Source: a virus
Strand: one strand, 5' to 3'
Length of the DNA: 64,000 bases
IMG/VR virus record: IMGVR_UViG_3300027280_000002
Coordinates: 1 to 64,000 of that record
Part shown: positions 1-64,000 of the stretch, in pieces
How the letters are laid out: each line of letters begins with the position of its first letter
Numbering within the stretch: the stretch's first letter is position 1
Program-made: the position numbers and the translations under genes
The notes under the pieces: generated by a model
Seen by the model: the letters and a program-made list of their open reading frames with translations, nothing else
Told to the model about the DNA's origin: nothing
Database searches by the model: none

Positions 1-2114
1 GTCAAACCGAGTGGATAGACGGATCAGCTATACCAGGTGTACCAGCAGGATCAGGTACTATAAACTACCTAGCTAGATGGACGCCTGATGCTAACACTTT
101 AGGTATTGGAGTTACATATGATAATGGAACTAATGTAGGTATTGGGACGATTAACCCTCAGGCTAAACTAGATGTTTATGGTAATTTAAGATTAGGAACT
201 ACCGGCACTTTTACTATTGCACAAAGTCCGTTTTTAACCACAGTTTTTTATGTAGGCGCTGGGAATGGGTCTACAATAACTTTTGGTGCGCCAGCAAGTA
301 ACACGCAAAACGTTTCGGTTCAAGGAGATTTGTACAGTTATCAGGGTAGTATTGGTACACAACAATTCGGATCATTTAATAATAAAATTAGTTATAACGG
401 CAATAACTACTTAAATAGTGGAAACCTCGGCATTGGAACGACTAATCCTCAAGCTAAACTTCACGTAGCAAATGGTACTTTAAGAACTTGGACACCTACT
501 TCTGGAACATCAGCTATATTTGAAAGCACAGTCAGCAATAGGAATTTTGTTACTTTAACAGCAGCTAATGAAGCTGAGCTTTGGTTTGGCGACGCTACAA
601 CACAAGCAAAAGGTAGGATTAGATATGAGATGGCCAATAATAACATGGAGTTTTGGACTAACGCAACTCAAAAAATGGTTATCAATAGCTCAGGTAACGT
701 TGGGATTGGGACAACTAGCCTTACCACTATATCTAGTGCGGTTGCAACTTTAAGTTTAGGAAGTTCTGTTGCATCAACTTCTGGAGGTATAGCCTTCCAA
801 GCAAATGGTGTTGTAAAAGCTTATAATTATGTTGCTAGTAATTATTTAATAAACCAAACAGTATCAGGTATTGGTCAAATATTTTACGGAGCAGGTTCTG
901 AGCAAATGCGAATACACAATACTACAGGCAACGTCGGTATTGGAACAATCAGTCCAAACTCTAAATTACAGGTTGATGGTGAAATTGACGCCAATGGAGG
1001 TGATGGATATAGAATAAATGGAAAACCTTGGGCTGCTGAAAGTTCTAACAATTTACGGTTAGGCGATTGGGATGGTGAAGGTTTTAGCACTAGTATATTT
1101 GATGAAAATGCTATTGAGATTTTTAAAGTAAAAGATCAAGGTGTAATAATTAACTGCGATAGAACCAGTTCGACAAGTTTCGGCTTAGACGCTGGTTTAG
1201 TTGTAGGTGGCAGTAAGTTTTCGACGTGGGGGCCAGGTGTATTAACTTTATTAAATAACGATCCTTTTTCTACGACCTCCGATTCTACAGGCGTAATACA
1301 ATTTGCTATAAAAGACGACGTATCCACTGCAGCAGGTTACACCTCAGCTTCAATACAAGGATCTATATTTCAAGCAGCTGGTAGTGGTATTGGTGGAGGC
1401 GGTATTTTAGATTTTCTAACAGCATCACCAACTACCGGAAGTTCGCCTCAAATCAGAATGCGTATTAACCAATCAGGTCAAGTTGGTATTGGGGTAACTT
1501 CTATTGGGACTGGGTTTGCACTTGATGTAAGTGGAGAAATACATTCTTCTACTTACGTTAGTGCAACAGCTGGACTTGGAGTTGACAACACGAATGGAAC
1601 ACTTGGTAGAGGTATATCTTTATACGGAGGTCCTTTGTTATATCCACAATATGGACTGTTGTTTGCACAAACGGTAGATCTAGGTACTTATGGAGGTGTA
1701 AGCGGAGACTGGGCTACATATATGACAATGAGTGGAACTGCTACTAGAGGTTGGATATGGAAAGCTGGAACTACAAATAGTACTGCAGGTAACGTAGCTA
1801 GTATTAGTGGTGTTGGCCAATTAACTTTAGCCTCAACAGCTACAGCTACAAACTTCATACTATCTTCTGATGAAACGCTAAAAGATAACATAAAAGAAAT
1901 AGACACTAAACATGTAGAGGTTGACTGGAAAAACTTTGAATTAAAATCTGAGCCTGGAATTAAAAGAGCAGGTGTTATAGCTCAAGAGCTAGAAATTAAA
2001 CACCCTGAGTTCGTAAGAACAGCAGACGATGGATTAAAGTCTGTAGCATATATAGATTTATTAATAACTAAAATTGCTGAGTTAGAAGCAAGGTTAGAAA
2101 AAGCTGGACTATAA
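1..2114 (+). CDS. Tail fibre with C-terminal S74 intramolecular chaperone (5' end outside window)
   Basis: The reading frame is open from base 3 with no stop, so the gene starts before the window and about 700 residues are visible. The body has several fibre repeats of the form GIGT-x-(N/S)-P-x-(A/S)-KL-x-V (for example near bases 140-170, 435-465 and 935-970), typical of trimeric beta-rich tail fibres. The last 80 or so residues match the endosialidase-type S74 chaperone: SDETLKDNI, then a Trp, then GVIAQELE, a PEFV segment and a terminal coiled coil (ELEARLEKAGL). In this family the chaperone trimerises the fibre and then cuts itself off at the Ser of the SDE motif, which is present. The likely role is receptor binding. 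Its stop overlaps the next start (TAATGG). Confidence 0.9.
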   Translation, partial: QTEWIDGSAIPGVPAGSGTINYLARWTPDANTLGIGVTYDNGTNVGIGTINPQAKLDVYGNLRLGTTGTFTIAQSPFLTTVFYVGAGNGSTITFGAPASNTQNVSVQGDLYSYQGSIGTQQFGSFNNKISYNGNNYLNSGNLGIGTTNPQAKLHVANGTLRTWTPTSGTSAIFESTVSNRNFVTLTAANEAELWFGDATTQAKGRIRYEMANNNMEFWTNATQKMVINSSGNVGIGTTSLTTISSAVATLSLGSSVASTSGGIAFQANGVVKAYNYVASNYLINQTVSGIGQIFYGAGSEQMRIHNTTGNVGIGTISPNSKLQVDGEIDANGGDGYRINGKPWAAESSNNLRLGDWDGEGFSTSIFDENAIEIFKVKDQGVIINCDRTSSTSFGLDAGLVVGGSKFSTWGPGVLTLLNNDPFSTTSDSTGVIQFAIKDDVSTAAGYTSASIQGSIFQAAGSGIGGGGILDFLTASPTTGSSPQIRMRINQSGQVGIGVTSIGTGFALDVSGEIHSSTYVSATAGLGVDNTNGTLGRGISLYGGPLLYPQYGLLFAQTVDLGTYGGVSGDWATYMTMSGTATRGWIWKAGTTNSTAGNVASISGVGQLTLASTATATNFILSSDETLKDNIKEIDTKHVEVDWKNFELKSEPGIKRAGVIAQELEIKHPEFVRTADDGLKSVAYIDLLITKIAELEARLEKAGL

Positions 2115-2833
2115 TGGCTGTTCCAGATACTAACACGTTTTCACTACAAGATGTTACAAACGAGCTTGGTTTAGGTAGCGGTGATAGTTTGATAGATTGT
2201 TTTAATGATGCAACTTCTTCAGAATTTGATCCTAATTACAAAGGCGATGGAGATAGGTTGTCTAATTTTAGAAATTATGGTGGCCTTTGGGTTGGTAAAT
2301 TTATACTTATTAACACCATTACTCCAGGTAATTCCACCTCGTGGAGCAACCAAAACACCACTCTTTTACCTTTGTATTATGGTCATGATGTTAGAGTTGT
2401 TTGGAAATATACAAGCGGAAGTTCATACACTGGCGATTTACAGATTGGTGGAAATGTAACTTTAGGTGGAACAACTTTTGATTTAGATACTTATTCTGGC
2501 ACAGCATGGCAGACAACTAGAGTTGATACGGCTGATTACGATACTGCAACTTTTTATGACATATTAACTGGATCGTCTTCAATGAGATGGAATAAAAGAG
2601 CTAATACTGCGCCTCCGTCAGGAGGAACTGGTTTATCACCACCACCATATACAGGAGGAGATAGCACTTTTTATTATGCTGAAACTTCCTCACCAGGTTA
2701 TCCTTCTAAACGTTTCTGGCTTAGGAGCCCTCAAGTATCTATTTCTAATGGGAATGCCCAAATAAATTGGTGGAGAGGTAATTATGGCGCTACTATGGGA
2801 TCTTATTCAATATATTTAGAAATAATGACTTAA
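2114..2833 (+). CDS. Tail-associated virion protein, unknown function
   Basis: This 239-residue protein starts at an ATG overlapping the stop of the S74 fibre gene, so the two are probably translationally coupled. The N-terminal 55 residues (LQDVTNELGLG, then LSNFRNYGG) look like the short adaptor modules found at the start of phage appendage proteins, and the remainder is rich in Gly, Ser, Thr, Tyr and Trp with predicted beta structure. No catalytic motif is seen. The position after a tail fibre suggests a minor tail or adhesion component. Function is inferred from context only. Confidence 0.6.
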   Translation: MAVPDTNTFSLQDVTNELGLGSGDSLIDCFNDATSSEFDPNYKGDGDRLSNFRNYGGLWVGKFILINTITPGNSTSWSNQNTTLLPLYYGHDVRVVWKYTSGSSYTGDLQIGGNVTLGGTTFDLDTYSGTAWQTTRVDTADYDTATFYDILTGSSSMRWNKRANTAPPSGGTGLSPPPYTGGDSTFYYAETSSPGYPSKRFWLRSPQVSISNGNAQINWWRGNYGATMGSYSIYLEIMT

Positions 2834-2851
2834 TAAATTAAAACAAAAATT

Positions 2852-3199
2852 ATGGTTACATACAAATGGAATTGCAAAACAGTAGACGTACACCCTCAAG
2901 AAGAAGGTGAAGCAGATGTAGTGTATAATGTACACTGGATATTAACAGCTAGTTCAACTCAACAAAAACCTGATTCTGGAGGAATGCCTTATACAGCTAG
3001 CAGTATAGGAACACAGATTTTATCTTTAAATAAAAGTAGTACATTTATACCATTTGAAGATCTAACTAACGAAACAGTTGTTGAATGGACCAAAGCTGCT
3101 ATAGGTGAAGAACAAGTGGCTGCTCTTGAACTTAGTTTAGAAAAAGAAATAGCAGCTATTATAACTCCAACTAGTGTTGTTCGTACAATCGGAGAGTAA
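2852..3199 (+). CDS. Small conserved phage protein, unknown function
   Basis: A 115-residue protein with a beta-rich N-terminal half (YKWNCKTVDV and YNVHWILTA stretches) and a helical acidic C-terminal segment (EEQVAALELSLEKEIAA). An A-rich leader precedes the ATG, as is usual in this genome. It ends the tail-fibre gene group, and its last 29 bases overlap the 3' end of the opposite-strand glycosyltransferase gene with no terminator between them. It may be a minor virion or fibre-assembly protein, but nothing in the sequence proves this. Confidence 0.55.
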   Translation: MVTYKWNCKTVDVHPQEEGEADVVYNVHWILTASSTQQKPDSGGMPYTASSIGTQILSLNKSSTFIPFEDLTNETVVEWTKAAIGEEQVAALELSLEKEIAAIITPTSVVRTIGE

Positions 3200-6100
3200 T
3201 TAGTTTATTGACTTCTTTAATAACATCAGAAGATTTAATTTGAGTATGACATTCGAACTGTCTTTCTGTACCCTTATGTAAAGGGCACCAGTTCCAATCA
3301 CCTTTATCAAATTTAAATTCAGCTTTGTTCCAACATCCGTTGCACACTGCTGGATTTGTTATTCTGTGACATTTAAATTCATGATCTTCTGAGGTAAAGT
3401 TAGATATCATTATTACTTGTTTTTCAAGGGCCCAAGCTAACCAACTTAGTCCACTAGATAATCCTATAAAGAACTCACTCTGTCTTATACAATCAATTGT
3501 ATACTCAATAGATGTATCTGATATTTTTTCACAATTATCAAAAGGGTTATCTTCTATAGAAGTGTTAATTATTTTGTAACCTTCTTTGTGTAAAAAGTTT
3601 ATTACATCTTGCCAGCCTTCTCTGGTCCAAAACTTACAACCTGATGTAGAATTAGTAGCTATAGTGACATACTCCTGACCTTCTATAACATTATTAAAGT
3701 TAGATTTAATTTTAGGAGTGAGTTCTTTATATTCTAAACCTAATATATTTGTAGCTGTTTGTTGTAATGGAATTGTGTTTGGTAATTGAGGTTCTTTATT
3801 ATTATCATAGAACCAACCTATCTTGTACATAGCGTAGACATCAGCTACGTCTGATCCTGGCTTAACAAACTCTAAACTTGGATACACATCTTCGAATAAA
3901 AAGTTTTTAAATGTACTGACAGTCACCGTACATTTGTGTTTCTGCTGAAACTCTAAAACATAAGGAATCCATGCAATAGAATCACCTAGAGATGAACTAT
4001 CAAAGGAAATATATACTTTCTTTCCTTCTAAGTTTAACTTCTCATCTAATATAAGTAAGTTGTCTTTATATATTACTGTCCGCCAATCAACGTAATAGGA
4101 TCTATCTAATTTTACCCAATTGTTTACACCTATAACATTATCATAAACTAACTCAGCACCATTATACATCTCTATCTTAAACTTACTTTCAGTAGTTCCT
4201 TTTATATCTATGTATGGACCTAATGCAAAGTCACGATATATATTATAGTTTAATACTTTAGAATGTTTAATCTTCTTAGTCTCTAAAACTTTTGTATAGA
4301 AATCAACATGATTTTTAGTAAAGTTTGAAATACCACTATCTTTACTTACACTCTTTACATCATGAGAGTTGTTTAGCATTGTTTCTAGTTGACTTTTTAT
4401 ATTGACACTGTCTATGTCAGTGATATAGGGAGTAAACATATTTTCATATTGAGGTAGATTTCTTGCAAGGATTGGTAAATGCCAGCTAATTGCTTCTCTA
4501 AGTACTAAAGGGTTGCATTCCCAAGTAGAATTAAACATAAACACATCTGCAGCTAACATAAATTTGTCAACATCATCTCTTTCTCCCCAAACAGTTACAT
4601 TGTTAGGTAAGTCTACCATTAATGGGCCCCAATAGTCTTGAAAGTTACCAGCTTGGTTACCTACAAAATGAAATTCTACATTTGGAAGTTCTCTTGCTAG
4701 AGATATTCCCTCTCCTTGATTCTTACCTTTTGTCCATAATCCAACATTTAAAACATGTTGCTTAGTTACATCTAAGTCTAATTCAAATTTAGCATTTAAC
4801 TTAGATTGCCAATCAAATATTTTTGGATCTATGGGATACTCTATTACTTTCTTTAAAGATTTTGAATTGGAAAAAGTAGTTAAATGATAAGGAGTACAGA
4901 AAGCATAACCATCAGGATGATACACCTTTTCTACGTCTGGTTTAAATGATACATTATGACAGGTTTCAACTATCTTATAAGATCTACAGTTACAATACAA
5001 AGAGTCTACTAATTTTTTATCATCTAAACATTCAGACATTTCATCTATATGTACTAGATCTATACGATTGTCCTTTATGATTTTTTGTAAGTCTGATTCT
5101 CCCTCCCCTAAGGTAAAAAAGTTTGAAACAATATCTTTTATTTTATTCTTTTGTACAACATAGTCATTGCTATAATTTTTATGTTCTACTACAAAGATCT
5201 CGTATTCATATTTGAGTGCTTCTATTCTCTTTAAAAGAAATGCAGGCATGCCACCAGTAGAAAGATGGGGTGCTAAAAATAAAATCCTACGTTTAAATTG
5301 ATTCATTGTTGCTTCCATAAACTTTGGACGCTTTTCTCCATGTAATGCTAATAGTTCTTCTTTTTTAGCAGGTAACCTTACCCACTCATCTAAGTATTGA
5401 GTCTCTCCAGTAAAAGGTAAATCATGTGTATCTACAAATTTGCTATAGTTCATGTACATATAAGGTAAACCTTCAGTAATTTCATGATGCCAAAGTAATA
5501 TATTAGCTAAGGTTTCTTCATGATATGGTGCATAGTATTGAGGGTTCTTTAACACTTTGGGGTGATTGCACATCCACTCCCATTCATCTAAGAAATCCAT
5601 ACAAAGATTTGATGCTACGAAATAGCCTGTTTGATGGTAAGATGATCGATTAGATTGATCTATACCAAATAACTCACATGCTGGATGCTCTAAACTTTTA
5701 TGTAACTCTTCTTTTGTTTCTACTCCTCCTCTTCTATTAATAAATAGATAATCATATATACCTTTTACAAAATATGGGTTACTGGATGTATTAGGAAAAT
5801 AGCTAAATATTGAATCTATATAAGGGGTGACTACTGTATCTGAGTCAATGTAGGCAATAGTGTCAGCATAATTATTTAAAGCATGTTTAACAATAGACGG
5901 CCTTTGAATAAGTAACTTGTACACTCTACTATCGTTACGATCTATGTAGTCAGTTTGTTTAATAGTGGATCCTGTATAGGTCCATTTATGTGTAATTGTA
6001 GCACCTTCTACGTCTCGATTATCATTTAATAGATATACTATAACAGGAAGTTTACTAACTTGATTTATAGACTTAACTGCAGCAGATACAGTATGATAAT

Positions 6101-6644
6101 ATGAACTATTTGCATATAAAACATATGCCTTTTCCATCTTCTCCTTTTTATAAATATAGTATCCGTAGTATTGATTAGAGTATATAGAAACAAGTTTAGG
6201 GTATCGACTTTTCATTACCTCAGGAGTTAAGTCAACTTGGTGATGTGTTTCATAAATGTTACCTTCATGCTCACCTTGTTCCATTTTATAAGGAACAGCT
6301 ACTAAACATTCTTTTCCTAAATCAATTATTTTTTCAATTAGATCCACTGCTTCTTTCTCAGGTATGTGTTCTAAAACATCTCCTAGAATAATAAAGTCAT
6401 AATCTTTTATACTAAAGTTTAATATGTCTTCTACATATACGTTATCATACTTCTCAAGAAGGTCATACTTAGCTATATACGGTTCATATATTTCTACAGC
6501 ATCTATGTGATAGCCAGATTCACGAAGTAAGTTTGAGTAAGTTCCAACTCCAGGACCTACATCAAGTACTCTTTTGTGTGTTGGAATGTTATCTTTTACC
6601 CAGTTAGTAACATCATTCTTAAAAAACTCAAAGCTATATGGCAT
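3171..6644 (-). CDS. Multidomain methyltransferase / glycosyltransferase with C-terminal iron-finger O-heptosyltransferase-like domain
   Basis: This 1157-residue protein has four recognisable parts. Residues 1-150 are a class I SAM methyltransferase (motif I LDVGPGVGTY). Residues 165-450 are a GT-A type glycosyltransferase with a DSD metal motif (YIDSDTVV). Residues 455-800 are a GT-B/GT4-like domain (LSTGGMPAF, then NVGLWTKGKNQ, then WECNPLVLREA). Residues 870-1157 resemble the bacterial autotransporter heptosyltransferase family (TibC/Aah): a GT9-like fold with SSLGDSIAWIPY, then four cysteines (about C1101, C1104, C1120, C1132) in CNGCW, NWCPLH and FECHTQI. Those cysteines form the iron finger in that family, whose members attach heptose to Ser/Thr. 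I chose the ATG at 6644 rather than an upstream TTG at 6665, because the TTG lies in a promoter-like TATATTTG. Domains are clear; the substrate is unknown. Confidence 0.85.
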   Translation of the reverse strand: MPYSFEFFKNDVTNWVKDNIPTHKRVLDVGPGVGTYSNLLRESGYHIDAVEIYEPYIAKYDLLEKYDNVYVEDILNFSIKDYDFIILGDVLEHIPEKEAVDLIEKIIDLGKECLVAVPYKMEQGEHEGNIYETHHQVDLTPEVMKSRYPKLVSIYSNQYYGYYIYKKEKMEKAYVLYANSSYYHTVSAAVKSINQVSKLPVIVYLLNDNRDVEGATITHKWTYTGSTIKQTDYIDRNDSRVYKLLIQRPSIVKHALNNYADTIAYIDSDTVVTPYIDSIFSYFPNTSSNPYFVKGIYDYLFINRRGGVETKEELHKSLEHPACELFGIDQSNRSSYHQTGYFVASNLCMDFLDEWEWMCNHPKVLKNPQYYAPYHEETLANILLWHHEITEGLPYMYMNYSKFVDTHDLPFTGETQYLDEWVRLPAKKEELLALHGEKRPKFMEATMNQFKRRILFLAPHLSTGGMPAFLLKRIEALKYEYEIFVVEHKNYSNDYVVQKNKIKDIVSNFFTLGEGESDLQKIIKDNRIDLVHIDEMSECLDDKKLVDSLYCNCRSYKIVETCHNVSFKPDVEKVYHPDGYAFCTPYHLTTFSNSKSLKKVIEYPIDPKIFDWQSKLNAKFELDLDVTKQHVLNVGLWTKGKNQGEGISLARELPNVEFHFVGNQAGNFQDYWGPLMVDLPNNVTVWGERDDVDKFMLAADVFMFNSTWECNPLVLREAISWHLPILARNLPQYENMFTPYITDIDSVNIKSQLETMLNNSHDVKSVSKDSGISNFTKNHVDFYTKVLETKKIKHSKVLNYNIYRDFALGPYIDIKGTTESKFKIEMYNGAELVYDNVIGVNNWVKLDRSYYVDWRTVIYKDNLLILDEKLNLEGKKVYISFDSSSLGDSIAWIPYVLEFQQKHKCTVTVSTFKNFLFEDVYPSLEFVKPGSDVADVYAMYKIGWFYDNNKEPQLPNTIPLQQTATNILGLEYKELTPKIKSNFNNVIEGQEYVTIATNSTSGCKFWTREGWQDVINFLHKEGYKIINTSIEDNPFDNCEKISDTSIEYTIDCIRQSEFFIGLSSGLSWLAWALEKQVIMISNFTSEDHEFKCHRITNPAVCNGCWNKAEFKFDKGDWNWCPLHKGTERQFECHTQIKSSDVIKEVNKLITLRLYEQH

Positions 6645-6662
6645 ACTATTTGATTTTAATAA

Positions 6663-6670
6663 CAAATATA
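6663..6670 (-). promoter_or_regulatory. Bacteroidota-type -7 box for the multidomain glycosyltransferase gene
   Basis: On the minus strand this reads TATATTTG, matching the TAnnTTTG -7 element of Bacteroidota promoters. It lies 19 bases before the ATG at 6644, so the leader would be very short. No good TTTG -33 element is seen at the expected distance. Confidence 0.45.
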
Positions 6671-6746
6671 TAAAAATAAATTTTACTTTATGCTATATTA
6701 TGCATGATGTTTCTGTCATATATTTTCCTATGTTAGAAAGAGTTCT

Positions 6747-6754
6747 TATATTTG
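6747..6754 (+). promoter_or_regulatory. Bacteroidota-type -7 box before the lysis genes
   Basis: TATATTTG on the plus strand matches TAnnTTTG and lies 79 bases before the first lysis-cassette start at 6833. The -33 region holds only a TTTTCC stretch, so the match is partial. Confidence 0.4.
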
Positions 6755-6802
6755 TATATTACACAATGCTACTCTGCATAAACTTCTTATTCTCCTCAGA
6801 AG

Positions 6803-6827
6803 ATTTGTATGTTAACTTAATACAAAT
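6803..6827. repeat. Perfect 8-bp inverted repeat in the lysis-gene leader
   Basis: ATTTGTAT and ATACAAAT flank a 9-base spacer that itself contains GTTAAC. It sits just before the start codon at 6833. It could be an operator or a leader hairpin that limits early translation of the lysis genes. Confidence 0.4.
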
Positions 6828-6832
6828 AACAA

Positions 6833-7153
6833 ATGTCTATAACAACTTTTCAACAACAAGTTAAAACTGAATTACACAGCATGGATCAAAGATTATCCGA
6901 TCTAGAGGACAAGATGACCTCTATCGACACAAAACTATCTCAAGTTGTGGATGCAATATTAGGAAACTCATTAACCAAAGCTGGTGGGTTTGTTAGTGAC
7001 ATTGAAGAACTTAAAGATAAAATTAAAATATTAGAAGAGCAACTAATCGCTCAAGAAGAGTTTAAAAAGAAATTTTCTTGGACTGTTGGAATAATTACTG
7101 CTGTCGCTTTTATAGCTCAATACGTTATAAACTTCTATTCTAAAATAAAATAA
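6833..7153 (+). CDS. Coiled-coil protein with C-terminal membrane anchor (XhlA-like lysis accessory)
   Basis: A 106-residue protein. Residues 1-75 form a heptad-rich coiled coil (DQRLSDLEDKMTSIDTKLSQ, then IEELKDKIKILEEQL). One hydrophobic membrane segment follows at about residues 80-101 (WTVGIITAVAFIAQYVI), with a short positive tail. This layout matches XhlA-type proteins, which assist holins in other phages. It is the first gene of a tight cassette followed after 1 base by a holin-like gene, then amidase and spanins. It could also be an antiholin. Confidence 0.6.
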   Translation: MSITTFQQQVKTELHSMDQRLSDLEDKMTSIDTKLSQVVDAILGNSLTKAGGFVSDIEELKDKIKILEEQLIAQEEFKKKFSWTVGIITAVAFIAQYVINFYSKIK

Positions 7154-7154
7154 C

Positions 7155-7349
7155 ATGAGTACTAAAGAAAAACTAGATAATATCTTAAAAAAATGGATTA
7201 GTAGAAAGCTTACGGTTTTTGTTGTAGCTTCTTCTGCACTGTTCTCAGGTGTATTAACTTCTACTGATTGGGTGATAGTTGCTACGGCATACATATCAAT
7301 TCAAGGGGTTAGTGACATTGTTGAAAGGTTATTTAAATTAAAGAAATAG
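7155..7349 (+). CDS. Holin-like small membrane protein
   Basis: A 64-residue protein with two hydrophobic stretches (about residues 19-34, TVFVVASSALFSGV, and 38-55, DWVIVATAYISIQGV) between a Lys-rich N-terminus and a Lys-rich C-terminal end (LFKLKK). Size, topology and position directly before the amidase are those of a phage holin, which permeabilises the inner membrane at the end of infection. Its stop overlaps the GTG start of the amidase gene (TAGTG). No sequence family was recognised, so the call rests on context and topology. Confidence 0.6.
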   Translation: MSTKEKLDNILKKWISRKLTVFVVASSALFSGVLTSTDWVIVATAYISIQGVSDIVERLFKLKK

Positions 7350-7780
7350 TGCGAAAAATTGATAAAATTATTGTACATTGTTCAGCAACACGTAAAGGTA
7401 AACACTTTGATGTTGAGGAAATTAGAAGATGGCATGTTGAAGGTAGGGGTTGGAAAGACATTGGTTACCACTACTTAATTTATATCGATGGAAGTATACA
7501 CAAGGGTAGAGAATTAAATGTACAAGGTGCTCACGTTCGTGGAGAAAATAAAAACAGTGTTGGAATTTGTTACATTGGAGGTATGGATAAAGAAGGTTTT
7601 CTACCTGAAGACACTAGAACAACAGAACAAGAAGTTTCTCTTGAAATCCTTATTAAGATGCTAATGTGCTCTTATGAGGGAGCAACCTTACATGGACATA
7701 ATGAATTTTCAAACAAAGCATGTCCAAGCTTTGTAGTGGCAGAGGAGTATAAAGATATAATAGAACAATTTAAAAAGTGA
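7349..7780 (+). CDS. N-acetylmuramoyl-L-alanine amidase (endolysin, T7 lysozyme type)
   Basis: A 143-residue Amidase_2 family enzyme that cuts the amide bond between muramic acid and the peptide stem of peptidoglycan. Zinc ligands by alignment with T7 lysozyme are H10 (IIVHCSAT), H117 (LHGHNEF) and C125 (KACPSF). The catalytic-site Tyr (GYHY, Y40) and Lys (K123) are also present. It has no signal peptide, so it should need the holin for access to the wall. It starts at a GTG that overlaps the previous stop. The length is that of single-domain amidases. Confidence 0.93.
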   Translation: MRKIDKIIVHCSATRKGKHFDVEEIRRWHVEGRGWKDIGYHYLIYIDGSIHKGRELNVQGAHVRGENKNSVGICYIGGMDKEGFLPEDTRTTEQEVSLEILIKMLMCSYEGATLHGHNEFSNKACPSFVVAEEYKDIIEQFKK

Positions 7781-8109
7781 TAGTACTACTTGATATAATA
7801 CGATTTTTTAAAAAGCAATGGTTCAGTGTACTTATTATACTTGTTCTAATTCTTATACAGTATAAGTCTCAAGAAGAATTAATCTCACACAAAGAACAGA
7901 TTAAAGAACTTAGACAAAAGATAGATAAACATAAAACTAAAGGTGTTGAAATACAACTAAAAATTGATAGTCTATCTAATGTAGATCAAGAAGTGATTAC
8001 AAAGATAAAAACCATCAAACAAAAAGAATATGTACAAATTAAAGTGGTTGATAGCTTGCCTGTTAGTAAGCTTCAGCAGTTTTTCACAGATAAGTATCCA
8101 AAAGAATGA
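7777..8109 (+). CDS. Inner-membrane spanin (i-spanin, Rz-like)
   Basis: A 110-residue protein with one N-terminal membrane segment (residues 14-28, QWFSVLIILVLILIQ) followed by a long charged coiled coil (KEQIKELRQKIDKHKTKG, then LDSLSN). This is the class II N-in topology of i-spanins, which join inner and outer membranes during lysis of Gram-negative hosts. It starts at a GTG overlapping the amidase stop. Its last 80 bases overlap the next gene in another frame, the hallmark overlapping spanin arrangement. Confidence 0.75.
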   Translation: MIVLLDIIRFFKKQWFSVLIILVLILIQYKSQEELISHKEQIKELRQKIDKHKTKGVEIQLKIDSLSNVDQEVITKIKTIKQKEYVQIKVVDSLPVSKLQQFFTDKYPKE

Positions 8110-8506
8110 CTCTGTTGTAACATTAAGTGAGGATCAAGCTAGAAGAGTAGTTAAAGATCTTGTACATTATGACTTTTTAAAACAATCTTTTACTGAGTCA
8201 AACAATAGAATAGCTATACTTTTAAAAAAAAGTAGTGAGTTGACTAACTTATTGTATTCAAAAGATGCAATAATATCAACGCAAGAAGATTACATAGCAG
8301 CGCAAGAAGATATAATAAATGCAAAGAAGCCAATAACTCTAGACGGTTATGTGGGTATTCAGACATTTCAAGCATCTTTAATGAATCCTATACTATATAT
8401 TCAAACAACTGTAGATATAGGTAAGTTTACATTAGGGGCAAGAGTATTTGCCCAACCTGAAAATCCAGGAGGTTACGGTTTTGTATTTCAATATAAAATA
8501 TTCTAA
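8030..8506 (+). CDS. Outer-membrane spanin candidate with signal peptide and barrel-like C-terminus
   Basis: A 158-residue protein that starts inside the i-spanin gene. The N-terminus is a signal peptide (MYKLKWLIACLLVSFSSFSQ). A lipobox-like LIAC occurs very early (Cys10), but cleavage after FSSFSQ looks as likely. A coiled coil follows at about residues 45-97. The last 50 residues alternate polar and hydrophobic residues and end in Phe (FVFQYKIF), as in outer-membrane beta-barrel proteins. Rz1-type o-spanins are short lipoproteins, so this protein would be an unusual long version. The overlapping position with the i-spanin is the main support. Confidence 0.6.
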   Translation: MYKLKWLIACLLVSFSSFSQISIQKNDSVVTLSEDQARRVVKDLVHYDFLKQSFTESNNRIAILLKKSSELTNLLYSKDAIISTQEDYIAAQEDIINAKKPITLDGYVGIQTFQASLMNPILYIQTTVDIGKFTLGARVFAQPENPGGYGFVFQYKIF

Positions 8507-8584
8507 CAAAAAAAGTTAGAACTGTTTTAACCTACTTAATTATTTTAATTTATAACGATACTTAGATAAGTCTGGGAATATTCA

Positions 8585-8592
8585 TATTTTTG
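8585..8592 (+). promoter_or_regulatory. Bacteroidota-type -7 box for the tag/glycosyltransferase unit
   Basis: TATTTTTG matches TAnnTTTG and lies 20 bases before the ATG at 8612, in the 105-base gap after the lysis cassette. No TTTG is seen 19-21 bases upstream. The gap shows nothing else beyond a weak GTTA/TAAC hairpin near 8515. Confidence 0.4.
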
Positions 8593-8611
8593 TATTATAA
8601 AAACATATATC

Positions 8612-8749
8612 ATGGCAATACCACCAAGACAGCAAGGCTGGGGACAAGTAGAAGTTCTTCTTTGGAATATTTCAAAGCAATTAGAGCGATTGATTCAGGT
8701 GACTGGTGCACAAAACACCACCACCACTACAACAACAGCAGCACCGTAA
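8612..8749 (+). CDS. 45-residue heptathreonine-tag protein
   Basis: A very small protein with an N-terminal Pro/Gln/Gly segment (MAIPPRQQGWGQ), one amphipathic helix (VEVLLWNISKQLERLIQVTG) and a C-terminal tail of exactly seven Thr followed by Ala-Ala-Pro. The Thr codons are mixed (ACC, ACT, ACA), so the run is kept as protein rather than as a DNA microsatellite. It is the first gene of a unit that continues with a glycosyltransferase and a second tag protein. The helix may dock on a virion or enzyme partner, with the tail as a glycosylation target. Function is unknown; that it is a real gene is likely from the conserved tail. Confidence 0.7.
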   Translation: MAIPPRQQGWGQVEVLLWNISKQLERLIQVTGAQNTTTTTTTAAP

Positions 8750-8776
8750 TAGTAAACATAAACCAACAACTACATA

Positions 8777-9796
8777 ATGAAAGATTTAAAATTTATCTGT
8801 GCTCAACCAGACGACACTTACTATACATGGCAAGTTCACATGTGGTTAGAGAGCTTAAAAGAAATAGGACAAATACACAATGCAATCGTATTAGTCTATA
8901 CACCACAGAAAAGACTCTTTAATGATAAATGGGATCAGATAACAAAACTGTATCCAGAAGCTGAGTTTAATTTCTATAAAGATGAACAAGGTGATCTATC
9001 TAATCTTATTGGTATTTATATACCTGTACTAAGACCTTGGTTACTTTGGAAATACTGGTCAGACCGTCCAGAAATGTCAGAACATGCTGTATTTTACTGT
9101 GATTCTGATATACTTTGGACAGATAAATTTAATATTGATGAATACATACAAGATGATGTATGTTATCTTTCAGATACTAATAGTTACATAAACGCTCAGT
9201 ATTTTGATAGTAAAGTGCATCAGGTTTTACCTGAAAAGTTAGAAGAGTATAAAGCTAGAGATGTGCTTTCTGAAATAGGAAGTGTAATAGGCATAAGTAG
9301 ACAACTTGCTGAAGATAATAATGAAAACTCAGGAGGTGCTCAGTATCTTCTTAAAAATGTAGATGTTTCTTTTTGGAGTAAGGTTATGAATGATTGTATA
9401 TTAATCAGGACCTACCTTCAAAAAATAAATAGAGAATTCTTTAAAGATGAAAATGCTGGTTATCAAAGTTGGTGTGCAGATATGTGGTCTGTATTATGGA
9501 ATCTTTGGGTAAAAGATCAAGAAACTAAAGTAATACCAGAAATGGGATTTGCTTGGGGCCCAGATCCATTAACTAAATTGGAGACACATCCTATATACCA
9601 CAATGCTGGCATTGTAGCAACAGAACAAGGTGGATATCCTTGTTTTTATAAAGGTAAATATCACTCAGGGACTAATCCTATGACTGATCCTCACTTAGAT
9701 GTTGTGTTAAACAACGAAAAAAGTATGAAGCATTGTACTGGTTACTATGCTAAAAAATTGAATGAATTAAAAATTAAATATAACCTAATTTACTAA
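8777..9796 (+). CDS. GT-A fold glycosyltransferase between two tag-protein genes
   Basis: A 339-residue protein. A DSD metal-binding motif (FYCDSDILW, about residues 113-121) follows an N-terminal nucleotide-sugar fold. Later conserved patches are ENSGGAQYLL (about residue 188), a Trp-rich segment (WCADMWSVLWNLW) and HNAGI (about residue 272). The pattern resembles GT families that act on peptidyl or small hydroxylated acceptors, but I could not assign a family number. It lies 27 bases after one heptathreonine-tag gene and 18 bases before another, which suggests those tail Thr residues as its acceptors. The enzyme class is confident; the acceptor is inferred. Confidence 0.78.
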   Translation: MKDLKFICAQPDDTYYTWQVHMWLESLKEIGQIHNAIVLVYTPQKRLFNDKWDQITKLYPEAEFNFYKDEQGDLSNLIGIYIPVLRPWLLWKYWSDRPEMSEHAVFYCDSDILWTDKFNIDEYIQDDVCYLSDTNSYINAQYFDSKVHQVLPEKLEEYKARDVLSEIGSVIGISRQLAEDNNENSGGAQYLLKNVDVSFWSKVMNDCILIRTYLQKINREFFKDENAGYQSWCADMWSVLWNLWVKDQETKVIPEMGFAWGPDPLTKLETHPIYHNAGIVATEQGGYPCFYKGKYHSGTNPMTDPHLDVVLNNEKSMKHCTGYYAKKLNELKIKYNLIY

Positions 9797-9814
9797 CCCT
9801 TTAAATATAAACAA

Positions 9815-10021
9815 ATGGGAAGCATAGACAAACGTCCATTAAAAGCTTTTGTTAGATTCGATGGATCTGGCAGAGTAGTAGCAGGTAGCTTAATCTTACG
9901 TAGGAAAATACCAAAAGTAGGAAACTGGCAAGAAATTGTAGCATACGAGTGTTGCAATCCAACAACTACTACTACTACTACAGCTGCGCCAACAACCACT
10001 ACCACTACTACAGCTGCGTAA
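9815..10021 (+). CDS. 68-residue double heptathreonine-tag protein
   Basis: The N-terminal 48 residues form a small basic beta-like domain (KAFVRFDGSGRVV, then GSLILRRKIPKVGNW, then a Cys pair in YECCNP). The C-terminus is two copies of seven Thr plus Ala-Ala, joined by Pro. Each block is exactly seven Thr with mixed codons. It is the last gene of the tag/glycosyltransferase unit and is followed by a hairpin. The N-terminal domain could be a virion-binding head, with the tail exposed outside. It was not recognised as a known family. Confidence 0.75.
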   Translation: MGSIDKRPLKAFVRFDGSGRVVAGSLILRRKIPKVGNWQEIVAYECCNPTTTTTTTAAPTTTTTTTAA

Positions 10022-10040
10022 ACTAAATTAACCTATATAT

Positions 10041-10067
10041 CTCAAGGATCCAATTAAGGTCCTTGAG
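10041..10067 (+). terminator. Hairpin after the tag/glycosyltransferase unit
   Basis: CTCAAGGA and TCCTTGAG form a perfect 8-bp stem, with a further CC/GG pair possible inside. The following bases are T/A-rich (TTATGTATATATT) rather than a pure U-run, so termination strength is uncertain. Confidence 0.55.
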
Positions 10068-10085
10068 TTATGTATATATTACACA

Positions 10086-10376
10086 ATGGAGATACAAAGA
10101 AAGTTCTTTCCAGCAATTCTGCTTGAGAATGAAAAAGTATATTTTGCTCATCTAGAAGGTGTGATTGATTCAATTGACGAATACTCTAGTATGCAAATTA
10201 CTAAGAGTAATGACTCATACATATTTAGGCTAGCACCTAGTGTTCCTAAGTACGGAGAGTCTTTATTAAAAGAAATATTAAAGCTGCATAACATCTTTAA
10301 AATTAGACTAGATTTATCTAAAAGCATTAAGTCTTCAGGGACAATAGTTTTCAGAATAAATTTGCATGAAGATTAA
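10086..10376 (+). CDS. Hypothetical protein
   Basis: A 96-residue alpha/beta protein with no membrane segment and no recognised motif. It begins with a basic-hydrophobic strand (IQRKFFPAILL), has an acidic middle and a Lys-rich helix (GESLLKEILKLHNIFKIRL). It is separated from the upstream tag unit by a hairpin, and from the next gene by a strong promoter match that overlaps its own 3' end. It could be either an early or a late gene. Confidence 0.5.
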   Translation: MEIQRKFFPAILLENEKVYFAHLEGVIDSIDEYSSMQITKSNDSYIFRLAPSVPKYGESLLKEILKLHNIFKIRLDLSKSIKSSGTIVFRINLHED

Positions 10377-10392
10377 AAATAATGTACATTTG
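10361..10392 (+). promoter_or_regulatory. Full Bacteroidota promoter (TTTG - 20 bp - TACATTTG)
   Basis: A TTTG -33 element at 10361-10364 and TACATTTG at 10385-10392 match the TTTG/TAnnTTTG consensus with 20-base spacing. It is 31 bases before the ATG at 10423 and overlaps the end of the previous gene, so it should start transcription of the basic-protein cluster. It is one of the two best promoter matches in the window. Confidence 0.7.
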
Positions 10393-10422
10393 TAGCTATA
10401 ATAACTTTTAAAACTAAATAAA

Positions 10423-10683
10423 ATGGCAGATTACAATCCTAACAGCAGGTACACTTGGAAACCTGAAGACAAATTTCAAATAACTGGACAACAGTTCGGT
10501 TTAATATTAAACATGGTCAGATCTTATCTGGGAACAGAAGAGGCTGGTAAATTCATGTTAATGCAACAAACTAATGATGTTATTGAAAGCATTATGAAAG
10601 ACGGTGTTAAAGAAGGTGTAATTATAGAGGCACTAGAAGAAGAAACACCAGCACCTGTTCCTGCATTGGAAGCAGTAAAATAA
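10423..10683 (+). CDS. Small conserved phage protein, possible virion-associated
   Basis: An 86-residue, mostly helical protein with an aromatic N-terminus (NSRYTWKPED) and a Gln/Met-rich middle (GQQFGLILNMVRSYLGTEEA). The C-terminal tail is rich in Glu, Ala and Pro (EALEEETPAPVPALEAVK), reminiscent of an exposed or cleavable tail. It is first after a strong promoter and leads into the lysine-rich genes, so it is likely co-transcribed with them. No family was recognised. Confidence 0.5.
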   Translation: MADYNPNSRYTWKPEDKFQITGQQFGLILNMVRSYLGTEEAGKFMLMQQTNDVIESIMKDGVKEGVIIEALEEETPAPVPALEAVK

Positions 10684-10707
10684 AAAACAATCAAAACTTA
10701 AGAACTT

Positions 10708-10890
10708 ATGCCTGTAAAAAAAGCTAAGGGAGGGAAGAAAATGATTAAACGTAAGGATGGATCCTATAGCAAAAGAGGGCTATGGGATAACATCCGTGCG
10801 AATAAAGGTAGTGGTAAAAAGCCCACTAAAGCTATGTTAAAGCAAGAAAAAAAGATTAAAGCTAAGAGTAAGAGGGGCAAGAGAAAATAA
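10708..10890 (+). CDS. Lysine-rich basic protein 1
   Basis: A 60-residue, strongly basic protein (over a third Lys plus Arg). The central segment RGLWDNIRANKGSGKKPTK and the following MLKQEKKIK recur, as far as I recall, in small basic proteins of many Bacteroidota phages. It is the first of four consecutive Lys-rich genes. Binding to DNA or RNA in the capsid or cell is the simplest inference; there is no enzyme motif. Confidence 0.65.
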   Translation: MPVKKAKGGKKMIKRKDGSYSKRGLWDNIRANKGSGKKPTKAMLKQEKKIKAKSKRGKRK

Positions 10891-10893
10891 ATT

Positions 10894-11028
10894 ATGAAAG
10901 ATAATAATTATTGTACTACAACAGCCTCACAATGTTCATGTGGACAAAGTCAAGATCCCAATGGTTACTGTGATGGTTCTCACCTACAAGTAAACACTGT
11001 TGAGCATGCCCACATTAAAAAAAGCTAA
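10894..11028 (+). CDS. 44-residue CDGSH-type iron-sulfur-like protein
   Basis: Too short for routine gene calls but clearly patterned: C14-S-C16, then S-Q-D-P and C26-D-G-S-H30. This is the three-Cys, one-His ligand set of CDGSH (mitoNEET-type) 2Fe-2S proteins, with one extra residue before the third Cys compared with the usual spacing. The ATG is 3 bases after the previous stop. The C-terminus overlaps the next gene by 23 bases. If functional it would be one of the smallest such domains. It could instead bind zinc. It lies inside the lysine-rich cluster. Confidence 0.6.
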   Translation: MKDNNYCTTTASQCSCGQSQDPNGYCDGSHLQVNTVEHAHIKKS

Positions 11029-11191
11029 AAAAGGCACTAAGAGTAAAAACTGGATACAAGGTGTAAATAAGTCTATCAAGAAAAGAGGGACTAAAGGAAA
11101 ATGCACACCAATCACTAAGAAAGGTTGTACCGGTAAAGCTAAAGCTCTTGCAAAGACATTTAAAAAAATGGCTAAAGGTCGCAAGAAATAA
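11006..11191 (+). CDS. Lysine-rich basic protein 2
   Basis: A 61-residue, highly basic protein with two Cys (KCTPITKKGCTGKA). I chose the ATG at 11006 over a TTG six bases upstream, because the sequence then begins MPTLKKAKK, like its neighbours. It overlaps the CDGSH gene end. It shares short KAKKGTK and GCTGKAKAL-type patches with the neighbouring basic proteins, suggesting local duplication. It is probably a nucleic-acid-binding or packaged protein. Confidence 0.6.
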   Translation: MPTLKKAKKGTKSKNWIQGVNKSIKKRGTKGKCTPITKKGCTGKAKALAKTFKKMAKGRKK

Positions 11192-11193
11192 TT

Positions 11194-11490
11194 ATGGCTA
11201 GAAAGAAAACAAAAGCAATTCGTAAGACCACTGGTAAAGGTGGTAACTATAGAAAGACTAAGTCTGGTGCTGGTATGACTAAAAAAGGAGTCAAGGCATA
11301 CAGGAAGGCTAATCCTGGCAGTAAACTCAAGACTGCAGTAACAGGAAAAGTTAAAAAGGGAAGCAAGTCAGCAAAAAGACGTAAGTCTTATTGTGCAAGA
11401 AGTTTGGGACAGTTGAAGAAAAGTTCTGCAAAGACTAAAAATGATCCTAATTCTAGAATAAGACAAGCTAGAAGAAGGTGGAAATGTTAA
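11194..11490 (+). CDS. Lysine-rich basic protein 3 (DUF6321-like)
   Basis: A 98-residue basic protein. The segment GAGMTKKGVKAYRKANPGSK followed by LKTAVTGKVKKGSKSAKRRKSYCARS resembles a small basic family seen in many phages, which I recall as DUF6321. It ends in an Arg-rich patch (RQARRRWKC). It begins 2 bases after the previous gene. In other phages the role is not established; its charge suggests DNA or RNA binding, possibly inside the virion. Confidence 0.7.
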   Translation: MARKKTKAIRKTTGKGGNYRKTKSGAGMTKKGVKAYRKANPGSKLKTAVTGKVKKGSKSAKRRKSYCARSLGQLKKSSAKTKNDPNSRIRQARRRWKC

Positions 11491-11508
11491 CACTCAAATT
11501 ATATAATT

Positions 11509-11796
11509 ATGATGCGTAAATACAAATCAGGCGGAGCTAAAAAAGCAAAGTCTGGAACTAAAGTAAAAATGGCTAAGTCTGGAACAAAAGCTAAAAAGAT
11601 GGGGTATGGTGGCAAAGCTGCTTCTATGACTCCTCCTAAATCTAAAATGAAGGCTAAGTCTGGTTCTACTCTTAAAAAGGCACCAGCAGGTTCAAAAGGA
11701 AAGGGAATGAGATCTCTTCCTAAAGCTGTTCGTAATAAGATAGGGTTTGCTAAGAAAGGTAGTAAGACACGTAAGTGTAAGTCAGGTTGTAAGTAA
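11509..11796 (+). CDS. Lysine-rich basic protein 4, repetitive
   Basis: A 95-residue protein built from repeats of (A/M)-K-(A/S)-K-S-G-(T/S) (for example KAKSGTKVKMAKSGTKAK), with a Gly/Met-rich middle and a Cys-containing end (TRKCKSGCK). Composition is like H1-type histone tails. It is last in the basic cluster. The 112 bases after it hold no clear gene or strong terminator before the opposite-strand block begins. A role in DNA condensation is inferred only from composition. Confidence 0.6.
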   Translation: MMRKYKSGGAKKAKSGTKVKMAKSGTKAKKMGYGGKAASMTPPKSKMKAKSGSTLKKAPAGSKGKGMRSLPKAVRNKIGFAKKGSKTRKCKSGCK

Positions 11797-11908
11797 TATC
11801 ACATACAAAACATGAACTTGTAAAGACTGTTCCATATTACATACGTAATAAGTAACAGCAACATGCACACAGACAATCTTAACATTTCATCTTTTGGATT
11901 TTCTGGAC

Positions 11909-12058
11909 TCATACTTTCATAACATTTTTATAAGCTTCTTCATAAACACTTTGTAGAGGCTTATTAGGATGCTCGTTTCTAATTCTAGTTACTTCTCTAA
12001 ACAAAGAACTTCTTTGTCCGTGCTCTTCAGCACCATATACAATATCTTCTATACTCAT
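11909..12058 (-). CDS. 49-residue hypothetical protein at the end of the leftward block
   Basis: A short open frame (MSIEDIVYGAEEHG start; helical, with a balanced charge) lying 3 bases after the glycosyltransferase gene in the same direction. It has no recognised domain. Codon use looks like its neighbours, and the tight spacing argues for a real gene. Nothing in the sequence shows its role. Confidence 0.5.
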   Translation of the reverse strand: MSIEDIVYGAEEHGQRSSLFREVTRIRNEHPNKPLQSVYEEAYKNVMKV

Positions 12059-12061
12059 ATA

Positions 12062-12706
12062 CTATTTTTTTAATAATCTTCTTTTCCAAGTTGATACGTT
12101 AGACGCATGTTCTAAATAATACTTCCACTCTTCAGGTATACAACAATCATCTATATACCAAGGTCTGTGCTGTATACAATAAGGTCTGTCTAATCTTATT
12201 GCATCATAAGAAAATGGCATATTAGCTCTATATAATGCAAATGTAGTATCTACATGAGCATCCCATCCCAAATCAATTTTATTCTCCCAGTACTTAGCCT
12301 CATGTGCATATGATTGTTTACCTATATCTGTATTGGGTAAGTCTTCTATTTCTAATGAGAACCCTATTTTAGGGGAACCTGGTTGGTTTATAGCATGTAA
12401 CATTACATCTAACCAATCATCAGGAACATTATCATATATACAATCTGTATCCGCTACAATAAAATAACCTTTACGTAAATGTTTATACTTAGAAGCCCAT
12501 GCTGAGTAAGGACCCTCATTCTTTGCATAGTGAATTTCTTCAGTAATTGTTTTATAAAATTCTAACAATGGAGGATAGGTAGATTCTTGATCAAGTATAT
12601 GAATCTCTACTCTAGGCTCTTTTCTTAAGAACTCTAATGTATTTTTAAGAGTAGTCAAAAGATTCCTATTAATTAGTAGTGCCTTTATTTTGCTAGTTGT
12701 GTACAA
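12062..12706 (-). CDS. GT-A type glycosyltransferase-like protein
   Basis: A 214-residue protein with a short Rossmann-like start (IKALLINRNLLTTLKNTLEF), a DTD metal motif (FIVADTDCIYD, about residues 84-94) and a C-terminal acidic/aromatic patch (PWYIDDCCIPEEW) that may hold the acceptor site. It overlaps the next upstream glycosyltransferase gene by 14 bases. Three such genes lie in a row (12062-14049), suggesting stepwise building of one glycan. It is short for family 2 enzymes but retains the donor-site core. Donor and acceptor are unknown. Confidence 0.7.
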   Translation of the reverse strand: MYTTSKIKALLINRNLLTTLKNTLEFLRKEPRVEIHILDQESTYPPLLEFYKTITEEIHYAKNEGPYSAWASKYKHLRKGYFIVADTDCIYDNVPDDWLDVMLHAINQPGSPKIGFSLEIEDLPNTDIGKQSYAHEAKYWENKIDLGWDAHVDTTFALYRANMPFSYDAIRLDRPYCIQHRPWYIDDCCIPEEWKYYLEHASNVSTWKRRLLKK

Positions 12707-13265
12707 ATAAAACTTTATTTATTTTAAACATTTCTTTTTCTGTAAACTTCTTTTTAAACTGTTCTACAAACCAACCGTCAGCATCATATTTTACTCCAAG
12801 ATCTATTTGCTGAGCTAAGTCTCTTCTAGTAGCAAAAGCTCCCATATCTATTTGATTAGTGTGAGGGTGACATTTAAAGTATTCATAATTATAATGAGAG
12901 TGTACCATATCCCAATAAATAAACCCAGGAGAGTTAGCTGTTGCTGTTCGTAATTCAGCAACAAAGTTTGGTGTATAGTAGTTATCATCTCCAGTCATTA
13001 TTATATATTGAGCATCTGACATTTGTTTACCACGCTCTCTTAATGTATGTCCCCAATCATTATACCGCTTATCCATAAAGGTGCAATATATTCTAGGGTC
13101 ATTGAAACTCTTTACTATATCAGATATTCTTTCACTTTCTGTATCATCTATAACCACATGAGCGCTCCAGTCAGCATCTGTTTGAGCTGTAAGAGAAGTT
13201 AGCATGCAGATTAAAGGCTCATGCCTATTATATGTAGGAATAATAAACTCAACTAGAGCTGACAT
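12693..13265 (-). CDS. Family 2-like glycosyltransferase
   Basis: A 190-residue GT2-type protein. It has the N-terminal FIIPTYNRHEPL strand-loop, a VIDD loop near residue 39 and a GDDN metal-site motif (MTGDDNYYTPNF, about residues 90-101). It lacks the long C-terminal acceptor domain of full-length enzymes. It overlaps both neighbouring glycosyltransferase genes. It probably transfers a sugar to a phage or host glycan; the target is not shown by the sequence. Confidence 0.8.
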   Translation of the reverse strand: MSALVEFIIPTYNRHEPLICMLTSLTAQTDADWSAHVVIDDTESERISDIVKSFNDPRIYCTFMDKRYNDWGHTLRERGKQMSDAQYIIMTGDDNYYTPNFVAELRTATANSPGFIYWDMVHSHYNYEYFKCHPHTNQIDMGAFATRRDLAQQIDLGVKYDADGWFVEQFKKKFTEKEMFKINKVLFVHN

Positions 13266-14049
13266 AATCTTTTAGCATTTGTTTATAATCCTGTTTCCAT
13301 GAAGGCACTAAATGTACATCACCTGTAGGTATCTTACCAGCTTTACGCTGTGATTCTACATGAGCACTATGACGTTTAATGATATCAGGTCTTGATCCAT
13401 CATCTGTACCCATACCGGATTGATGATAACCTCTACCTCCCCACATATAAAACCACGAAGCTTCACTGTCCGGCATCTTAACATCTACTTTACCACCTAA
13501 AGCATGGATTCTATTAGTTAAGGTCATGTCACCTCCTGCGTTCTCTAGAGGACTTTTACCTATTCTTTCCCATACATCTTTACTATATACAATACCAGAG
13601 TTACCTACACCACTTATAGCTGTAATAGATGGCTCATTGTAGAACACACCTGTTTCCCAGTGAATAATATTAGTATCCTTCTTCCAGTGTCTAGCTACGT
13701 TGTTTAGATGATTAGGTAAGGCCACATCATCATCATCCCATACAGCAATAAGCTCCCCTTTGCATCTTTCAATAGCATAGTTCTCTTTCTCACCTATAAG
13801 AGAAAAAGTTTCATCAAGATTATATATTGTGACTTGTGGATGAGGATAGTGTAACTTCTGAAGAGGGTAATCATTGACTATTATTAGCTCGCACTTATCT
13901 TTTGGATAGTCTTGAATAAGGAAACTATGTAAAGATTCTACTAATAAATCTGTTCTTCCATAAGTTATACACTTACAAGAAATAAAAGGCAACTCTTTGT
14001 TTTCTATAACATGAGCTGCCTCTGTTCCTGATATTATTTCATAACTCAT
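13249..14049 (-). CDS. Family 2 glycosyltransferase
   Basis: A 266-residue GT2 enzyme: N-terminal ISCKCITYGRTDLL, then IIVNDYP, the metal-binding VWDDDDVALP and a C-terminal Trp/Gly-rich patch (FYMWGGRGYHQSG). The start is taken at the ATG at 14049, which overlaps the stop of the GroES-like gene (TAATG), rather than at a TTG two codons upstream. It is first of the three-gene glycosyltransferase run. The enzyme class is confident; the substrate is unknown. Confidence 0.85.
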   Translation of the reverse strand: MSYEIISGTEAAHVIENKELPFISCKCITYGRTDLLVESLHSFLIQDYPKDKCELIIVNDYPLQKLHYPHPQVTIYNLDETFSLIGEKENYAIERCKGELIAVWDDDDVALPNHLNNVARHWKKDTNIIHWETGVFYNEPSITAISGVGNSGIVYSKDVWERIGKSPLENAGGDMTLTNRIHALGGKVDVKMPDSEASWFYMWGGRGYHQSGMGTDDGSRPDIIKRHSAHVESQRKAGKIPTGDVHLVPSWKQDYKQMLKDYVSSS

Positions 14050-14342
14050 TACCAAACATGGATAATGTCAAATGGAGAAAGAAGTAAAACTTCTTGATCA
14101 TCTGTAAGGGGAATTAAGAGTGCGTCTTTTAATTTCCCTGGGTCTACTAACACTTCGTCACCTTCTTTGAATGTTGTTACTAGATCTCCAACATCATAAA
14201 CTTTTAGTCTAGACATTTTCTTTAACATTTCTCTTTGTAGAGCTTCTTTAGTGTTAGCATCTACTTCAAGTTTACTTTTCTTTCTTTCAGGTACTTCTAC
14301 GTATACACGGTTGCCTAAAAGTTTGCTGTATGGTTTTTTCAT
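14049..14342 (-). CDS. GroES-like co-chaperonin
   Basis: A 97-residue protein with GroES-like layout: an N-terminal strand (LLGNRVYVEVPE), a flexible charged middle corresponding to the mobile loop, VGDLVTTFKEGDEVLVDP, and a C-terminal strand pair (EVLLLSPFDIIHVW) matching the GroES EVLIMSESDILAIV region. Phage co-chaperonins such as T4 gp31 direct host GroEL to fold the capsid protein. The identity between these families is low, so this is a topology-based call. Its stop overlaps the glycosyltransferase start. Confidence 0.55.
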   Translation of the reverse strand: MKKPYSKLLGNRVYVEVPERKKSKLEVDANTKEALQREMLKKMSRLKVYDVGDLVTTFKEGDEVLVDPGKLKDALLIPLTDDQEVLLLSPFDIIHVW

Positions 14343-14638
14343 AATTCTATATTTGTTAGTTTTTCAAATCTTATTTTATCGTCACCACTTAGATAAGCTT
14401 CTGTTTGAAACACTTCAACTTTCTTTTTTGTACCAATTACTTTATTGGTTTTGGTGTTAATGTTAGGCACTTCTGTAACACGCTCATGCATGTCATCTAA
14501 GAGCACTACACGCATATCAGATGATGTTTGTACACTTCTGATTACTTTATTTAAGTTAATGCTATCGGTGAACTCTGCATATTCTACAGGTTCTGTATCC
14601 TCAATAGCTTCTTTTCTTGTGTAAAAAAATTGATTCAT
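14339..14638 (-). CDS. Hypothetical protein
   Basis: A 99-residue soluble protein, start MNQFFYTRKEAIED, with a helical acidic first half and a beta-rich second half (RVVLLDDMHERVTEV, then KKKVEVFQTEAYL). Its stop overlaps the start of the GroES-like gene by 4 bases (ATGA). No family was recognised. The coupling suggests common expression with thioredoxin and the co-chaperonin. Confidence 0.55.
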   Translation of the reverse strand: MNQFFYTRKEAIEDTEPVEYAEFTDSINLNKVIRSVQTSSDMRVVLLDDMHERVTEVPNINTKTNKVIGTKKKVEVFQTEAYLSGDDKIRFEKLTNIEL

Positions 14639-14650
14639 TATTTTTGGTTT

Positions 14651-14896
14651 TTAATTAGATAATTTATTTAATATTTCATCGTATTGACTTTTAGACATTA
14701 GACCTACTTGTCGATGTTCTTCTTTACCGTCTTTTTTAAAGACAATAGTAGGAACACTTCTAACTTTATTCTCTCTTGCTATTTCCATCTCTTTATCTAT
14801 ATCTACATTTGTAATACCCTCTACGTCTTCTAATACTTTAGACAACATTTTACAAGGCCCACACCAAGTGGCGCTAAATTTTAATACTTCAATCAT
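14651..14896 (-). CDS. trx: Thioredoxin / glutaredoxin-like protein
   Basis: An 81-residue single-domain thioredoxin with the redox motif W11-C-G-P-C15 and the cis-Pro loop (RSVPTIVF). It is short, lacking the first strand and helix of cellular thioredoxin, a common trait of phage versions. It lies in the same transcription direction as the phage NrdA and NrdB genes, whose C-terminal Cys pair needs a reductant, so supplying electrons for deoxynucleotide synthesis is the likely role. Its start overlaps the preceding HNH gene stop. Confidence 0.9.
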   Translation of the reverse strand: MIEVLKFSATWCGPCKMLSKVLEDVEGITNVDIDKEMEIARENKVRSVPTIVFKKDGKEEHRQVGLMSKSQYDEILNKLSN

Positions 14897-15312
14897 AAGA
14901 GATTATGTTTTTTTAATAAGTGGTTACGTCTTTTATTAATTTCATCATACTTGTAGATATCACTCTCTACATTAGCATGTTCGTCAACTGTCAAAAGTAT
15001 AATATTTTCCTCATCCATCCTAATATCAGGATATTTATTTTTAGGTAATATGTGATGAAAATAAATACTAAGTGCTTCAGATCCTAAATAGTCATTACTT
15101 AATTCAGAATTATGTGGTCTTTCCTTCCATATTTTTTTAAAGAATAAATGGTCTTCATTAGGAGAAGACTCCCCCTTAGATTTATGTGATCTAAGGGTTC
15201 GTTTAGGCCTATTTGCTGCATGAGTAGTGGCTTGTACAGCTAGCGGCTTTCTTCTCTTATGTTGAAAACAATATTCAGATTCTGAATTCTTTCCACAGAT
15301 TATACATTTCAC
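14893..15312 (-). CDS. HNH-type endonuclease candidate with zinc motif
   Basis: A 139-residue protein. The N-terminus has a zinc-binding set (CIICG, then YCFQHK) and a basic linker. The C-terminal half carries an HNH-like core: FHHILPK, then DEENIILLTVDEHANVES, giving the His-His, Asn and His residues. It sits directly after recA. It may be a recombination or resolvase-type nuclease, or a homing nuclease. The HNH assignment rests on the short core only. Confidence 0.65.
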   Translation of the reverse strand: MKCIICGKNSESEYCFQHKRRKPLAVQATTHAANRPKRTLRSHKSKGESSPNEDHLFFKKIWKERPHNSELSNDYLGSEALSIYFHHILPKNKYPDIRMDEENIILLTVDEHANVESDIYKYDEINKRRNHLLKKHNLL

Positions 15313-16478
15313 AGTTCGGATGTATCAAATAAATCTGGAGATAATGTTTTAGGACCAACAACTTCCATAGATTTTGCTTTATTATAATGAATACCATCAT
15401 TACCGTTCTGACCTATTACATTCATTCTTTCGTCATTTTCTATAATTTCTAAAGGAGCAACTTCTTCATTTGAGTCTTCTGTACCTTTAATTGCATTTAT
15501 AATCTTATTCTTAAGACTATCGTAAAACTCTCGATCGTTACGAACCATATCTTTAAATTCTTCAAGATCATGCTTAACACCATCAACTGTCATAGTTTTA
15601 CCATACTTTCTACCTAACTCATAGTCATTAAGTAATTGCATCATTTCTCCTACTTTGTCGATACCTACACCATATAGAACTTCAAAGTCTGATAATACAT
15701 AAGGAGGATTCATTTTATTCTTTATGGCTCTCACTTTAGTAATATTACCATACACTTCTCCAGCTTCTTTAGCTAATGACCTACTAACTTCTATTCTTAC
15801 ATCAGAATAAAACTTTAGTGCATGTCCACCTTGTGTAGTTGTAGGGTTACCAAACATAACACCTATCTTCTCTCGGTATTGAGATACTACTATAACACAT
15901 GTCTTAGTATTATGTGCCATAGATTTAATCTTAGGATATGCACTACTGTTAAGTCGTGCTTTCTTACCTATTGCATGCTCACCAACAGCACCATCTAATA
16001 CTGCTTTAGGTATAAGTGATGAATCAGAATCTATAATGATTAGATCTACATCACCTGTTTGCATTAACTCTACTGCAATGTTGAAACCCTCTTCACCGCA
16101 AGAAGGTTGTGCAATCATCATAGTGTTAGTATCCACACCTAATGAATTAAAGTAATTTGTATCAACAGCATGTTCACCGTCAATATATACCACTTTACCT
16201 CCTTTAGATTGGCAACTAGCTACAGCATGTCCACATATAGTAGACTTACCTGTACCTTCCCAACCCATGAGTTCATACATTTTACCTTTTACAAATCCTC
16301 CTACGCCCAATGTTCTCCAGTCAAAACCTATTGATCCTGTACTAATTGCATCGTACGTCCCTTCAGACTTACTTCCTAATGACAATACAGTACCTTTACC
16401 GTATTGCTTGTTTAATCTTTCTAATGCATCCTCGAATGAGTTTGCACCATCTGTCGCTTTTGTGACTTTTTTTGCCAT
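15309..16478 (-). CDS. recA: RecA-family recombinase
   Basis: A 389-residue recombinase. Walker A is GWEGTGKST (residues 72-80), followed by VVYIDGEHAVD, Walker B VDLIIIDSDSSL, the QYREKIGVMFGNP L1 region and the GGHALKFYSDVRIEV L2 region. It mediates strand exchange in replication and repair of phage DNA. The C-terminal 60 residues are acidic and variable. It follows its own upstream terminator, so it probably has its own promoter; a TATATTTA sequence about 30 bases before the ATG is a one-mismatch -7 box. Confidence 0.95.
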   Translation of the reverse strand: MAKKVTKATDGANSFEDALERLNKQYGKGTVLSLGSKSEGTYDAISTGSIGFDWRTLGVGGFVKGKMYELMGWEGTGKSTICGHAVASCQSKGGKVVYIDGEHAVDTNYFNSLGVDTNTMMIAQPSCGEEGFNIAVELMQTGDVDLIIIDSDSSLIPKAVLDGAVGEHAIGKKARLNSSAYPKIKSMAHNTKTCVIVVSQYREKIGVMFGNPTTTQGGHALKFYSDVRIEVSRSLAKEAGEVYGNITKVRAIKNKMNPPYVLSDFEVLYGVGIDKVGEMMQLLNDYELGRKYGKTMTVDGVKHDLEEFKDMVRNDREFYDSLKNKIINAIKGTEDSNEEVAPLEIIENDERMNVIGQNGNDGIHYNKAKSMEVVGPKTLSPDLFDTSEL

Positions 16479-16534
16479 ATTTAATTGTTTAATTGTTATG
16501 TGTAAATATACGAAATTTATGTTAAATTATTGAC

Positions 16535-16562
16535 GAAAAAAGCCCTGGATTTCTCCAAGGCT
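16535..16562 (-). terminator. Rho-independent terminator after nrdA
   Basis: On the minus strand AGCCTTGG, ATTTCT-type loop and CCAGGGCT form an 8-bp stem (one mismatch) followed directly by a T6 run. It separates the nrdAB operon from recA. The rest of 16563-16759 has no gene; I see only an AT-rich leader-like stretch with a weak TTAACT/AGTTAA hairpin near 16748. Confidence 0.85.
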
Positions 16563-16759
16563 TATCTCAACAATTAAAAAACAGAACAGAAAATACTTAA
16601 TTCAAATAATCAGAAAACCACAACAGGGTCCTCCTTTCATTAAGGGTTGTTTGTGTGTAAAGTGGACCCTTCCACCTCTTTTCATGTCAAATATAGGAAT
16701 ACTATCTGACAGTACACAAACTATTCTAACATTATTGATTATTTTTTTAACTAAGTTAA

Positions 16760-18385
16760 TTATCCTTCACAACTCGAACATTCTAAAATGTTACGTGCAA
16801 AGTCCTGAGCGCTGCTTTTACTAAACTGATAATATAGTGTTTTTACTCCTTCTTCATGAGCATAGATATATAGTTTGTTTATATCCTTAGCTGATACTGA
16901 TGGGTCAATCATTAGGTTTAATGACTGTGATTGATCAATATATTTTTGTCTTTGTGCTGCCTGTAATACAATTTCTTTAGGAGATATTTCTACAAAAGAC
17001 TTAAAGACAGCTTGAGTTGGAAAACCTAAATGCTGTACACTTCCGTCTTTCTTAAGAATAGACTTCCATATTTTATCAGTATTCATTCCATACTTTTCTA
17101 ATTCAGCTTCTAAATAAGGATTCTTATACACAGTCTTAGACTTAGCAAGATCCTTAATAAAGTAATTAGACTTAATAGGCTCTATACCCATAGATACTTG
17201 ACCAAGTATAAACGAACTAGACTTAGTAGGAGCTATAGCTATAAGTGTTGTATTAGCATAACCTCCTCTAAGAGATCTATAACCGTATTCTTTATGTAAC
17301 TTTCTTGAAGCTATTTCACTCCTGTCTTTTATAGTACTAAAAATCTGAGCATTTAAACCTTTAGCTTCAATTGAGTCAAACTCAATAAGCTTAGATTGAA
17401 ATAACGAATGATATCCAAGAACGCCTAGACCAATAGCTCTGTGTTCTTTTGCAAAGTTATTAGCTCTTTTCATACCTGGCATTGTTTCAGACTTAACAAT
17501 AAACTCATCCATCACTGCATTAAGAAAGTATACATATGTTTGTATAGCATCTGTTTCTCTAATCTCATCCCAGTGTAATACATTTATAGAACCTAAGCAA
17601 CATACAAACGAATTATAGCTATCAGTAGGTAATTGTATTTCAGAACAAAGATTAGATGCTGTAATTTCCATACCTAACTCTTTATAAGGAGAATTATTGT
17701 TAGAGTTATCTTTAAACATTATGTATGGAAAACCAATTTCACTTCTGTTCTGAATAACCTTAGCCCAAACTTTACGTTTAGCTTTGTCTCCTTCCTTCAT
17801 TTCTTTCATCCAAACATCACTAACTGTGACACCATATTGAAGATTCTGAATAGGATTACCGTCTGTTCCAATATCTAAGAACTCTAAGATGTCATCATGT
17901 TCTACAGGTAAGTAAACTGCACATGCTCCACGCCTTGCTTCAGACTGCTTACATACATCTACTACAGTGTCATATATCTTAGCATAGTGCACTGGTCCAT
18001 CTGCAAAGCCTCCAGTTGAAATTTCTGTACCTCTAGGTCTAATGTTACCCAAGTAAGCAGAGGTCCCACCTCCGTACTTAGACATCATACCTATCTCACG
18101 GCCTGCGTTTAGTATACTATCTAAATTATCATCTATATTAGATCCATAACAACTAATAGGCAGACCTTTTGCTTTACCAAAGTTAATCCACACTGGCGTT
18201 GATAAAGAGTAATACCCTTTGGCCATATAGTTCTCAAACTTTTCTGCAAAGCCTTTCATGTTCAAATACTTTTCTGCTTTAATAGAAATGTCTTTGATTC
18301 TTTGTTCAGGGGTTTCTGTAATATACCCTCTTGATAAAAATGTACGGCTGTCCTCATTCAGCCAGTAGTATTTATTATATTCCAT
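16760..18385 (-). CDS. nrdA: Ribonucleotide reductase class I, alpha subunit
   Basis: A 541-residue catalytic subunit that reduces ribonucleotides to deoxyribonucleotides. Conserved sites: C79 (PISCYG) and C262/C263 (FVCCLGS) for the active-site disulfide, C247 and E249 in NLCSEI for the thiyl radical and acid/base role, a radical-transfer Tyr pair near the C-terminus (TLYYQ) and the C-terminal shuttle pair C536-x2-C539. The N-terminal ATP cone is absent, so dATP feedback control is probably lost. It is co-directional with nrdB, 40 bases apart. Confidence 0.95.
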   Translation of the reverse strand: MEYNKYYWLNEDSRTFLSRGYITETPEQRIKDISIKAEKYLNMKGFAEKFENYMAKGYYSLSTPVWINFGKAKGLPISCYGSNIDDNLDSILNAGREIGMMSKYGGGTSAYLGNIRPRGTEISTGGFADGPVHYAKIYDTVVDVCKQSEARRGACAVYLPVEHDDILEFLDIGTDGNPIQNLQYGVTVSDVWMKEMKEGDKAKRKVWAKVIQNRSEIGFPYIMFKDNSNNNSPYKELGMEITASNLCSEIQLPTDSYNSFVCCLGSINVLHWDEIRETDAIQTYVYFLNAVMDEFIVKSETMPGMKRANNFAKEHRAIGLGVLGYHSLFQSKLIEFDSIEAKGLNAQIFSTIKDRSEIASRKLHKEYGYRSLRGGYANTTLIAIAPTKSSSFILGQVSMGIEPIKSNYFIKDLAKSKTVYKNPYLEAELEKYGMNTDKIWKSILKKDGSVQHLGFPTQAVFKSFVEISPKEIVLQAAQRQKYIDQSQSLNLMIDPSVSAKDINKLYIYAHEEGVKTLYYQFSKSSAQDFARNILECSSCEG

Positions 18386-18424
18386 TGGTTTTGTTTTTCA
18401 AAATTTTATTTTGTTTTTCATAAT

Positions 18425-19405
18425 TTAAAAAAGATCATCTTCTGTAATGCTTTTGCTTTTCTTGTTATAATCTACACTCTTTTTGTAAAAGAAGTCTCCT
18501 TCTTTGGTTCCTAGTATCTCTATATCAAACCATTCAGTGCACTTTAATAGTTCTGAGTCAACTTCAAATATTGATTTCATACCTATCTTCTCTAAAGAAT
18601 TATTAAATCTGTTCTTTATAAAGTTCTGAATAGTTTCCTTAGATAGAAACTTTAGTTCACCTTTTTCAAAGATCCAATCTAGTATACCACATTCAGCAGT
18701 ATAAGCTTTCTTACAAGCAGAATAGATTAGTTCTTCAAACTCTTCATCAAACCACTCAGGATTTTCTTTCTTGATGATGTTGATAATCTCAGCTCCAAAG
18801 TTACCGTGTATCTCTTCTTCTTTACTAGTAGCCTCTACAACGTTAGATATACCTTTAAAGACATTCTTTTCCTTATTAAAACTCATCATAATTAAGAACT
18901 GACTAAACAGACTTACGTGTTCTATAAATAAAGAGAACAGTAAAACAGACTTAGTATACATCTTATCATCTCTAGAACGTGTACCATCTAGGTACTTTTT
19001 CAAGTATTTAAGTCTACCTGCAATAGCAGGCACTTCAATAACACTTTGAAATTCTTTTTCAAGTCCTAGTATTCTAAGCAGTCTAGCATAAGCATCTTTA
19101 TGTCTAACTTCTGATTCAGCAAATGTCATTCCCACATCTCCTACTTCAGTAATAGGCATACGTTTGTACATATCAGCCCAAAATGTTTTGACATTAACTT
19201 CTATCTGTGCAATAGCAAGCATGGTTTTTTTAATAACATCCCTTTCTGCCGGTGTAATAGTTATTTTAAAGTCTTGGATGTCTTCTGTAAAGTTGAATTC
19301 TGTGTCTATCCAGTAAGAATGTCGAATAGCATCTTTGTAAGCTAATAATTGTGGATACTCGTAAGGTAGTATGTTTGTTCTTGTTTTAAAAATGTTTTTA
19401 TTCAT
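18425..19405 (-). CDS. nrdB: Ribonucleotide reductase class I, beta subunit
   Basis: A 326-residue ferritin-like subunit that houses the di-metal centre and tyrosyl radical. Ligands visible include E69 (AQIEVN), E99 and H102, with the radical Tyr at Y106 (ExxHxxxY, as in class Ia), and a second EExxH set near residue 193 (SKEEEIHGNFG). It pairs with the NrdA just downstream. Its start overlaps the previous gene by 8 bases. Presence of the Tyr argues for class Ia/Ib rather than Ic chemistry. Confidence 0.95.
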   Translation of the reverse strand: MNKNIFKTRTNILPYEYPQLLAYKDAIRHSYWIDTEFNFTEDIQDFKITITPAERDVIKKTMLAIAQIEVNVKTFWADMYKRMPITEVGDVGMTFAESEVRHKDAYARLLRILGLEKEFQSVIEVPAIAGRLKYLKKYLDGTRSRDDKMYTKSVLLFSLFIEHVSLFSQFLIMMSFNKEKNVFKGISNVVEATSKEEEIHGNFGAEIINIIKKENPEWFDEEFEELIYSACKKAYTAECGILDWIFEKGELKFLSKETIQNFIKNRFNNSLEKIGMKSIFEVDSELLKCTEWFDIEILGTKEGDFFYKKSVDYNKKSKSITEDDLF

Positions 19406-19730
19406 TGATTAAAGATTTTCCATTTATATCTAAGTTAAGTGACTTCAGTCTAGCTTCTACCTCAAACTCTACTTTCATTATAATAGACAGTTTTTCTTCT
19501 AACTCTTCATGTACAAGATGTCCAACCCAAGGCAATATCTCTGTTAAGTTAGATTGAACTCTAGGAATTCCTCTAAAAGTAGATATTTCTGTAAGTCTAA
19601 ATCCTTCTATTTTAGAAAGATCATCGATTACGTGATTAATGAATGCTACTACTTGAGGTATCTCAATACCTAATCCTGCCCCATCAATGATAAGGTGGTG
19701 TACTCCGTTAAATTCTTCAGTTGTTCTCAT
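19398..19730 (-). CDS. Hypothetical protein upstream of nrdB
   Basis: A 110-residue soluble protein. I prefer the ATG at 19730 (MRTTEEFNG) to one 14 codons upstream, because it limits overlap with the small gene before it. The sequence has HHLIIDGAGLGIEIPQVVAF, a helix and a C-terminal EELEEKLSIIMKVEFEVEARL segment. No domain was recognised. It overlaps nrdB and may belong to the nucleotide-metabolism operon. Confidence 0.5.
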   Translation of the reverse strand: MRTTEEFNGVHHLIIDGAGLGIEIPQVVAFINHVIDDLSKIEGFRLTEISTFRGIPRVQSNLTEILPWVGHLVHEELEEKLSIIMKVEFEVEARLKSLNLDINGKSLINE

Positions 19731-19908
19731 AATGAATGTTTGTGTTATATGTATTGTTTGTAACCCATCCACTAAATGCAGTTGACTTGCGTTTGGACAG
19801 AAGTTTCTTTGCCTCTGTCTTGCTTATCAAATTTGAGGATAACAAATCTAGTACAATTATTAGTATTGACCTACTTTTTTTTACTTTTTTCTTTTGTTTT
19901 TGGTACAT
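19717..19908 (-). CDS. Small basic hypothetical protein
   Basis: A 63-residue protein with a Lys-rich start (MYQKQKKKVKKSRS), one hydrophobic helix (ILIIVLDLLSSNLI) and an Asn-rich tail (NNTYNTNIHYENN). It overlaps the genes on both sides by 14 and 38 bases, so either its start may be later or the frame may be partly a shadow. It fills an otherwise empty gap of about 140 bases. Confidence 0.4.
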   Translation of the reverse strand: MYQKQKKKVKKSRSILIIVLDLLSSNLISKTEAKKLLSKRKSTAFSGWVTNNTYNTNIHYENN

Positions 19909-20287
19909 CTTTTTTAGGTGTTAGTTTCTTTTCTAATATTTTAAAAGCTTTATATATAGCTTTACTTTCTGCATCTCTTCTATCCTTAGCAGAATTACTA
20001 GGTAGATTAAGCTGTAAAGGTTCAATAATACGCCAAGTAAAACCTCCTTCTTCATAGTTTATATTTATGTATATATCATTAATATCAAAAATATCAAACA
20101 AACCACGTGGTGATTCTACAACAAGCGTTGCTAACTTATCATCGTCAATAGTTTGTGACCTAACAAATTCTTTAAATTCTTCTGGCATCTCATCATTTAT
20201 TGTCTTCAATAGATTTTGAAGAAACCAAGATTGCACCTTTTTTTTTGTTAAAGGGTGATTTTCTAGTAACTTAATTGCTTTTTTCAT
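19871..20287 (-). CDS. Hypothetical protein with basic C-terminus
   Basis: A 138-residue protein. The N-terminal helix-rich segment (AIKLLENHPLTKKKVQSWF) is followed by an acidic beta region (INYEEGGFTWRIIEP), then a helix (DRRDAESKAIYKAFKILEKKL) and a Lys-rich tail (KEKSKKK). The C-terminal helix plus the beta layout is faintly like a double-stranded-RNA-binding fold, but this is not firm. It overlaps the upstream gene by 17 bases. Confidence 0.5.
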   Translation of the reverse strand: MKKAIKLLENHPLTKKKVQSWFLQNLLKTINDEMPEEFKEFVRSQTIDDDKLATLVVESPRGLFDIFDINDIYININYEEGGFTWRIIEPLQLNLPSNSAKDRRDAESKAIYKAFKILEKKLTPKKDVPKTKEKSKKK

Positions 20288-20837
20288 AATTTTCTTCTTT
20301 AATTTTTGTAATATTTAATATTTCATTTGCTTCATCCCATCCAGTCCAGACTTCCATATCATCTGTCCAATCTATTCCTATTTTCTTTTCCCAAAACTCT
20401 ATAAGATCTGGTGTTCTATTAAAAACTCTGTATTGAAGACTAATTTCATCTCTATGAAGACCTCTTTTCTTAATCTTAATTATTTTAGGAAACATCTTTT
20501 TAAAGTTTGATGAAAGTTTAGAATATTTACCTTCTCTAACAAGTTCAAAGTCTGATGAATACTTAAGATTTAACTTATAGATTACTACAATATATCCTTC
20601 GGAGTAATCATAGTCTTCTATAATGTTTTCTGTTCTATCATATTCATTGTCTACAAACAATCTAAACTCATCTAGGTCATTAGGTTTAAATAGAAGATAT
20701 ATAACTTTGTTTTTACCATAGTCTTCTTCTCTATCTTTGTCTGAAATAAATGCATTAACAAACCCAGTAGCACGTAATGCACCTTTGGGTATTGCTAATG
20801 TGGGAACCATAAATATTGTAGTTATAGTTTTATTCAT
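20271..20837 (-). CDS. Hypothetical protein
   Basis: A 188-residue alpha/beta protein, start MNKTITTIFMVPTL, with alternating acidic loops (FVDNEYDRTENIIEDYDY) and hydrophobic strands. Two Trp-rich patches occur near the C-terminus (FWEKKIGIDW, MEVWTGW). No catalytic motif was seen. It overlaps the exonuclease gene by 8 bases, so a link to DNA processing is possible but unproven. Confidence 0.5.
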   Translation of the reverse strand: MNKTITTIFMVPTLAIPKGALRATGFVNAFISDKDREEDYGKNKVIYLLFKPNDLDEFRLFVDNEYDRTENIIEDYDYSEGYIVVIYKLNLKYSSDFELVREGKYSKLSSNFKKMFPKIIKIKKRGLHRDEISLQYRVFNRTPDLIEFWEKKIGIDWTDDMEVWTGWDEANEILNITKIKEENYEKSN

Positions 20838-21675
20838 TTTGTTTAATAATTTTATCTAACTCATCTTGAGTATATAGTTTTAATACTTTATAATAAAGTC
20901 TTGCTTGTTTCTTAGCTTCTGATGCATTACCTCCGTTTGTTTTTAAATAAGCCTTAAGAATTGCTTTAGTAAACTGGTAGTCTGTCATTCCTAAGTGCAT
21001 GTTATTAGCACACCAAACTTTACCTATTCTATAAGCTCCTGGAATTCCATCACCGCTATCTCCTATTACTACTTGAGAAGCTATAGCTAGTCTACTTTCT
21101 TCTTTAGATATATGCTTAAACTCTCCTAGAGTGCTACCGTGACTTCTATAATCATAAAAAGGTATGTCAGGACAATTATAGAATACATCTTTATCTATAG
21201 CTGCTACAACACAATTGCCCTCACTTATAATTGTAGCATCATATACATAATCATCAGCTTCTGCCCCTATAGAAGGTATAGCATGAAGTTCATCTAACAT
21301 GTAATCTGCAATTATTGGAATTAATGGATTCTTTTCTTTTCTATTAGACTTATAATCAGGAAACACTTTATATCTAAAATTACCTTGACCACCTATAAAT
21401 ATAAAAGTCTCTTGTATATTATAAAATGCTTCTATATTATTATGTATCTCATGTAATTTAGTTCTAGTTCTATACTTAGCTTCTTCTATTCTGTCTTCTT
21501 CTGTTGGAAACTCCATCAGAGAATCTTCAGGAAAGTGTGATGCAAAGTACATAATACTATCAGCATCTATTATCAACACTCTTTCTGTTTTATCATATTC
21601 TGAAGGCATATTTTTAACCTCTCTAACGATTATATCAACTTCTTGTATACCTGTTGTTCTAACGCCTTTGATCAT
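20830..21675 (-). CDS. 5'-3' exonuclease / flap endonuclease (T4 RNase H-like)
   Basis: A 281-residue FEN-superfamily nuclease. Acidic metal-binding residues are visible in LIIDADSIMYFA, EADDYVYDA and AAIDKDVFY, followed by the helix-hairpin-helix-like QVVIGDSGDGIPGAYRIGK. The central KVFPDYKSNRKEKNP corresponds to the helical arch. It would remove RNA primers and trim flaps during replication, or degrade host DNA. It overlaps both neighbouring genes. Confidence 0.88.
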   Translation of the reverse strand: MIKGVRTTGIQEVDIIVREVKNMPSEYDKTERVLIIDADSIMYFASHFPEDSLMEFPTEEDRIEEAKYRTRTKLHEIHNNIEAFYNIQETFIFIGGQGNFRYKVFPDYKSNRKEKNPLIPIIADYMLDELHAIPSIGAEADDYVYDATIISEGNCVVAAIDKDVFYNCPDIPFYDYRSHGSTLGEFKHISKEESRLAIASQVVIGDSGDGIPGAYRIGKVWCANNMHLGMTDYQFTKAILKAYLKTNGGNASEAKKQARLYYKVLKLYTQDELDKIIKQNE

Positions 21676-21955
21676 AATGTGTCCAATTATTAGTTAGTTT
21701 AACTTTTTCTTCTATTATAATGTCCCCTTCACATTTTCTTATTTTATTTACAAAAGGAGAAAGCCTTTCTCTTGTTGTATTAGTAGGCCACCCAGCGTGA
21801 GATAAAAATAAACCATTCTTTGTTCGCTTAGCTATTTTATTATCATATAATAATAAATAAACTACGTCATCATGAACCCTAACTTCAGTGTTTGATAATC
21901 TAAATTTTTTCCTTGACTTAAATGCAGAATATGCATCTTCTGTTATCTGTCTCAT
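21659..21955 (-). CDS. Conserved phage protein of unknown function (DUF8033-like)
   Basis: A 98-residue protein with a compact conserved core: TEVRVHDDVVYLLLYDNKIA, then GLFLSHAGWPTNTTRERLSPF. I recall this pattern from small proteins of other phages and some plasmids, of unknown role. It overlaps the upstream DUF3310-type gene with an ATGA junction. There is no enzyme signature. Confidence 0.6.
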   Translation of the reverse strand: MRQITEDAYSAFKSRKKFRLSNTEVRVHDDVVYLLLYDNKIAKRTKNGLFLSHAGWPTNTTRERLSPFVNKIRKCEGDIIIEEKVKLTNNWTHYDQRR

Positions 21956-22179
21956 AATGTATAATTTTTAACATGTTTAATTTCTCTAGTTAAGTATTCT
22001 AAAGCCTTGTTTAAATCTTCTAACTCATTGTCTTTACGACCTGCTCTAGTGAGATACTTAATCACATTACCTCTCGAAAAGGAAATATCATACTGGTGAC
22101 AAAAGTCTATTACATCTAATGTATTCCGTGAGTCATAGTGACTTGGTTGAGTTATTTGTCTTAATAATTCTTTATCCAT
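21952..22179 (-). CDS. DUF3310-family small protein
   Basis: A 75-residue protein with the DUF3310 pattern: PSHY near the start, a DVIDFCHQ helix, then SRGNVIKYLTRAGRKDNELE and DLNKALEYLTREI. In T7 a related domain is linked to gp1.7 nucleotide kinase; in most phages its role is unclear. It overlaps the HNH gene by 8 bases. Confidence 0.85.
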   Translation of the reverse strand: MDKELLRQITQPSHYDSRNTLDVIDFCHQYDISFSRGNVIKYLTRAGRKDNELEDLNKALEYLTREIKHVKNYTL

Positions 22180-22585
22180 TTTTCTTCTTTTTAAATTGCT
22201 TTAACTGTTTTTCTAATTGTGTTTTTTCATCATGACAAGTCTTACAAAGTACTTGTAAGTTTTCTTGTTCACAAAAAAGTGTGTCTACAAATGGAGCTAA
22301 GTCCTCTGAACAGTTTAAACTTCCTGCAGGTTCTATATGATCTACATTAACTGCGTCTGCTTTAAACCAAGCTTTACACTTACTACATTCATATTCCCAC
22401 TTCTGTCTTTTGTTAGGACCTTTGTATGCTCGCTGAGCTAACTTTTTACACTCAGCAATTGGTTTCCACCATCTGCTCTTTTGTCTTAATGCACTTCTAA
22501 TCATAGACCAAAACATGGATTCTGTCATTGTGCCAGCGTTTCTGGTTTTCGGTACTCTAGACTTTTTTACTATTTTCTTTGCCAT
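22172..22585 (-). CDS. HNH endonuclease
   Basis: A 137-residue protein with a basic N-terminus (MAKKIVKKSRVPKTRN), a CxxC zinc pair (YECSKCKAWF), the HNH core VDHIEPAGS and ENLQVLCKTCHDEKT. The His-Asn-His order and the second CxxC match the HNH_1 fold. It may be a homing-type or a packaging-related nuclease; there is no terminase beside it, so the former is more likely. It is preceded by a TAAATTTG -7 box. Confidence 0.88.
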   Translation of the reverse strand: MAKKIVKKSRVPKTRNAGTMTESMFWSMIRSALRQKSRWWKPIAECKKLAQRAYKGPNKRQKWEYECSKCKAWFKADAVNVDHIEPAGSLNCSEDLAPFVDTLFCEQENLQVLCKTCHDEKTQLEKQLKQFKKKKNG

Positions 22586-22610
22586 AATATTTTTATTAAA
22601 AAGGGAACAA

Positions 22611-22618
22611 CAAATTTA
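22611..22618 (-). promoter_or_regulatory. Bacteroidota-type -7 box upstream of the HNH operon
   Basis: The minus strand reads TAAATTTG, matching TAnnTTTG, 26 bases before the ATG at 22585. No TTTG is present at the -33 distance. The site lies in the short gap after the rIIB-like gene. Confidence 0.4.
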
Positions 22619-22646
22619 GTGAAAAATATGATGCTCCCCTAATTAA

Positions 22647-24176
22647 TTAATCTACCATACGAACTCTTGCAGTAATCTCAGCTTTCATCTCTTCAAGACT
22701 TCTAATAATATTACGTACATCTATAGACGATATATTTGGTAAGCTAAACTCATATTTGTTAGATTCCTTTGCGAAACCTTGTTTAACTTTATCCTGTAGA
22801 TTATCAAGCTCACGTACAGCATATACCTCATCTAATTCAAGGGTATCAAACTGATTATCATGAAGAATAGTTGTAGCTTCTTCTCTTGGCACAGTCATGA
22901 TTGGTAAATACTCAAAACATCTACCTTTATGTTTACCTATACCTACAACTTTCATAGGATTAATAAGTACTAGAACAGATTGATCACCACATCCTACATA
23001 ATGTATCTGGTCAGAAGTGAAATGTAAACCAGCTGCAGCACAATCTTGTGTTGACCAGTTACAATCTTCCTGTGGCATATTCACCACTTTACCAATACGT
23101 ATGTCAAATGTTTTAGTCCAATCATCTGTGAAACGATTCTCATGTCTGTTAGGTAAGTCTAAATATAAATCTGTAAGTTTACCTATTAGTTCTCCATGGT
23201 CCACTGTCACAATGTGTGTTACTTCATAAGGCTCTACTTCACCTGTACCATCACATGCATCACAATCTATCCACTCTCCTTCATTCCATTCATCTTCATC
23301 GTCATAATAGTCACCATCATCATAGAAACCACCTTCTCCATCACATTGTGGACACACTGTAGTTGTATATGTTTCTTCATGGTGTAGCTTATCTTCATGT
23401 ACAAGCTTGTATTCACCATTTTCTAGAAACACACTATAGTCATCTGGACTCTTCTTCCACACTGCTTTCACCTTATTGTATGTGTTAGATACAAAATGTA
23501 CAAGCTCTGGGCTACCGTGTAACGTTACTACATTACGCAAAGCTACAAAGAATCCTTGTTTAGTAATACGGAAACTGTTTTCCTTTAGAAATCTATATAA
23601 CTCATGAGCTACTTCAGCTCTTGGATTAAGACAGCACCACATAAAGAATCTTTTAAGAGACAAAAACTTGTCATTGGTGCTTAAAGATTCATTGTTTTCT
23701 GTGCACTCCCAAGCTACTTGTATAAATTCTTCAACTAATATTCTTGGAAGAGATCTAGACATACCTTTTAGGTAAACTGAACCATCTTTTACAGTAAACT
23801 CGCCTGACAATTCTAGCTGAGCAGAACCTTTTTGTAAAGCTCTTATTTTTTTAACTTCAGTTTCTCGTTCTACTTTATCATTGACTACGTTAGGGTCGCT
23901 AACTATCATTATAATTTCAGCAAGATCTTTAGCTGACTCAACTGCATGAAAGTCTTCTTCTGTAGCATTCATTTTAGTCATAATAGAATAATCTGACATA
24001 ACAATAGTCATTATGTTATTTACAAGCTTTACATTTACATAAGGCTTTTCTGTAGGTTCAGAAGAATTCAATTTTGAATCTTCTTCCATCAAGCTCTCTA
24101 ACTTGTTGCTAATTACTTGATCAATTGAGTGTTCTATCTTTCCTTTGAACCACTCTAAACTTAAAAATTTACTCAT
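22647..24176 (-). CDS. rIIB-like protein with inserted DnaJ-type zinc ribbon
   Basis: A 509-residue protein. Residues 170-240 (SLKRFFMWCCLNPRAEVAH, then ELYRFLKENSFRITKQGFFV ALRNVV) resemble the core of T4 rIIB. An insert at about 275-315 has two CxxCxGxG repeats (C275, C278, C305, C308) around a run of Asp/Tyr/Glu, as in DnaJ zinc fingers. The C-terminal part has conserved HYVGCGDQSVLVLINP. It is directly downstream of the rIIA-like gene (21-base gap), as in T4. In T4 the pair affects lysis timing and exclusion by prophages; the mechanism is unknown. Confidence 0.7.
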   Translation of the reverse strand: MSKFLSLEWFKGKIEHSIDQVISNKLESLMEEDSKLNSSEPTEKPYVNVKLVNNIMTIVMSDYSIMTKMNATEEDFHAVESAKDLAEIIMIVSDPNVVNDKVERETEVKKIRALQKGSAQLELSGEFTVKDGSVYLKGMSRSLPRILVEEFIQVAWECTENNESLSTNDKFLSLKRFFMWCCLNPRAEVAHELYRFLKENSFRITKQGFFVALRNVVTLHGSPELVHFVSNTYNKVKAVWKKSPDDYSVFLENGEYKLVHEDKLHHEETYTTTVCPQCDGEGGFYDDGDYYDDEDEWNEGEWIDCDACDGTGEVEPYEVTHIVTVDHGELIGKLTDLYLDLPNRHENRFTDDWTKTFDIRIGKVVNMPQEDCNWSTQDCAAAGLHFTSDQIHYVGCGDQSVLVLINPMKVVGIGKHKGRCFEYLPIMTVPREEATTILHDNQFDTLELDEVYAVRELDNLQDKVKQGFAKESNKYEFSLPNISSIDVRNIIRSLEEMKAEITARVRMVD

Positions 24177-24197
24177 TTTTCTATTTGTTTTTAATTA

Positions 24198-26453
24198 TTA
24201 ATTGTTTTCTTTTAATTTATATTCAATACGACCTTCTAACTTATGATAATCCATCATGTTAGAAATAATTTCTAGGAATTCATTAATTGCCCTCCAATAC
24301 ATTCTACCTATTAAAGTATCTATATATCCATGATTGGTTATAGTTTTATTTACTTTTATATAAGTATGCCAAATTGTAGAATCAAATAGTTTATTTTCTA
24401 GTGCAAAATCTGACATTACCTTTAATATATCTTCATTAGAAATGCTTCTTGGCATATGTGAATGTTGATAGACATCTAATTGCTCAATGTCTGTACCTAA
24501 TGTACTATGTAGTTTATTGATGTAAGAAATACCATCTCTAGAAAATATATCTGAATATTCACCTTTAAGTTTTTTAATTTTAAAAGCTGTTACAATTTGT
24601 TTAAACTTAATATTTTCACCTTTCATAAATTCATCATAGTGCAATATGTTATCTTTCTCAATTGCTTTCATTCCGTCTAACTCTCTACCAGACACTGTAA
24701 TTAATACAATATCATTACGTTGAGCTACCTTATATAAAGGATCTAGCTTAAGAAAATCATCATGGTGTGTAAAGATAATTAAAGAAGTGTCATTTACATT
24801 ACTTACGTTTAGTTTACCTGCTACAAATTTACAGTTTCTACCATCGTTATATCTTAATAACTCTGAAGCAACCTTACATGAAACATCTCCTTCAAGTTTA
24901 GGAGATCTAGAATCTCTAGTTTTTTGAGTTTTAAGCAATGTTGCAGCTTTTTTATCATCAAGCCACTGTTGACAAACTTCAATGTCATCAACTAAAGGAA
25001 TGTCTTTTATCAGTTCACTAACCATCCATTGAAACTCTTTTATCACTTCTCTCCATATATTTTTAGAAAAGTTCTTAAGGTTAAGAATTTCATAGTATGT
25101 ATTGTTTCCAGTATCAAATCTATCACCTAGTCGAAGCTGACTAGTTTTTTTAATAAACTTAGTAATGTTTGCATCTTCTCTTAGAAACTTAATATAAGAT
25201 TTCTTATTTCCTCGCATAGCATCCTTAAATATGTAAAAGTTTTTGAAATCAGTATCCCAACTAATGCTACCTCTCCAGGAACTTTTTACTTCTGATAATC
25301 TAGAACTTTCTAATCTATATTTAACTTCATACTCACGCATTAAATAACCATGTTTAGAAGTCTTAACCCAAGAATGTAAGTCAATGTGCTTAAGCTTAGG
25401 TATAACAGGTTCTGCTATTTTTACTTTAGCATAACTAACTAGAACTGATATATTTAAATTTCCTTTTCCTCCTAAATTGACATAACGGTCTTGTTTTGTG
25501 TAGTGACGAATAGCAGCTATAACATCTGTATTAGTTGTATCAATAGTTTCATTATACTTGTTCACCATATAATCACCTACTTCAGAAATCTTATTAAGTA
25601 TTGTTGCTTTAGCTTCTGAAGTATACCTTAGGGCTTCTCTATTTGGTGTAGGAAATAATCCATCTGATAGAGTAAATCTTAAACCTAAAGGTAGATTTAT
25701 AGTATCTATGCCTAACTTCTGAAAGTCTAATGGATAATATACATCATCTAAACAAACATGTAAATTAGAATCACTTGATAGCTCAGAAAATTGAAACGTT
25801 TCAGATCTATATATAACAAAGTCATTATCTACTACATTATCTGTATCAAAGTATACATTTTGAAAATAAGCCAGTTGTTCTTTTATTTTTTTTTCAAAAT
25901 CCCATCTATCTGATCTAGAGACTGGAATAATTACTTTTACACCGTTCTTTTCAGTTGTGGGATTTTCGTAAATTAAATCAATGCTGTTAGTATCTTCACC
26001 CTCATACATCATGTACTTACGTTCTACACCATCTTTTCTACATGTAAAATAGAAACTACTGGCATAAGCTAGAGGAGCCTTGAAACCAAGACCCATCATA
26101 CCAAGTTCTGTATTACTGTCACGTTTAGTAGATTTACCATACTTGCTAATAATGTTTTTTACATCATTATCATCTAAACCAATACCAAAATCCTCTACAG
26201 AGAATTCGTAATTATACTGATCATTTGTTCCAAATTTAACAACAATTGGGGACTGAACCTGCGCTCTTCTATGACTATCTAGAGCGTTACTAGCACACTC
26301 TCTAATAGCTGAGCCTATTGAATCTGAATAAAGATTCTTACTTAACATCTGCATCAATACTTGTGCAGAATCTAAGTCTAGGGACATTCCTATACTCTCA
26401 TTCTTTAATCCTGATTGTAGGATATTTGCTTCTTTTTGTTTTTCTAAAATCAT
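24198..26453 (-). CDS. rIIA-like GHKL-fold ATPase
   Basis: A 751-residue protein with an N-terminal GHKL ATP-binding domain: N box IRECASNALD (E52, N56), G1 box EDFGIGLD (residues 87-94), and G2 box MMGLGFKAP (about 119-127). The lid holds KYGKSTKRD. The remainder is long and helical. T4 rIIA has the same domain at the N-terminus and works with rIIB. The order rIIA then rIIB is kept here. It could act against host defence, but the sequence itself does not show this. Confidence 0.8.
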   Translation of the reverse strand: MILEKQKEANILQSGLKNESIGMSLDLDSAQVLMQMLSKNLYSDSIGSAIRECASNALDSHRRAQVQSPIVVKFGTNDQYNYEFSVEDFGIGLDDNDVKNIISKYGKSTKRDSNTELGMMGLGFKAPLAYASSFYFTCRKDGVERKYMMYEGEDTNSIDLIYENPTTEKNGVKVIIPVSRSDRWDFEKKIKEQLAYFQNVYFDTDNVVDNDFVIYRSETFQFSELSSDSNLHVCLDDVYYPLDFQKLGIDTINLPLGLRFTLSDGLFPTPNREALRYTSEAKATILNKISEVGDYMVNKYNETIDTTNTDVIAAIRHYTKQDRYVNLGGKGNLNISVLVSYAKVKIAEPVIPKLKHIDLHSWVKTSKHGYLMREYEVKYRLESSRLSEVKSSWRGSISWDTDFKNFYIFKDAMRGNKKSYIKFLREDANITKFIKKTSQLRLGDRFDTGNNTYYEILNLKNFSKNIWREVIKEFQWMVSELIKDIPLVDDIEVCQQWLDDKKAATLLKTQKTRDSRSPKLEGDVSCKVASELLRYNDGRNCKFVAGKLNVSNVNDTSLIIFTHHDDFLKLDPLYKVAQRNDIVLITVSGRELDGMKAIEKDNILHYDEFMKGENIKFKQIVTAFKIKKLKGEYSDIFSRDGISYINKLHSTLGTDIEQLDVYQHSHMPRSISNEDILKVMSDFALENKLFDSTIWHTYIKVNKTITNHGYIDTLIGRMYWRAINEFLEIISNMMDYHKLEGRIEYKLKENN

Positions 26454-26468
26454 TTCTGTTCTTATTTA

Positions 26469-26753
26469 TTAATTATTATCTCCTCGTTTTACTAACCAGA
26501 TTGATTTATAATCAAAATCAAATCTTACGTTTTGTTTATCATCTGCAAACCTTTGTCCAAATTTGCTGTTTATTCTATTACATACAGACGCTGTCCATCC
26601 CATATAGGGTACTCCATTATAATTTTTGTATTGTTTCTGTTTTGGTGGTCTTACAATTTGCATGTAGTTAAGATCTAGACCTCGTACAATTACTTCATCT
26701 CCTACTTGGAGATCTTCCATTTTAATGGGCATGTTTACTTTTTTGTTATCCAT
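26469..26753 (-). CDS. Small beta-barrel-like protein, paralogue of the next upstream gene
   Basis: A 94-residue protein: LQVGDEVIVRGL, an aromatic middle, VRFDFDYKSIWLVKRGD. The opening (L-x-x-GDE-(V/I)-I) and ending (D-(F/L)-(D/N)-(Y/F)-K-x-I) match the 26746-27084 product, so the two are probably diverged copies. The layout is like small SH3/KOW-type barrels. It overlaps its neighbour by 8 bases. Confidence 0.5.
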   Translation of the reverse strand: MDNKKVNMPIKMEDLQVGDEVIVRGLDLNYMQIVRPPKQKQYKNYNGVPYMGWTASVCNRINSKFGQRFADDKQNVRFDFDYKSIWLVKRGDNN

Positions 26754-27084
26754 TTTGATTTTTATTAGTTATGTATATTTCTTTAAAGTTTAAATCCACT
26801 TTTGCTATTGGATCGTTTTCATTAGGCACTCTGAACTCATACGTTTTCCAGGTATTAGTCCAAGTTCTATTAGTATAAGCATTTGTACCTGTTGTTGTCT
26901 TCATTACCATAGCAACTCTACACTTTGTAGCAACGTATCGTGTTTTACCATTGTGCCAAGTTTTTAGTCTACTAACTCGTGGAGCTTCCTCCACTATATA
27001 ATATCTCATCTCTGAGCCTTGGTTAGTAATAATTTCATCTCCTGGTTGTAATGTCCCAGCGTCTGTTGTTAATGTTCCTCTCAT
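26746..27084 (-). CDS. Small beta-barrel-like protein (paralogue pair)
   Basis: A 112-residue protein from the ATG at 27084 (MRGTLTTDAG). An ATG 10 codons earlier would overlap the glycosylase gene; the later one has the A-rich leader usual here. It contains LQPGDEIITNQG, a basic middle (KTRYVATKCRVAMVMK) and VDLNFKEIYI. It shares its ends with the 26469-26753 product. Nucleic-acid binding is possible by fold analogy only. Confidence 0.5.
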   Translation of the reverse strand: MRGTLTTDAGTLQPGDEIITNQGSEMRYYIVEEAPRVSRLKTWHNGKTRYVATKCRVAMVMKTTTGTNAYTNRTWTNTWKTYEFRVPNENDPIAKVDLNFKEIYITNKNQNG

Positions 27085-27095
27085 TTTTCTGTTTT

Positions 27096-27818
27096 TTAAA
27101 ATGGATTTTCGCAATCTTTTAGCCAGTTGATGCTATATCCGTTAGTTTGCATTAATAATTGATCTATTTTACTAAAGACTCCTTCTGAGTCCCAATCTAT
27201 TCCTTTATAAGAAGCACTGGCCGGGTGACTTACTACAAAAGAATGAGAGAAAATTCCTGTATATCTTTGATACTTACCTGCATCTTTACCAAAGAAAACA
27301 ACTGGAACTCCTAAAGGAACAAGTATGTACTCAAACAAGTACTTAATAAAGGGTTCCCATATTTGTAAATGAGAACCTGCTTTATTTTTCTCTGTTGTCA
27401 GAGCAGCATTAAGTAAAAGAACACCTTGTTCAGCTAAATAACTAAGGTCTGGCGTTGGGTCATAACTTAGATTCATACCATTATGAAACTCAGTTTCAAA
27501 TGCTTTATAAAGCTGTGTTAAAGAAGGTTGTATAAATTGTGTAACAGAACAACTCATCATTAAACCATCAGCTACAGGTAAATCATTTTTAAAAGTATGA
27601 TATGGACACATTCCCATCATTACAAACTTTAGATCTTCTAAATCTGTTAACTTAAAAGCTTTCCATACATTACTAGACAATGGTGCTACTTGTTTACCTC
27701 TCTTGCTTTCTTTTTTAAGATGCTCATAGATAACTTTGCACTCATCGCTTTCTATAAAAGGTTTCATTTTTTCATGCCAACTTGGATGAAAGTTTTCTTT
27801 AAATTTATTCCAATTCAT
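27096..27818 (-). CDS. Uracil-DNA glycosylase family 1 protein with altered catalytic site
   Basis: A 240-residue protein that follows family 1 UDG along its length: MMGMCPYHTF (motif A), PSLTQLYKAFE, EQGVLLLNAALTTE (N137), VVFFGKDAGKY and VSHPASAS (H198). Active enzymes have GQDPYH in motif A; here the catalytic Asp is Cys71 (codon TGT, read directly). The uracil-stacking Phe of the GLCFS segment is Met88. It may be inactive as a glycosylase and serve as a replication factor, as poxvirus D4 does with its polymerase. Alternatively it uses a different chemistry. Confidence 0.85.
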   Translation of the reverse strand: MNWNKFKENFHPSWHEKMKPFIESDECKVIYEHLKKESKRGKQVAPLSSNVWKAFKLTDLEDLKFVMMGMCPYHTFKNDLPVADGLMMSCSVTQFIQPSLTQLYKAFETEFHNGMNLSYDPTPDLSYLAEQGVLLLNAALTTEKNKAGSHLQIWEPFIKYLFEYILVPLGVPVVFFGKDAGKYQRYTGIFSHSFVVSHPASASYKGIDWDSEGVFSKIDQLLMQTNGYSINWLKDCENPF

Positions 27819-27882
27819 TATATTTGTGTCTTATATTATACATTATGTCAGTACAAACCTGACCTTTATACTACAAATCAAC

Positions 27883-28017
27883 TTAATCTTCCCATTGTTC
27901 GATTGCTGTTAATTTTATATTAGATGATAAACACTGCGCACAGTCAGTTTCTTTTGTGTTGCTAATAAAGTCATCTTTACAGTCATTACAATAGTATTCG
28001 TATTCAAATTTTCTCAT
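27883..28017 (-). CDS. 44-residue zinc-ribbon protein
   Basis: A short frame between the glycosylase and epimerase genes. It has two Cys pairs (YYCNDCKDD and CAQCLSSN), the usual pattern of a single zinc ribbon. Its ATG overlaps the epimerase stop (ATGA), supporting a real, coupled gene. The segment 27819-27882 after it shows nothing further. Confidence 0.65.
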   Translation of the reverse strand: MRKFEYEYYCNDCKDDFISNTKETDCAQCLSSNIKLTAIEQWED

Positions 28018-28892
28018 ATTATTGATTTTATCCAATTAATTAAACTTACTTGTGGTGTCCAACCCAAGTCTTTCTTTATTTTACTTATGTTGCTTAAAGA
28101 TCTCTTAGCTTCTTTTCTAGCAGGTATAAATTTTATATTATTACTAAATGCTTTAGCAATATCTATGATCTTTACCTCCTGACCAGAACCAACGTTCCAA
28201 GTTCCTTTAGTTCCTATTGCAGCTATGATAGCATCAACTACATCTTTAACATATACAAAGTCTCTGGTCTGTTGACCATCTCCTGTTACTGTTAGCTCAA
28301 GATTATTCTTAAATTGATTCAGAAAGATAGGTACAGCTGATAGGTATCCACCTTCATTGAGCTGTCTCTCTCCAAAAACATTAAAGAATCTTAATACTGC
28401 TACAGAAACATCATCTGGTACTGTTTTACAGAGTGCTTCCATCATATACTTAGATGTTGCATATGGATTCAATGGGTCTAAATCACTATTTTCTGATAGA
28501 GGAAAGCTTCTTGAATTACCATACACAGCAGCTGTAGAAGCTACAACTATCTCTTTACAACCACACTGTTTAATAGCCCATTCAAATAAAAGAGCTGAAC
28601 CATCAACAATTTGATCATGGTACTTCTGTTTATTATTTAAACTTTCTTCTACAGACACAGGCGCTGCTAAATGAATGAGTGTATCAAACTGCATATCAGG
28701 TAAATGTCCCCACATAGCATTACCTACCTCGTAGATTATTACTAAAGGTTGAGGCTTTAATGGAAATAAGTTCTTAACCTTTCCAGTGCTAAAGTTATCA
28801 AGGATTATTATCTCTTGCCCTAGCTTCTGTAGTTGTTCACATAAATGACTTCCAATAAAACCTGCTCCTCCTGTTATTAATACCCTACTCAT
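28014..28892 (-). CDS. NAD-dependent sugar-nucleotide epimerase / dehydratase (GalE-like)
   Basis: A 292-residue extended short-chain dehydrogenase. It has the NAD-binding GGAGFIGSHL, the catalytic Ser-Tyr-Lys set (VASTAAVYG, then YATSK), RFFNVFGERQ and the substrate-side GDGQQTRDFVYVKDV. These enzymes interconvert UDP- or other nucleotide sugars, so it could supply donor sugars for the phage glycosyltransferases. The start is the ATG at 28892, which overlaps the upstream stop (TAATG), rather than one four codons earlier. The exact substrate cannot be read. Confidence 0.88.
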   Translation of the reverse strand: MSRVLITGGAGFIGSHLCEQLQKLGQEIIILDNFSTGKVKNLFPLKPQPLVIIYEVGNAMWGHLPDMQFDTLIHLAAPVSVEESLNNKQKYHDQIVDGSALLFEWAIKQCGCKEIVVASTAAVYGNSRSFPLSENSDLDPLNPYATSKYMMEALCKTVPDDVSVAVLRFFNVFGERQLNEGGYLSAVPIFLNQFKNNLELTVTGDGQQTRDFVYVKDVVDAIIAAIGTKGTWNVGSGQEVKIIDIAKAFSNNIKFIPARKEAKRSLSNISKIKKDLGWTPQVSLINWIKSII

Positions 28893-29131
28893 TAGTTTAT
28901 ACATAATGCACTTGTTTCTACATCTATCTCATCTGGGTTTATGTTCATCACTCCTGTAACATATGCATTCTCTAATCCTTCTGTATTCATAATTGATGGA
29001 CTGTAGAACACTTTCTGATAAGAGTTACCCTCTGCATCTTGAGAATAGATTACTTCTAATTCAGCTATCTCAGGATTTTTCTTTAACAACTGTGTAAGGT
29101 TGTTTACATATTCATTAACTTTCATAATCAT
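28892..29131 (-). CDS. Small conserved hypothetical protein
   Basis: A 79-residue acidic protein: a helical start (NEYVNNLTQLLKKNPEIAE), a strand pair (LEVIYSQDAEGNSYQKVFY) and an acidic end (NPDEIDVETSALCIN). It has an ATGA overlap with the DUF932-like gene and a TAATG overlap with the epimerase. A second ATG two codons later is also possible. Function is unknown. Confidence 0.55.
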   Translation of the reverse strand: MIMKVNEYVNNLTQLLKKNPEIAELEVIYSQDAEGNSYQKVFYSPSIMNTEGLENAYVTGVMNINPDEIDVETSALCIN

Positions 29132-29925
29132 GCATTTAGTTCTTCAAATAATTCTAATTGTCTACGTGGGTCAAGTGGTTGATTAACATTAGAATCAACA
29201 TCTTCAGTGTATATTCCCATTTCTCTCCTGAAAAAATCATGACAAGCTATATGGTTTTTCATCCATAACCTAGGGTGGATGTCTTTCATTACAAAAGTTG
29301 TATGGTTATACATCTCCCATAAATTATTCTTTGATCCGTAATCATGAGTTGGTTTTACAAGCTCTCTTTGTAATTTTGCTGCTTGGTTTGGAAGTATAAA
29401 TCCTTCATGTGCAAACATAACTCCTAAAAGTTCTGCTTTTTTTCTATCAGATATTTCATGAGACTTCATTAATTCACGATCTGCTTGCATTGTTTTAAAT
29501 ACATCTCCTGATTGTTTGATATATTCTGTAATTGCTTGTGGTGCAAATGTCTGTATGTCTCCTACGTGTTTACTTTTAAAATGTCCATGATCTCCTGAAA
29601 CCATACCGTTTTCACAAACAAACACTTTAGTGCCAATTGCAAACTTTAAAGTTGTAGTTTTATCATAACTATTTTGCCACGCTATCTGTAACTGCATCTC
29701 ATTATCTTGTACACTTGAGATAGAATATTTACCTGTAGCCACTTGGCCTTCTCTGCCAGAAATGTATGACTGGTCTGATAATTCAAAACCTGATTGGTAT
29801 ATACTTTCTAAAGTGAGATCTATTAACTCTTGATGACTTACTGGTTTGTAAGTTCTAGTCTGTTTTGGTACTACAGCTGAAAGCATTTGATCTTTAGCTG
29901 ACGTGTATGTGCTTATTTTTTCCAT
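29128..29925 (-). CDS. DUF932-like phage protein
   Basis: A 265-residue protein. The middle contains FVCENGMVSGDHGHFKSKHV and a helical region with HEISDRKKAELLG, resembling DUF932/phage-plasmid-like proteins of unknown role, often near recombination or replication genes. The late segment WEMYNHTTFVMK also fits. It directly follows the primase gene (shared base at 29925). The family call is tentative. Confidence 0.5.
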   Translation of the reverse strand: MEKISTYTSAKDQMLSAVVPKQTRTYKPVSHQELIDLTLESIYQSGFELSDQSYISGREGQVATGKYSISSVQDNEMQLQIAWQNSYDKTTTLKFAIGTKVFVCENGMVSGDHGHFKSKHVGDIQTFAPQAITEYIKQSGDVFKTMQADRELMKSHEISDRKKAELLGVMFAHEGFILPNQAAKLQRELVKPTHDYGSKNNLWEMYNHTTFVMKDIHPRLWMKNHIACHDFFRREMGIYTEDVDSNVNQPLDPRRQLELFEELNA

Positions 29926-30938
29926 TATTTTATTATTTTATTATTTATTAAATATTCTTCTATTACTTTTAATCCATAACGTTTAGCCAAGTCTGCCCAG
30001 TCATTAATTCCTTCTTCTAGGTATTTTCTTGGTACATTACAGTAATCAAATCCAAACTTCTTTGTAATTACTTTAGAGTTCTCTACACCGGTCTTATCAG
30101 AATCAAAAGATAGTATCTGTCTGTCAGAGTTAGCTCTAATGTATTCTAGATTGTCTTCATTAAAACATCCTATACCTTCGTTCTGCACTGCACAACATGT
30201 AGGGAAGATCTTCTTCATTACCATATAATCTTTCTTACTTTTAGTTATGAATGCTGTATGACAATTTTTAATGTCTTCTAGGCCATCCATAGCTGTAATA
30301 GGAACATTATTAGGTACCCACTTGTATCTCTTATCAGCATTTGGTCTATATATCTTCCATCGACCGTCATATAAATAACCAAAGGTTAATTCATTAGAAT
30401 CTACTACCCAACGTTTCTTGTTGAGAAATAGCTCACTAATAGAATAAATATTATTTTCCTTAAGATCATTTTCATCTTGATAGTAATCATTCCAATAGTC
30501 TAACTCTTCAGTTGTAAAAGGTTTTGTCTTAACTTGTACAAAAGAATAAGACTTTACATTAGGTTTCTTACTTGGTTGTTTATACTTTGATACTATATTC
30601 TTATAGTTTTTTACTTTGTTATTTGATATACCAAGACCAAAATCAAAATCTATTTTTCTTAGAACTTCGTTATAACTACTACACATGTATAGCATTTTTA
30701 CAAATTCAAAACAATTACCTTTCTTACTACTGTCGCCAAAATCATAGAATGTAATTCCATTCTGTGTTTGGTTGATTATAAAAGATGGTGTCTTTTCTTC
30801 TCTAAAAGGTGAGTAGGTTTTAGTGTTTAGTTTCCAATCACCGTGTGGCATATAATATTTAAAGATGTCAAATTCAGATATTTTATCAAGTATACTTTCG
30901 CTATTTAGCTTTATAATTCTTATTCCTCCTATTGCCAT
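29925..30938 (-). CDS. DnaG-like primase
   Basis: A 337-residue protein. The N-terminal part matches CHC2-type primases in the loops YSPFREEKTPSF and FYDFGDSSKKGNCFEFV, although the zinc-binding CHC residues are missing. The C-terminal half is a TOPRIM domain: AFITKSKKDYMV and ILSFDSDKTG, with the Asp-x-Asp pair. It makes RNA primers for replication. It lies beside helicase, SSB and polymerase genes. A hairpin terminator separates it from the SSB-like gene upstream. Confidence 0.8.
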   Translation of the reverse strand: MAIGGIRIIKLNSESILDKISEFDIFKYYMPHGDWKLNTKTYSPFREEKTPSFIINQTQNGITFYDFGDSSKKGNCFEFVKMLYMCSSYNEVLRKIDFDFGLGISNNKVKNYKNIVSKYKQPSKKPNVKSYSFVQVKTKPFTTEELDYWNDYYQDENDLKENNIYSISELFLNKKRWVVDSNELTFGYLYDGRWKIYRPNADKRYKWVPNNVPITAMDGLEDIKNCHTAFITKSKKDYMVMKKIFPTCCAVQNEGIGCFNEDNLEYIRANSDRQILSFDSDKTGVENSKVITKKFGFDYCNVPRKYLEEGINDWADLAKRYGLKVIEEYLINNKIIK

Positions 30939-30950
30939 AATTTATTGGTT

Positions 30951-30978
30951 AAAAAAAGCCCCACATTTCTGTAGAGCT
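30951..30978 (-). terminator. Rho-independent terminator after the SSB-like gene
   Basis: On the minus strand AGCTCTACA, GAAA and TGTGGGGCT form a 9-bp stem (two G-T pairs) with a tetraloop, followed by T7. It ends transcripts from the gene at 31001-31879; the primase start follows 13 bases later. Confidence 0.85.
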
Positions 30979-31000
30979 TTTATTATTAATTTACAAAATA

Positions 31001-31879
31001 CTAATAATCAGAACCGTCATCAGAAATGTAGTCATCTGATGCAACTAAATTATCATCAGGATTATAATCTTCTATCTCTTTAAGAATGTAATAGTCTTTA
31101 CAACCATATTCACCTGCAACTTTAACTACAAATCTTTCATGTGGTCTAAGATCTCTTGATTTACGACTTTTAAGAGAGTTAACCACTTTGTTGTCTGTAT
31201 AATCTACAAGTCTAAATTGTTTCATACTGTAACCAGCAAGGAATGCCTTATTATAAATACCTTGATATTCCTTTGTTTCACCATCACGTTCTTTAACAAC
31301 TACTGTAGCTAATGACACAACGGAATTACACCACTCACCATCAATTTGATCTTTAAGATCTTTAACATTACCTCGCATAAGCTTAGTCCAATCTAAAGTT
31401 AATACAGTTTCTGCTTGTCTATAGTCTAGATGACCTAACCATGTACGCATAAAATCATAAAGATCTTCTTCGCCAATAAAAGCAACTCTAACTTCACGAT
31501 CTTTAGTAAACCATTCAAATAGGTTGCTCTCTTCATCAGCCCAGGATGTCATACCTACACTATTTAGATATTGTTTTTTAGTTCCGTCTCTGTTTTCACG
31601 CTCTCTATCTTCTAGAAAGAATGATACTTTAAAGTTCTCATTGTTTTTAATTTCTTGAAGCCATACATCAACACGTAAATAAGTGTTACCGTCTCTTGTT
31701 TCACCTAGATATTGTGTTGCTTTACTGTCTTCACTTAATTCAATATTAAGTTTATCTTTATACTCTTCGTTAGTTGGATTGATAGCTATAACATTAGCTT
31801 CAAATAATCCTACTTTTTTACCGAATTTAGTCTCTTGTCCTCCTTGAGATTCTCTTCTTACTCCTCCAATTGTACTCAT
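31001..31879 (-). CDS. Single-stranded DNA-binding protein candidate
   Basis: A 292-residue protein, beta-rich, with alternating charged and aromatic residues and an acidic C-terminal tail (about 15 residues rich in Asp, ending in DDGSDY). Acidic tails of this kind recruit partner proteins in phage SSBs such as gp32 and gp2.5. The adjacent Sak4-like ATPase and the replication context agree, since Sak4 proteins are commonly next to SSB genes. No OB-fold signature could be confirmed by eye. It has a strong terminator, suggesting high expression. Confidence 0.5.
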   Translation of the reverse strand: MSTIGGVRRESQGGQETKFGKKVGLFEANVIAINPTNEEYKDKLNIELSEDSKATQYLGETRDGNTYLRVDVWLQEIKNNENFKVSFFLEDRERENRDGTKKQYLNSVGMTSWADEESNLFEWFTKDREVRVAFIGEEDLYDFMRTWLGHLDYRQAETVLTLDWTKLMRGNVKDLKDQIDGEWCNSVVSLATVVVKERDGETKEYQGIYNKAFLAGYSMKQFRLVDYTDNKVVNSLKSRKSRDLRPHERFVVKVAGEYGCKDYYILKEIEDYNPDDNLVASDDYISDDGSDY

Positions 31880-31908
31880 AAATTTTAATTTTAATTGTTA
31901 TTTATTTA

Positions 31909-32577
31909 TTAATTATAATACTCTACTATACTATCTCTTACCATCTGTAAGTCGTTTGGTATTCTTGTTGATTCAAACATACCATCTGGACTCTTTGCAG
32001 GTTTCTTACGAAATCTGTTTGTTAAGAATTCATATGTTGCACCACTCTTTGTTTCTTCTACATGGGTGTACAAGCATACAGTTAAAAGTCCTTCTAACAA
32101 TACTTGATTGTCAATTAACTTACCAGCTGTTTTAATCTTGTATCCTACTATTTCTCCACTATCCTCTATTGTTTCAGGGTGAGAAAAGTAAAAGATAACT
32201 AGGTCATCACGTAATGCTCTAGCTGTTCTAAACATGTCAACCATGTCTTTAGCCATTACACTAAACTTTGTAAATCCAGTCTCCATAGCTTTCTCTACCA
32301 TTCTGAAACCCATTAAGTAATTACTGTCTTCTATGACAATAGTTTTGATGTGTGGGGCTTTCTCCGAGATAGTTCTAAGCAACCTTGTAATGTCAGTTGG
32401 ATCATCTACTTCTTTGTAATTCTTGTTTTCTGCGTTGTAAAGTTTCTGAGAACCTTTGAATGGTAACTCTTTCTTTGCAACATTAATAACATAGGTTTCT
32501 TCAGGGTTAAGGTGCTTCACTGCTGTTGACTTACCTGTCCCTGTTTCGCCAACAATTCCAATTAATTTTGAACTCAT
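31909..32577 (-). CDS. Sak4-like RecA-fold ATPase (annealing / recombination)
   Basis: A 222-residue P-loop protein: Walker A GETGTGKST (residues 10-18), Walker B-like TIVIEDSNYL, and a later RDDLVIFYFSH segment. This short RecA-core layout matches the AAA_24/Sak4 proteins, which stimulate single-strand annealing together with an SSB. The SSB-like gene is directly downstream. It has a TATATTTG promoter box 33 bases upstream of the ATG. It could otherwise be a general phage nucleotide-binding protein. Confidence 0.7.
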   Translation of the reverse strand: MSSKLIGIVGETGTGKSTAVKHLNPEETYVINVAKKELPFKGSQKLYNAENKNYKEVDDPTDITRLLRTISEKAPHIKTIVIEDSNYLMGFRMVEKAMETGFTKFSVMAKDMVDMFRTARALRDDLVIFYFSHPETIEDSGEIVGYKIKTAGKLIDNQVLLEGLLTVCLYTHVEETKSGATYEFLTNRFRKKPAKSPDGMFESTRIPNDLQMVRDSIVEYYN

Positions 32578-32609
32578 TCTTATTTATTTATTTATTAATA
32601 TTAGGTTTA

Positions 32610-32617
32610 CAAATATA
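32610..32617 (-). promoter_or_regulatory. Bacteroidota-type -7 box before the Sak4-like gene
   Basis: The minus strand reads TATATTTG, matching TAnnTTTG, 33 bases before the start at 32577, within the 46-base gap after the helicase gene. No clear TTTG -33 element was found. Confidence 0.45.
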
Positions 32618-32623
32618 CGATAT

Positions 32624-33709
32624 TTACACGTATTTTATCTTGTTTTTGTCAAAGAATTCAAGGGCTTTATCAAGCCACTTGCCTTCTACTTTCTCATCAG
32701 ATGATATAATATATATCTGTGCTTTTTTATCTGGAGTATCATATTCCATAGCCATACATCTATTAATCTTCTGAGCTAGATTCTCACCATTACTATCAAA
32801 GTAATTAATGATAACCTTGTTTAATGGTTTGTATGTAACTCCTGTATTACCAATCTTTACAACTGCCATGTGGGTACCTTCTCCTTCTGCAAAATTCTTA
32901 AGGGCATCTTTGTCTTTAGATTTGCTATGGTAGGAAGGAATACCGAGACTATCTGCAATTGATGTAACACCACAAAACACTAGTATTCTTTGTTCCATGT
33001 TATCATTCAATATTTGCTTAGTTTTTTCTTGCTTAGCTAAACTATTTTGAATTAGTCTCATACGTGCTAGACGCATAAACATACTATTCCCACCAGAGTA
33101 CATCATCTTGTTTATAACACCACTAAGGTATTTAAACTGTTGAAGTTCTGTTTTTTTAATTTTACCCTTACCATACTCATTACGAGTTACGTTATCTAAA
33201 GGTACCTTAATTACATTTATTTGGTAGTCAGCTATAACACCTTCTTCAATAGCTTTTTCTATAGGGTAGTGTGCAATTACTGATATACCAAGTTCATCTC
33301 TTAAGGTTCTGGTGGTCCATTTAGATAAGGTGCCTGTAAGGCCAAGTATGTTATCATTGACAGAAAATAAATCTACACAGACACCTATCTGGGCCTCTGA
33401 TAATAAATGTATCTCATCAATAACAACAATGTCAAACTCTGTACCTGCCTGCTTATTTAAGGACCTGTGAGTAGTGTAAGTTATGTTATCATTAATGTAT
33501 CCCATCTCTTCAAATTCCTCTATCCAAGATTGTTTAATCTTGTTATCAGGATATGCAATCAACATAGTACAACTGTCGTTCATCTGGTTAAGGATGTTTA
33601 TAGTCGTTCTAATCTTACCAAACCTAGGACATAAGTTTAAGATTCCAAACTTACCATGGTTAAGCCAAGTTTCTGCAAACTCTGCTTGTCTTTTGTCTCT
33701 TAGTGTCAT
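32624..33709 (-). CDS. Superfamily 2 DEAD/DEAH-like helicase (UvsW-like)
   Basis: A 361-residue helicase: motif I CPRFGKIRT, motif II VIDEIHLL, motif III GLTGTLSK, a motif IV-like RILVFCG and motif VI QKINRCMA. T4 UvsW remodels branched DNA in recombination-dependent replication, a likely role here beside recombination genes. I chose the ATG at 33709, which forms an ATGA overlap with the small gene upstream, over an ATG 12 codons earlier. Confidence 0.85.
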   Translation of the reverse strand: MTLRDKRQAEFAETWLNHGKFGILNLCPRFGKIRTTINILNQMNDSCTMLIAYPDNKIKQSWIEEFEEMGYINDNITYTTHRSLNKQAGTEFDIVVIDEIHLLSEAQIGVCVDLFSVNDNILGLTGTLSKWTTRTLRDELGISVIAHYPIEKAIEEGVIADYQINVIKVPLDNVTRNEYGKGKIKKTELQQFKYLSGVINKMMYSGGNSMFMRLARMRLIQNSLAKQEKTKQILNDNMEQRILVFCGVTSIADSLGIPSYHSKSKDKDALKNFAEGEGTHMAVVKIGNTGVTYKPLNKVIINYFDSNGENLAQKINRCMAMEYDTPDKKAQIYIISSDEKVEGKWLDKALEFFDKNKIKYV

Positions 33710-33876
33710 ATCGTTCGTATGTGTTTTTTTAATTCCTGTATGCATACATAATATCTATTATATATAGCGCTTATCTCTGCTCTTTCTTTTAAAGGAAGCT
33801 TGTGCTCGATGGCTCTATCTTTAGCCTCTTTAATTTCAGTGAGTCTCGAATGTAATAACTCTATAGGTTCTGTCAT
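33706..33876 (-). CDS. 56-residue helical hypothetical protein
   Basis: A short frame fully in the gap between the DnaB-like and SF2 helicase genes, with ATGA overlaps on both sides. It is helical and charged (LHSRLTEIKEAKDRAIEHKL). The double coupling indicates a real gene. It might be a small partner of either helicase; no family was recognised. Confidence 0.6.
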   Translation of the reverse strand: MTEPIELLHSRLTEIKEAKDRAIEHKLPLKERAEISAIYNRYYVCIQELKKHIRTI

Positions 33877-34937
33877 GTTATAAAAAATGATTTATTAATT
33901 ACTGCAGAATAATCTGCATCTGTTATCTGTTTTCGTTTAGGTAATTCTTTAAACATACCAATTTGTCCTAGAAAACCTAGACCAATTCTGATATCATCCT
34001 CACCATAACTATTCTTAATAACACGTAAGCTTCTAAAATACTTACCACCAAATTCATCCTTAAGTTTGTTTAAGTCATAACCTGACGGATCTTCTACTTT
34101 ATAACGCATAGGGTCAAAGAGCGCCATACATACATCAGAGTCATTCTGAGTAGTAGAACTGTCTGCAAAGTCTTCTAACTGTGGCTCAACGTCACCATTC
34201 TTTATTCTAGTGGGATTAGCTATAGATCGATTGAACTGACTAACAACAACAGGTGAGTAACCATAGAAGTCACGTGCATATCGTAACTCATCACTCATTT
34301 TGTCAATTGCTTGCTTTTTAGTAGGCTGTGCACTTGTTGTCTTCAACAAACCTATGTGATCTAACACAACTAATGTTATCTCGTTAGGGTCATCAGGTAT
34401 ATATCTTTTATTATATTTATCTACCTGTATTATCTCACCACGAGATAATGCATAATCTTTTAACTCTTTAGCTATACCTACTGGATTCTCTGGCCCATCA
34501 ATGATTGTAACTATAGACTCAAGTTTGTTCATATAGTCTTCATATTGTAAGAACAAATCATGTTCGTCTTTAGTCATCTTACTGGTCCAGCCTAGTAGTT
34601 TGTTAACTGGTATGATAACACCCTGATCAATAAATATCTTTCTACACGTCCATTTAGCTAACTTATAAGTCTGACTACGCTCCATTGATCTATACCATAC
34701 TTTTACCTTTATTCCAGACTTCTGTCCTTCCTTAGACAAAGCCCAGTCTACAGGGTTAAGTACAAATGCGTCATCAATGAAACTAGTCTTACCTGAACCA
34801 GTCAACCCACCAATCAAATAGTACATTGACTTTCTAATGCCAACATATCTATTTAACCTATCAAAACCCATCGGTATTCCACCACTGTTACCGGCTAAAC
34901 CTTTGTCTACTTCTTCTTTTAGTAGTTGAAATCCCAT
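33873..34937 (-). CDS. Replicative helicase, DnaB-like C-terminal ATPase
   Basis: A 354-residue protein with the RecA-like core of DnaB: Walker A LIGGLTGSGKTS (about residues 41-52), a YRSMER motif II region, Walker B VVLDHIGLL, SQFNRS, and the C-terminal VIKNSYGEDD. The N-terminal DnaB domain that contacts primase is missing, as in T4 gp41-like or T7 helicase-only proteins. It unwinds DNA at the fork with the phage primase and polymerase. The order helicase, small gene, SF2 helicase is compact. Confidence 0.88.
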   Translation of the reverse strand: MGFQLLKEEVDKGLAGNSGGIPMGFDRLNRYVGIRKSMYYLIGGLTGSGKTSFIDDAFVLNPVDWALSKEGQKSGIKVKVWYRSMERSQTYKLAKWTCRKIFIDQGVIIPVNKLLGWTSKMTKDEHDLFLQYEDYMNKLESIVTIIDGPENPVGIAKELKDYALSRGEIIQVDKYNKRYIPDDPNEITLVVLDHIGLLKTTSAQPTKKQAIDKMSDELRYARDFYGYSPVVVSQFNRSIANPTRIKNGDVEPQLEDFADSSTTQNDSDVCMALFDPMRYKVEDPSGYDLNKLKDEFGGKYFRSLRVIKNSYGEDDIRIGLGFLGQIGMFKELPKRKQITDADYSAVINKSFFIT

Positions 34938-34940
34938 ATT

Positions 34941-35144
34941 TTATTTTTTGTCTATTACATCTACTTCAGTCCATGCTGCTAAATGCACCACTTCACCATC
35001 ATCTCTGGTGCAGTAACTATACATTCCATCTATAGACCTGAAGTTCAGTTCTTCTCCTTCTGTAATTTGAGGAGCTCCTGGTGGTACTTTGTCCTCAACT
35101 ATTATTTTAATTCTGCTATTTCTTGGTACGTCGTATAATTTCAT
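34941..35144 (-). CDS. Small hypothetical protein next to the helicase gene
   Basis: A 67-residue beta-rich protein (YDVPRNSRIKIIVEDK, then DGMYSYCTRDDGEVVHLAAW) reminiscent of small SH3-like folds. It is 3 bases from the DnaB-like gene and 11 bases from the preceding gene, so it is in the replication operon. The role is unknown. Confidence 0.55.
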   Translation of the reverse strand: MKLYDVPRNSRIKIIVEDKVPPGAPQITEGEELNFRSIDGMYSYCTRDDGEVVHLAAWTEVDVIDKK

Positions 35145-35155
35145 AATTTCTAATT

Positions 35156-35770
35156 TTAAATGTCTGTTGATCCTGTTGGTTCTGATTCTTCTTCTTCCAT
35201 AATTTCCATAAACGCTTCGTAGGTACGCTGATTGAGATAAGTTAGACTGTTTTGCATGTAAGTAATTCTATTTTGTCCTGACTTAACTGACATTGTAACT
35301 TTTTGCATTACCTCAAACTTTAAAGCTTTGATTAATTGCTCAGCAGTATGTTCTCCTTCTAAAAGTATCGCATCAAATTTAACTTTACATGAATTCTTGT
35401 CTTTTCTAATTGCTCTAGTTCCTTTAAAGCTCTTACCTTTATACTTAAATGTATCTGTGCTAGGATATTCTTTCCACCACTCTTCAAAGTATGTGGACTT
35501 TGGTTTTTTCTTTACAAACTTTTTTTCCGTAGTGCTCTCATCTACAAACAATAATAGATCTTTACCCACTGTTGTAAGTTTTTCTTCATCTTTTGTTATA
35601 AGACCTTTTCTTATAAGTGATTGATAGATAGCAGCAAGACGCATGCTGTTCTCATAAAGAGGCACTACGTCATACTGGTTTTCTATTAATTTTAATAAGT
35701 ATATTATGTCTAAGTTATAACTTTTTTTGATGAGCTCTTCGAACTTCTGTGGTGATATGTGTAACTTCAT
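35156..35770 (-). CDS. Replication-associated protein, possible helicase loader
   Basis: A 204-residue protein. The N-terminal 65 residues look like a winged helix (YQSLIRKGLITKDEEKLTTV). The C-terminal part has YFEEWWKEYPSTDTF, GKSFKGTRAIRKDK and NRITYMQNSLTYLNQRTYE, a pattern I recall from conserved phage proteins near DnaB-type helicases. A loader or initiator role fits the position but is unproven. It overlaps the next gene by 56 bases. Confidence 0.55.
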   Translation of the reverse strand: MKLHISPQKFEELIKKSYNLDIIYLLKLIENQYDVVPLYENSMRLAAIYQSLIRKGLITKDEEKLTTVGKDLLLFVDESTTEKKFVKKKPKSTYFEEWWKEYPSTDTFKYKGKSFKGTRAIRKDKNSCKVKFDAILLEGEHTAEQLIKALKFEVMQKVTMSVKSGQNRITYMQNSLTYLNQRTYEAFMEIMEEEESEPTGSTDI

Positions 35771-35936
35771 CCTTTAATGGTTTTATAACTTTAATAATAG
35801 CAGGCTTTCTATTTTTAGCCTCTTGACTTAGCCATTCTTGATATTCTAGTTCTATCAAGTACTGGCGTTCTGCAGCATACACTTTATCATTAGCGTACGC
35901 TGCATGTTCCCAGTCTTCGTTAATTAACCTAGACAT
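35715..35936 (-). CDS. Hypothetical helical protein
   Basis: A 73-residue protein from the ATG at 35936 (MSRLINEDWEHAAYAND), rich in Glu, Lys and Tyr (AAERQYLIELEYQEW), with a basic C-terminus (EVRRAHQKKL). An ATG 42 codons earlier lies within the AT-hook gene, so the later one is preferred (8-base overlap with its stop). Function is unknown. Confidence 0.5.
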   Translation of the reverse strand: MSRLINEDWEHAAYANDKVYAAERQYLIELEYQEWLSQEAKNRKPAIIKVIKPLKDEVTHITTEVRRAHQKKL

Positions 35937-36123
35937 TCTTTTTCTTGTTTTTAGATCCTTTAGGTCTTCCTGGTCCACGTTTAGCATTCTTACTACCTTT
36001 TGGTCTACCTCTTTTGGATTTCTTAACTGGTTTTTGAATTGGTTCAGCTCTAAATATTTCATAAGCTGTATACGCTAATCCTAACATTAAAATTACTACT
36101 ACTACTACTGTTACTGTTTTCAT
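35929..36123 (-). CDS. Membrane-anchored AT-hook protein
   Basis: A 64-residue protein with an N-terminal membrane segment (residues 4-20, VTVVVVVILMLGLAYTA) and a basic tail with two AT-hook motifs (RGRPKGSKN and PGRPKGSKN). AT-hooks bind the minor groove of AT-rich DNA, and this phage genome is AT-rich. With a single N-terminal segment and a positively charged tail, the hooks should face the cytoplasm. The likely effect is to tether phage (or host) DNA to the membrane. There is an A-rich leader before the ATG. The combination is clear; the role is inferred. Confidence 0.75.
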   Translation of the reverse strand: MKTVTVVVVVILMLGLAYTAYEIFRAEPIQKPVKKSKRGRPKGSKNAKRGPGRPKGSKNKKKNV

Positions 36124-36147
36124 TTTACTTGTTTTTATTTATTAATA

Positions 36148-36411
36148 TTAATCTTTAATTCTTAATCCGTATTGGAGGTTAAACCACTCGAATGTTGTAT
36201 TTGCTTTACTTGTATTAAACTTGAACACTTTCTTTAGAGCTTTTATAGAATATTTCCTAAACTCTATAGATTGATCTTTTGTCATTGTCCAGTTAAAATA
36301 CCACTTATCATCATCAAGAGTATCCACTAATCGTTTTCCAACTATATCTAGTTGATACTCAATCAAATGTCTTGTAATGGTTGATCTATTTATTTTAGAT
36401 TTTCTTTTCAT
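36148..36411 (-). CDS. Hypothetical protein downstream of polB
   Basis: An 87-residue basic protein (start MKRKSKINRSTITRHLIEY), helical, with aromatic residues (DDDKWYFNWTM and FEWFNLQYG). Its start overlaps the polymerase stop (TAATG). No family was recognised; co-expression with the polymerase is likely. Confidence 0.5.
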   Translation of the reverse strand: MKRKSKINRSTITRHLIEYQLDIVGKRLVDTLDDDKWYFNWTMTKDQSIEFRKYSIKALKKVFKFNTSKANTTFEWFNLQYGLRIKD

Positions 36412-38375
36412 TAGAATAAACTTATTTGATTAGGAGCAGCATAAGATTTTTTAATTCTTTTGCCTCCTGTTGTAATCTTAGTTATTAATTTTTCAGCTTT
36501 ATTTATATAATATGTATAGTTTATATTATCTAACTTACTTGCGTTTGGTAAATAATTACAAACATGACACAACCATTCTCCAGCTTCAGCTTGTGAACGT
36601 TTAGCAGCTTTACTTGTAGACTCATCATTTCTAAGCTTGTAAATCTTTTCTCCATCATTAGATACATAGTATCTTATAAGTTTATTATATTTACTAGCCT
36701 CTCCTGTAATTATATTGATACCTTCATAATGAAAGTCTTTAGAAGCTTTCTTTCTAATGCAAAAGTCAAACAAGTTCTTATGTTTTTCTATAGTTTCCCT
36801 AACCGGAATGTTGTTTACATAATACTGTTCTAATGCAATAGGAACAATTCTAGCTGACTTGTTCTTGTGAAGTTCAAAGTCTGTAAGAAAGTCTCCTTTC
36901 TTTTTAACATAACCATTAGGCATAATAGCTATATAATCATTGACGGTTGAAAAGATTATCTTTTTGTAGTCTGTTCTTTCCAAAATATACTGTGTTGTCT
37001 CAGACCACTCTGCATTTATTTCATGCATTTTAGGTATTAGATCTTTCTTAACTCTTACAGTTACACCGTCTGTATTAGCAGAAATAATCTGAATGCCACT
37101 CATTTCATATAATTCAATAAGCATCATTAGACTAAGTTCACCAGTTATAGTAGTGAACATAGTTAACTGCCTATCATAAATCCATGATAGCATATCAGAT
37201 GACTTTCCATAAACAGAATTTACTGCAAGCTTAAGAGCTCCAATAATACCTTTAGTTTTACCATCCTTTGCTCCAGTAGCTTTCAGTTCAAGTCTTTTCT
37301 CAAACATCTGCTTGTAGCCAAATAGAAACTCTTTTCCTAAATGTGCAGGATATTTTGCATTGTTAATAATAATTGCAGGATAATAACTAGCCACATCCCA
37401 ATCAATAATTTCATATTCTTCATCTGCCTCAAAGACAGCTGGTTTATTTTCTGTATGTAACCCACCTCTCATAAAAGAATAAAGATTACCATAGAAATGA
37501 ATATGTTCTTTAAAGTCATCTTGAAGACCAAGCTTCATACCTTTAATATTAATAAGAAACTTCTTTAGCTTTGTTGTTTTAAACTTAACATACGGTGCTA
37601 TACAGTTTTTCATATCTATACTCTTTCTAAAGTATCCTTTTCTAGGAAGCTCTTTAATATCTATACCTTTCTCTTCACAGTAGTACTTCTTGATAATCTC
37701 ATCACCAATTTTACTGTCAGAATAGTTAAGACATTCTATACCAAACTCTTCTTGTATGTTTAACCTTAACTGTATTTGATCATTACTTTTATACAACGGA
37801 TGATCAGTGTCACCCACAGTAACCTTATAAAACTCATAAGTAGCATCTACATCATTAAAACAATACTGGAGCGTTAAGAACACCTCGTCCTTAGTCATGT
37901 TTGTTTTAGTATAATGTATAGGCATTTCTTCGATGTTCTCTAAGTCCATCTCAAACTCTAACCTCTTGAGACTAACACGTCTGTTCTTGTTATCGTAGTG
38001 ATGTATCTTAAATAAATCTAACTGTTTCAGACTTAACTCATGTTCTCTATACTCTGGAAAAACATCATAATTAGCATCATGTATAACATCTTGAGCTTTC
38101 TGTGCTATCATTGCACATATTTCTAGACCAGTACCTTCATGCCAGTTTTCACAGTTTCTAAGTATCCATTCTACAACTTGAGCATCAAAACGTAAGTTAT
38201 TATAACCCACCCAATATGATTCTTTGTATGTTTCAGTATATTTTACGAATGAATCTAGTTGATTTTGCCACTTGCTAACTGTAAAGCTTCTAGGTGTTTT
38301 ACCAGGCTGCATACATACAACTATGAAGCATTCTTGCATAGTTTCTATGTCATATATAATTACATCTTTAATCAT
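36411..38375 (-). CDS. DNA polymerase, family B
   Basis: A 654-residue replicative polymerase. The 3'-5' exonuclease motifs are YDIET (D9, E11), YNNLRFDAQV and YCFNDVDATYEFYK. Polymerase motifs are DVASYYPAII (motif A), KLAVNSVYGK (motif B) and SANTDGVTV (motif C). Motif C has Asn in place of the first Asp of the usual DTD, with the second Asp kept, a variant that I recall in other phage B polymerases. It replicates the phage genome with the DnaB-like helicase and primase. It is short compared with T4 gp43 (about 900 residues). Confidence 0.95.
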   Translation of the reverse strand: MIKDVIIYDIETMQECFIVVCMQPGKTPRSFTVSKWQNQLDSFVKYTETYKESYWVGYNNLRFDAQVVEWILRNCENWHEGTGLEICAMIAQKAQDVIHDANYDVFPEYREHELSLKQLDLFKIHHYDNKNRRVSLKRLEFEMDLENIEEMPIHYTKTNMTKDEVFLTLQYCFNDVDATYEFYKVTVGDTDHPLYKSNDQIQLRLNIQEEFGIECLNYSDSKIGDEIIKKYYCEEKGIDIKELPRKGYFRKSIDMKNCIAPYVKFKTTKLKKFLINIKGMKLGLQDDFKEHIHFYGNLYSFMRGGLHTENKPAVFEADEEYEIIDWDVASYYPAIIINNAKYPAHLGKEFLFGYKQMFEKRLELKATGAKDGKTKGIIGALKLAVNSVYGKSSDMLSWIYDRQLTMFTTITGELSLMMLIELYEMSGIQIISANTDGVTVRVKKDLIPKMHEINAEWSETTQYILERTDYKKIIFSTVNDYIAIMPNGYVKKKGDFLTDFELHKNKSARIVPIALEQYYVNNIPVRETIEKHKNLFDFCIRKKASKDFHYEGINIITGEASKYNKLIRYYVSNDGEKIYKLRNDESTSKAAKRSQAEAGEWLCHVCNYLPNASKLDNINYTYYINKAEKLITKITTGGKRIKKSYAAPNQISLF

Positions 38376-38565
38376 TTTGTTTGTTTTTATAGTCGTTATA
38401 GTCTAAATAGAACCCAATGCCTACAATTATATGCAAACCTACACTGCTTAGTAGTTCGTATAGGTCATGAAAATTATGTATAGACAGGTGAATATGACCT
38501 ACTATCCAGAATGGTATAGCTAGCTGTTGGCTTATCCATCTAATTAGAAAGATTAATAGTTTCAT
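38368..38565 (-). CDS. Small membrane protein before polB
   Basis: A 65-residue hydrophobic protein with two possible membrane segments (about 2-22 and 40-54) and His-rich middle (GHIHLSIHNFH). It overlaps the polymerase start by 8 bases and follows a full promoter, so it is the first gene of the polymerase operon. Function is unknown. Confidence 0.5.
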   Translation of the reverse strand: MKLLIFLIRWISQQLAIPFWIVGHIHLSIHNFHDLYELLSSVGLHIIVGIGFYLDYNDYKNKQND

Positions 38566-38586
38566 AAAATATGTTTAAGTATGTTA

Positions 38587-38617
38587 CAAAAGTAATGAAT
38601 TTAGTTAGATTACCAAA
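38587..38617 (-). promoter_or_regulatory. Full Bacteroidota promoter for the polB operon (TTTG - 19 bp - TACTTTTG)
   Basis: On the minus strand TTTG (38614-38617) and TACTTTTG (38587-38594) are 19 bases apart, matching the TTTG/TAnnTTTG consensus. The -7 box is 22 bases from the ATG at 38565. The -33 box overlaps the last codons of the gene before it. Confidence 0.7.
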
Positions 38618-39185
38618 TAGAAAACCCACCACAATTCTTAAGAAACTTAATAAATTCCTTAATCAACCACAGAGGTGTACCGTGTGAAGGGTAATATACA
38701 TTTCCATCATCACTAACGATACTAGTAAACATAATTGTACCATAAGGATAATCTTTGTTAAGTTTCTCTGTTGTCTCATCATCTATTAATCCCTGACTTC
38801 CTCTTTGATTCCAAGAATTCATGTTACAATAAATTACATCCTCAGGATCTATTAAATTATCTTCTTGATCAACAACTTTTTCTAGTGCATCTGCTACAGC
38901 ATTACACTCTTGCCAGTTATCTAACCCCATGCCATCATTACCCATCCATTCATCAAAGTTAAACTTAAGTTCATGTTGTTCTGCTGCATGTTTACATAAC
39001 ATAACTATCGGTCTCCAGGACCACCAATTACTTCTAAAGTAATAACCAGGGTTATTATGTTCCCATTTCTCTACTGCGTCCCAGTATTCTTTCTTTTGCT
39101 TATCAGTAACACTGTCATCATTGTAATCAATCTCAGGTTTCTTGCCTATTAACTTTGGCGCTTTGCCATAAATATCTACTCCCAT
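38610..39185 (-). CDS. Hypothetical protein
   Basis: A 191-residue acidic protein rich in Trp (for example SNWWSWRPIV, then NMNSWNQRG) with the start MGVDIYGKAPKLIG. The C-terminus includes YPSHGTPLWLIKEF. I recall similar MGVDIYG-type proteins in other phages and bacteria, of unknown role. No catalytic motif was seen. Confidence 0.6.
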   Translation of the reverse strand: MGVDIYGKAPKLIGKKPEIDYNDDSVTDKQKKEYWDAVEKWEHNNPGYYFRSNWWSWRPIVMLCKHAAEQHELKFNFDEWMGNDGMGLDNWQECNAVADALEKVVDQEDNLIDPEDVIYCNMNSWNQRGSQGLIDDETTEKLNKDYPYGTIMFTSIVSDDGNVYYPSHGTPLWLIKEFIKFLKNCGGFSIW

Positions 39186-39187
39186 AA

Positions 39188-39310
39188 TTATTTGATTTTT
39201 TTATATGCTGCTAGCATTTGTTTCTCGTTTTTAACGTATTTATTATTTATCTTAAGCATCCATCTTTGAAATGCTTGTCTTCTTAGTATTTTATTTGCAC
39301 CTGTTGCCAT
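39188..39310 (-). CDS. 40-residue basic protein
   Basis: A short frame starting MATGANKILRRQAFQRW and ending in Lys-rich AAYKKIK. A longer version of this frame exists but would overlap the zinc-ribbon gene completely; the ATG at 39310, one base after that gene's stop, is more likely. It is basic and helical, possibly binding nucleic acid. Confidence 0.5.
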   Translation of the reverse strand: MATGANKILRRQAFQRWMLKINNKYVKNEKQMLAAYKKIK

Positions 39311-39311
39311 A

Positions 39312-39440
39312 TTAAATAGTATCTTCCCAATAAGGGTCTGGTTCTTCTTGTTCGTTAAACTCTGCATGTTCTTTACAATCAGAGCATCTATCTGTGTCAT
39401 ACCATCTTGATGCGCCACAGCAATCACTTAGCTCTTCCAT
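39312..39440 (-). CDS. 42-residue zinc-ribbon protein
   Basis: A short acidic protein with two Cys pairs: SDCCGASRW and RCSDCKEHA, followed by an acidic tail (EEPDPYWEDTI). The pattern occurs in small phage proteins. The ATG overlaps the preceding stop (TAATG). It may be a protein-binding adaptor. Confidence 0.65.
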   Translation of the reverse strand: MEELSDCCGASRWYDTDRCSDCKEHAEFNEQEEPDPYWEDTI

Positions 39441-39559
39441 TAGTATCTGTAATCATTATTATCAAAGTCTTCCCAATCTTCTGGCCATAGAAGTTTGCCT
39501 ATAAATTTTCCTAGCACTAACGCTATAGCTGCTAAGCCTAACCACATAATTGTTTCCAT
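39440..39559 (-). CDS. 39-residue membrane protein
   Basis: One membrane segment (IMWLGLAAIALVLGKFIG) followed by an acidic Trp/Asp-rich tail (WPEDWEDFDNNDYRY). Its stop overlaps the zinc-ribbon gene start (TAATG). It fills the gap before the next gene, 24 bases away. The role is unknown. Confidence 0.55.
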   Translation of the reverse strand: METIMWLGLAAIALVLGKFIGKLLWPEDWEDFDNNDYRY

Positions 39560-39583
39560 AATTCTAATTGTTTAAGTTTATTA

Positions 39584-40042
39584 TTAAATTTCTATATCTT
39601 CGTCTTCATCATCTAGTAATCCACGTAAAATGACAAGGTTTTCTTCGTAAATAGGAAGAATTCTACCCTTCTCTAACTCATCATCATCTACAAGGATTTC
39701 AATGAGTCCATCAAAGTCTCTCATGACTATGTTCATTTCCTTGACTGTAAAGTCTTGTAGTTCTGTTTCATGCATAGGATGATCGAACCATCCTATTTCA
39801 TCAGGTGTTGCTACAACCTTACCATCCTCATCTATTAAATAGGGATAAACAGGGAAACCATTGTTCATGTAAACTATTTCTGTGCTATGTTCAGCAATAT
39901 TAAATCCAGAACTACTTAATGAAAACAACTCTAGATGTTCTTTTTCTTCACTACCAGGGTATAAATGATTCATAAATATCATTTCTTCGTTTAATTCATC
40001 TGCGTCATAATGACGAAAATGTAATTCAGTTGCTATCCACAT
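39584..40042 (-). CDS. Acidic hypothetical protein
   Basis: A 152-residue, strongly acidic protein (for example YDADELNEEM and LLDDEDEDIEI at the end). DNA-mimic proteins have this composition, and some phages use them against host restriction or repression, so an anti-host role is possible. It shares a TAATG junction with the gene before it. No motif was recognised. Confidence 0.5.
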   Translation of the reverse strand: MWIATELHFRHYDADELNEEMIFMNHLYPGSEEKEHLELFSLSSSGFNIAEHSTEIVYMNNGFPVYPYLIDEDGKVVATPDEIGWFDHPMHETELQDFTVKEMNIVMRDFDGLIEILVDDDELEKGRILPIYEENLVILRGLLDDEDEDIEI

Positions 40043-40326
40043 TATATTCTCTTTTTAGGTGTTGGTGACATTAATTCATAAACACTGTATTGTGATGACA
40101 GTCTTAGTAATATGTGAAGCATTTCAGCTTCTTCTATTGTCCATTGTTCTTGACCGGCAATCTCAAACACTTTTACATGTGTTTTATTTATGTCTAGCTG
40201 CATACATAATTTATCATCACAATATAACATGTGACTTTCTTGTAAATCATTATTCATTACTAAGTAATCATAAGCATGTACATCATCTACTATGACTTGC
40301 TCTTTGTGAAGGTGTTTTAGTTCCAT
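40042..40326 (-). CDS. Hypothetical protein
   Basis: A 94-residue protein with His/Glu-rich start (MELKHLHKEQVIVDDVHAYD), a Cys-containing strand (MLYCDDKLCMQLDI) and a helical EEAEMLHILLRLSSQY. It has a TAATG overlap with the downstream acidic gene. The fold is unknown. Confidence 0.5.
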   Translation of the reverse strand: MELKHLHKEQVIVDDVHAYDYLVMNNDLQESHMLYCDDKLCMQLDINKTHVKVFEIAGQEQWTIEEAEMLHILLRLSSQYSVYELMSPTPKKRI

Positions 40327-40367
40327 TTTTTAAGTTTTATTTAATAGTTCGTTTTTTATTTTTAATA

Positions 40368-40400
40368 ACTTCGGCAGCAAACACTATTTAGTGACGAAGT
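40368..40400. repeat. Nested inverted repeats in an 83-base gap
   Basis: An outer pair ACTTCG/CGAAGT encloses an inner pair CACTA/TAGTG with a 2-base loop. Downstream on the minus strand the sequence is A/T-rich (ATTAAAAATAAAAAA), so it could be a terminator after the SET gene or a structured leader of the next gene. Confidence 0.45.
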
Positions 40401-40409
40401 ATAGTTTTT

Positions 40410-40703
40410 CTAGAATAATCCATAGAGGTGATATTTAAGTTTTATTTCCTCACCTCGTTTTATATCTCTAATTGTTAAAAGATGTAGTGTTTCTTCTACA
40501 ACTATTAACTGCACATTAGGATCTTCACTATGATTAATGAATCCACCTAATGGAGTTCTTATATAATTGTGCTCATAATTTTCATTACGCACATGAGTTA
40601 TTCCTAAGTCAATACCTTTAAGAAGTTTTTTTCTAGCAAACACACCTAACCCATGTATTGAAGATTTTCTTATTGTAAGACTTTCTGGTAATGGTTTATA
40701 CAT
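40410..40703 (-). CDS. SET-domain protein (lysine methyltransferase-like)
   Basis: A 97-residue minimal SET domain: SSIHGLGVFARK at the N-terminus, then GGFINHSEDPN (the NHxxxPN cofactor-site motif), LLTIRDIKRGEEI and the closing Tyr motif KYHLYG. SET enzymes move a methyl group from SAM to Lys in proteins. Targets may be phage Lys-rich proteins, a ribosomal protein or a host factor. It lacks pre- and post-SET parts. It is in the small-gene part of the early block. Confidence 0.8.
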   Translation of the reverse strand: MYKPLPESLTIRKSSIHGLGVFARKKLLKGIDLGITHVRNENYEHNYIRTPLGGFINHSEDPNVQLIVVEETLHLLTIRDIKRGEEIKLKYHLYGLF

Positions 40704-40722
40704 CTTTTATTATTTTAATCAT

Positions 40723-40947
40723 CTATAATATTGCTACTTCAACCCATCCTTTTTCTGAATAACTTATTTCTGCAACATAGCCATCATCTTTGAGTTCTTG
40801 TTCTAATTCTAATGCAGCTTCCCACAATTCTGGTTCAGGAATTTCATCATGTTCATTGTCATGACATATAGCACCTTGGCACTCGTAAAATTCATGTTCT
40901 TGATTCCACTCAAATCTCCAGTTGTCAATTGTTTTGTATTTTTCCAT
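40723..40947 (-). CDS. Small acidic hypothetical protein
   Basis: A 74-residue acidic protein with WRFEWNQEHEFYECQGAICH and a helix (WEAALELEQELKDDGYVAE). The Cys/His residues could bind a metal, but spacing is not a known finger. It precedes the SET gene with a 19-base gap. Confidence 0.45.
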   Translation of the reverse strand: MEKYKTIDNWRFEWNQEHEFYECQGAICHDNEHDEIPEPELWEAALELEQELKDDGYVAEISYSEKGWVEVAIL

Positions 40948-40948
40948 T

Positions 40949-41299
40949 TTATTTTTCTATTGATAATGTTATGTTATTCCACTTTCCTCCTTTTAATGAT
41001 TGATCAACTAAAAAGTCTATTCTTTTAGTCCATCTTTTATTCATTCTGTCTTGTACTGTCCATAGCCCATCCATTGAACCTGCTCCTTGAACACAAACAA
41101 CAGTTCCAAAAGTATACCCTAGAGGTTCTAAATCTCTGGACACAGCAATCCATCTATGACCTCCAGGATTATCTTTATCTATAACTTTGTTAGACGCTGT
41201 TATAAATGGTGTATCATCTGTTTGTCCAGGAACAGCATGATAAATTGTTGCTGTCACTGAAACTTTAAGTGTAAACAGTATTAGTATTAACGTTTTCAT
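40949..41299 (-). CDS. Secreted 3D-domain (RlpA-like barrel) protein
   Basis: A 116-residue protein with a short signal peptide (MKTLILILFTLKVSVTAT) and a double-psi barrel: ATIYHAVPGQTDD, then FGTVVCVQGAG, then VQDRMNKRWTKRIDFLVD, where the conserved Asp-Arg and RIDF residues match the 3D domain of lytic-transglycosylase-like proteins. Catalysis is not sure. It may act on the cell wall during infection, apart from the main lysis genes. It overlaps its upstream gene by 4 bases. Confidence 0.7.
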   Translation of the reverse strand: MKTLILILFTLKVSVTATIYHAVPGQTDDTPFITASNKVIDKDNPGGHRWIAVSRDLEPLGYTFGTVVCVQGAGSMDGLWTVQDRMNKRWTKRIDFLVDQSLKGGKWNNITLSIEK

Positions 41300-41532
41300 A
41301 TTTCCATTTTATTTAAGATTAATGCTTCTATTTCTTCTATAGTCTCATAATGTAGAATACCAATGATATCTTGATCTCCACATAATATTATATGTGACTC
41401 AAACTCTGCAGGTGCTCCTGGGTAACCACTACCATCAGATGATACGTAAGTTATTTCTGATTCACCTGGACTGTAATAACCAGTAACAGTAAGTGCTACT
41501 TCTAAGTATTTTATATCTATACTAATTTTCAT
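41296..41532 (-). CDS. Hypothetical protein
   Basis: A 78-residue beta-rich protein with YLEVALTVTGYYSPGESE, a Gly-rich segment (SDGSGYPGAPAEFE) and an acidic C-terminal helix. It overlaps the 3D-domain gene by 4 bases, so they are probably expressed together. No recognised family. Confidence 0.45.
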   Translation of the reverse strand: MKISIDIKYLEVALTVTGYYSPGESEITYVSSDGSGYPGAPAEFESHIILCGDQDIIGILHYETIEEIEALILNKMEI

Positions 41533-41534
41533 AA

Positions 41535-41711
41535 TTATTTATCTTTAATTTCTACATACTTTCCTTCAACCTTATCAATGCTATAAACATCAAGATATCT
41601 ATAAAGAGTTCGCTCAGTTATTTCTAACTTTTTAGCAGCATTAGCTTTATGTCCATCACATCTGTTCATAGCTTTGATAATAAGTATTATGTGTGCTTCT
41701 CTAATCGTCAT
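41535..41711 (-). CDS. Fis-type helix-turn-helix mini-regulator
   Basis: A 58-residue protein in a gap. Residues 3-42 match the Fis/HTH_8 fold: an I-x-x-A helix start, then HKANAAKKLEITERTLYRYL, where the RTLYRYL recognition helix is typical of NtrC C-termini. It would bind DNA and is one of the few candidate regulators in the window. The ATG overlaps the next gene upstream by 11 bases. Confidence 0.72.
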   Translation of the reverse strand: MTIREAHIILIIKAMNRCDGHKANAAKKLEITERTLYRYLDVYSIDKVEGKYVEIKDK

Positions 41712-42030
41712 TCATCAACTCTTCTAGCTCATCTATTGCCTCTTCTACAAAAACACTGTCCATATCATCTACATAGATAGTTACTGGTTTTTTAGATTTT
41801 GCACTGTCTTCAAAGTTGTACCTAATAAATTCTACCAAAGCATCACTTAAATCGCTATCATAGTAATTGACATTTTCATTTACGTGAATGTTATTAATGT
41901 CACTTGTAGCTATATACACTGAATAGCCATCAGCTGTTGATTCTTCGTAAATGTAATAAGCGTGACTATTTGCCCACTCATCTGATATTGTAAACTTAAA
42001 ATGTTTCTGTACTGCTTCTAGATTTTTCAT
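41701..42030 (-). CDS. Acidic hypothetical protein
   Basis: A 109-residue acidic protein (VQKHFKFTISDEWANSHAYY, then VNYYDSDLSDALVE, ending EAIDELEELMNDD). Overlaps the Fis-type gene. It may be another DNA-mimic-type or inhibitory early protein; there is no direct evidence. Confidence 0.5.
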   Translation of the reverse strand: MKNLEAVQKHFKFTISDEWANSHAYYIYEESTADGYSVYIATSDINNIHVNENVNYYDSDLSDALVEFIRYNFEDSAKSKKPVTIYVDDMDSVFVEEAIDELEELMNDD

Positions 42031-42035
42031 GTTTT

Positions 42036-42194
42036 TTATTTTATTAGTTGTGTTATAATTAGTGACATTCCTATAATTGCTATCACTATTAGTACTATAA
42101 ATTTACAGATTTCTTCTGTCTTTTGTTTACGTGCTTCAGACTCTTTTAGAGCCTTAACGTAATCTATTTTAAAATCTTTGTTCTTTTTTTTCAT
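42036..42194 (-). CDS. 52-residue membrane protein
   Basis: A Lys-rich start (MKKKNKDFKIDYVK), a helical region and one membrane segment (residues 32-49, FIVLIVIAIIGMSLIITQ) at the C-terminus. It is one of a run of small genes close to the early end of the leftward block. Unknown role; such small tail-anchored proteins often alter host membranes in early infection. Confidence 0.5.
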   Translation of the reverse strand: MKKKNKDFKIDYVKALKESEARKQKTEEICKFIVLIVIAIIGMSLIITQLIK

Positions 42195-42195
42195 A

Positions 42196-42342
42196 TCAAT
42201 ATCCTATTTGTTCTAGAGCTTCATCTTTAGCTTCCACTGTGTAAATGGTGTTAGCAATGTTGCACATGAATAACACTCCATATAGGAATGCAACTTTTCT
42301 AAATCTGTAAAACTCTACTGGTGTTAGTTTAATCTTTCTCAT
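42196..42342 (-). CDS. 48-residue hypothetical protein
   Basis: A short frame (MRKIKLTPVEFYRFRKVAF, then a hydrophobic stretch YGVLFMCNIANTIY, then an acidic end). It is one base from the next small gene. It may be a weak membrane protein. Confidence 0.45.
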   Translation of the reverse strand: MRKIKLTPVEFYRFRKVAFLYGVLFMCNIANTIYTVEAKDEALEQIGY

Positions 42343-42352
42343 TTTGTATTTA

Positions 42353-42541
42353 TTAATGGTTTAACTTATTTATTACTTCTATCCACTTATCACCTTGAGC
42401 AACTACTTGCTCATTATTAATGTCAAAGACATACCATCTATCAAAGACTTTAACCTTTGCTAATTGTACATCTATTTTTCTACTCTTCAATCTAAATCTT
42501 CCTTTGTTAGGTATAGTAACCCAACGCTTCTTATCATTCAT
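42353..42541 (-). CDS. 62-residue basic hypothetical protein
   Basis: A basic, beta-rich protein (KKRWVTIPNKGRFRLKSRK, then DRWYVFDINNEQVVAQG). It has an ATGA overlap with the next gene. Nucleic-acid binding is possible from charge, without a recognised fold. Confidence 0.5.
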   Translation of the reverse strand: MNDKKRWVTIPNKGRFRLKSRKIDVQLAKVKVFDRWYVFDINNEQVVAQGDKWIEVINKLNH

Positions 42542-42708
42542 TCTTTACTCTCTTTCAGAGCATCTTCAAGTCTTTGAAGTCTAAGTTTCTTTTCTTCTTG
42601 CCATTCCTCATAGCATTGTTGACATGTATGTACCTCATCACAGGTACAAGTTAGCTCAGGAGATATCTTATAGAGCTCCCAAGCAAATTGTGCATCTTCA
42701 AAAAACAT
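42538..42708 (-). CDS. 56-residue Cys-rich protein
   Basis: Contains four Cys in a possible zinc site (LTCTCDEVHTCQQCYEEW), followed by a charged helix (EEKKLRLQRLEDALKE). ATGA junction with the following gene. The role is unknown; the metal site is inferred from spacing. Confidence 0.55.
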   Translation of the reverse strand: MFFEDAQFAWELYKISPELTCTCDEVHTCQQCYEEWQEEKKLRLQRLEDALKESKE

Positions 42709-42711
42709 AAC

Positions 42712-42861
42712 CTAAACTATTTCTTTGACTTCAAATTCTTTTCCTTCTGAGTTGAATCTCTGAGAAAGGGCTTGCTTCATTATATAAGCTTGTCCACGAT
42801 TAGTGAAAATACCCCATTTAGTATTATCAGATCCTTGGACGTAATGTGTATATTCAAACAT
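42712..42861 (-). CDS. 49-residue hypothetical protein, early
   Basis: A small protein (MFEYTHYVQGSDNTKWGIF, then a Gln/Lys helix AYIMKQALSQRF, then an acidic-basic end). It is the first gene after the 303-base gap with operator-like repeats, so it is probably read early. No domain was recognised. Confidence 0.5.
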   Translation of the reverse strand: MFEYTHYVQGSDNTKWGIFTNRGQAYIMKQALSQRFNSEGKEFEVKEIV

Positions 42862-42978
42862 AATCTTATTAGTACAATGCTCTTCAGCTTTAGAGCTCCC
42901 TAACTTAATATAAGCATAGAGAGAAAGTTATTAGGAGATAGTATAAGAATAGCATGTTAATGCTATATATATATTATA

Positions 42979-43003
42979 GGTGATGATTTGTATCACCGTG
43001 ATA
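42979..43003. promoter_or_regulatory. Overlapping palindromes, candidate operator
   Basis: GGTGAT - 7 bases - ATCACC overlaps with TATCAC-C-GTGATA. Both are perfect. The TATCAC half-site is like those of phage repressor operators. As the two palindromes share one arm, binding or RNA folding at one would exclude the other. Confidence 0.5.
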
Positions 43004-43123
43004 AATGTGGCAAATAGTATGGAGTGTGTACACTACCTCTCTTACATTCACACAAAACATATAGTTTTTGTTGTATAAGTAAGGCCCACACCTAAAGAAA
43101 GGCATCTTTCCCACCCTATATAT

Positions 43124-43153
43124 AAAGAAGAGAGGTGTTACGCTCTCCTCTTT
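43124..43153 (-). terminator. Terminator-like hairpin after 43165-43614
   Basis: On the minus strand AAGAGGAGAG, a GCGTAACA-type loop and CTCTCTTCTT form a 10-bp stem with one mismatch, followed by TATATATAG. The tail is not a pure T-run, so efficiency is uncertain. Confidence 0.55.
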
Positions 43154-43164
43154 AAGGGTTTTGC

Positions 43165-43614
43165 TTAGAAAGCAAAGAGTTCATCAGACTCCAACGGTGC
43201 TGCGTACTCAACAACTTTCACGTCCTTAGCTTTAATCTCAATCACATTCTCTTCACCATCTGGCATTTGGATTTGCGCAACTGGCACAAACAACTGCTCC
43301 CCAGTTTCCTCATCAAACATTTGCTCACCGTTAGCATCACGCTGAAAAGCTTTTGACTCAAAGATGTCAAAAGACATTAAGTTACCAATGTTAATCGACT
43401 TGTCACGCACACCTGCACTAACTTCCTTGGAACAAGTAACATTTGCTTCCAGTCCTTTTTCATTAACAAGAGTAACGTAAACACGCTTAGTTCCTTTTAA
43501 GTTCTTCTTGATGAACTTAATAGAACCGTTAGGTCCGATTGTTTCTGCAACATTTCCAATTACTACTCTTTCTACTGTGGTACGTGTACCAAACTTGATT
43601 AATTCACTACTCAT
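43165..43614 (-). CDS. Hypothetical early protein with acidic-aromatic C-terminal tip
   Basis: A 149-residue protein, visibly richer in GC than its neighbours. The beta-rich body (RTTVERVVIGNVAE, then TKRVYVTLVNEKGLEANV) leads to an acidic C-terminal end (PLESDELFAF). A short acidic tip ending in Phe is characteristic of single-stranded DNA-binding proteins of the SSB and gp2.5 type, so an SSB role should be tested. It is alone in its unit, first after the divergent region and followed by a hairpin, suggesting strong early expression. Confidence 0.55.
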   Translation of the reverse strand: MSSELIKFGTRTTVERVVIGNVAETIGPNGSIKFIKKNLKGTKRVYVTLVNEKGLEANVTCSKEVSAGVRDKSINIGNLMSFDIFESKAFQRDANGEQMFDEETGEQLFVPVAQIQMPDGEENVIEIKAKDVKVVEYAAPLESDELFAF

Positions 43615-43844
43615 AATCTTAGGTATTTAAATTTTTCGCATGTTCTATCAAAGGGGGGATACCCCCACCACGCTTTTTTTATGTGGGGTTTCAATAGGAA
43701 GGGGTCTCCTGTCGCACACATAAGGTGGGTGGGGCGTTTTTTAAAAAAAGTTTTTTGAAAATTTGGTAGTTAACCAAAAAATGTCATACCTTTGGTGGGT
43801 GGGTGGGTTATTAATAAACCTCTTATTTAGGTTCTTAGTAACTA

Positions 43845-43874
43845 CTATATTATGAATGCTTATACATAATATAG
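43845..43874. repeat. Perfect 10-bp inverted repeat, candidate operator
   Basis: CTATATTATG and CATAATATAG with a 10-base spacer. It lies 44 bases upstream of the TATATTTG box at 43918, a position where a dimeric regulator could control rightward transcription. Confidence 0.55.
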
Positions 43875-43917
43875 CTTTTATAGAAAGATAATTAGGATAA
43901 GTCAATTATATTTTTTA

Positions 43918-43925
43918 TATATTTG
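43918..43925 (+). promoter_or_regulatory. Bacteroidota-type -7 box for the rightward packaging genes
   Basis: TATATTTG matches TAnnTTTG and lies 31 bases before the ATG at 43956. No TTTG is present at -33, so it may need an activator. Confidence 0.5.
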
Positions 43926-43955
43926 CATATAGTATAAAGACAATACAACTAAATA

Positions 43956-44396
43956 ATGGAAGCACATAAATCAAAAGTAGTACAAAAGCTAGGAAAAGAG
44001 TATGATGACAAGTATAATCTTGCTCAAAAGTACTATGCATTACTATCAGCTTTAAACAATTTGAAACTTACAGAAAGAGAGTTACAACTTGTATCTTATA
44101 CAGCAATCAAGGGTACAATTACTTATGCTAACGCACGTGCAGAGTTTTGTGAAATGTACAACACTACAACAGCCACTATAAACAACATAGTGAGTAAGCT
44201 AAAAAGAATGGGCATATTTATAAAAAAAGATGGAAAGATTAAAGTAAACCCTGTAATAGTTTTAGACTTTGATAAAAACATAACTCTACTGATAAAACTA
44301 AATCATGAAGAAGATAGACAAAACACGGACATCCTTGAGGCAACACATAATCAAGAAGATGGCAATAGGGATGGTGATCTCAGAGAAAGTAATTGA
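43956..44396 (+). CDS. Winged-helix DNA-binding protein, first of the packaging block
   Basis: A 146-residue protein. Residues 30-100 read as a winged helix: LKLTERELQLVSYTAIKGTI, then TTATINNIVSKLKRMGIFIK, with a beta wing (KDGKIKVNPVIVLD). The C-terminal 30 residues are acidic and likely disordered. It may be a small terminase-type DNA-recognition protein or a regulator of the late genes. It is first after the divergent region and overlaps the next gene by 92 bases. Confidence 0.55.
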   Translation: MEAHKSKVVQKLGKEYDDKYNLAQKYYALLSALNNLKLTERELQLVSYTAIKGTITYANARAEFCEMYNTTTATINNIVSKLKRMGIFIKKDGKIKVNPVIVLDFDKNITLLIKLNHEEDRQNTDILEATHNQEDGNRDGDLRESN

Positions 44397-44664
44397 TAGA
44401 GTGATAACACATCAGTTCAATTCCGCTGAAGACGCCACTAGAGATAAGAACAGTATCGAAATATCAGGGTTTGGAAAATTTGTTTTTAATCTAGCAAAAG
44501 CAAATAAAAAAATCGAAAAGCTTGAGATTGTTAAAGAGTCGTATATACGAATGCTAGCCGAAAACACATTGCCAGAAAAGAAACTGGATGTGATCAAGAG
44601 TAAACTAAGTAATCTAAATTTAACATTAAGTTCTATAAAACCAAAAGTACAAGATGAAACTTAA
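44305..44664 (+). CDS. HU/IHF-like DNA-bending protein candidate
   Basis: A 119-residue protein. Its middle (SEKVIDRVITHQFNSAEDAT, then SIEISGFGKFVF) matches the beginning and the V-x-L-x-GFG-x-F strand of HU-family proteins, although the long DNA-binding arm is not evident. The C-terminus is a charged coiled coil. A later ATG at 44359 would reduce the overlap with the previous gene. Such proteins help packaging or genome architecture in crAss-like and related phages. Confidence 0.6.
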   Translation: MKKIDKTRTSLRQHIIKKMAIGMVISEKVIDRVITHQFNSAEDATRDKNSIEISGFGKFVFNLAKANKKIEKLEIVKESYIRMLAENTLPEKKLDVIKSKLSNLNLTLSSIKPKVQDET

Positions 44665-44944
44665 CATATCACAAATTTACGAAGGGTGGAAAAACAATTT
44701 ACTTCCTGCTTCAGACATGAAAGAAGAGATTGAAAGAATAAGTAAGGAAAGGTTAGATATATGTAAAAGTTGTCCTAATCATTCTAGTAATCATAAAACA
44801 GTGAGGCCAGATGAACATTGTGTTAGTTGCGGATGTACTTTGTCAGCTAAAACAAAATGCTTATCTTGCGAATGTCCTATTTTTAAATGGGTAGCTGTAT
44901 TATCAGATGAACAACAAGATGTAATAGAAGATAAAAAGCTATGA
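44654..44944 (+). CDS. Cys-rich zinc-binding protein
   Basis: A 96-residue protein with many Cys in pairs: DICKSCPNH, EHCVSCGCTL, TKCLSCECPIFKW. This pattern is found in small phage zinc proteins of unknown role located before terminase genes. The start overlaps the HU-like gene by 11 bases. Confidence 0.65.
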   Translation: MKLNISQIYEGWKNNLLPASDMKEEIERISKERLDICKSCPNHSSNHKTVRPDEHCVSCGCTLSAKTKCLSCECPIFKWVAVLSDEQQDVIEDKKL

Positions 44945-45216
44945 GTAAAAAAGACAAAATGACAATGCGTAAGGTTTCTCTCATATCATTAATAGATTTA
45001 CTAAAACAAATCTATGATGAAGGAGCTGATTACATAGACATAGAAGGAGAGCAAACTGACGGTGAAGAAGATATGTTAAAGATTACAGTTAGACCTGAAT
45101 ACTTTACAGAAATCGAAAGTAATGAAGATGATCCAGATTATGTTGTAACAGAAATGGATTATGAGGAAGAGATCAACCCTATAAAAGAGGATGATGATAT
45201 AAACGATTTAATATAA
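44941..45216 (+). CDS. Acidic hypothetical protein
   Basis: A 91-residue protein: a basic start (MSKKDKMTMRKVSLISLIDL), then a very acidic body (IEGEQTDGEEDMLK, ending KEDDDINDLI). It has an ATGA junction with the zinc protein gene. The role is unknown. Confidence 0.5.
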   Translation: MSKKDKMTMRKVSLISLIDLLKQIYDEGADYIDIEGEQTDGEEDMLKITVRPEYFTEIESNEDDPDYVVTEMDYEEEINPIKEDDDINDLI

Positions 45217-45220
45217 ACCA

Positions 45221-45478
45221 ATGTACATAAAGCAAATTATAGAAACCATAAACTTACTAAAGGTGAATCACCCTAAGATTAGTATAGGAAAACATATTGC
45301 TACAGCTCTTGATGGAGAAAATATATGGAGCTTAACAGATAAAGAATTTGCTTCATTACTTGATGATTATCAATCTCAATTAGATGCAGTGGAAGTGTTC
45401 GATGAAAACTTTGACGTAGATAAAATAATTGAAGATAGTATGGATTTGACTATAGATGGTCCAGATGAGCTGTACTAA
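45221..45478 (+). CDS. Acidic hypothetical protein
   Basis: An 85-residue helical protein (MYIKQIIETINLLKVNHPK, then LTDKEFASLLDDYQSQL, acidic end DLTIDGPDELY). Found between the zinc protein and TerL genes. No motif was recognised. The 53-base gap following may hold a tiny overlapping frame, which I did not accept. Confidence 0.5.
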   Translation: MYIKQIIETINLLKVNHPKISIGKHIATALDGENIWSLTDKEFASLLDDYQSQLDAVEVFDENFDVDKIIEDSMDLTIDGPDELY

Positions 45479-45531
45479 TAACAATGATCTAGTCTTTATA
45501 TATTGGGAAGACGGATGGAATCAAGAAGAAA

Positions 45532-45864
45532 ATGGCAGTAAAACAAACTACATACATAAATGCAGAATTAGACTGGGCTGAAGGACAATTAGTCCAATGG
45601 AAAGCTTATGTTGATGCAAACCCATTACCTACTCTTAAGGATAGAATAGAATTTAAACAAACCGCAAACGGTGGTAGCATTCCTATGGTTGTAGCTTCTA
45701 TTGAAGCACAAGGTAAGTTTATTCAAGACACAATGAAAAACTATTTAGCCCTACTAGGTCAAGTTGATTCGTTACGTGAAAAAGAAGAAAAGAAAAAAGT
45801 AGAAACTAGAGGTGGAGCAACATTAGGTAGTATGGCTGAAGACTTTCTAAAACAAAGAGATTAA
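45532..45864 (+). CDS. Terminase small-subunit candidate / packaging-associated protein
   Basis: A 110-residue helical protein (AELDWAEGQLVQWKAYVDAN, then QGKFIQDTMKNYLALLGQ, EKEEKKKVETRGG), 2 bases before the TerL gene. Position and the helical oligomer-like layout would suit a terminase small subunit, but no HTH is obvious. Alternatively the winged-helix protein at 43956 has that role. Confidence 0.45.
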   Translation: MAVKQTTYINAELDWAEGQLVQWKAYVDANPLPTLKDRIEFKQTANGGSIPMVVASIEAQGKFIQDTMKNYLALLGQVDSLREKEEKKKVETRGGATLGSMAEDFLKQRD

Positions 45865-45866
45865 GT

Positions 45867-47888
45867 ATGAAACTTCATAATATTCAACATAGTGAATGGT
45901 TCATTAATCAAAAACGTATTCCAGATAAAGACTCAGTAGACCATAAAGCTTTCTTTGATCTTCAAAAAGAGCTATGTATGAATGGGTGCATGATGAATGG
46001 GGTGTATATAAATCCATTTTTGTACTGGCACTTAAATGTTTGGCACACAGAAGTAGATACTATAGATGACTATGGTAGAATTAATCAGAAGTATGCAAAC
46101 CCATTACTTAGAGATAACGAATGGCTTGTAACTAATGAGATAGATAGAGCACATAAAGAAAAGAAAGGACTGGTAATACTAGGAATCAGACGTTTTGCAA
46201 AGTCTGTTATAGAAGCTAGTTACATTGGACATGGTGCAACCTTTGATGAGAATTCACAAAACATTATAGCAGGTTTGAATGCGCCTGATATAAAACTAAT
46301 TACAGATAAGATAGATAAAGGATTAAACTTTCTTCCTAAAGAGTGGAGATGGCAGAGAGTAGAAGATAACTGGAAAAATCAAGTTACACTAGGTATAAAA
46401 ACTAAAGGTGGAACAAGAATTCCATTCTCACAAATCCTTATACGTAACTTAGACGGAGGTAATAACGAAGAAGCTATTGCAGGTACAAAACCTAGAAGAC
46501 TTATTATCGATGAGATAGGTAAGGGTAGTTTTCTACGTGGACTACAAGCTGCAATTCCAGGATTCACAACACCTTTTGGTTGGGGATGTTCACCTATATT
46601 AACAGGTACAGGTGGTGACATGAAAATGTTTATGGATGCAAAAAGTTTAATGTTTGACGTAGATAATTTTAATTTTCTTACGTACAACAATGCAAAAGAT
46701 GATAAGCGTATTCACGGTTTGTTCATCTCTAATAAGTATAGAATGGAAGCCAAGGAAGAATCTTCTCTTGGTAAGTTTTTAGAAAAAGAAAAAACTTCTC
46801 CACTACATGAGGTACCTATGATGGTATCGAATCAAGAGTTAGCTGACAAGGTGACTAATGATAACTTAGAAAGATTAAAAAAAGCTGGTGATAGAGTTGC
46901 CTTCTTAAAAGAAAAGATGTACTACCCTCAAGAGGTAGATGACATATTCTTAAATGAGGATACAAACATCTTTGACATAGAAGCTGCTAAGAGGCAGAAG
47001 TATAGAATTAATGAACAAGAAAGAACAGGAGTGCCGGTAATATTGTACGATGATGGAGAAGGTGTAAAGCATGATTTTACTGATAAGTTACCAATAACTA
47101 ATTTTCCATTAAAACAAACAGATCTAAAGGATGCACCTGTTGTTATATATGAATTTCCTATAGAAAATCCTCCATATGGTTTATATGTTGCAGGTATTGA
47201 CCCTTATAGACAAGGTAAATCAGCATATAGTACATCGTTAGGTTCTATATACATATATAAACGTATGCATGCCATAGCTGGTGAGAAGTACCAAGATATG
47301 TTTGTTGCAAGCTATTGTGCTCGTCCTGAAAAGAAAGAAACATGGGATGAACAAGCTAGGTTGCTAATTAAGTATTTTAATGCAAGAGCCTTGTGTGAAA
47401 ATGATGAAATATCTTTTATTGACTATATGATTAGTAAAGGAGATGCTCATTATTTAGAAAGACAACCGGAATGGTTAAAAGAAATAGTACCAAACACTAC
47501 GGTTAGGCGTGATTATGGTATACATAGATCTTCAGAAAAAGTAAGGGACTTCCTGCACGGATGTCTTAAGAAATATACGGAAGATGTTATACATACTGAA
47601 CTTGATGATGAAGGGGAAGTAATCTCATCAGTAAAAGGTATGTCTAAAATATTAGATCCTGTATTACTAGAAGAGATGATACAATATAATGAGACTGGTA
47701 ACTTTGATAGAATTATTGCAGCTGAGTTAGCAATAGGATTAGCAATGAAACTAGATCCAATGATAGGTAGGGTTGGGGCAAAGGAAGATGAGAGAATAAC
47801 CTCACTTTACAAAACAAATAAAAAAAATATTCTTTTTACCGAGTCACGAGGGCTTTTTGGAAGGAAAAAAAATAAACTTTTTTCATAA
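45867..47888 (+). CDS. terL: Terminase large subunit
   Basis: A 673-residue packaging motor. ATPase: Walker A LGIRRFAKS (residues 105-113; the deviant form seen in many TerL proteins), Walker B LIIDEI (212-217), and a coupling motif LTGTGG (about 250). Nuclease domain: AGIDPYRQG (about residue 445) provides the first Asp, with further acidic residues in CENDEISFIDY. It cuts concatemeric DNA and drives it into the prohead. Its stop overlaps the portal start (TAATG). Confidence 0.92.
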   Translation: MKLHNIQHSEWFINQKRIPDKDSVDHKAFFDLQKELCMNGCMMNGVYINPFLYWHLNVWHTEVDTIDDYGRINQKYANPLLRDNEWLVTNEIDRAHKEKKGLVILGIRRFAKSVIEASYIGHGATFDENSQNIIAGLNAPDIKLITDKIDKGLNFLPKEWRWQRVEDNWKNQVTLGIKTKGGTRIPFSQILIRNLDGGNNEEAIAGTKPRRLIIDEIGKGSFLRGLQAAIPGFTTPFGWGCSPILTGTGGDMKMFMDAKSLMFDVDNFNFLTYNNAKDDKRIHGLFISNKYRMEAKEESSLGKFLEKEKTSPLHEVPMMVSNQELADKVTNDNLERLKKAGDRVAFLKEKMYYPQEVDDIFLNEDTNIFDIEAAKRQKYRINEQERTGVPVILYDDGEGVKHDFTDKLPITNFPLKQTDLKDAPVVIYEFPIENPPYGLYVAGIDPYRQGKSAYSTSLGSIYIYKRMHAIAGEKYQDMFVASYCARPEKKETWDEQARLLIKYFNARALCENDEISFIDYMISKGDAHYLERQPEWLKEIVPNTTVRRDYGIHRSSEKVRDFLHGCLKKYTEDVIHTELDDEGEVISSVKGMSKILDPVLLEEMIQYNETGNFDRIIAAELAIGLAMKLDPMIGRVGAKEDERITSLYKTNKKNILFTESRGLFGRKKNKLFS

Positions 47889-50464
47889 TGGCAATTATAA
47901 GATATACAAAAGATGCATCTATAAGGTATGCGTACCTTAACATCTTTCCTGATCAGTTTAAAACTGAAAAACAAAAAAAAGATGATAGTTGGGTTAAAAA
48001 CACTATGGATTACTTTGCAAATCAATCATATGCAATGTATGTTAGAAATAGAGACACCTTTGTAAAGAACTATGATTTAATGAAAGGTGTTCTCCGTAGA
48101 GAAGACTTTTATCAAGAACCAGAAGTAAGAAGTTTCACTGATCAACTTACTACAGATATAGATTTACCAGCATACGTTAAAATGTATTCTATAGTAACTA
48201 CACCTGTTAACGAATTAGTCGGAGAGATATCTAAACGTCCAGACTCATTTAGAGTTAAGGCTTTTGATGATGATAGTCAAGCAGAAGAGTTACAATTTAA
48301 AACAGACACATTACAGAAATATGTAATAACTAAAGTAAAAGAACAAGTAGTGGCAAAAGCTGCTATGGCTGGTGAAGAAATATCAGAAGAAGATATTGAA
48401 AAGATAACCTTTGAACAAGTTAAGGATCAATTAGATAGTTATACATCTGTTGCAGAAAAATGGGCTAATCATGTATTAACTGCTCAAAAAGCAGATTTTA
48501 ACATTAAAGAAAAGTCAGAAGAAGCATTTAGAGATCTTCTTATATCTGCAAGACAGTTCTATCATATCTATGAAGACAATTCTAGATTAGGATATAACAT
48601 TGAGGTTTGTAACCCTAAGAACACTTGGTTCTTAACTACTCCTGATAAGAAATATATATCTGACCCTACAGGAAGAAAACAGGGAGCTTATGCTGCTGGT
48701 ACTGTACAAGTTATGGAACTTTCAGAAATAATTGAAGCTATTCCAGAATTAACAAAAGAAGAAATAGATCACTTAAGAACTTCACTACAGGATTACGGAT
48801 TAATAAATGCTAGAGAATCTAATTTAGATAATCCTGGTGTAACTCCAGGTAATGATTCTATTACATACGACACGTATGATCCATTGGTTTTACAAACACG
48901 TATGATTATTGAATCAGAAATGAAAGAGAACGATGATGGTTTAAGAGACTTTCTTGGATTAACGAACAATGTATCTTCTTTTGGATATAAGTATGTTGTA
49001 ATAAGGTCTTATTGGGTTTCTAAAAAGAAGATAGGTAAGTTAATATATATAGATGAGTTAGGTAACGAACAGTCTGTGCTAGTAGATGAAGACTATAAGT
49101 CAGGAACAATGCCTACACAACAGTCATTAGAGTGGGGTTGGATTAATCAATGGTATCAAGGAATTAAAATTGGTCCAGACATCTATCATGTTAGACCTTA
49201 TAAGCTTTTAGATTACTGCCCAATCATTGGTACAGTTTATGAGCAAAAGAACACAGAGGCAAAATCATTAGTAGATTTAATGAAACCTTTCCAAACTATA
49301 TATAATGTTTGTATGAATCAATTATACAAATTATTAGAGAAGGAAGTTGGTAAGGTACAATTAATGTCACTAAGACATATCCCAGTTCCTAAAGACGGAG
49401 ATGCACAAGATGCTATTGACATCTGGGAAATGGAAGCACGTAATAGAGGAGTGGTATTTGTAGATGATAGTCCAGAGAATTTAAAAGCTCCAAGTTCATT
49501 TAATCAATTTAGTTCATTAGATCTTACACGTACACAAGAAATACAATCACGATATACCTTAGCTCAGCAAATGAAGATTGAATGTTGGGAACTTATAGGT
49601 ATGTCTAAACAGCGTATGGGTACTGTAGCTGCATCAGAAACAGCCACAGGTACAAATACAGCAATGCAACAAAGCTACTCTCAAACAGAGCCTCTATTTG
49701 TTGCACATGAATATGTTCAAGGGCAGTTATATCAAGCAATTGTAGATGCTGCTTTATATACTGAAAGCCATAAACCACAATCTACATTATCATACATAAC
49801 TAATGAAGGAGAATCTGCATTTGTACAAGTAAATGGAAGTGACCTATCGTTACGTGACCTTCAGGTATTTTTAACTAATAGACCAGAAGACACTCAAATG
49901 TTTAATGAACTTAGACAATTGTCTCAAGCTATTATACAAAATGGTGGTACATTATATGATGTAATTGAATTATATAGTACTAAATCAATGAGAGAAATGA
50001 AAAAGACTTTCAAAGATCTTAGAGATAAACAAGAACAGCAACAACAAAAACAGATTCAACTTCAAGAACAACAACAGCAAGCTCAGCAGCAACAAGCTCA
50101 AGCAGCCCTAGAACAAGCTGAAAGAATGAAGATGGAAGAACAAGTTAACGAAGATAGACAGAATGATCTGGACAGAGTTAATAAAAAAGAAGTTGCTCTT
50201 ATTAATGCTATGGCTAAAGGAACAGAAGTTGGGGCAGATATGGATAATTCAGGTGCCCCTGATATTGTAGAACTTTCTAAATTAGAAGCTGAGACTAATA
50301 AAGCTAATAAAGAATATAAAGGAAAGATGGCAGAAATTGATAATAGAAATTCTTTAGCACAACAAAAGTTACAATTGGAAAGAGATAAAATAAAATTAGC
50401 TCGTGAAAATCAGGCTAATGATCTAGCTGTAGCAAAACAAAACGCAAAAGGTCGAAATAAATAA
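47888..50464 (+). CDS. Portal protein
   Basis: An 858-residue protein directly after TerL. The body has typical portal features: a long helical stem region, an IGMSKQRMGTVAASETATGTN segment resembling a conserved portal patch, and a C-terminal Gln-rich coiled coil (about 715-760) and Lys/Asp-rich tail. Length is large but within the range of crAss-like and other podovirus portals. The dodecamer would sit at the capsid vertex. Confidence 0.85.
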   Translation: MAIIRYTKDASIRYAYLNIFPDQFKTEKQKKDDSWVKNTMDYFANQSYAMYVRNRDTFVKNYDLMKGVLRREDFYQEPEVRSFTDQLTTDIDLPAYVKMYSIVTTPVNELVGEISKRPDSFRVKAFDDDSQAEELQFKTDTLQKYVITKVKEQVVAKAAMAGEEISEEDIEKITFEQVKDQLDSYTSVAEKWANHVLTAQKADFNIKEKSEEAFRDLLISARQFYHIYEDNSRLGYNIEVCNPKNTWFLTTPDKKYISDPTGRKQGAYAAGTVQVMELSEIIEAIPELTKEEIDHLRTSLQDYGLINARESNLDNPGVTPGNDSITYDTYDPLVLQTRMIIESEMKENDDGLRDFLGLTNNVSSFGYKYVVIRSYWVSKKKIGKLIYIDELGNEQSVLVDEDYKSGTMPTQQSLEWGWINQWYQGIKIGPDIYHVRPYKLLDYCPIIGTVYEQKNTEAKSLVDLMKPFQTIYNVCMNQLYKLLEKEVGKVQLMSLRHIPVPKDGDAQDAIDIWEMEARNRGVVFVDDSPENLKAPSSFNQFSSLDLTRTQEIQSRYTLAQQMKIECWELIGMSKQRMGTVAASETATGTNTAMQQSYSQTEPLFVAHEYVQGQLYQAIVDAALYTESHKPQSTLSYITNEGESAFVQVNGSDLSLRDLQVFLTNRPEDTQMFNELRQLSQAIIQNGGTLYDVIELYSTKSMREMKKTFKDLRDKQEQQQQKQIQLQEQQQQAQQQQAQAALEQAERMKMEEQVNEDRQNDLDRVNKKEVALINAMAKGTEVGADMDNSGAPDIVELSKLEAETNKANKEYKGKMAEIDNRNSLAQQKLQLERDKIKLARENQANDLAVAKQNAKGRNK

Positions 50465-50624
50465 GTAAATAATTACATTCATTATAGCACGAAAATAGTT
50501 AATGCTATATTATCTCGAATATTTATAAAAATACATAAATAAAGTTTTGTAAATCAATATGACTGAATTAACTTTACAGTCATACAAGTAAAAAACCAAG
50601 TTTTAATAAAAAAAATAACTACAT

Positions 50625-51899
50625 ATGTCTGATAATTTACAGCCACAAGGTAACTTTGGCATCCAAGATACCGTAAATATGGGATCTGGAGATGCACAAT
50701 TGCTAAATGATTTAATGGCTCCAGAAACTGCAAGTGGCAGTCCTGAGACCGTTGAACCAATAATAAAAGAAACTGAAGATGTTATACCAGCTACACAGGC
50801 ACCGAAAGGTAAGGATATTATTCCTCCTAAAAGTGTAGATGGAAAAACAGATGAAGAAAAGCAAACAGGGGAATCTCTTATTTCTGATTTTTTAAGTAAT
50901 GATCCTGATGCAATTGAGGAAGAAGAAGTTGAAATTGATATACCTGAAGTCGAAGAACCTAAAGATGTTCTTGATGAAGTGGTAAACGATGAAGAAGCTG
51001 AAGTTGGTTCTGCAAACTTTGAAGCACTATCAAAAGATCTATTTGATCTAGGGGTGTTTAATAAAGAAGAAGGAGAAGAAGTAAGCATTGAAACTCCTGA
51101 AGATTTTTTAGCTCGATTTGAATCTGAAAAGAAAAAAGGAGCACAAAGTTTAGTCCAAGACTTTATAGGTCAATTTGGAGAAGATTATCAAAATGCATTT
51201 GAGTCCATCTTTGTAAAAGGTGTAGATCCAAAAGAATACTTTGGAGCATATAACCAGATAGTAAATTTCTCTGAAATGGATCTATCCAAAGAAAACAATC
51301 AAAAGCAAGTAATGCGTGAAGCACTTCTTGCACAAGGATTTGAAAAAGAAGACATAGGTAAAGAAATAGAGAGATTAGAAAATTACGGTGATCTCGAAAC
51401 AGTATCTACTAGACATCATAAGGTGCTAGTAAAAAAGGAAGCTGCAAAGCTTGCGAAACTAGAAGCAAAGTCACAACAAGAGTTACAAGCAAAATCTGAT
51501 ATTAAAAATCAGTATGTAACAAATGTACAGGCTATACTTTCTGATAAAGTGAAAAATAAAGAGTTTGATGGTATACCTATTAACTCTAATTTAGCTAACG
51601 AACTACAAGACTTCTTAATAACAGATAAGTGGAAAACACCTACTGGAGAAACACTGACTGACTTTGATCGTTCTATTTTAGATTTGAAAAGACCTGAGAA
51701 CCATGAACAAAAAGTCAAAGTAGGTTTACTCCTTAAGATGTTAGAAAAAGATCCAACCTTATCAAGTATACAAAAAGCAGGCGTGACTAAAAAGTCAAAC
51801 AAGCTATTTGGAGAAGTTGCGAGACAAGTTACTAAATCAAAAACAGTTGCTTCAACTAAAACAACGAGTAAACAGAAACCAAATTCATGGTTCATATAA
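50625..51899 (+). CDS. Scaffolding protein candidate
   Basis: A 424-residue protein between portal and major capsid genes. The N-terminal half is very acidic and disordered (EEEEVEIDIPEVEEP) and the C-terminal half is helical and basic (KEAAKLAKLEAKSQQELQ), the usual layout of scaffolding proteins, which bind capsid protein with the basic end. There is no protease motif. The 160-base gap before it holds a weak TGACTG/CAGTCA hairpin and no clear gene. Confidence 0.7.
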   Translation: MSDNLQPQGNFGIQDTVNMGSGDAQLLNDLMAPETASGSPETVEPIIKETEDVIPATQAPKGKDIIPPKSVDGKTDEEKQTGESLISDFLSNDPDAIEEEEVEIDIPEVEEPKDVLDEVVNDEEAEVGSANFEALSKDLFDLGVFNKEEGEEVSIETPEDFLARFESEKKKGAQSLVQDFIGQFGEDYQNAFESIFVKGVDPKEYFGAYNQIVNFSEMDLSKENNQKQVMREALLAQGFEKEDIGKEIERLENYGDLETVSTRHHKVLVKKEAAKLAKLEAKSQQELQAKSDIKNQYVTNVQAILSDKVKNKEFDGIPINSNLANELQDFLITDKWKTPTGETLTDFDRSILDLKRPENHEQKVKVGLLLKMLEKDPTLSSIQKAGVTKKSNKLFGEVARQVTKSKTVASTKTTSKQKPNSWFI

Positions 51900-51928
51900 T
51901 AATTATTAATTAATAAAAAACGAATAAA

Positions 51929-53494
51929 ATGGCAATTCAAACAATCCCAGGTTTAACTGGTTTTACTTATGCACGAGTAGCGTCTATGGATGCACGTGCT
52001 GTAGGTAAACTTACAGATTCAAACCACTTAGAGTCTTTTCACTCTACTGAGCCTGCAGATTATGATAAAAAGATTATCAGTCTGTATACTCAATCTTCAT
52101 TGTATAGCAATGATTTCCTAGACATGATCAATAAGAGTACACCTTACTATATTGATACAAACAGTGATTCATGGAAATGGAACATTGCAGTACCTTACAA
52201 ATTCCCAAAAATTATTGACATTCCTAAATCTACGCAAGATACTATTGCTGCTACAGGTAAAGTAGGAATCGATGGACAAGAGTTCGAATTAATATTGAGT
52301 TCTAACGAATTCTCTAAGAATGCGATTATTTCTGTTGGTACACGTCAGTACGGACCACGTTTTTACGTGATCAAAGATCCACAACCATGGAACATGGGAT
52401 GGATATATAAATTTACACTTGTTAGTGATAACCCAACAGTAGATTTCGTTAATACTACATTTTTAACACAAGGTGTTGAATTAGAATTAGTAGATGCTGC
52501 AATTGGAGAATTCGATCAAGATTTATTAGGTCTTCCAAGATTAGGTGAAGAGATCACTATGTTTGAATCATTAGGTTCTGCATATGGATATGAGCACAAA
52601 ATTACGGAATGGGCTGATGATAAAATGTTAAGAGACTCTTCTGGGAAACCATTAGATATTTTAGTATATGCACCACAACGACGTAATCAACTTCCTTTAA
52701 GAAGAGAAGATGTTAAGTGGGAGCCGTTCATTGAATTCTGGATGCGTAAATCTATGTTAGAATTAAAAGTTAAACGTATGATCTGGGCTTCTCCAGGTAC
52801 AGTTAAGACTAATGGTTCTAAGCAAGAAGTAAAAAGAACTTCTGCTGGTGTATACCACAGAATGAGAAATAACGGAAACTTAGTACAATACAATAGAGGT
52901 GAATTCTCTGCAAACTTGATTCGTTCAGTATTTGGAGATTTATTCTACAGAAGAGTGGATGTTAAAGACCGTAGAGTTAAGATGTATACTAATGAGGCTG
53001 GATTCGATGTATTCCAACAAGCTCTTAAGAATGATGCACTTAATTCTGGACTTACTTTCATGGCAGATTCTGGAAACAGATATATGCAAGGTGAAGGACA
53101 GAATATCACTTATAACTTTGCATTTGACGCAATGGTTACAAGAGAAACAGGTCGTGTTGAATTGATTCACTTAAAAGAACTTGATTTACCACAAACTAAT
53201 TTAGAATTTGGACAAAACATGAAATCTACTCCAGTATTTATGGTGTTTGATGTTTCTCCACTATCTGATGGTGCAATGGTAAACAATATCCGTGAAGTTC
53301 GTATGAAGGGTGCACCTTCTATGACATGGGGTTATATTGATGGTACTCGTTCCCACTTAGGCTTTGCAAAGTCTCAAGGAATGCAGTCTGCTAACAAATT
53401 CCCAGGTTATGAATTATGGATGAAAGATCGATGTGATGTATTCATTGAAGATTTATCAAGAACTGTACTTATAGAAGAAATTCCACAGTTCTAG
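51929..53494 (+). CDS. Major capsid protein
   Basis: A 521-residue protein located after the scaffold gene. The N-terminal 60 residues look like an arm, followed by a long beta-rich body with YKFPKIIDIPKST and IKDPQPWNMGW, and a C-terminal MTWGYIDGTRSHLGFAKSQG. Size and layout recall the HK97-fold capsid proteins of crAss-like and flavobacterial podoviruses. Two hairpins follow the gene. Its codon usage includes more G/C-ended codons than most neighbours, as expected for high expression. Confidence 0.85.
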   Translation: MAIQTIPGLTGFTYARVASMDARAVGKLTDSNHLESFHSTEPADYDKKIISLYTQSSLYSNDFLDMINKSTPYYIDTNSDSWKWNIAVPYKFPKIIDIPKSTQDTIAATGKVGIDGQEFELILSSNEFSKNAIISVGTRQYGPRFYVIKDPQPWNMGWIYKFTLVSDNPTVDFVNTTFLTQGVELELVDAAIGEFDQDLLGLPRLGEEITMFESLGSAYGYEHKITEWADDKMLRDSSGKPLDILVYAPQRRNQLPLRREDVKWEPFIEFWMRKSMLELKVKRMIWASPGTVKTNGSKQEVKRTSAGVYHRMRNNGNLVQYNRGEFSANLIRSVFGDLFYRRVDVKDRRVKMYTNEAGFDVFQQALKNDALNSGLTFMADSGNRYMQGEGQNITYNFAFDAMVTRETGRVELIHLKELDLPQTNLEFGQNMKSTPVFMVFDVSPLSDGAMVNNIREVRMKGAPSMTWGYIDGTRSHLGFAKSQGMQSANKFPGYELWMKDRCDVFIEDLSRTVLIEEIPQF

Positions 53495-53511
53495 TAACAA
53501 TATCCGAGAAG

Positions 53512-53549
53512 TATCCCCTCACCCACACTGTCCCTCCTCAGAGGGGATA
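53512..53549 (+). terminator. Hairpin A after the major capsid gene
   Basis: TATCCCCTC and GAGGGGATA form a 9-bp perfect stem with a 20-base loop; flanking AGAAG/CTTTCT bases could extend it. No long U-run follows, so it may be a partial terminator or a 3'-end stabiliser of the capsid mRNA. Confidence 0.6.
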
Positions 53550-53564
53550 ACTTTCTCAACAACC

Positions 53565-53607
53565 AGAGTGCTGAATTAACTTTCTACCTATTGAATTAGA
53601 GCACTCT
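53565..53607 (+). terminator. Hairpin B after the major capsid gene
   Basis: AGAGTGCT and AGCACTCT form an 8-bp stem with a 27-base AT-rich loop that has further internal complementarity (GAATTAA, TTGAATT). It lies 15 bases after hairpin A, before the next gene at 53648. Confidence 0.5.
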
Positions 53608-53647
53608 ACAAATAGTAATAAACCAAATAAATTAATTAAACTACATT

Positions 53648-54616
53648 ATGGGTAAATTAGGAAAAATCTCTACGATTAAAAGAGAGTATAATGGTAATCA
53701 ATTACAAACACTTCAAAGTGGCTTATCATCTCAAGGTATGACAAGAATTCCTGGAACAGGAGTTTTTAAATATCCTTATAAAGAATTAGATGGAAAATAC
53801 AGAACAGGACTAGATCCTGATGCTGGTTATATTAAACGCATAGCAGATCCAACTGAAAGAGAACTTGAAATCGAAAGAGTTACTGCTCTTAGAGACAGGT
53901 TACAATCATCATTGGGTGATATAGATTTAGGACCAAGAGCTAAGTTCTGGAATTACGGACTGTCTCAAGGAACTAATGATGATCTACATGTAAAATCTGT
54001 AAAACTTTTAGATGGTGATAATTTTTATGACTTAAGTGTTCCTATTCAAGAAATTTGTTTTGCTTGGCTGAGAGTACATCCAACTATTGCATCTTCATAC
54101 GGTGCATGGCAAAGAGGAGAATTTCCAGCTGATACACAGTTTTATGTTGTAAATGATGAAATTGAAAATCAACTTGTTTATAAAAAGAAACAGTCTATCA
54201 ACAAAGCAATTGTTAAGTTTGATGGAATGAGTCCAGAGAAGAAAAGAAAAGTCGGAAGGCTATTAGGACTTCCTGTAACAAACGAATCTAAAGAAGAAGT
54301 GGTTTACAATTTAGTAGACAACATGTTAAAAGAAACCGAAATGAAAGGTGGAACATTCCAAGGATTAAATCCTATAGAAGTATTTAACAGATTTGCTGAC
54401 ATGAAAGAAAATTTACTCCATATAAAAGATTTAATTAAACAAGCTATAACACACTCTATATATAGAATCAAACCAAGCGGTAAGGTTTATGAAGGAGAGT
54501 ACGAAGTAGCAATGGACGAAGAAGAATTAGTAAAATATATGATTGACGAAGATAATCAAGATGACTTACTAGTACTTGAAAAGAAATTGAAATCTAAAAA
54601 ACTAGCTTCTGTATAA
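53648..54616 (+). CDS. Head-to-tail connector / virion structural protein
   Basis: A 322-residue protein placed after the capsid gene. Features: N-terminal GKLGKISTIKREYNG, a PTIASSYGAWQRGEFPADTQ segment, a long charged helix region (IEVFNRFADMKENLLHIKDL) and a KYMIDEDNQDD C-terminus. Comparable positions in related phages hold ring or connector proteins. No enzyme motif was seen. Confidence 0.55.
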   Translation: MGKLGKISTIKREYNGNQLQTLQSGLSSQGMTRIPGTGVFKYPYKELDGKYRTGLDPDAGYIKRIADPTERELEIERVTALRDRLQSSLGDIDLGPRAKFWNYGLSQGTNDDLHVKSVKLLDGDNFYDLSVPIQEICFAWLRVHPTIASSYGAWQRGEFPADTQFYVVNDEIENQLVYKKKQSINKAIVKFDGMSPEKKRKVGRLLGLPVTNESKEEVVYNLVDNMLKETEMKGGTFQGLNPIEVFNRFADMKENLLHIKDLIKQAITHSIYRIKPSGKVYEGEYEVAMDEEELVKYMIDEDNQDDLLVLEKKLKSKKLASV

Positions 54617-54645
54617 GAAGTTAGTTTTAACAAACATAGTTAAAT

Positions 54646-55377
54646 ATGATACCAGTAGATAGTTTATTATATAAAATAGATCAAAAACTAAATAAACTAT
54701 CAACTAACGAGCACCAACAGATTGCATTAGAAGACAAAATCTTAAGCTTGAATGAAGCTCAGATTAAGTTGATAAAACAAAAAGTTGATGGTTTTAGTGT
54801 CCCTAACCGATTAGGTTATGATGCTTTTAAAAAAAGGTATGAGGATTTACAGAATCTAGTTATAGATTTTACAAATCAACCACTTACGTTAGAGGAATCT
54901 AACAAAGAATTAAATCAATGGGATGCAGATCTTACTCTCCTAACACCTAAATACATGTTTTATGTAGATAGCTATGTGTTAGCAGACAAAGGTAGATGCA
55001 AAAATCGAAAGATATGGATTAATAAAGATCTAAGTAAACATGGAGATCTATCTATTTTACTTAACAATGATCATTATAAACCAAGTTTTGAATATCAGGA
55101 AACCTTAAATGGCATATCCTCTAATTCAATAAGCATTTACACGGATGGAACTTTTACTCCCACAACTATACAAGTAATGTACATGAGATATCCTGTCTAT
55201 ATAAATAAGGCAGGATACATTATGTTAGATGGAACACCATCGACAGATGTAAATTGCGAACTAGAACTATACTTAGAAGATGAAATTGTAGATTTAACAG
55301 TTCAGAATCTAGCTATGTATACAGAGAATGCTGCTGCGGTTCAAAGTGCACAATTCAGAATTCAAACAAATGAATAA
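54646..55377 (+). CDS. Ring / connector-type structural protein
   Basis: A 243-residue protein. The N-terminal helix (LLYKIDQKLNKLSTNEHQQI) is followed by a beta-rich body with KYMFYVDSYVLADKG and ends in LYLEDEIVDLTVQNLAMYTEN, a helix also present in head-completion proteins of crAss-like phages as I recall. The order after the capsid gene fits a portal-ring protein. The family call is tentative. Confidence 0.55.
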   Translation: MIPVDSLLYKIDQKLNKLSTNEHQQIALEDKILSLNEAQIKLIKQKVDGFSVPNRLGYDAFKKRYEDLQNLVIDFTNQPLTLEESNKELNQWDADLTLLTPKYMFYVDSYVLADKGRCKNRKIWINKDLSKHGDLSILLNNDHYKPSFEYQETLNGISSNSISIYTDGTFTPTTIQVMYMRYPVYINKAGYIMLDGTPSTDVNCELELYLEDEIVDLTVQNLAMYTENAAAVQSAQFRIQTNE

Positions 55378-55404
55378 TTATAACCCTAAAAAAAAGAATA
55401 AATT

Positions 55405-56541
55405 ATGAGTACATTCGCATTAACCACGTTATTCGTGGTGCCAGTAGGTCAGACAACTCTGCCTAGCACTGGTTCGACTCAAGACCTTACAAAAGGTCAA
55501 GTAGGATTTTTCAATAGCTCCTATGCTACAGTAAACGCTGGAACAATAGCTGCTTCTCCGTATTTCTACGTAGCACAAGGTAGAGAAAACACCTATTTAC
55601 AAGGATCAAAAAGATCTGACAAAATTAAAGGATGCCCAACAGCTGGTGCTTCTTGCAACTCTAACGTTACAGAATGGTACAAAGCTTCTGGTTGTGATAC
55701 TGCTGCTAACCAAATTACTGACGTTACAGACTTTAAAGTACAATGTGGTGAAATAGTAACATTAACACTACGTGCTTTTTCTAGTTATATTAATACTTTA
55801 TACTTCAACGGATTTACACGTTCAGTAACCGTACAAGCTCCATGTTGTGAATGTGGAGGTGATGTATGTACTGATGTTGACACTAACGCATTAATCAACT
55901 CTTTAATTGCTAAGTTAAACCAAAGCGCTCCTGGAGATAATCCAGATAACGTATCTTTTAAAAGTTTCTTTACTTTTGAAAATGTTGGTGGAACAATACT
56001 AAGAATCCACGGTAAACCATTAACTAAATATGGACAACCATGTGACGTTGCTGCATTCCCATTTGAATATGATAGAATGTACTTCAACACATTTATATAT
56101 GATGGACCAGCTACTACTGCTGATTTTATTGTTGCTGATTCTTGTAACATTGTTGCAACCTCTACCATAACTCAGACTTCTACATATCCTTCAGGACTTT
56201 CTGCTGAATGGAAACAAGCAGAAATTAATTACTATAGCTACCAAGCTGGGTATTTAAAATCTCTATATAGAATGGGTGGATACAACGAGAACTTTGAGTC
56301 TTATGTGACTGAAGGAACTGTATATGATAGCTACTATATTCGTTTTAATGAATATGATAAAGGAGCATACCAATGGGGTGACTATATCCATCAAGATTCT
56401 ATCGTGATGATTGCTGTCCCAAATGAAGCGTCAGTTGCTGGTATTGCTACTGCTGTAGAGGCTGTCTTAGTTGGAGCTTTAGGGCCTGTTGTTGATAACA
56501 ATGAGTGTATCACAACTACAACTACTACAACTGCTGCTTAA
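55405..56541 (+). CDS. Virion structural protein with C-terminal heptathreonine tag
   Basis: A 378-residue protein, Thr/Tyr-rich and probably beta-structured (for example SSYINTLYFNGFTRSVTVQA, then a Cys-rich CCECGGDVCTD). Candidates are tail tube or a decoration protein. The C-terminus is exactly seven Thr followed by two Ala, identical in form to the tags on the 8612 and 9815 products. A strong terminator follows, so it ends the head/connector unit. The tag on a long structural protein places the tags on the virion. Confidence 0.7.
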   Translation: MSTFALTTLFVVPVGQTTLPSTGSTQDLTKGQVGFFNSSYATVNAGTIAASPYFYVAQGRENTYLQGSKRSDKIKGCPTAGASCNSNVTEWYKASGCDTAANQITDVTDFKVQCGEIVTLTLRAFSSYINTLYFNGFTRSVTVQAPCCECGGDVCTDVDTNALINSLIAKLNQSAPGDNPDNVSFKSFFTFENVGGTILRIHGKPLTKYGQPCDVAAFPFEYDRMYFNTFIYDGPATTADFIVADSCNIVATSTITQTSTYPSGLSAEWKQAEINYYSYQAGYLKSLYRMGGYNENFESYVTEGTVYDSYYIRFNEYDKGAYQWGDYIHQDSIVMIAVPNEASVAGIATAVEAVLVGALGPVVDNNECITTTTTTTAA

Positions 56542-56574
56542 TAAAAAAGTATATATAATACAATACTAACCTAT

Positions 56575-56621
56575 AATACCAGAGGTGTGAGGATAATACT
56601 CAATCCTCTGGTATTTTTTTT
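56575..56621 (+). terminator. Strong rho-independent terminator
   Basis: AATACCAGAGG and CCTCTGGTATT form an 11-bp perfect stem followed by T8. It is the clearest terminator in the window and isolates the 55405-56541 gene from the tail/adhesin genes. It falls within a longer ORF read from 56587, showing that the true start of the next gene is at 56632. Confidence 0.95.
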
Positions 56622-56631
56622 AAATAAATTT

Positions 56632-57198
56632 ATGGCAGCTAATTTTCAGTTAGATCTTATTGTTCCTCCAAGTTATAGTGTAAATCTACTTGCTGTTACA
56701 GATGCATCTGTCTATCCAGACAGCCCTCCTGTAGTATCAGCACCTAGTATTGAGATTCAAATTCCTGGATTTGGAACAAAGATAATCCCTTTTATACCTT
56801 TAGATACAAACATTTTTGCGTCAGATACCTTAGGCATTACTGAAGCTGGATGTAAACAACCTATTCCAGATGGAATTTACCATTTGAAATATTCGGTTGC
56901 ACCTTCATATTTAAACTATGTTGAGAAAACAATTATGCGCATAGACAAACTTCAAGAGAAATTTGACAATGCATTTTTAAAACTTAACATGATGGAGTGT
57001 GCTAGTGAAATAAAAACACAGTCAAGTGTTACATTAAATACAATTAATTTCTTTATTCAAGGCTCTGTAGCAGCTGCTAACAATTGTGCTGAAAAGGAAT
57101 CAACAACATTATATAATCAAGCTAGTAACATGCTTGATACATTTATAAAATCAAACTGTGGTTGTACAGGTAACAACTACACAATAAACTTTCATTAA
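56632..57198 (+). CDS. Tail-associated structural protein
   Basis: A 188-residue protein from the ATG at 56632 (MAANFQLDLI); an earlier start would lie in a terminator. The N-terminal half is beta-rich with many Pro (IPGFGTKIIPFIPLD), the second half is helical (RIDKLQEKFDNAFLKLNMME) and ends in SNCGCTGNNYTINFH with three Cys. A small tail or baseplate protein is likely from position. Confidence 0.6.
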   Translation: MAANFQLDLIVPPSYSVNLLAVTDASVYPDSPPVVSAPSIEIQIPGFGTKIIPFIPLDTNIFASDTLGITEAGCKQPIPDGIYHLKYSVAPSYLNYVEKTIMRIDKLQEKFDNAFLKLNMMECASEIKTQSSVTLNTINFFIQGSVAAANNCAEKESTTLYNQASNMLDTFIKSNCGCTGNNYTINFH

Positions 57199-57200
57199 TT

Positions 57201-57299
57201 ATGGCGCAATGTGCAGGATGTGGAGCTCAGGTGGGATGTGGTTGTAGACTAAGTAACGGTCTATGCAGCACCTGTCAGCCCAAAGTAAATAAAAAGTAA
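57201..57299 (+). CDS. 32-residue Cys-rich protein
   Basis: A tiny protein with seven Cys (CAGCGAQVGCGCRLSNGLCS, then TC) and a Lys tail. The pairs are spaced as in a double zinc ribbon. It lies 2 bases after the previous gene. I recall similar short Cys-rich frames in tail regions of uncultured phages. It might bind zinc and act in tail assembly. Confidence 0.65.
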   Translation: MAQCAGCGAQVGCGCRLSNGLCSTCQPKVNKK

Positions 57300-57317
57300 A
57301 GTAAAAAAGTAAGACAT

Positions 57318-60300
57318 ATGTTATCACCAAGACTAACGAATTGTAAAGAATGTGCAAACATTCCTGATTTACTTAGAAAAATAGATTGTAAATTAGCAGA
57401 GCTAGGAAACAACTTATACAACAATGTTGTATTTATGTTGAACAGACCTATTGCTGTTAGTCAGATTTCAGAACTGTTAGTATACAAACGTGTACTAACT
57501 TTTCGTTATTGTGATACACATTATGCATCAGGATGTCCGGAGGTAAGTACAGAAGATATTGCAAGCAAGGTTATTCGTCTTACTGCTGGTTGTGTTTCAT
57601 TATGTAATGAACCTACAGTGTGTGAGATTACAACATGTGCTATAATTCCTTGTCCTAATCCAACAACAACAACTACAAGTACCTCTAGTACCAGCACTAC
57701 TACAACCACTAGCACCACAGCAACACCAACCACCACCACTACTACAACGATAACCCCAGATTGTAGAATAGAAGGATGCTTTGATATTATAGCTTTATCT
57801 ACTACAACTACTTCAACATCTTCAACATCTTCGACTACTACTACTAGTACAACTGTTGTACCGTTTGATTGTGCAGAGCCATTTAACTTAAGTTCTCCTG
57901 AAGCCTTTCCTAATGCTATCACTGGAAATGGAACTAAAGTATTGAGTAATGGAGTTTTGCTAACTACATCGTATACTCCAAATACGTTTAACCAACCTCC
58001 TATCTATGTAGCTGGCGTCCCAGGCACAACAGAAGTATGTAATGGAGCATATGTAACTTCTCAGTCTGGTGGACAAGGAACATTGTCAATGCGTGGAGGT
58101 TCAACTGTTGTAATGGACTTTAATCCTCCAATAAATGCTATAGCGCTTGTCACTCAGGGTTATGGTTCTAGTAAAGATCCATCAGCGCAAGAGACTGTGG
58201 TTATAACATCTACTGATGTAATTGTTGCTACTGAATTAACAGCATGTGGTGACTATGCAACAACACAAATAAGTCAAAATGAAATTAATTTAACTGGATC
58301 ACAAGCTCTTTATCCAAACTATTCTGCAGGAGTTACAGCAATTTCACCAATTAGTGGAGGTATAAGTCAATTACAAATTACAATTAACCCACCTGCTGAT
58401 GCATTAGCTGGTATTGGTTTTGATTTTTATGTATGTCCTGGCAGTAGTCCAATAACTACGACAACAACTAGCACGTCTAGTACAACTACTACTACAACAA
58501 GTAGTTCAACTAGTACAACTACTAGTACGACTACAATTGTACCAACAACAACTACAACTACAACAATTGCTGCATGTGTGGATTGTATTCCTAGTGATGT
58601 AACAATTGGAACACAAACCTGGAGTAAGTGTAATTTAAATGTTGATACATATTTAAATGGTGATCCAATTCCAGAAGTAACAGACCCAAGTGCTTGGGTA
58701 GGATTAACTACAGGAGCTTGGTGTTACCATAGCAATGATTCTGCAAATGAACCAACTTATGGAAAATTATATAATTGGTTTGCTGTTAATGATCCAAGAG
58801 GGTTAGCTCCTGCAGGTTATCATATTCCAACTAATGATGAACTAATTACATTAATTAATTATATTGACCCAGCTTCATCAGGAGGTGCAACTGTACCAAA
58901 TAATGCAGGAGGTCCATTAAAAGAAGTACAATTCTGTCATTGGGATGCACCTAATACTGCAGCAACAAATAGTTCAGGTTTCACAGGTCTTCCAGGAGGT
59001 TTTCGTGAGCCTCTCTCTGGGGTGTTTGGTGGTATTAATGAGGGTGGTACATGGTGGAGTAGTACAGACGAGATAGTAGGGCCTGATGCTTTTGCTTTTA
59101 GTTTATACAATAATCAGACTTGGGCGTATAGAAATGACTGGAATCAAAATCACGGTTATTCAGTTCGTCTAATAAAAGATACAGGAACTACAACAACCAC
59201 CACTTTAGCACCAACAACCACTACAACTAGTACATCTAGTACATCAACTACAACTAGTACAACAACTGTTGCTCCTACTACAACTAGTACAACAACTGTT
59301 GCTCCTACTACCACTACTACAACTACAGTGGTGGCACCAACAACAACTACAACCACAACGGTAACACCTACTACAACTACAACAACAACTATTACACCAC
59401 TAGTTGGATGTCTAGAGTTTGACTATTTAAGTCTTATAGTTAGTAGCGATTGGATTCTAGATCCACCTACTGACTCTCTATTTGCTCGAGCAGATTATTT
59501 TACAGGACCAACTACAAACACAACAAGTTATACCAACTGGTCTCAAGTTCCAAATACCAACTATGATGTAGTATTTAATATAGGAGGAGTAGACTATACA
59601 GCAGTGTATCAATTTATCAATGTTGGAACTGGAGGAGTTACTGTTCCTTATGGTAAATTTAGTGTTAACAGTGTCAACTTCTCAGCTATGTCTACATTCC
59701 AATTTTCAAAGATAGATGCAAATGGTAATGACTTATCATCAATACTTTCTACCTTTGATCATACAACTGGAGATGGTTATAAAGTTACTGCATATGGAGA
59801 TTGTACAACACCAACAACAACAACTACAACCACTGTAGCTCCAACAACAACAACTACAACCACCTTACCTGTTTTCCTTTGTACAGATCCACTACTAACA
59901 GTATCTTTACCTGATGGAATTGTAGGAGATCCACTGAATGGAAGTGTTGTATATGATGGACTCAATCTAGCTATAACTGGTTACACTTATGGTGGGGGTA
60001 ATACAACTGTATATATTGCTGGAACAGTTGCTTATACGCTTGCATTTATTGTTCCTTCAGGATATAGTAACTCAGGATCTGCTACTGGTTGCGCTGTTGC
60101 AGCAACTGGTACAACACCAACAACTACAACTACAACAACTGTTGCTCCTACTACTACAACTACAACCACTAGTGCAAAAAGCTACGATATTAATTGGCAA
60201 GTTGATGGAGGAGGAAATGGATTTAAAGAAGCAGAATTACAATTATTTAAAAATGGAGCGAGTGTAGTAACTCAAGTTATTACTAATGGCACGCCTTCGG

Positions 60301-60920
60301 TACAAGGATTGTTTTCAAGTTCTAACGGTGATGTTATTAATGCTAAACTTACTACTAAGAACTTAACAAGTGAAGAGACTCAAGTGCAGAATAGTTTTTC
60401 ATTGATAGGAGCAGGAGGTGGAGGTCTGCAAGAATTAGATACAGGTATACTACAACCACCTGCTGGTGGAGTCACAAATTCACTTGCGACTAGTTTTAGT
60501 ACTGGATATACTCAACCTGGTGTTACTAATGGTCCTTTATTATTATTTAAAGTAAATCAAGAACAAATAGCATCATCTGAAATTACTATGTCGCTTACTA
60601 ATAACGGTGCTAATTTTAACTTTGAAATAGAAGATAATGATCAGCCAGGTGATCCTGTAGTATTGAGTATACCAACAACTGGTCCACTTTGGAATGGTAA
60701 TTATTATTATGACTTCTTAGTTGGTAGAGAATATACAGTTACATTTCCATATTCAAACAACGAAGTTGGAGGTGTATCTACTGAACTAGTTATAAGCGGT
60801 GGTGGAATGACACCATTTAGCGATCAGGTGGATAATCCTTCTGGTTCAGTAAACACTATAACCCATACATTTACAGTATTAAATGCTACATCAATAGTAA
60901 TTGAAGCATTTGAATATTAA
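57318..60920 (+). CDS. Large modular adhesin with FISUMP domain and heptathreonine joints
   Basis: A 1200-residue protein. Residues 1-115 are a Cys-rich N-terminal domain. Thr/Ser-rich joints then separate several beta-rich modules: about 180-370, the FISUMP domain at about 418-621 (TIGTQTWSKCNL, then YGKLYNWFAV, GYHIPTNDEL, FTGLPGGFRE, WWSSTDE, YSVRLIKD), about 695-830, about 855-930 and 950-1200. Nine joints contain exactly seven Thr, mostly as P-T7-(V/I)-(A/T)-P. FISUMP is a lectin-like fold known from Bacteroidota and Fibrobacter surface proteins. Probably a receptor-binding tail protein whose joints are stiff, glycosylated spacers. Confidence 0.8.
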   Translation: MLSPRLTNCKECANIPDLLRKIDCKLAELGNNLYNNVVFMLNRPIAVSQISELLVYKRVLTFRYCDTHYASGCPEVSTEDIASKVIRLTAGCVSLCNEPTVCEITTCAIIPCPNPTTTTTSTSSTSTTTTTSTTATPTTTTTTTITPDCRIEGCFDIIALSTTTTSTSSTSSTTTTSTTVVPFDCAEPFNLSSPEAFPNAITGNGTKVLSNGVLLTTSYTPNTFNQPPIYVAGVPGTTEVCNGAYVTSQSGGQGTLSMRGGSTVVMDFNPPINAIALVTQGYGSSKDPSAQETVVITSTDVIVATELTACGDYATTQISQNEINLTGSQALYPNYSAGVTAISPISGGISQLQITINPPADALAGIGFDFYVCPGSSPITTTTTSTSSTTTTTTSSSTSTTTSTTTIVPTTTTTTTIAACVDCIPSDVTIGTQTWSKCNLNVDTYLNGDPIPEVTDPSAWVGLTTGAWCYHSNDSANEPTYGKLYNWFAVNDPRGLAPAGYHIPTNDELITLINYIDPASSGGATVPNNAGGPLKEVQFCHWDAPNTAATNSSGFTGLPGGFREPLSGVFGGINEGGTWWSSTDEIVGPDAFAFSLYNNQTWAYRNDWNQNHGYSVRLIKDTGTTTTTTLAPTTTTTSTSSTSTTTSTTTVAPTTTSTTTVAPTTTTTTTVVAPTTTTTTTVTPTTTTTTTITPLVGCLEFDYLSLIVSSDWILDPPTDSLFARADYFTGPTTNTTSYTNWSQVPNTNYDVVFNIGGVDYTAVYQFINVGTGGVTVPYGKFSVNSVNFSAMSTFQFSKIDANGNDLSSILSTFDHTTGDGYKVTAYGDCTTPTTTTTTTVAPTTTTTTTLPVFLCTDPLLTVSLPDGIVGDPLNGSVVYDGLNLAITGYTYGGGNTTVYIAGTVAYTLAFIVPSGYSNSGSATGCAVAATGTTPTTTTTTTVAPTTTTTTTSAKSYDINWQVDGGGNGFKEAELQLFKNGASVVTQVITNGTPSVQGLFSSSNGDVINAKLTTKNLTSEETQVQNSFSLIGAGGGGLQELDTGILQPPAGGVTNSLATSFSTGYTQPGVTNGPLLLFKVNQEQIASSEITMSLTNNGANFNFEIEDNDQPGDPVVLSIPTTGPLWNGNYYYDFLVGREYTVTFPYSNNEVGGVSTELVISGGGMTPFSDQVDNPSGSVNTITHTFTVLNATSIVIEAFEY
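59274..59399 (+). repeat. Tandem heptathreonine spacer repeats
   Basis: Four consecutive units of Pro plus seven residues (one T3-S-T3, three T7) with V-A-P, V-V-A-P, V-T-P and I-T-P links. DNA copies differ at synonymous positions (ACA, ACT, ACC, ACG), so they are protein-level repeats, not a simple DNA microsatellite. Confidence 0.8.
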
Positions 60921-60942
60921 TAACAAATAAAATAAAAAAATT

Positions 60943-62025
60943 ATGTCAACACAAAATTGCTCAAATTGTTATAACGGATGCACTGAAATTACTTCAGACA
61001 GATGTGTTAAATATACAGGAGTAGATGTTCCTATTTTAGGAATACAGACTGGGGACTCTCTATCTTTTGTAGAGCAGGCTATTATAACTTTCTTAAGTTC
61101 TACAATTGATGGAACAGGAGTATTTCCTATAATACAACCAACTGATATATGTCCAATCGTAGAAGCTAACTTGCCAGTATGTGATCCGCTTTCTTTAAAC
61201 AATTATCTTACAGGTATAGTTCAAACTATCTGTAACTTAAATGAACAAATACAACTTATAGAAGAAAGTGAACCAACCAGTGCATATGAGGTAGGATGTG
61301 TGTCAGGAGTAACAGATAACACTTCTACTCAAGATGTTTTACAACAAACTATAGTAAAGTTATGTGAAGTTGAGCAATCACTAAATACTTTCATTACAGA
61401 TGTTACTACTAACTATGTAAGAATCGTTGATATAAATACATATATAGATAACTATTTTAACACTAACCCTACACAACAATTAATAAATAATAGAATGGTT
61501 CCATTCTCTGCTCAACCTTATTTTGGAGACTTGTCTCCATTTAGTCAGTCAGGAGCTGGTATAGGCGTTTGGGATAGAATCTTTTTATGTAATGGGCAAA
61601 ATGGAACACCTGATCTTAGAGGAAGAGTACCAGTTGGTACTACTAGTGGAATGGGAGGAGCTTCGTTAGATTCTGCAGTTGACCCTAATGTAGCTGGAAA
61701 CCCAACATATAATCTTAATACTCCTGTTGGAACTAACAGTGTTACATTAGGTATTACACAAATACCTTCACATACACATACAATTACCATTGGACCATCA
61801 ACGCCTACAATAACCCCTACAGGAAAGGCAGCAGGACCTTACGTTGGTAATAATATTGGTGGAGGATTTAAAGGTGGGGATAATGACTTTAAAATGAGAT
61901 CGTTTGTAGCAGATCCCCTTCCACCGCATTCACATTCTGCTACAATAAATCCGACAGGTGGAGGATTATCACATGATAATTTTCAACCTGGCCTTGGATC
62001 ATATTATATAATTTACATACCTTAA
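60943..62025 (+). CDS. Tail collar-domain protein (microcystin-dependent/gp12-like)
   Basis: A 360-residue protein. The N-terminal 120 residues are Cys-rich (CSNCYNGC, DICPIVEANLPVCD). The C-terminal half matches phage tail-collar proteins: FLCNGQNGTPDLRGRVPVG, ITQIPSHTHTI, PLPPHSHSATI and DNFQPGLGSYYIIYIP. Pairs of H-x-H residues in this family can bind iron along the trimer axis, as in T4 gp12 and gp37. The likely role is a short tail fibre or adhesion tip. Confidence 0.85.
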   Translation: MSTQNCSNCYNGCTEITSDRCVKYTGVDVPILGIQTGDSLSFVEQAIITFLSSTIDGTGVFPIIQPTDICPIVEANLPVCDPLSLNNYLTGIVQTICNLNEQIQLIEESEPTSAYEVGCVSGVTDNTSTQDVLQQTIVKLCEVEQSLNTFITDVTTNYVRIVDINTYIDNYFNTNPTQQLINNRMVPFSAQPYFGDLSPFSQSGAGIGVWDRIFLCNGQNGTPDLRGRVPVGTTSGMGGASLDSAVDPNVAGNPTYNLNTPVGTNSVTLGITQIPSHTHTITIGPSTPTITPTGKAAGPYVGNNIGGGFKGGDNDFKMRSFVADPLPPHSHSATINPTGGGLSHDNFQPGLGSYYIIYIP

Positions 62026-62037
62026 AATAAAAACAAA

Positions 62038-62349
62038 ATGGCATACTTACCTGTAAATCCTTGTTGCACAGATGTAGTTTCAAACACTCCTTGTGGATGT
62101 TCAAGCACTACAAGCAATAATCCTTGTGCAACTGGGGTACATTATTCAAAGTCTATTACATACAATGGACCTGTATTACCTTGTTCAAATGTGCAACCTT
62201 GTGATGATTTAAACATTGCTTTGTCTAAAATTGACGCAATTATTTGTACATTGGTAAACCAACAAGCAATCAATACATCTGAAATTGCTACTATAAAGCA
62301 GCAAGTAATAAGTATAAATCAAACATTAACAACTTGTTGTGACTCATAA
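62038..62349 (+). CDS. Cys-rich small tail protein
   Basis: A 103-residue protein with many Cys (NPCCTDVVSNTPCGC, VQPCDDLNIALSKIDAIIC, TTCCDS) and a helical middle (DDLNIALSKIDAIICTLV) with an Asn/Ile heptad (TSEIATIKQQVISINQTL). Its N-terminal pattern resembles the Cys-rich N-terminal domains of the neighbouring fibre genes, perhaps for docking. It shares its last base with the next gene start. Confidence 0.55.
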   Translation: MAYLPVNPCCTDVVSNTPCGCSSTTSNNPCATGVHYSKSITYNGPVLPCSNVQPCDDLNIALSKIDAIICTLVNQQAINTSEIATIKQQVISINQTLTTCCDS

Positions 62350-62597
62350 TGGAAGCAATCTTAACACTAAATACAGCAGGAAATAATACTGGATCTTTTA
62401 ATCTGTTTTCAGACGTAGATGGATTTAGTGTTGCTTTTCAAACAAATGTAACTAAAACCCAGTTATTGAATGGGTATACAGCTGTGATGCCTGATTACAC
62501 TACTATAGTAAAAGTAGCATCAGGTTCAGTTTGTAAAAATAGTATTGAGATAACACTAGAACAAACAACCACAACAACCACCACAATAACACCGTAG
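62349..62597 (+). CDS. Heptathreonine-tag stub protein, paralogue of the next gene's N-terminus
   Basis: An 82-residue protein. The first 70 residues (LNTAGNNTGSFNLFSDVDGF, then FQTNVTKTQLLNGYTA) align with the first 70 of the next gene product. It ends in seven Thr plus I-T-P, exactly the joint sequence used in the adhesins, but stops there. It therefore looks like a docking domain that ends at its tag. Start overlaps the previous stop (TAATGG). Confidence 0.75.
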   Translation: MEAILTLNTAGNNTGSFNLFSDVDGFSVAFQTNVTKTQLLNGYTAVMPDYTTIVKVASGSVCKNSIEITLEQTTTTTTTITP

Positions 62598-62601
62598 GAC
62601 A

Positions 62602-64000
62602 ATGACAATACTTATAACATTAACTTTAGCAGGCATAGATACAGGTCCATTTGATCTATATTCTGATGCAGATAATTATCAAAATGCATTTGAGACTAAT
62701 GTTTCCAGACAAGATCTATTGAATGGTTACACTTCTAATAATGCCCCTGTTGGAACTACTACTGTTAGGTTAGATAGTACAAATCAGACTTGCGGTTCAG
62801 TGGATATATATTCTTGTGTTAGACCAAATTGTGATTTTACAGGAGAGATAATTTGTGATATTACAACAACTACAACCAGTACATCTTCATCTTCAACTAC
62901 AACTACTACTACTACATCAAGTGGACCTGGACCAATTACTTCACTATGTCTTTGGTCAACTCTTAACGAAGGAACCTCCGGAGAACTAGGAGTATATAAT
63001 ATAGACACCAATGTAGTAACTACAGTATTAGTTCCTAATGACTTTTTAGTAACCCAAGGTGTAACTAGACCTATATGTAGTACACAAAATAAACTTTGGT
63101 TAGCTAGTGAAACAGACCTTACCCAGAACAACTTTATAATTAGAGAATATGATGTAACTTTTACATCAGGTAATGTAGGTTTATCTTTTACAAGAGACAT
63201 TACTGTTAGCACACAAGGTATCCTATCATACCCTGGTTATTCTAGAGTTGGTTCTGAATGTACGGCACTAACTGCTATTAATGATACAAGTATAATAATA
63301 GTTTTTGGTGGACCAACTGCTACTGTTATTTCACCAGATGTATGGGGTTTTACTATTGATATAAGTCAAACAGGTAATATTGCTAAAAATCTAACATCTA
63401 GTATTGGAAGAACTGTTAAACCTGTAATAAATACCTATGGTAAGGTTGTTTCAAACCCTAGACTACTATATCTTAATAACGGTGATGTTATTACTAGTAT
63501 GAGGATGGATGGCGAAGTTGATGGTCCTTATAATGGGAATTATCTACAACAATACAACATTTCAAATAATGATCGTATAACTGGAACTATGAAGTTGCAG
63601 GATTTAGGCATTCCAGAATTTACCGTTAATTACACTTCTGAGAAATATATAGATATATTCTCAATAAATAGTAAATTATATGCTCTTCAACCAGAATTAA
63701 ATAGAGTATATGAAATATCACAAACTCCTGACTACCAACAACAATCATCAAATCTTGTAGGTACAAATGTAAAAAGTTTATCTACAACTAGTGGTTGTGC
63801 AGATATTACCCTTTATGCAGAACCAGAATGTGAATCTACTACAATACCTAATATGTACGACCAAGCAGGAGATGTGTACATAGGTCCAGTACCGTTTACG
63901 TATGCAGGTGTGACTGTTATGGCTAGTAGTACACTTGCTGCTGGATCTAACGGAATTGTTGGTACTGGTGGAGGGGTGACACTATATAAGTTGTGCGCTT
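62602..64000 (+). CDS. Adhesin with tag-joint, 3' end outside window
   Basis: The frame is open from the ATG at 62602 to the window end (466 codons). The N-terminal 70 residues (LTLAGIDTGPFDLYSDADNY, then FETNVSRQDLLNGYT) match the stub gene just before. A Thr/Ser joint (T5, S-T-S4, T7, SSGPG) follows at about residues 90-115. The rest has repeating beta segments with LWSTLNEGTSGELGVYNIDT and SLSTTSGCADITLY, like a propeller or fibre domain. It is likely an appendage protein using the same docking domain as the stub. Confidence 0.75.
   Translation, partial: MTILITLTLAGIDTGPFDLYSDADNYQNAFETNVSRQDLLNGYTSNNAPVGTTTVRLDSTNQTCGSVDIYSCVRPNCDFTGEIICDITTTTTSTSSSSTTTTTTTSSGPGPITSLCLWSTLNEGTSGELGVYNIDTNVVTTVLVPNDFLVTQGVTRPICSTQNKLWLASETDLTQNNFIIREYDVTFTSGNVGLSFTRDITVSTQGILSYPGYSRVGSECTALTAINDTSIIIVFGGPTATVISPDVWGFTIDISQTGNIAKNLTSSIGRTVKPVINTYGKVVSNPRLLYLNNGDVITSMRMDGEVDGPYNGNYLQQYNISNNDRITGTMKLQDLGIPEFTVNYTSEKYIDIFSINSKLYALQPELNRVYEISQTPDYQQQSSNLVGTNVKSLSTTSGCADITLYAEPECESTTIPNMYDQAGDVYIGPVPFTYAGVTVMASSTLAAGSNGIVGTGGGVTLYKLCA

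Follow-up and report, generated by a model that had tools for sequence, protein, structure and literature searches.

A glycosyltransferase gene flanked by threonine-run tags in a crAss-like phage, and comparative support for putative O-glycosylation of phage virions

The DNA analysed here (hereafter, the window) is a stretch of 64,000 nucleotides, positions 1 to 64,000 of IMG/VR record IMGVR_UViG_3300027280_000002. The source record is 111,329 bp long and represents a crAss-like virus, as identified by its major capsid protein (Crass_capsid; Table 1), its portal (phrog_6547) and its terminase (phrog_6681). Three consecutive plus-strand genes form the locus of interest: a 45-residue protein ending in a threonine-run tag (C-terminal end NTTTTTTTAAP), a predicted glycosyltransferase (GT), and a 68-residue protein carrying two tags (C-terminal end NPTTTTTTTAAPTTTTTTTAA; Table 1). 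The tag–enzyme–tag order given in a preliminary description of this DNA is thus real in the window. Tags also occur elsewhere in the record, outside the window, while a threonine run was looked for in the window's own major capsid protein and none was found.

Table 1. Features of the locus and of the structural region, in window coordinates.
Feature	Coordinates	Strand	Remarks
Promoter-like TAnnTTTG box	8585..8592	+	TATTTTTG; 20 nt ahead of first tag gene; doubtful
45-aa tagged protein	8612..8749	+	Anchor-like N-terminal module MAIPPRQQGWGQVEVLLWNISKQLERL; single C-terminal T7 tag (8717-8746)
339-aa predicted GT-A glycosyltransferase	8777..9796	+	Retaining, GT8-like; PHROG 4417 / "prophage pi2 protein 34" family
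68-aa tagged protein	9815..10021	+	Small beta N-terminal module (KAFVRFDGSGRVVAGSLIL..PKVGNWQEI..CCN); two T7 tags (9959-10018)
Hairpin	10041..10067	+	Stable; no U-tract
Major capsid protein, crAss-like	51929..53494	+	Pfam Crass_capsid, E 1.2e-32
378-aa protein of the structural cassette	55405..56541	+	C-terminal tag TTTTTTTAA (56512-56538)
1200-aa modular protein	57318..60920	+	Domains (one Fib_succ_major) linked by many T-run tags
82-aa protein	62349..62597	+	C-terminal tag TTTTTTTITP
921-aa tagged protein	62602..64000	+	Start only in window; continues to 65367

The preliminary description had also framed these genes as a self-contained unit running from a promoter to a terminator, and here it was not borne out. 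The TAnnTTTG motif occurs in the window at chance frequency (96 observed vs. 94.6 expected), and the copy ahead of the first tag gene is kept in the window and in three of the six relatives aligned with it. The hairpin beyond the 68-residue protein is stable (-18.8 kcal/mol over 10030-10085, z -5.4), yet four close relatives (L010, L011, L013, L014) have other sequence in its place. With a box no more frequent than chance, and a hairpin that has no U-tract and is missing from these relatives, neither signal supports the role proposed for it, and the self-contained unit is not supported.

Several further genes surround the locus. On the minus strand at 3171-6665 lies a 1164-residue fusion of methyltransferase, GT group 1 and GT9-like (heptosyltransferase) domains, which may have a role in glycan extension. 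A series of short, Lys-rich, strongly basic ORFs (60, 63, 98 and 95 residues; 10708-11796) are candidate DNA-binding proteins, and three GT2-type genes follow in succession on the minus strand at a strand switch (12062-14055).

The middle gene of the locus is well predicted, by fold and motifs, to encode a retaining GT-A, GT8-like glycosyltransferase. Its product matches phrog_4417 (E 1.6e-51; residues 4-329 of 339, profile positions 1-289 of 293), a family whose function is annotated as unknown. A Pfam scan of the protein returned nothing at the family cut-off and no Glyco_transf_8 (GT8) match, the weak Pfam matches across 26 members of the family included no glycosyltransferase, and sequence searches of solved structures with the enzyme, its profile and the tagged major capsid and major tail proteins (MCPs and MTPs) gave no useful match. 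Across 55 diverse relatives, however, D109, D111, G187-A188-Q189, Q230, H275, G278, F290 and K292 are invariant. These include the catalytic DxD (D109xD111) and an H275xxG278 element, with the invariant K292 (F290xK292) more distant than in the classical HxxGxxK metal/donor motif. An AlphaFold2 model built on the 55-relative alignment (pLDDT 95.9, pTM 0.92) was compared with the PDB by Foldseek, in which glycogenin (GT8) ranked first (E 9.6e-7; TM 0.66 by target and 0.50 by query, i.e., a moderate similarity to GT8), followed by WbbM, UGGT, XXYLT1 and alpha-1,3-galactosyltransferase; the same five enzymes account for the best 50 of the 122 fold matches at E <= 0.001. These are mostly retaining GT-A enzymes. 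Together, model and ranking make the GT-A fold class well predicted. Glycogenin, which likewise glycosylates protein, shares with the phage enzyme the GT-A fold, the DxD and the C-terminal HxxG region; the two nevertheless differ in sequence (about 11% identity), in addition to the moderate TM by query and the missing Pfam family. Bacterial homologs of the enzyme (Chitinophaga, Sphingobacterium and others; L088-L095) share 25-39% identity with it and lie mostly within longer proteins (479-829 residues), mostly without tags.

The small proteins on either side of the enzyme look like virion-anchoring modules with a tag as cargo, which would place them in the virion. The N-terminal module of the 45-residue protein was found in 83 distinct proteins of near relatives, 60 of them tagged; its untagged carriers have collagen-like or other C-terminal domains instead. 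Relatives keep the family of the 68-residue protein on the downstream side of the GT (an alignment of 39 rows), and most members consist of a beta N-terminal module followed by one to four tags; in the window's own protein the N-terminal strands are predicted with pLDDT 85-88. The anchor module (MAIPxRQIGWxxxxNLLWxISKQLxxL) was also seen to start several different proteins within one phage (loci L005-L084 and L173-L188; e.g., L031 3048-5075 and L066 5165-5812), with collagen-like repeats, other domains or tags as the cargo behind it—an arrangement that looks like a plug-in display system with exchangeable cargo. The 45-residue protein has, in addition, a weak N-terminal match (E 0.011) to phrog_33732, a family named glycosyltransferase, and proteins in which anchor and GT are fused may exist.

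The tags themselves are remarkably uniform in length. Among 306 runs of four or more threonines in near relatives, 171 have exactly seven, a sharp peak, and only 1 of the 236 runs of at least six uses a single Thr codon, the rest using two or more. A length peak at seven together with mixed codons argues for selection on the protein, and not for a DNA repeat or slippage. The typical tag is thus a run of seven threonines, often in a 10-residue T7-xAP unit, with T6-7-KP in Firmicutes phages; the joiners are xAP in Bacteroidota-type phages and KP or VKP in the Firmicutes set. Tags often stand at the extreme C-terminus of a protein, where they cannot be linkers. The C-terminal tag of the 378-residue protein is kept in 79 of 80 relatives, and this protein and the three other tagged proteins of the structural region (Table 1) are likely substrates of the GT that are not linked to its gene. 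Two departures from the typical form were noted: in LP65 (L112), whose GT is the most divergent (20.7% identity), the protein before the GT has TTTETQTQTQ repeats, and in ENFP1 (L098) the tag is (TTVAP)n, which suggests that the sequence of the tag changes along with the enzyme.

The preliminary description had proposed that conservation of the gene order in related phages be examined, and in such phages the order is kept. A scan of IMG/VR yielded 274 relatives, and the neighbourhood of the GT was read in 80 loci. Where the GT has 1.5 kb or more of flank on each side (69 loci), a tag ORF lies within 1.5 kb upstream in 62, downstream in 66, on both sides in 59 and on neither side in none. Two further scans gave 56 GT clusters at 70% identity. 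In 41 of the 56 clusters, the GT is preceded by a tag ORF whose end lies no more than 400 bp away, as opposed to 2 of 62 control genes (p about 1e-16), the controls being other genes of the same loci and numbering only 62; an initial tag definition of 10/12 S/T was dropped because it missed single T7 tags. Tag ORF and GT lie close together, with a median gap of 30 nt and no more than 70 nt between them in 37 of the 41 clusters. The 14 clusters in which no typical tag adjoins the GT include some with a tag elsewhere or with other Thr motifs. When nine of the upstream tagged proteins were scanned against PHROGs, four matched, to families that include a virion structural protein and a major tail protein.

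This adjacency reaches well beyond crAss-like phages. Full-length matches to the GT numbered 74 when 50,697 phage records were searched by tblastn; almost all belong to phages of Firmicutes, and Chryseobacterium phage MA9V-3 is also among them. In phiFL1A, the genes for GT and MTP overlap at the stop codon of the latter, whose product ends in a Thr/Ser-run tail (TTTTTSTTTTTTSSTTTTTTTQASSK); Thr tails were likewise found on the MTPs of 1706 and bIL285, on the MCP of 4995_1, on both MCP and MTP of PLE3 and R9.1, and, in Semele, on an Ig-like protein near the GT, and Staphylococcus phages show a similar arrangement of GT and Thr tail. Tag and GT are, then, adjacent in phages of different bacterial phyla. 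In three phages (SA2, PT1-4 and TPWB06), the tail proteins stop at CCC.TAA (L111 ~2190-2430, L113 ~1490-1710 and L106 ~2252, respectively), and in two of them, SA2 and PT1-4, a long, multi-tag Thr tail is encoded beyond it in the +1 frame. In phages of the SPP1 type, a +1 frameshift extends the tail tube protein. The arrangement in SA2 and PT1-4 looks like such a frameshift, which would here add tags to a minority of the tail tube protein copies; nothing similar was seen in the window phage.

In Firmicutes phages, tag and enzyme are also gained and lost together. Among homologs of the bIL285 major tail protein—the set to which this comparison was confined, as an alignment of mixed MTPs contained poorly related rows and was dropped—all 11 tagged members have a GT 1.3-2.1 kb upstream, while none of the 35 untagged members has one (31 of these loci have enough flank, and four are too short to inform). 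Among homologs of the 4995_1 MCP, 56 tagged members have the GT and the 13 untagged members, some of them 84-86% identical to a tagged MCP, all lack it; two tagged loci without a GT end 93 bp past the MCP gene and were left out of the verdict. As the GT-positive members are closely related within each set, the two sets represent few independent events. A third comparison used crAss-like records of at least ~97 kb, picked by their MCP or by the 378-residue tagged protein and not by the GT, and found the GT in 11 of 12; genomes of 70-83 kb without a GT were set aside, since their position with respect to the MCP shows that they stop short of the GT region. The exception, G004, is a near-complete crAss-like genome of 99.6 kb in which the tagged virion proteins are kept but a GT of the PHROG 4417 type is missing, the region corresponding to the GT locus being occupied by ~10 kb of other genes. 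Tags can therefore be kept in a phage that lacks this type of enzyme, where they are either left bare or modified by a different enzyme. The preliminary description had named tagged relatives without a GT as evidence against its reading; one such relative exists, lacking this enzyme, and the association otherwise holds. On the sequences at hand, G004 weakens a strict coupling of tag and GT and not the overall association. Adjacency and tag/GT concordance thus point to a phage glycosyltransferase co-encoded with a specific putative virion substrate, and the earlier suggestion of an enzyme beside its Thr-tag substrates finds support, strong on the comparative side, in the order kept among close relatives, in adjacency across phyla, in the MTP and MCP concordance and in the glycogenin-like fold.

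Taken together, the best explanation of these patterns, and a very probable one, resting on comparative genomics and a structural model, is that the GT puts sugar on the Thr tags of virion proteins. It must be weighed against the view that tags serve modular virion proteins simply as hydrophilic, flexible linkers or as points of recombination, with the adjoining GT modifying something else. That view draws on crAss-like phages, where many tags connect domains inside long proteins, on the shuffling of anchor modules among cargos, and on G004. However, the extreme C-terminal tags of the MCP, MTP, 45-residue and 68-residue proteins link nothing, and in both sets tested the MCP and MTP tails match GT presence exactly. 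Moreover, threonine is retained while its codons vary, and a plain linker would not need runs of seven. We therefore regard the linker explanation as improbable.

Phage GTs with roles at the host surface or on DNA are known; phiVPE25, for instance, glycosylates its own DNA, which has been attributed to a gene similar to the T4 beta-glucosyltransferase (PMC4999554). Modification of the host surface (serotype conversion or superinfection exclusion) or of phage DNA, with the location among structural genes being incidental, would nonetheless leave the association with tags unexplained. It also fits poorly with a GT gene that, in phages from several phyla and with either a lytic or a temperate lifestyle, lies among late structural genes at the short median distance behind those that are tagged, and no flippase or membrane partner is annotated beside the GT in the phage loci inspected; we consider such a role very improbable. 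We give equally little credence to a GT that glycosylates virion proteins outside the Thr tags and uses the tag as a docking site: recognition elements can be low-complexity tails, but the tagged proteins are wholly different (capsid, tail tube, Ig-like, small modules) and have the Thr run alone in common.

Virion glycosylation itself is already known. In mycobacteriophages, the nearest known case, glycans are found on the C-termini of capsid and tail-tube subunits, according to the accounts in PMC12619734 and PMC12691614 of work by Freeman et al. (2023, Cell Host Microbe). As given in those accounts, the two systems are alike in involving capsid and tail C-termini and, in the reading proposed here, in modifying the virion and not the DNA. 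They differ in that no mycobacteriophage is among the 74 GT-matching phage records, and in that the MCP and MTP tails of mycobacteriophage Che8 have no Thr run; the present system would operate in a like manner, with a GT8-like enzyme family and a Thr-run tag. Also related are the genes that Firmicutes phages carry under the names PHROG 4417 or "prophage pi2 protein 34", which belong to the same family by profile and often follow MCP or MTP genes, although they are annotated as hypothetical and the records read state no link to tags. In the literature searched, which included few subscription journals, we found no description of poly-Thr tags with a phage GT, and no form of virion glycosylation spanning Bacteroidota and Firmicutes phages; an earlier description is possible.

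Under the proposed tag glycosylation, the middle gene would encode a cytoplasmic, probably metal-dependent, retaining GT-A enzyme of a widespread phage family that moves sugar from a nucleotide-sugar to threonines within the short Thr-run tags that virion proteins carry. Its nearest substrates in the window phage would be the two small tagged proteins that flank it, with the tagged proteins of the structural region as further candidates; in Firmicutes phages, the MCP and MTP would take this place with their C-terminal tails. The virion surface would thereby come to bear many O-linked glycans, and these may shield the particle or tune its contacts with cells or the environment. More tentatively, and with slightly less than even confidence, we suggest that Thr-run tag and GT form a portable O-glycosylation cassette that phages of different phyla have repeatedly attached to their dominant surface proteins, with enzyme and tag co-evolving.

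These data and this conceptual model suggest a likely function and substrate for a large phage protein family (PHROG 4417), and predict glycosylated virions in crAss-like, Enterococcus, Lactobacillus, Lactococcus and Staphylococcus phages. If true, the model would provide an O-glycosylation tag that is short, genetically encoded and accompanied by a dedicated enzyme, and would bear on how phages are shielded and recognized.

Follow-up and report, generated by a model that had tools for sequence, protein, structure and literature searches.

Heptathreonine blocks in proteins of a crAss-like phage as probable acceptor tags for a phage-encoded glycosyltransferase

Glycosylation of virions is known from the mycobacteriophages Che8, Corndog and Myrna (Freeman et al. 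2023, as cited in PMC12363180, PMC11256854 and PMC12619734), and two of these citing papers describe phage-encoded glycosyltransferases (GTs) that modify capsid and tail-tube subunits at their C-termini (PMC12363180, PMC12619734). No description of poly-threonine or Thr tags in phages was found in the open literature searched, and the sources searched gave neither a GT assignment nor a link to Thr tails for the PHROG 4417 / 'prophage pi2 protein 34' family, of which ORF 8777-9796 of the phage studied here is a member. Lactococcus phage 1358 is also said to have glycosylated virions, and it was not among the phrog_4417 matches listed. The DNA examined in this study (the window) is a stretch of 64,000 nt, positions 1 to 64,000 of IMG/VR record IMGVR_UViG_3300027280_000002, which has a full length of 111,329 bases. 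Judged by hallmark families (terminase, portal, major head protein (phrog_6681, phrog_6547, phrog_11589) and the muzzle crAss_MUZ) rather than by tree placement inside Crassvirales, the phage can be regarded as crAss-like. These four families, together with an auxiliary capsid protein-like fold, are shared with phicrAss001 (PMC10172136); however, phicrAss001 lacks the GT and has no (ACN)6 run.

Six-frame translation located exactly 15 pure T7 runs in the window, and no longer Thr run, in the six proteins in which the preliminary description had reported them (Table 1). As also reported there, four of these proteins terminate in the block, with AAP, AA, AA or ITP following T7. The further statement that all 15 pure blocks are seven residues long was accurate for those runs but overlooked a pure T6 at 59187-59204 (TG-T6-LAP) within ORF 57318-60920; in addition, mixed T/S stretches in the window contain T5 and T6 runs. 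The Thr codons of the blocks are mixed (ACA 46, ACT 40, ACC 17, ACG 2), and shuffling residues within the six proteins gave a mean of 0.01 T7 runs (maximum 2), compared to the 15 observed. Two further T7 runs lie past the window, at 67012 and 77724, the latter within the crAss_MUZ muzzle protein (PF25731, E 3e-35).

Table 1. Tagged proteins, their T7 blocks and candidate sugar genes in the window.
Position	Strand	Feature	T7 block(s) or block starts	Basis
3171..6665	-	1164-aa methyltransferase + GT4-type + GT9-type fusion		Pfam
8612..8749	+	45-aa protein ending T7-AAP	8717-8737	six-frame translation
8777..9796	+	phrog_4417 protein, predicted GT-A glycosyltransferase, putative tag-modifying enzyme		profile, motifs, model
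9815..10021	+	68-aa protein ending T7-AAP-T7-AA	9962-9982, 9992-10012	six-frame translation
28014..28904	-	NAD-dependent epimerase / GDP-mannose-dehydratase-like		PF01370 E 7.5e-48
55405..56541	+	auxiliary capsid protein-like, C-terminal T7-AA	56512-56532	structural match to phicrAss001 gp36
57318..60920	+	1200-aa adhesin-like protein, Fib_succ_major domain, nine T7 + one T6	starts 57729, 58545, 59307, 59340, 59370, 59814, 59844, 60120, 60150	
62349..62597	+	82-aa protein ending T7-ITP	62565-62585	six-frame translation
62602..64000	+	start of about 920-aa protein, T5-STSSSS-T7 linker, runs past window	62896-62916	

The run-length histogram of relatives had been set beforehand as the check on a defined unit, and crAss-like relatives were fetched with tag-free queries (one the ORF 8777-9796 enzyme, the other the ORF 55405 body). 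Among the 310 distinct contexts of pure Thr runs in these loci, there were 7 T5, 7 T6, 231 T7, 57 T8, 7 T9 and 1 T10, giving a sharp peak at seven (75%), with seven or eight accounting for 93%; the recurrence of homologous sites makes these contexts less than fully independent. T/S blocks peak at the same length (309 of 551 at seven, 143 at eight). The typical unit in these relatives is P-[TS]7-[VA]-A-P, where Ser substitutes for Thr most often at heptad position 4. The C-terminal tag of the 55405 homologues was present in 79 of 80 contigs, in the forms T7, T8, T5, TTTSTTTT and TTTTTTSS, and its T7 versions were written in 13 different codon strings. Given the length peak, the near-constant presence in varying forms and the many codon strings, the tag is an amino-acid feature under selection, and a length of about seven is preferred in the crAss-like clade without being required, as a strong mode and not a rule. 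The earlier argument from codon variation to selection on the protein was thus borne out, both by the mixed codons and by retention of the tag across synonymous change. Of the proposed unit of fixed length, the part that envisaged an enzyme-recognised unit under protein-level selection is well supported, on the length peak, conservation with synonymous change and the coupling to a glycosyltransferase gene presented below, while exactly seven as a strict rule was ruled out by the T5 to T10 runs in related phages, the replacement of Thr by Ser, the variable 55405-homologue tag and the broad distribution in those Bacillota phages that encode an enzyme of this family (38% of pure runs at seven). 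The share was 18% in contigs chosen for T9+ tails and lacking the enzyme. Control of tag length by enzyme subtype was likewise rejected; the clade with a divergent 4417 enzyme mixes T5 on the auxiliary capsid protein with T7/T8 on its other tags, so there is no simple length-by-enzyme rule.

The gene at 8777-9796, which lies between the tagged genes 8612 and 9815, had been passed over in the first reading of the window. Its product matches phrog_4417, a family annotated as "unknown function", over positions 1-289 of 293 (E 1.6e-51, full-length profile match), and W18, D109, D111, H275 and K292 are invariant in 94 homologues, with D109/D111 forming a DxD motif. There was no significant match in Pfam, NCBIfam or PDB sequences, and no Pfam GT match at E up to 1, so that the protein falls outside curated GT8. 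Because the sequence search against PDB chains gave nothing useful, fold comparison was needed. The model (pLDDT 96.5, pTM 0.93) had as its top PDB matches glycogenin (best), UGGT and alpha-1,3-GalT (E about 1e-6 to 1e-4, probability 1.0); these span glycogenin/GT8, GT24 and GT6 with moderate TM-scores of 0.4-0.66. With both a GT-A fold and a DxD metal/nucleotide-sugar motif in model and alignment, the protein models as a GT-A-fold glycosyltransferase, which would transfer sugar. Two other genes in the window may contribute. The fusion at 3171-6665 is a candidate glycan elongation/methylation enzyme. Of 85 stretches searched, 32 contained a homologue in the equivalent position, and most of the others did not extend far enough on that side; the stretches with a homologue include the clade with the divergent enzyme. 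The 28014-28904 protein might conceivably supply nucleotide sugar.

From sequence and structural models, tags are placed on a predicted auxiliary capsid protein, the muzzle and adhesins, so that two tagged virion proteins can be identified. The first is the protein at 55405-56541, for which a profile search against PDB chains gave nothing useful at the sequence level, and whose model (pLDDT 73, pTM 0.62) matches PDB chain 7qof_a (E 1.4e-9, probability 1.0 by fold comparison), the auxiliary capsid protein gp36 of phicrAss001, which is present in nine copies per asymmetric unit (PMC10172136). In phicrAss001 the gp36 gene is the fourth after that of the major head protein, whereas the 55405 gene is the third. 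The tag itself (residues 370-378, pLDDT < 50) is predicted to be disordered. A distant search in named phages with the small tagged protein at 9815 returned no match.

The enzyme and the tags occur together well beyond this window. Tags of T/S lie within 1.5 kb of the enzyme gene in nearly all of 80 crAss-like loci (exception L060), in many of which the gene immediately upstream of the GT homologue ends in such a tag, and the enzyme is also encoded in each of the eight records with a 55405 homologue that are 110 kb or longer. Runs of (ACN)6 occurred in 6 of 6 GT-positive genomes compared to none of 10 GT-free crAss-like or terminase-related phages. In Bacillota phages and prophages, homologues of ORF 8777-9796 (25-31% identity) adjoin virion genes with poly-Thr ends: a Thr-rich C-terminal tail was found on or beside the gene just upstream of the enzyme in 34 of 35 genome loci (32 by the density rule, with L293 set aside for a match in another frame, plus L307 and L317, with tails under the threshold). 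The tailed protein is the major tail protein (MTP) or one of several unrelated major capsid proteins. In phiFL1A (MTP), Lactococcus 1706 and PMBT8 the enzyme comes after genes with Thr-rich tails; vipetofem and VPE25 have Thr repeats near the enzyme and on the MTP, the L. casei phage PLE3 has Thr tails on the major head protein and MTP, both of which end T7-S-K, and on gp08, and prophage bIL285 of L. lactis IL1403 has one on the MTP, which ends KT9RHD. The phrog_4417 gene is gp09 in PLE3 and orf45 in bIL285. LP65, with the most divergent enzyme copy, has TTTETQTQTQ tails instead. MTP homologues were also fetched with a tail-free query (65 loci, scored if at least 1 kb of downstream sequence was available). 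Every tailed MTP was accompanied by a GT (14 of 14), and 42 of 43 tail-free loci had neither, the remaining one having a GT without an MTP tail (Fisher p 2e-12, ignoring relatedness); in that locus (L407) the GT is at another place, where it immediately follows a small protein ending T11-AAP-T7-SSED. The MTP tree requires 9 changes for the tail and 9 for the GT, in each case with at least 5 on supported branches, and all 5 supported independent pairs show a joint change (sign test p 0.06, the minimum for 5 pairs).

Since a putative sugar-attaching enzyme is encoded between two tagged genes in this phage, and next to comparable tags in phages that are unrelated to it, sugar coating of the virion most likely takes place at the tags. 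It is very probable that the T7 blocks are dedicated Ser/Thr acceptor tags for phage-encoded O-glycosylation of the virion, with glycosyltransferase activity predicted from models and motifs. Glycosylation by this enzyme is the simplest account of a flexible, hydroxyl-rich run in exposed positions on the virion, of the exchange of Ser and Thr, which is expected if a hydroxyl is required, of the way in which the pair of tag and enzyme has moved among unrelated capsid and tail proteins, and of their joint gain and loss. The analysis itself shows the tags, their peak in length, the close coupling of the genes, the fold and catalytic motifs of the enzyme and the identity of two tagged virion proteins; what reaction takes place and where, which sugar is used, in what order the enzymes act and how the phage profits are inferences. 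We propose that, inside the infected cell, the GT-A enzyme of ORF 8777-9796 would add the initial sugar to Thr/Ser hydroxyls within the flexible runs, and that the methyltransferase-GT4-GT9 fusion could then extend or methylate the glycan. Through the tagged auxiliary capsid protein, muzzle and adhesin linkers, the virion would gain a coat of sugar and stiff mucin-like stalks; these may shield it, keep it soluble or aid sticking. A broader proposal, to which we give an even chance, is that the tag and transferase form a portable module, in which one GT family, common to tailed phages of two phyla and to Bacteroidota peptide clusters, glycosylates short poly-Thr tags placeable on any virion protein, and the crAss-like enzyme tuned the tag to seven.

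There are several potential alternatives to glycosylation by the phage enzyme. The Thr runs could be unmodified flexible linkers or stalks, with length and Pro spacing determined by protein mechanics and the adjoining enzyme incidental, as might be expected from the many adhesin blocks lying between folded domains and from the poly-Thr tails in contigs without a phrog_4417 match. This is improbable, as small proteins with nothing to link also end in tags, and neither the MTP coupling nor the repeated joint gain and loss is expected of an incidental neighbor. Alternatively, a host system could modify or recognize the tags, by O-glycosylation or as a secretion/sorting signal, while the phage GT targets phage DNA or the host surface; phage-encoded GTs acting on DNA or the cell envelope do occur. 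However, the same GT family adjoins Thr tails beside capsid and tail genes in both Bacteroidota and Bacillota phages and is missing from loci in which the homologous tail protein is tail-free, which makes this reading about as improbable. Finally, the tandem P-T7-V-A-P units of the 57318 adhesin look duplicated and vary in copy number among relatives, as would be expected of neutral low-complexity sequence that arose when replication slipped or repeats were duplicated. Slippage is ruled out by the mixed codons and a peak at seven in place of a decaying distribution, and retention of the C-terminal tag in nearly every 55405 homologue and its coupling to the GT also count against neutrality, an explanation that is largely refuted and to which we attach almost no weight.

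The acceptor-tag reading must also accommodate Thr tails that occur apart from this enzyme and enzymes that occur apart from tails. In some phages, C-terminal tails of T9-T17 occur on contigs that gave no phrog_4417 match. Of 29 further records, the majority of which carry a C-terminal T9+ tail, 28 lacked a match, which rules out a universal need for phrog_4417. Other GT families or contig incompleteness may be the cause: GT2 genes over the cut-off were found in 6 of 26 tailed records compared to 0 of 18 untailed controls, and in one tailed phage several Thr-tailed proteins have a GT17 gene, two GT2 genes and a radical-SAM/SPASM gene as neighbors. Parallel enzymes serving such tails are plausible. 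Counted against the tag reading were the Bacteroidota cellular homologues of the enzyme, which mostly have no poly-Thr nearby, and the failure of Pfam and NCBIfam to recognize the domain as a GT.

If the acceptor-tag reading is true, it would assign a function to a family of phage proteins that is annotated as unknown, and extend virion glycosylation far beyond mycobacteriophages, to crAss-like phages and common phages of Enterococcus, Lactococcus, Lactobacillus and Staphylococcus. A Thr run together with phrog_4417 would then be a readable signature for predicting glycosylated phages and proteins, and an O-glycosylation tag that is short, genetically encoded and served by a cytoplasmic enzyme of its own could become a laboratory tool.

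Among cellular systems, glycogenin (GT8) and other GT-A protein glycosyltransferases resemble ORF 8777-9796 in fold, DxD motif and C-terminal His, but identity is about 11-13%, and there is no significant Pfam GT match; glycogenin starts a glycan on protein, as is proposed for this enzyme. The Bacteroidota cellular homologues are fused to a Glyco_transf_7C-like domain and, in the few loci inspected, are located in grasp-with-spasm or similar peptide clusters; grasp-with-spasm RiPP clusters are a context of peptide maturation, without virions. Che8 encodes a GT-methyltransferase fusion (gp108), a likeness to the phage with the 3171-6665 fusion, whereas its gp110 is GT25-like, unlike ORF 8777-9796. 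HMM and hhalign comparisons of Che8 gp108, gp109 and gp110 with ORF 8777-9796 were not significant, and membership in a Che8-type system was rejected on the lack of a homologous glycosyltransferase. The Che8 MCP and MTP also have no Thr tail. Virion glycosylation as such is thus already known from mycobacteriophages, but the pairing of a Thr tag with a phrog_4417-type enzyme appears to differ from Che8, in that the putative acceptor and enzyme form a recognizable pair across phages of Bacteroidota and Bacillota.

One crAss-like clade has a divergent version of 315 aa in place of the predicted glycosyltransferase (phrog_4417), with the flanking tagged genes retained. The most divergent copy of the enzyme, in phage LP65 (L534), adjoins orf50 and orf51, whose tails read TTTETQTQTQ rather than poly-Thr and perhaps represent a different acceptor motif. 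Several Thr-tailed proteins are also encoded on a phage contig from which the phrog_4417 enzyme is absent (L490); their genes adjoin a GT17, two GT2 and one radical-SAM/SPASM gene, a set that is perhaps a parallel tag-modifying system.

Location of the divergent enzyme version in the fetched contigs
Feature	Contig and positions
Divergent 315-aa enzyme version	L422:7621-8565
Divergent 315-aa enzyme version	L424:2717-3661

Chromosomal homologues of the enzyme in Bacteroidota have RiPP-type genes nearby (loci L319, L322, L326, L350 and L356), including ATP-grasp and SPASM maturases at L319, peptidase-transporter-like ORFs at L322 and L356, and, at L350, a precursor that has a GG leader and includes a Thr run (GGVSWTTTTTTSSVPVTY). 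Together, these homologues and their neighbours possibly define a class of glycosylated peptides.

Within the phage record, the proteins of 62349-62597, 62602 onward and record positions 66733-67822 have in common a domain at the N-terminus (L.L...G..TG.F.L.SD.D.), after which come Thr tags; these proteins are probably paralogues. The long ORF at record positions 107257-111328 (L011) is repetitive, and it is because of this repetitive sequence that long shadow ORFs occur in its other frames. The adhesin-like ORF 57318-60920 carries a Fib_succ_major domain (aa 428-620), in which the residue differences from a near-identical contig (L032) are clustered (WAYRNDWN versus SAYRGDTK). This clustered variation resembles that of a diversity-generating retroelement target; no reverse transcriptase was found among the few ORFs scanned.
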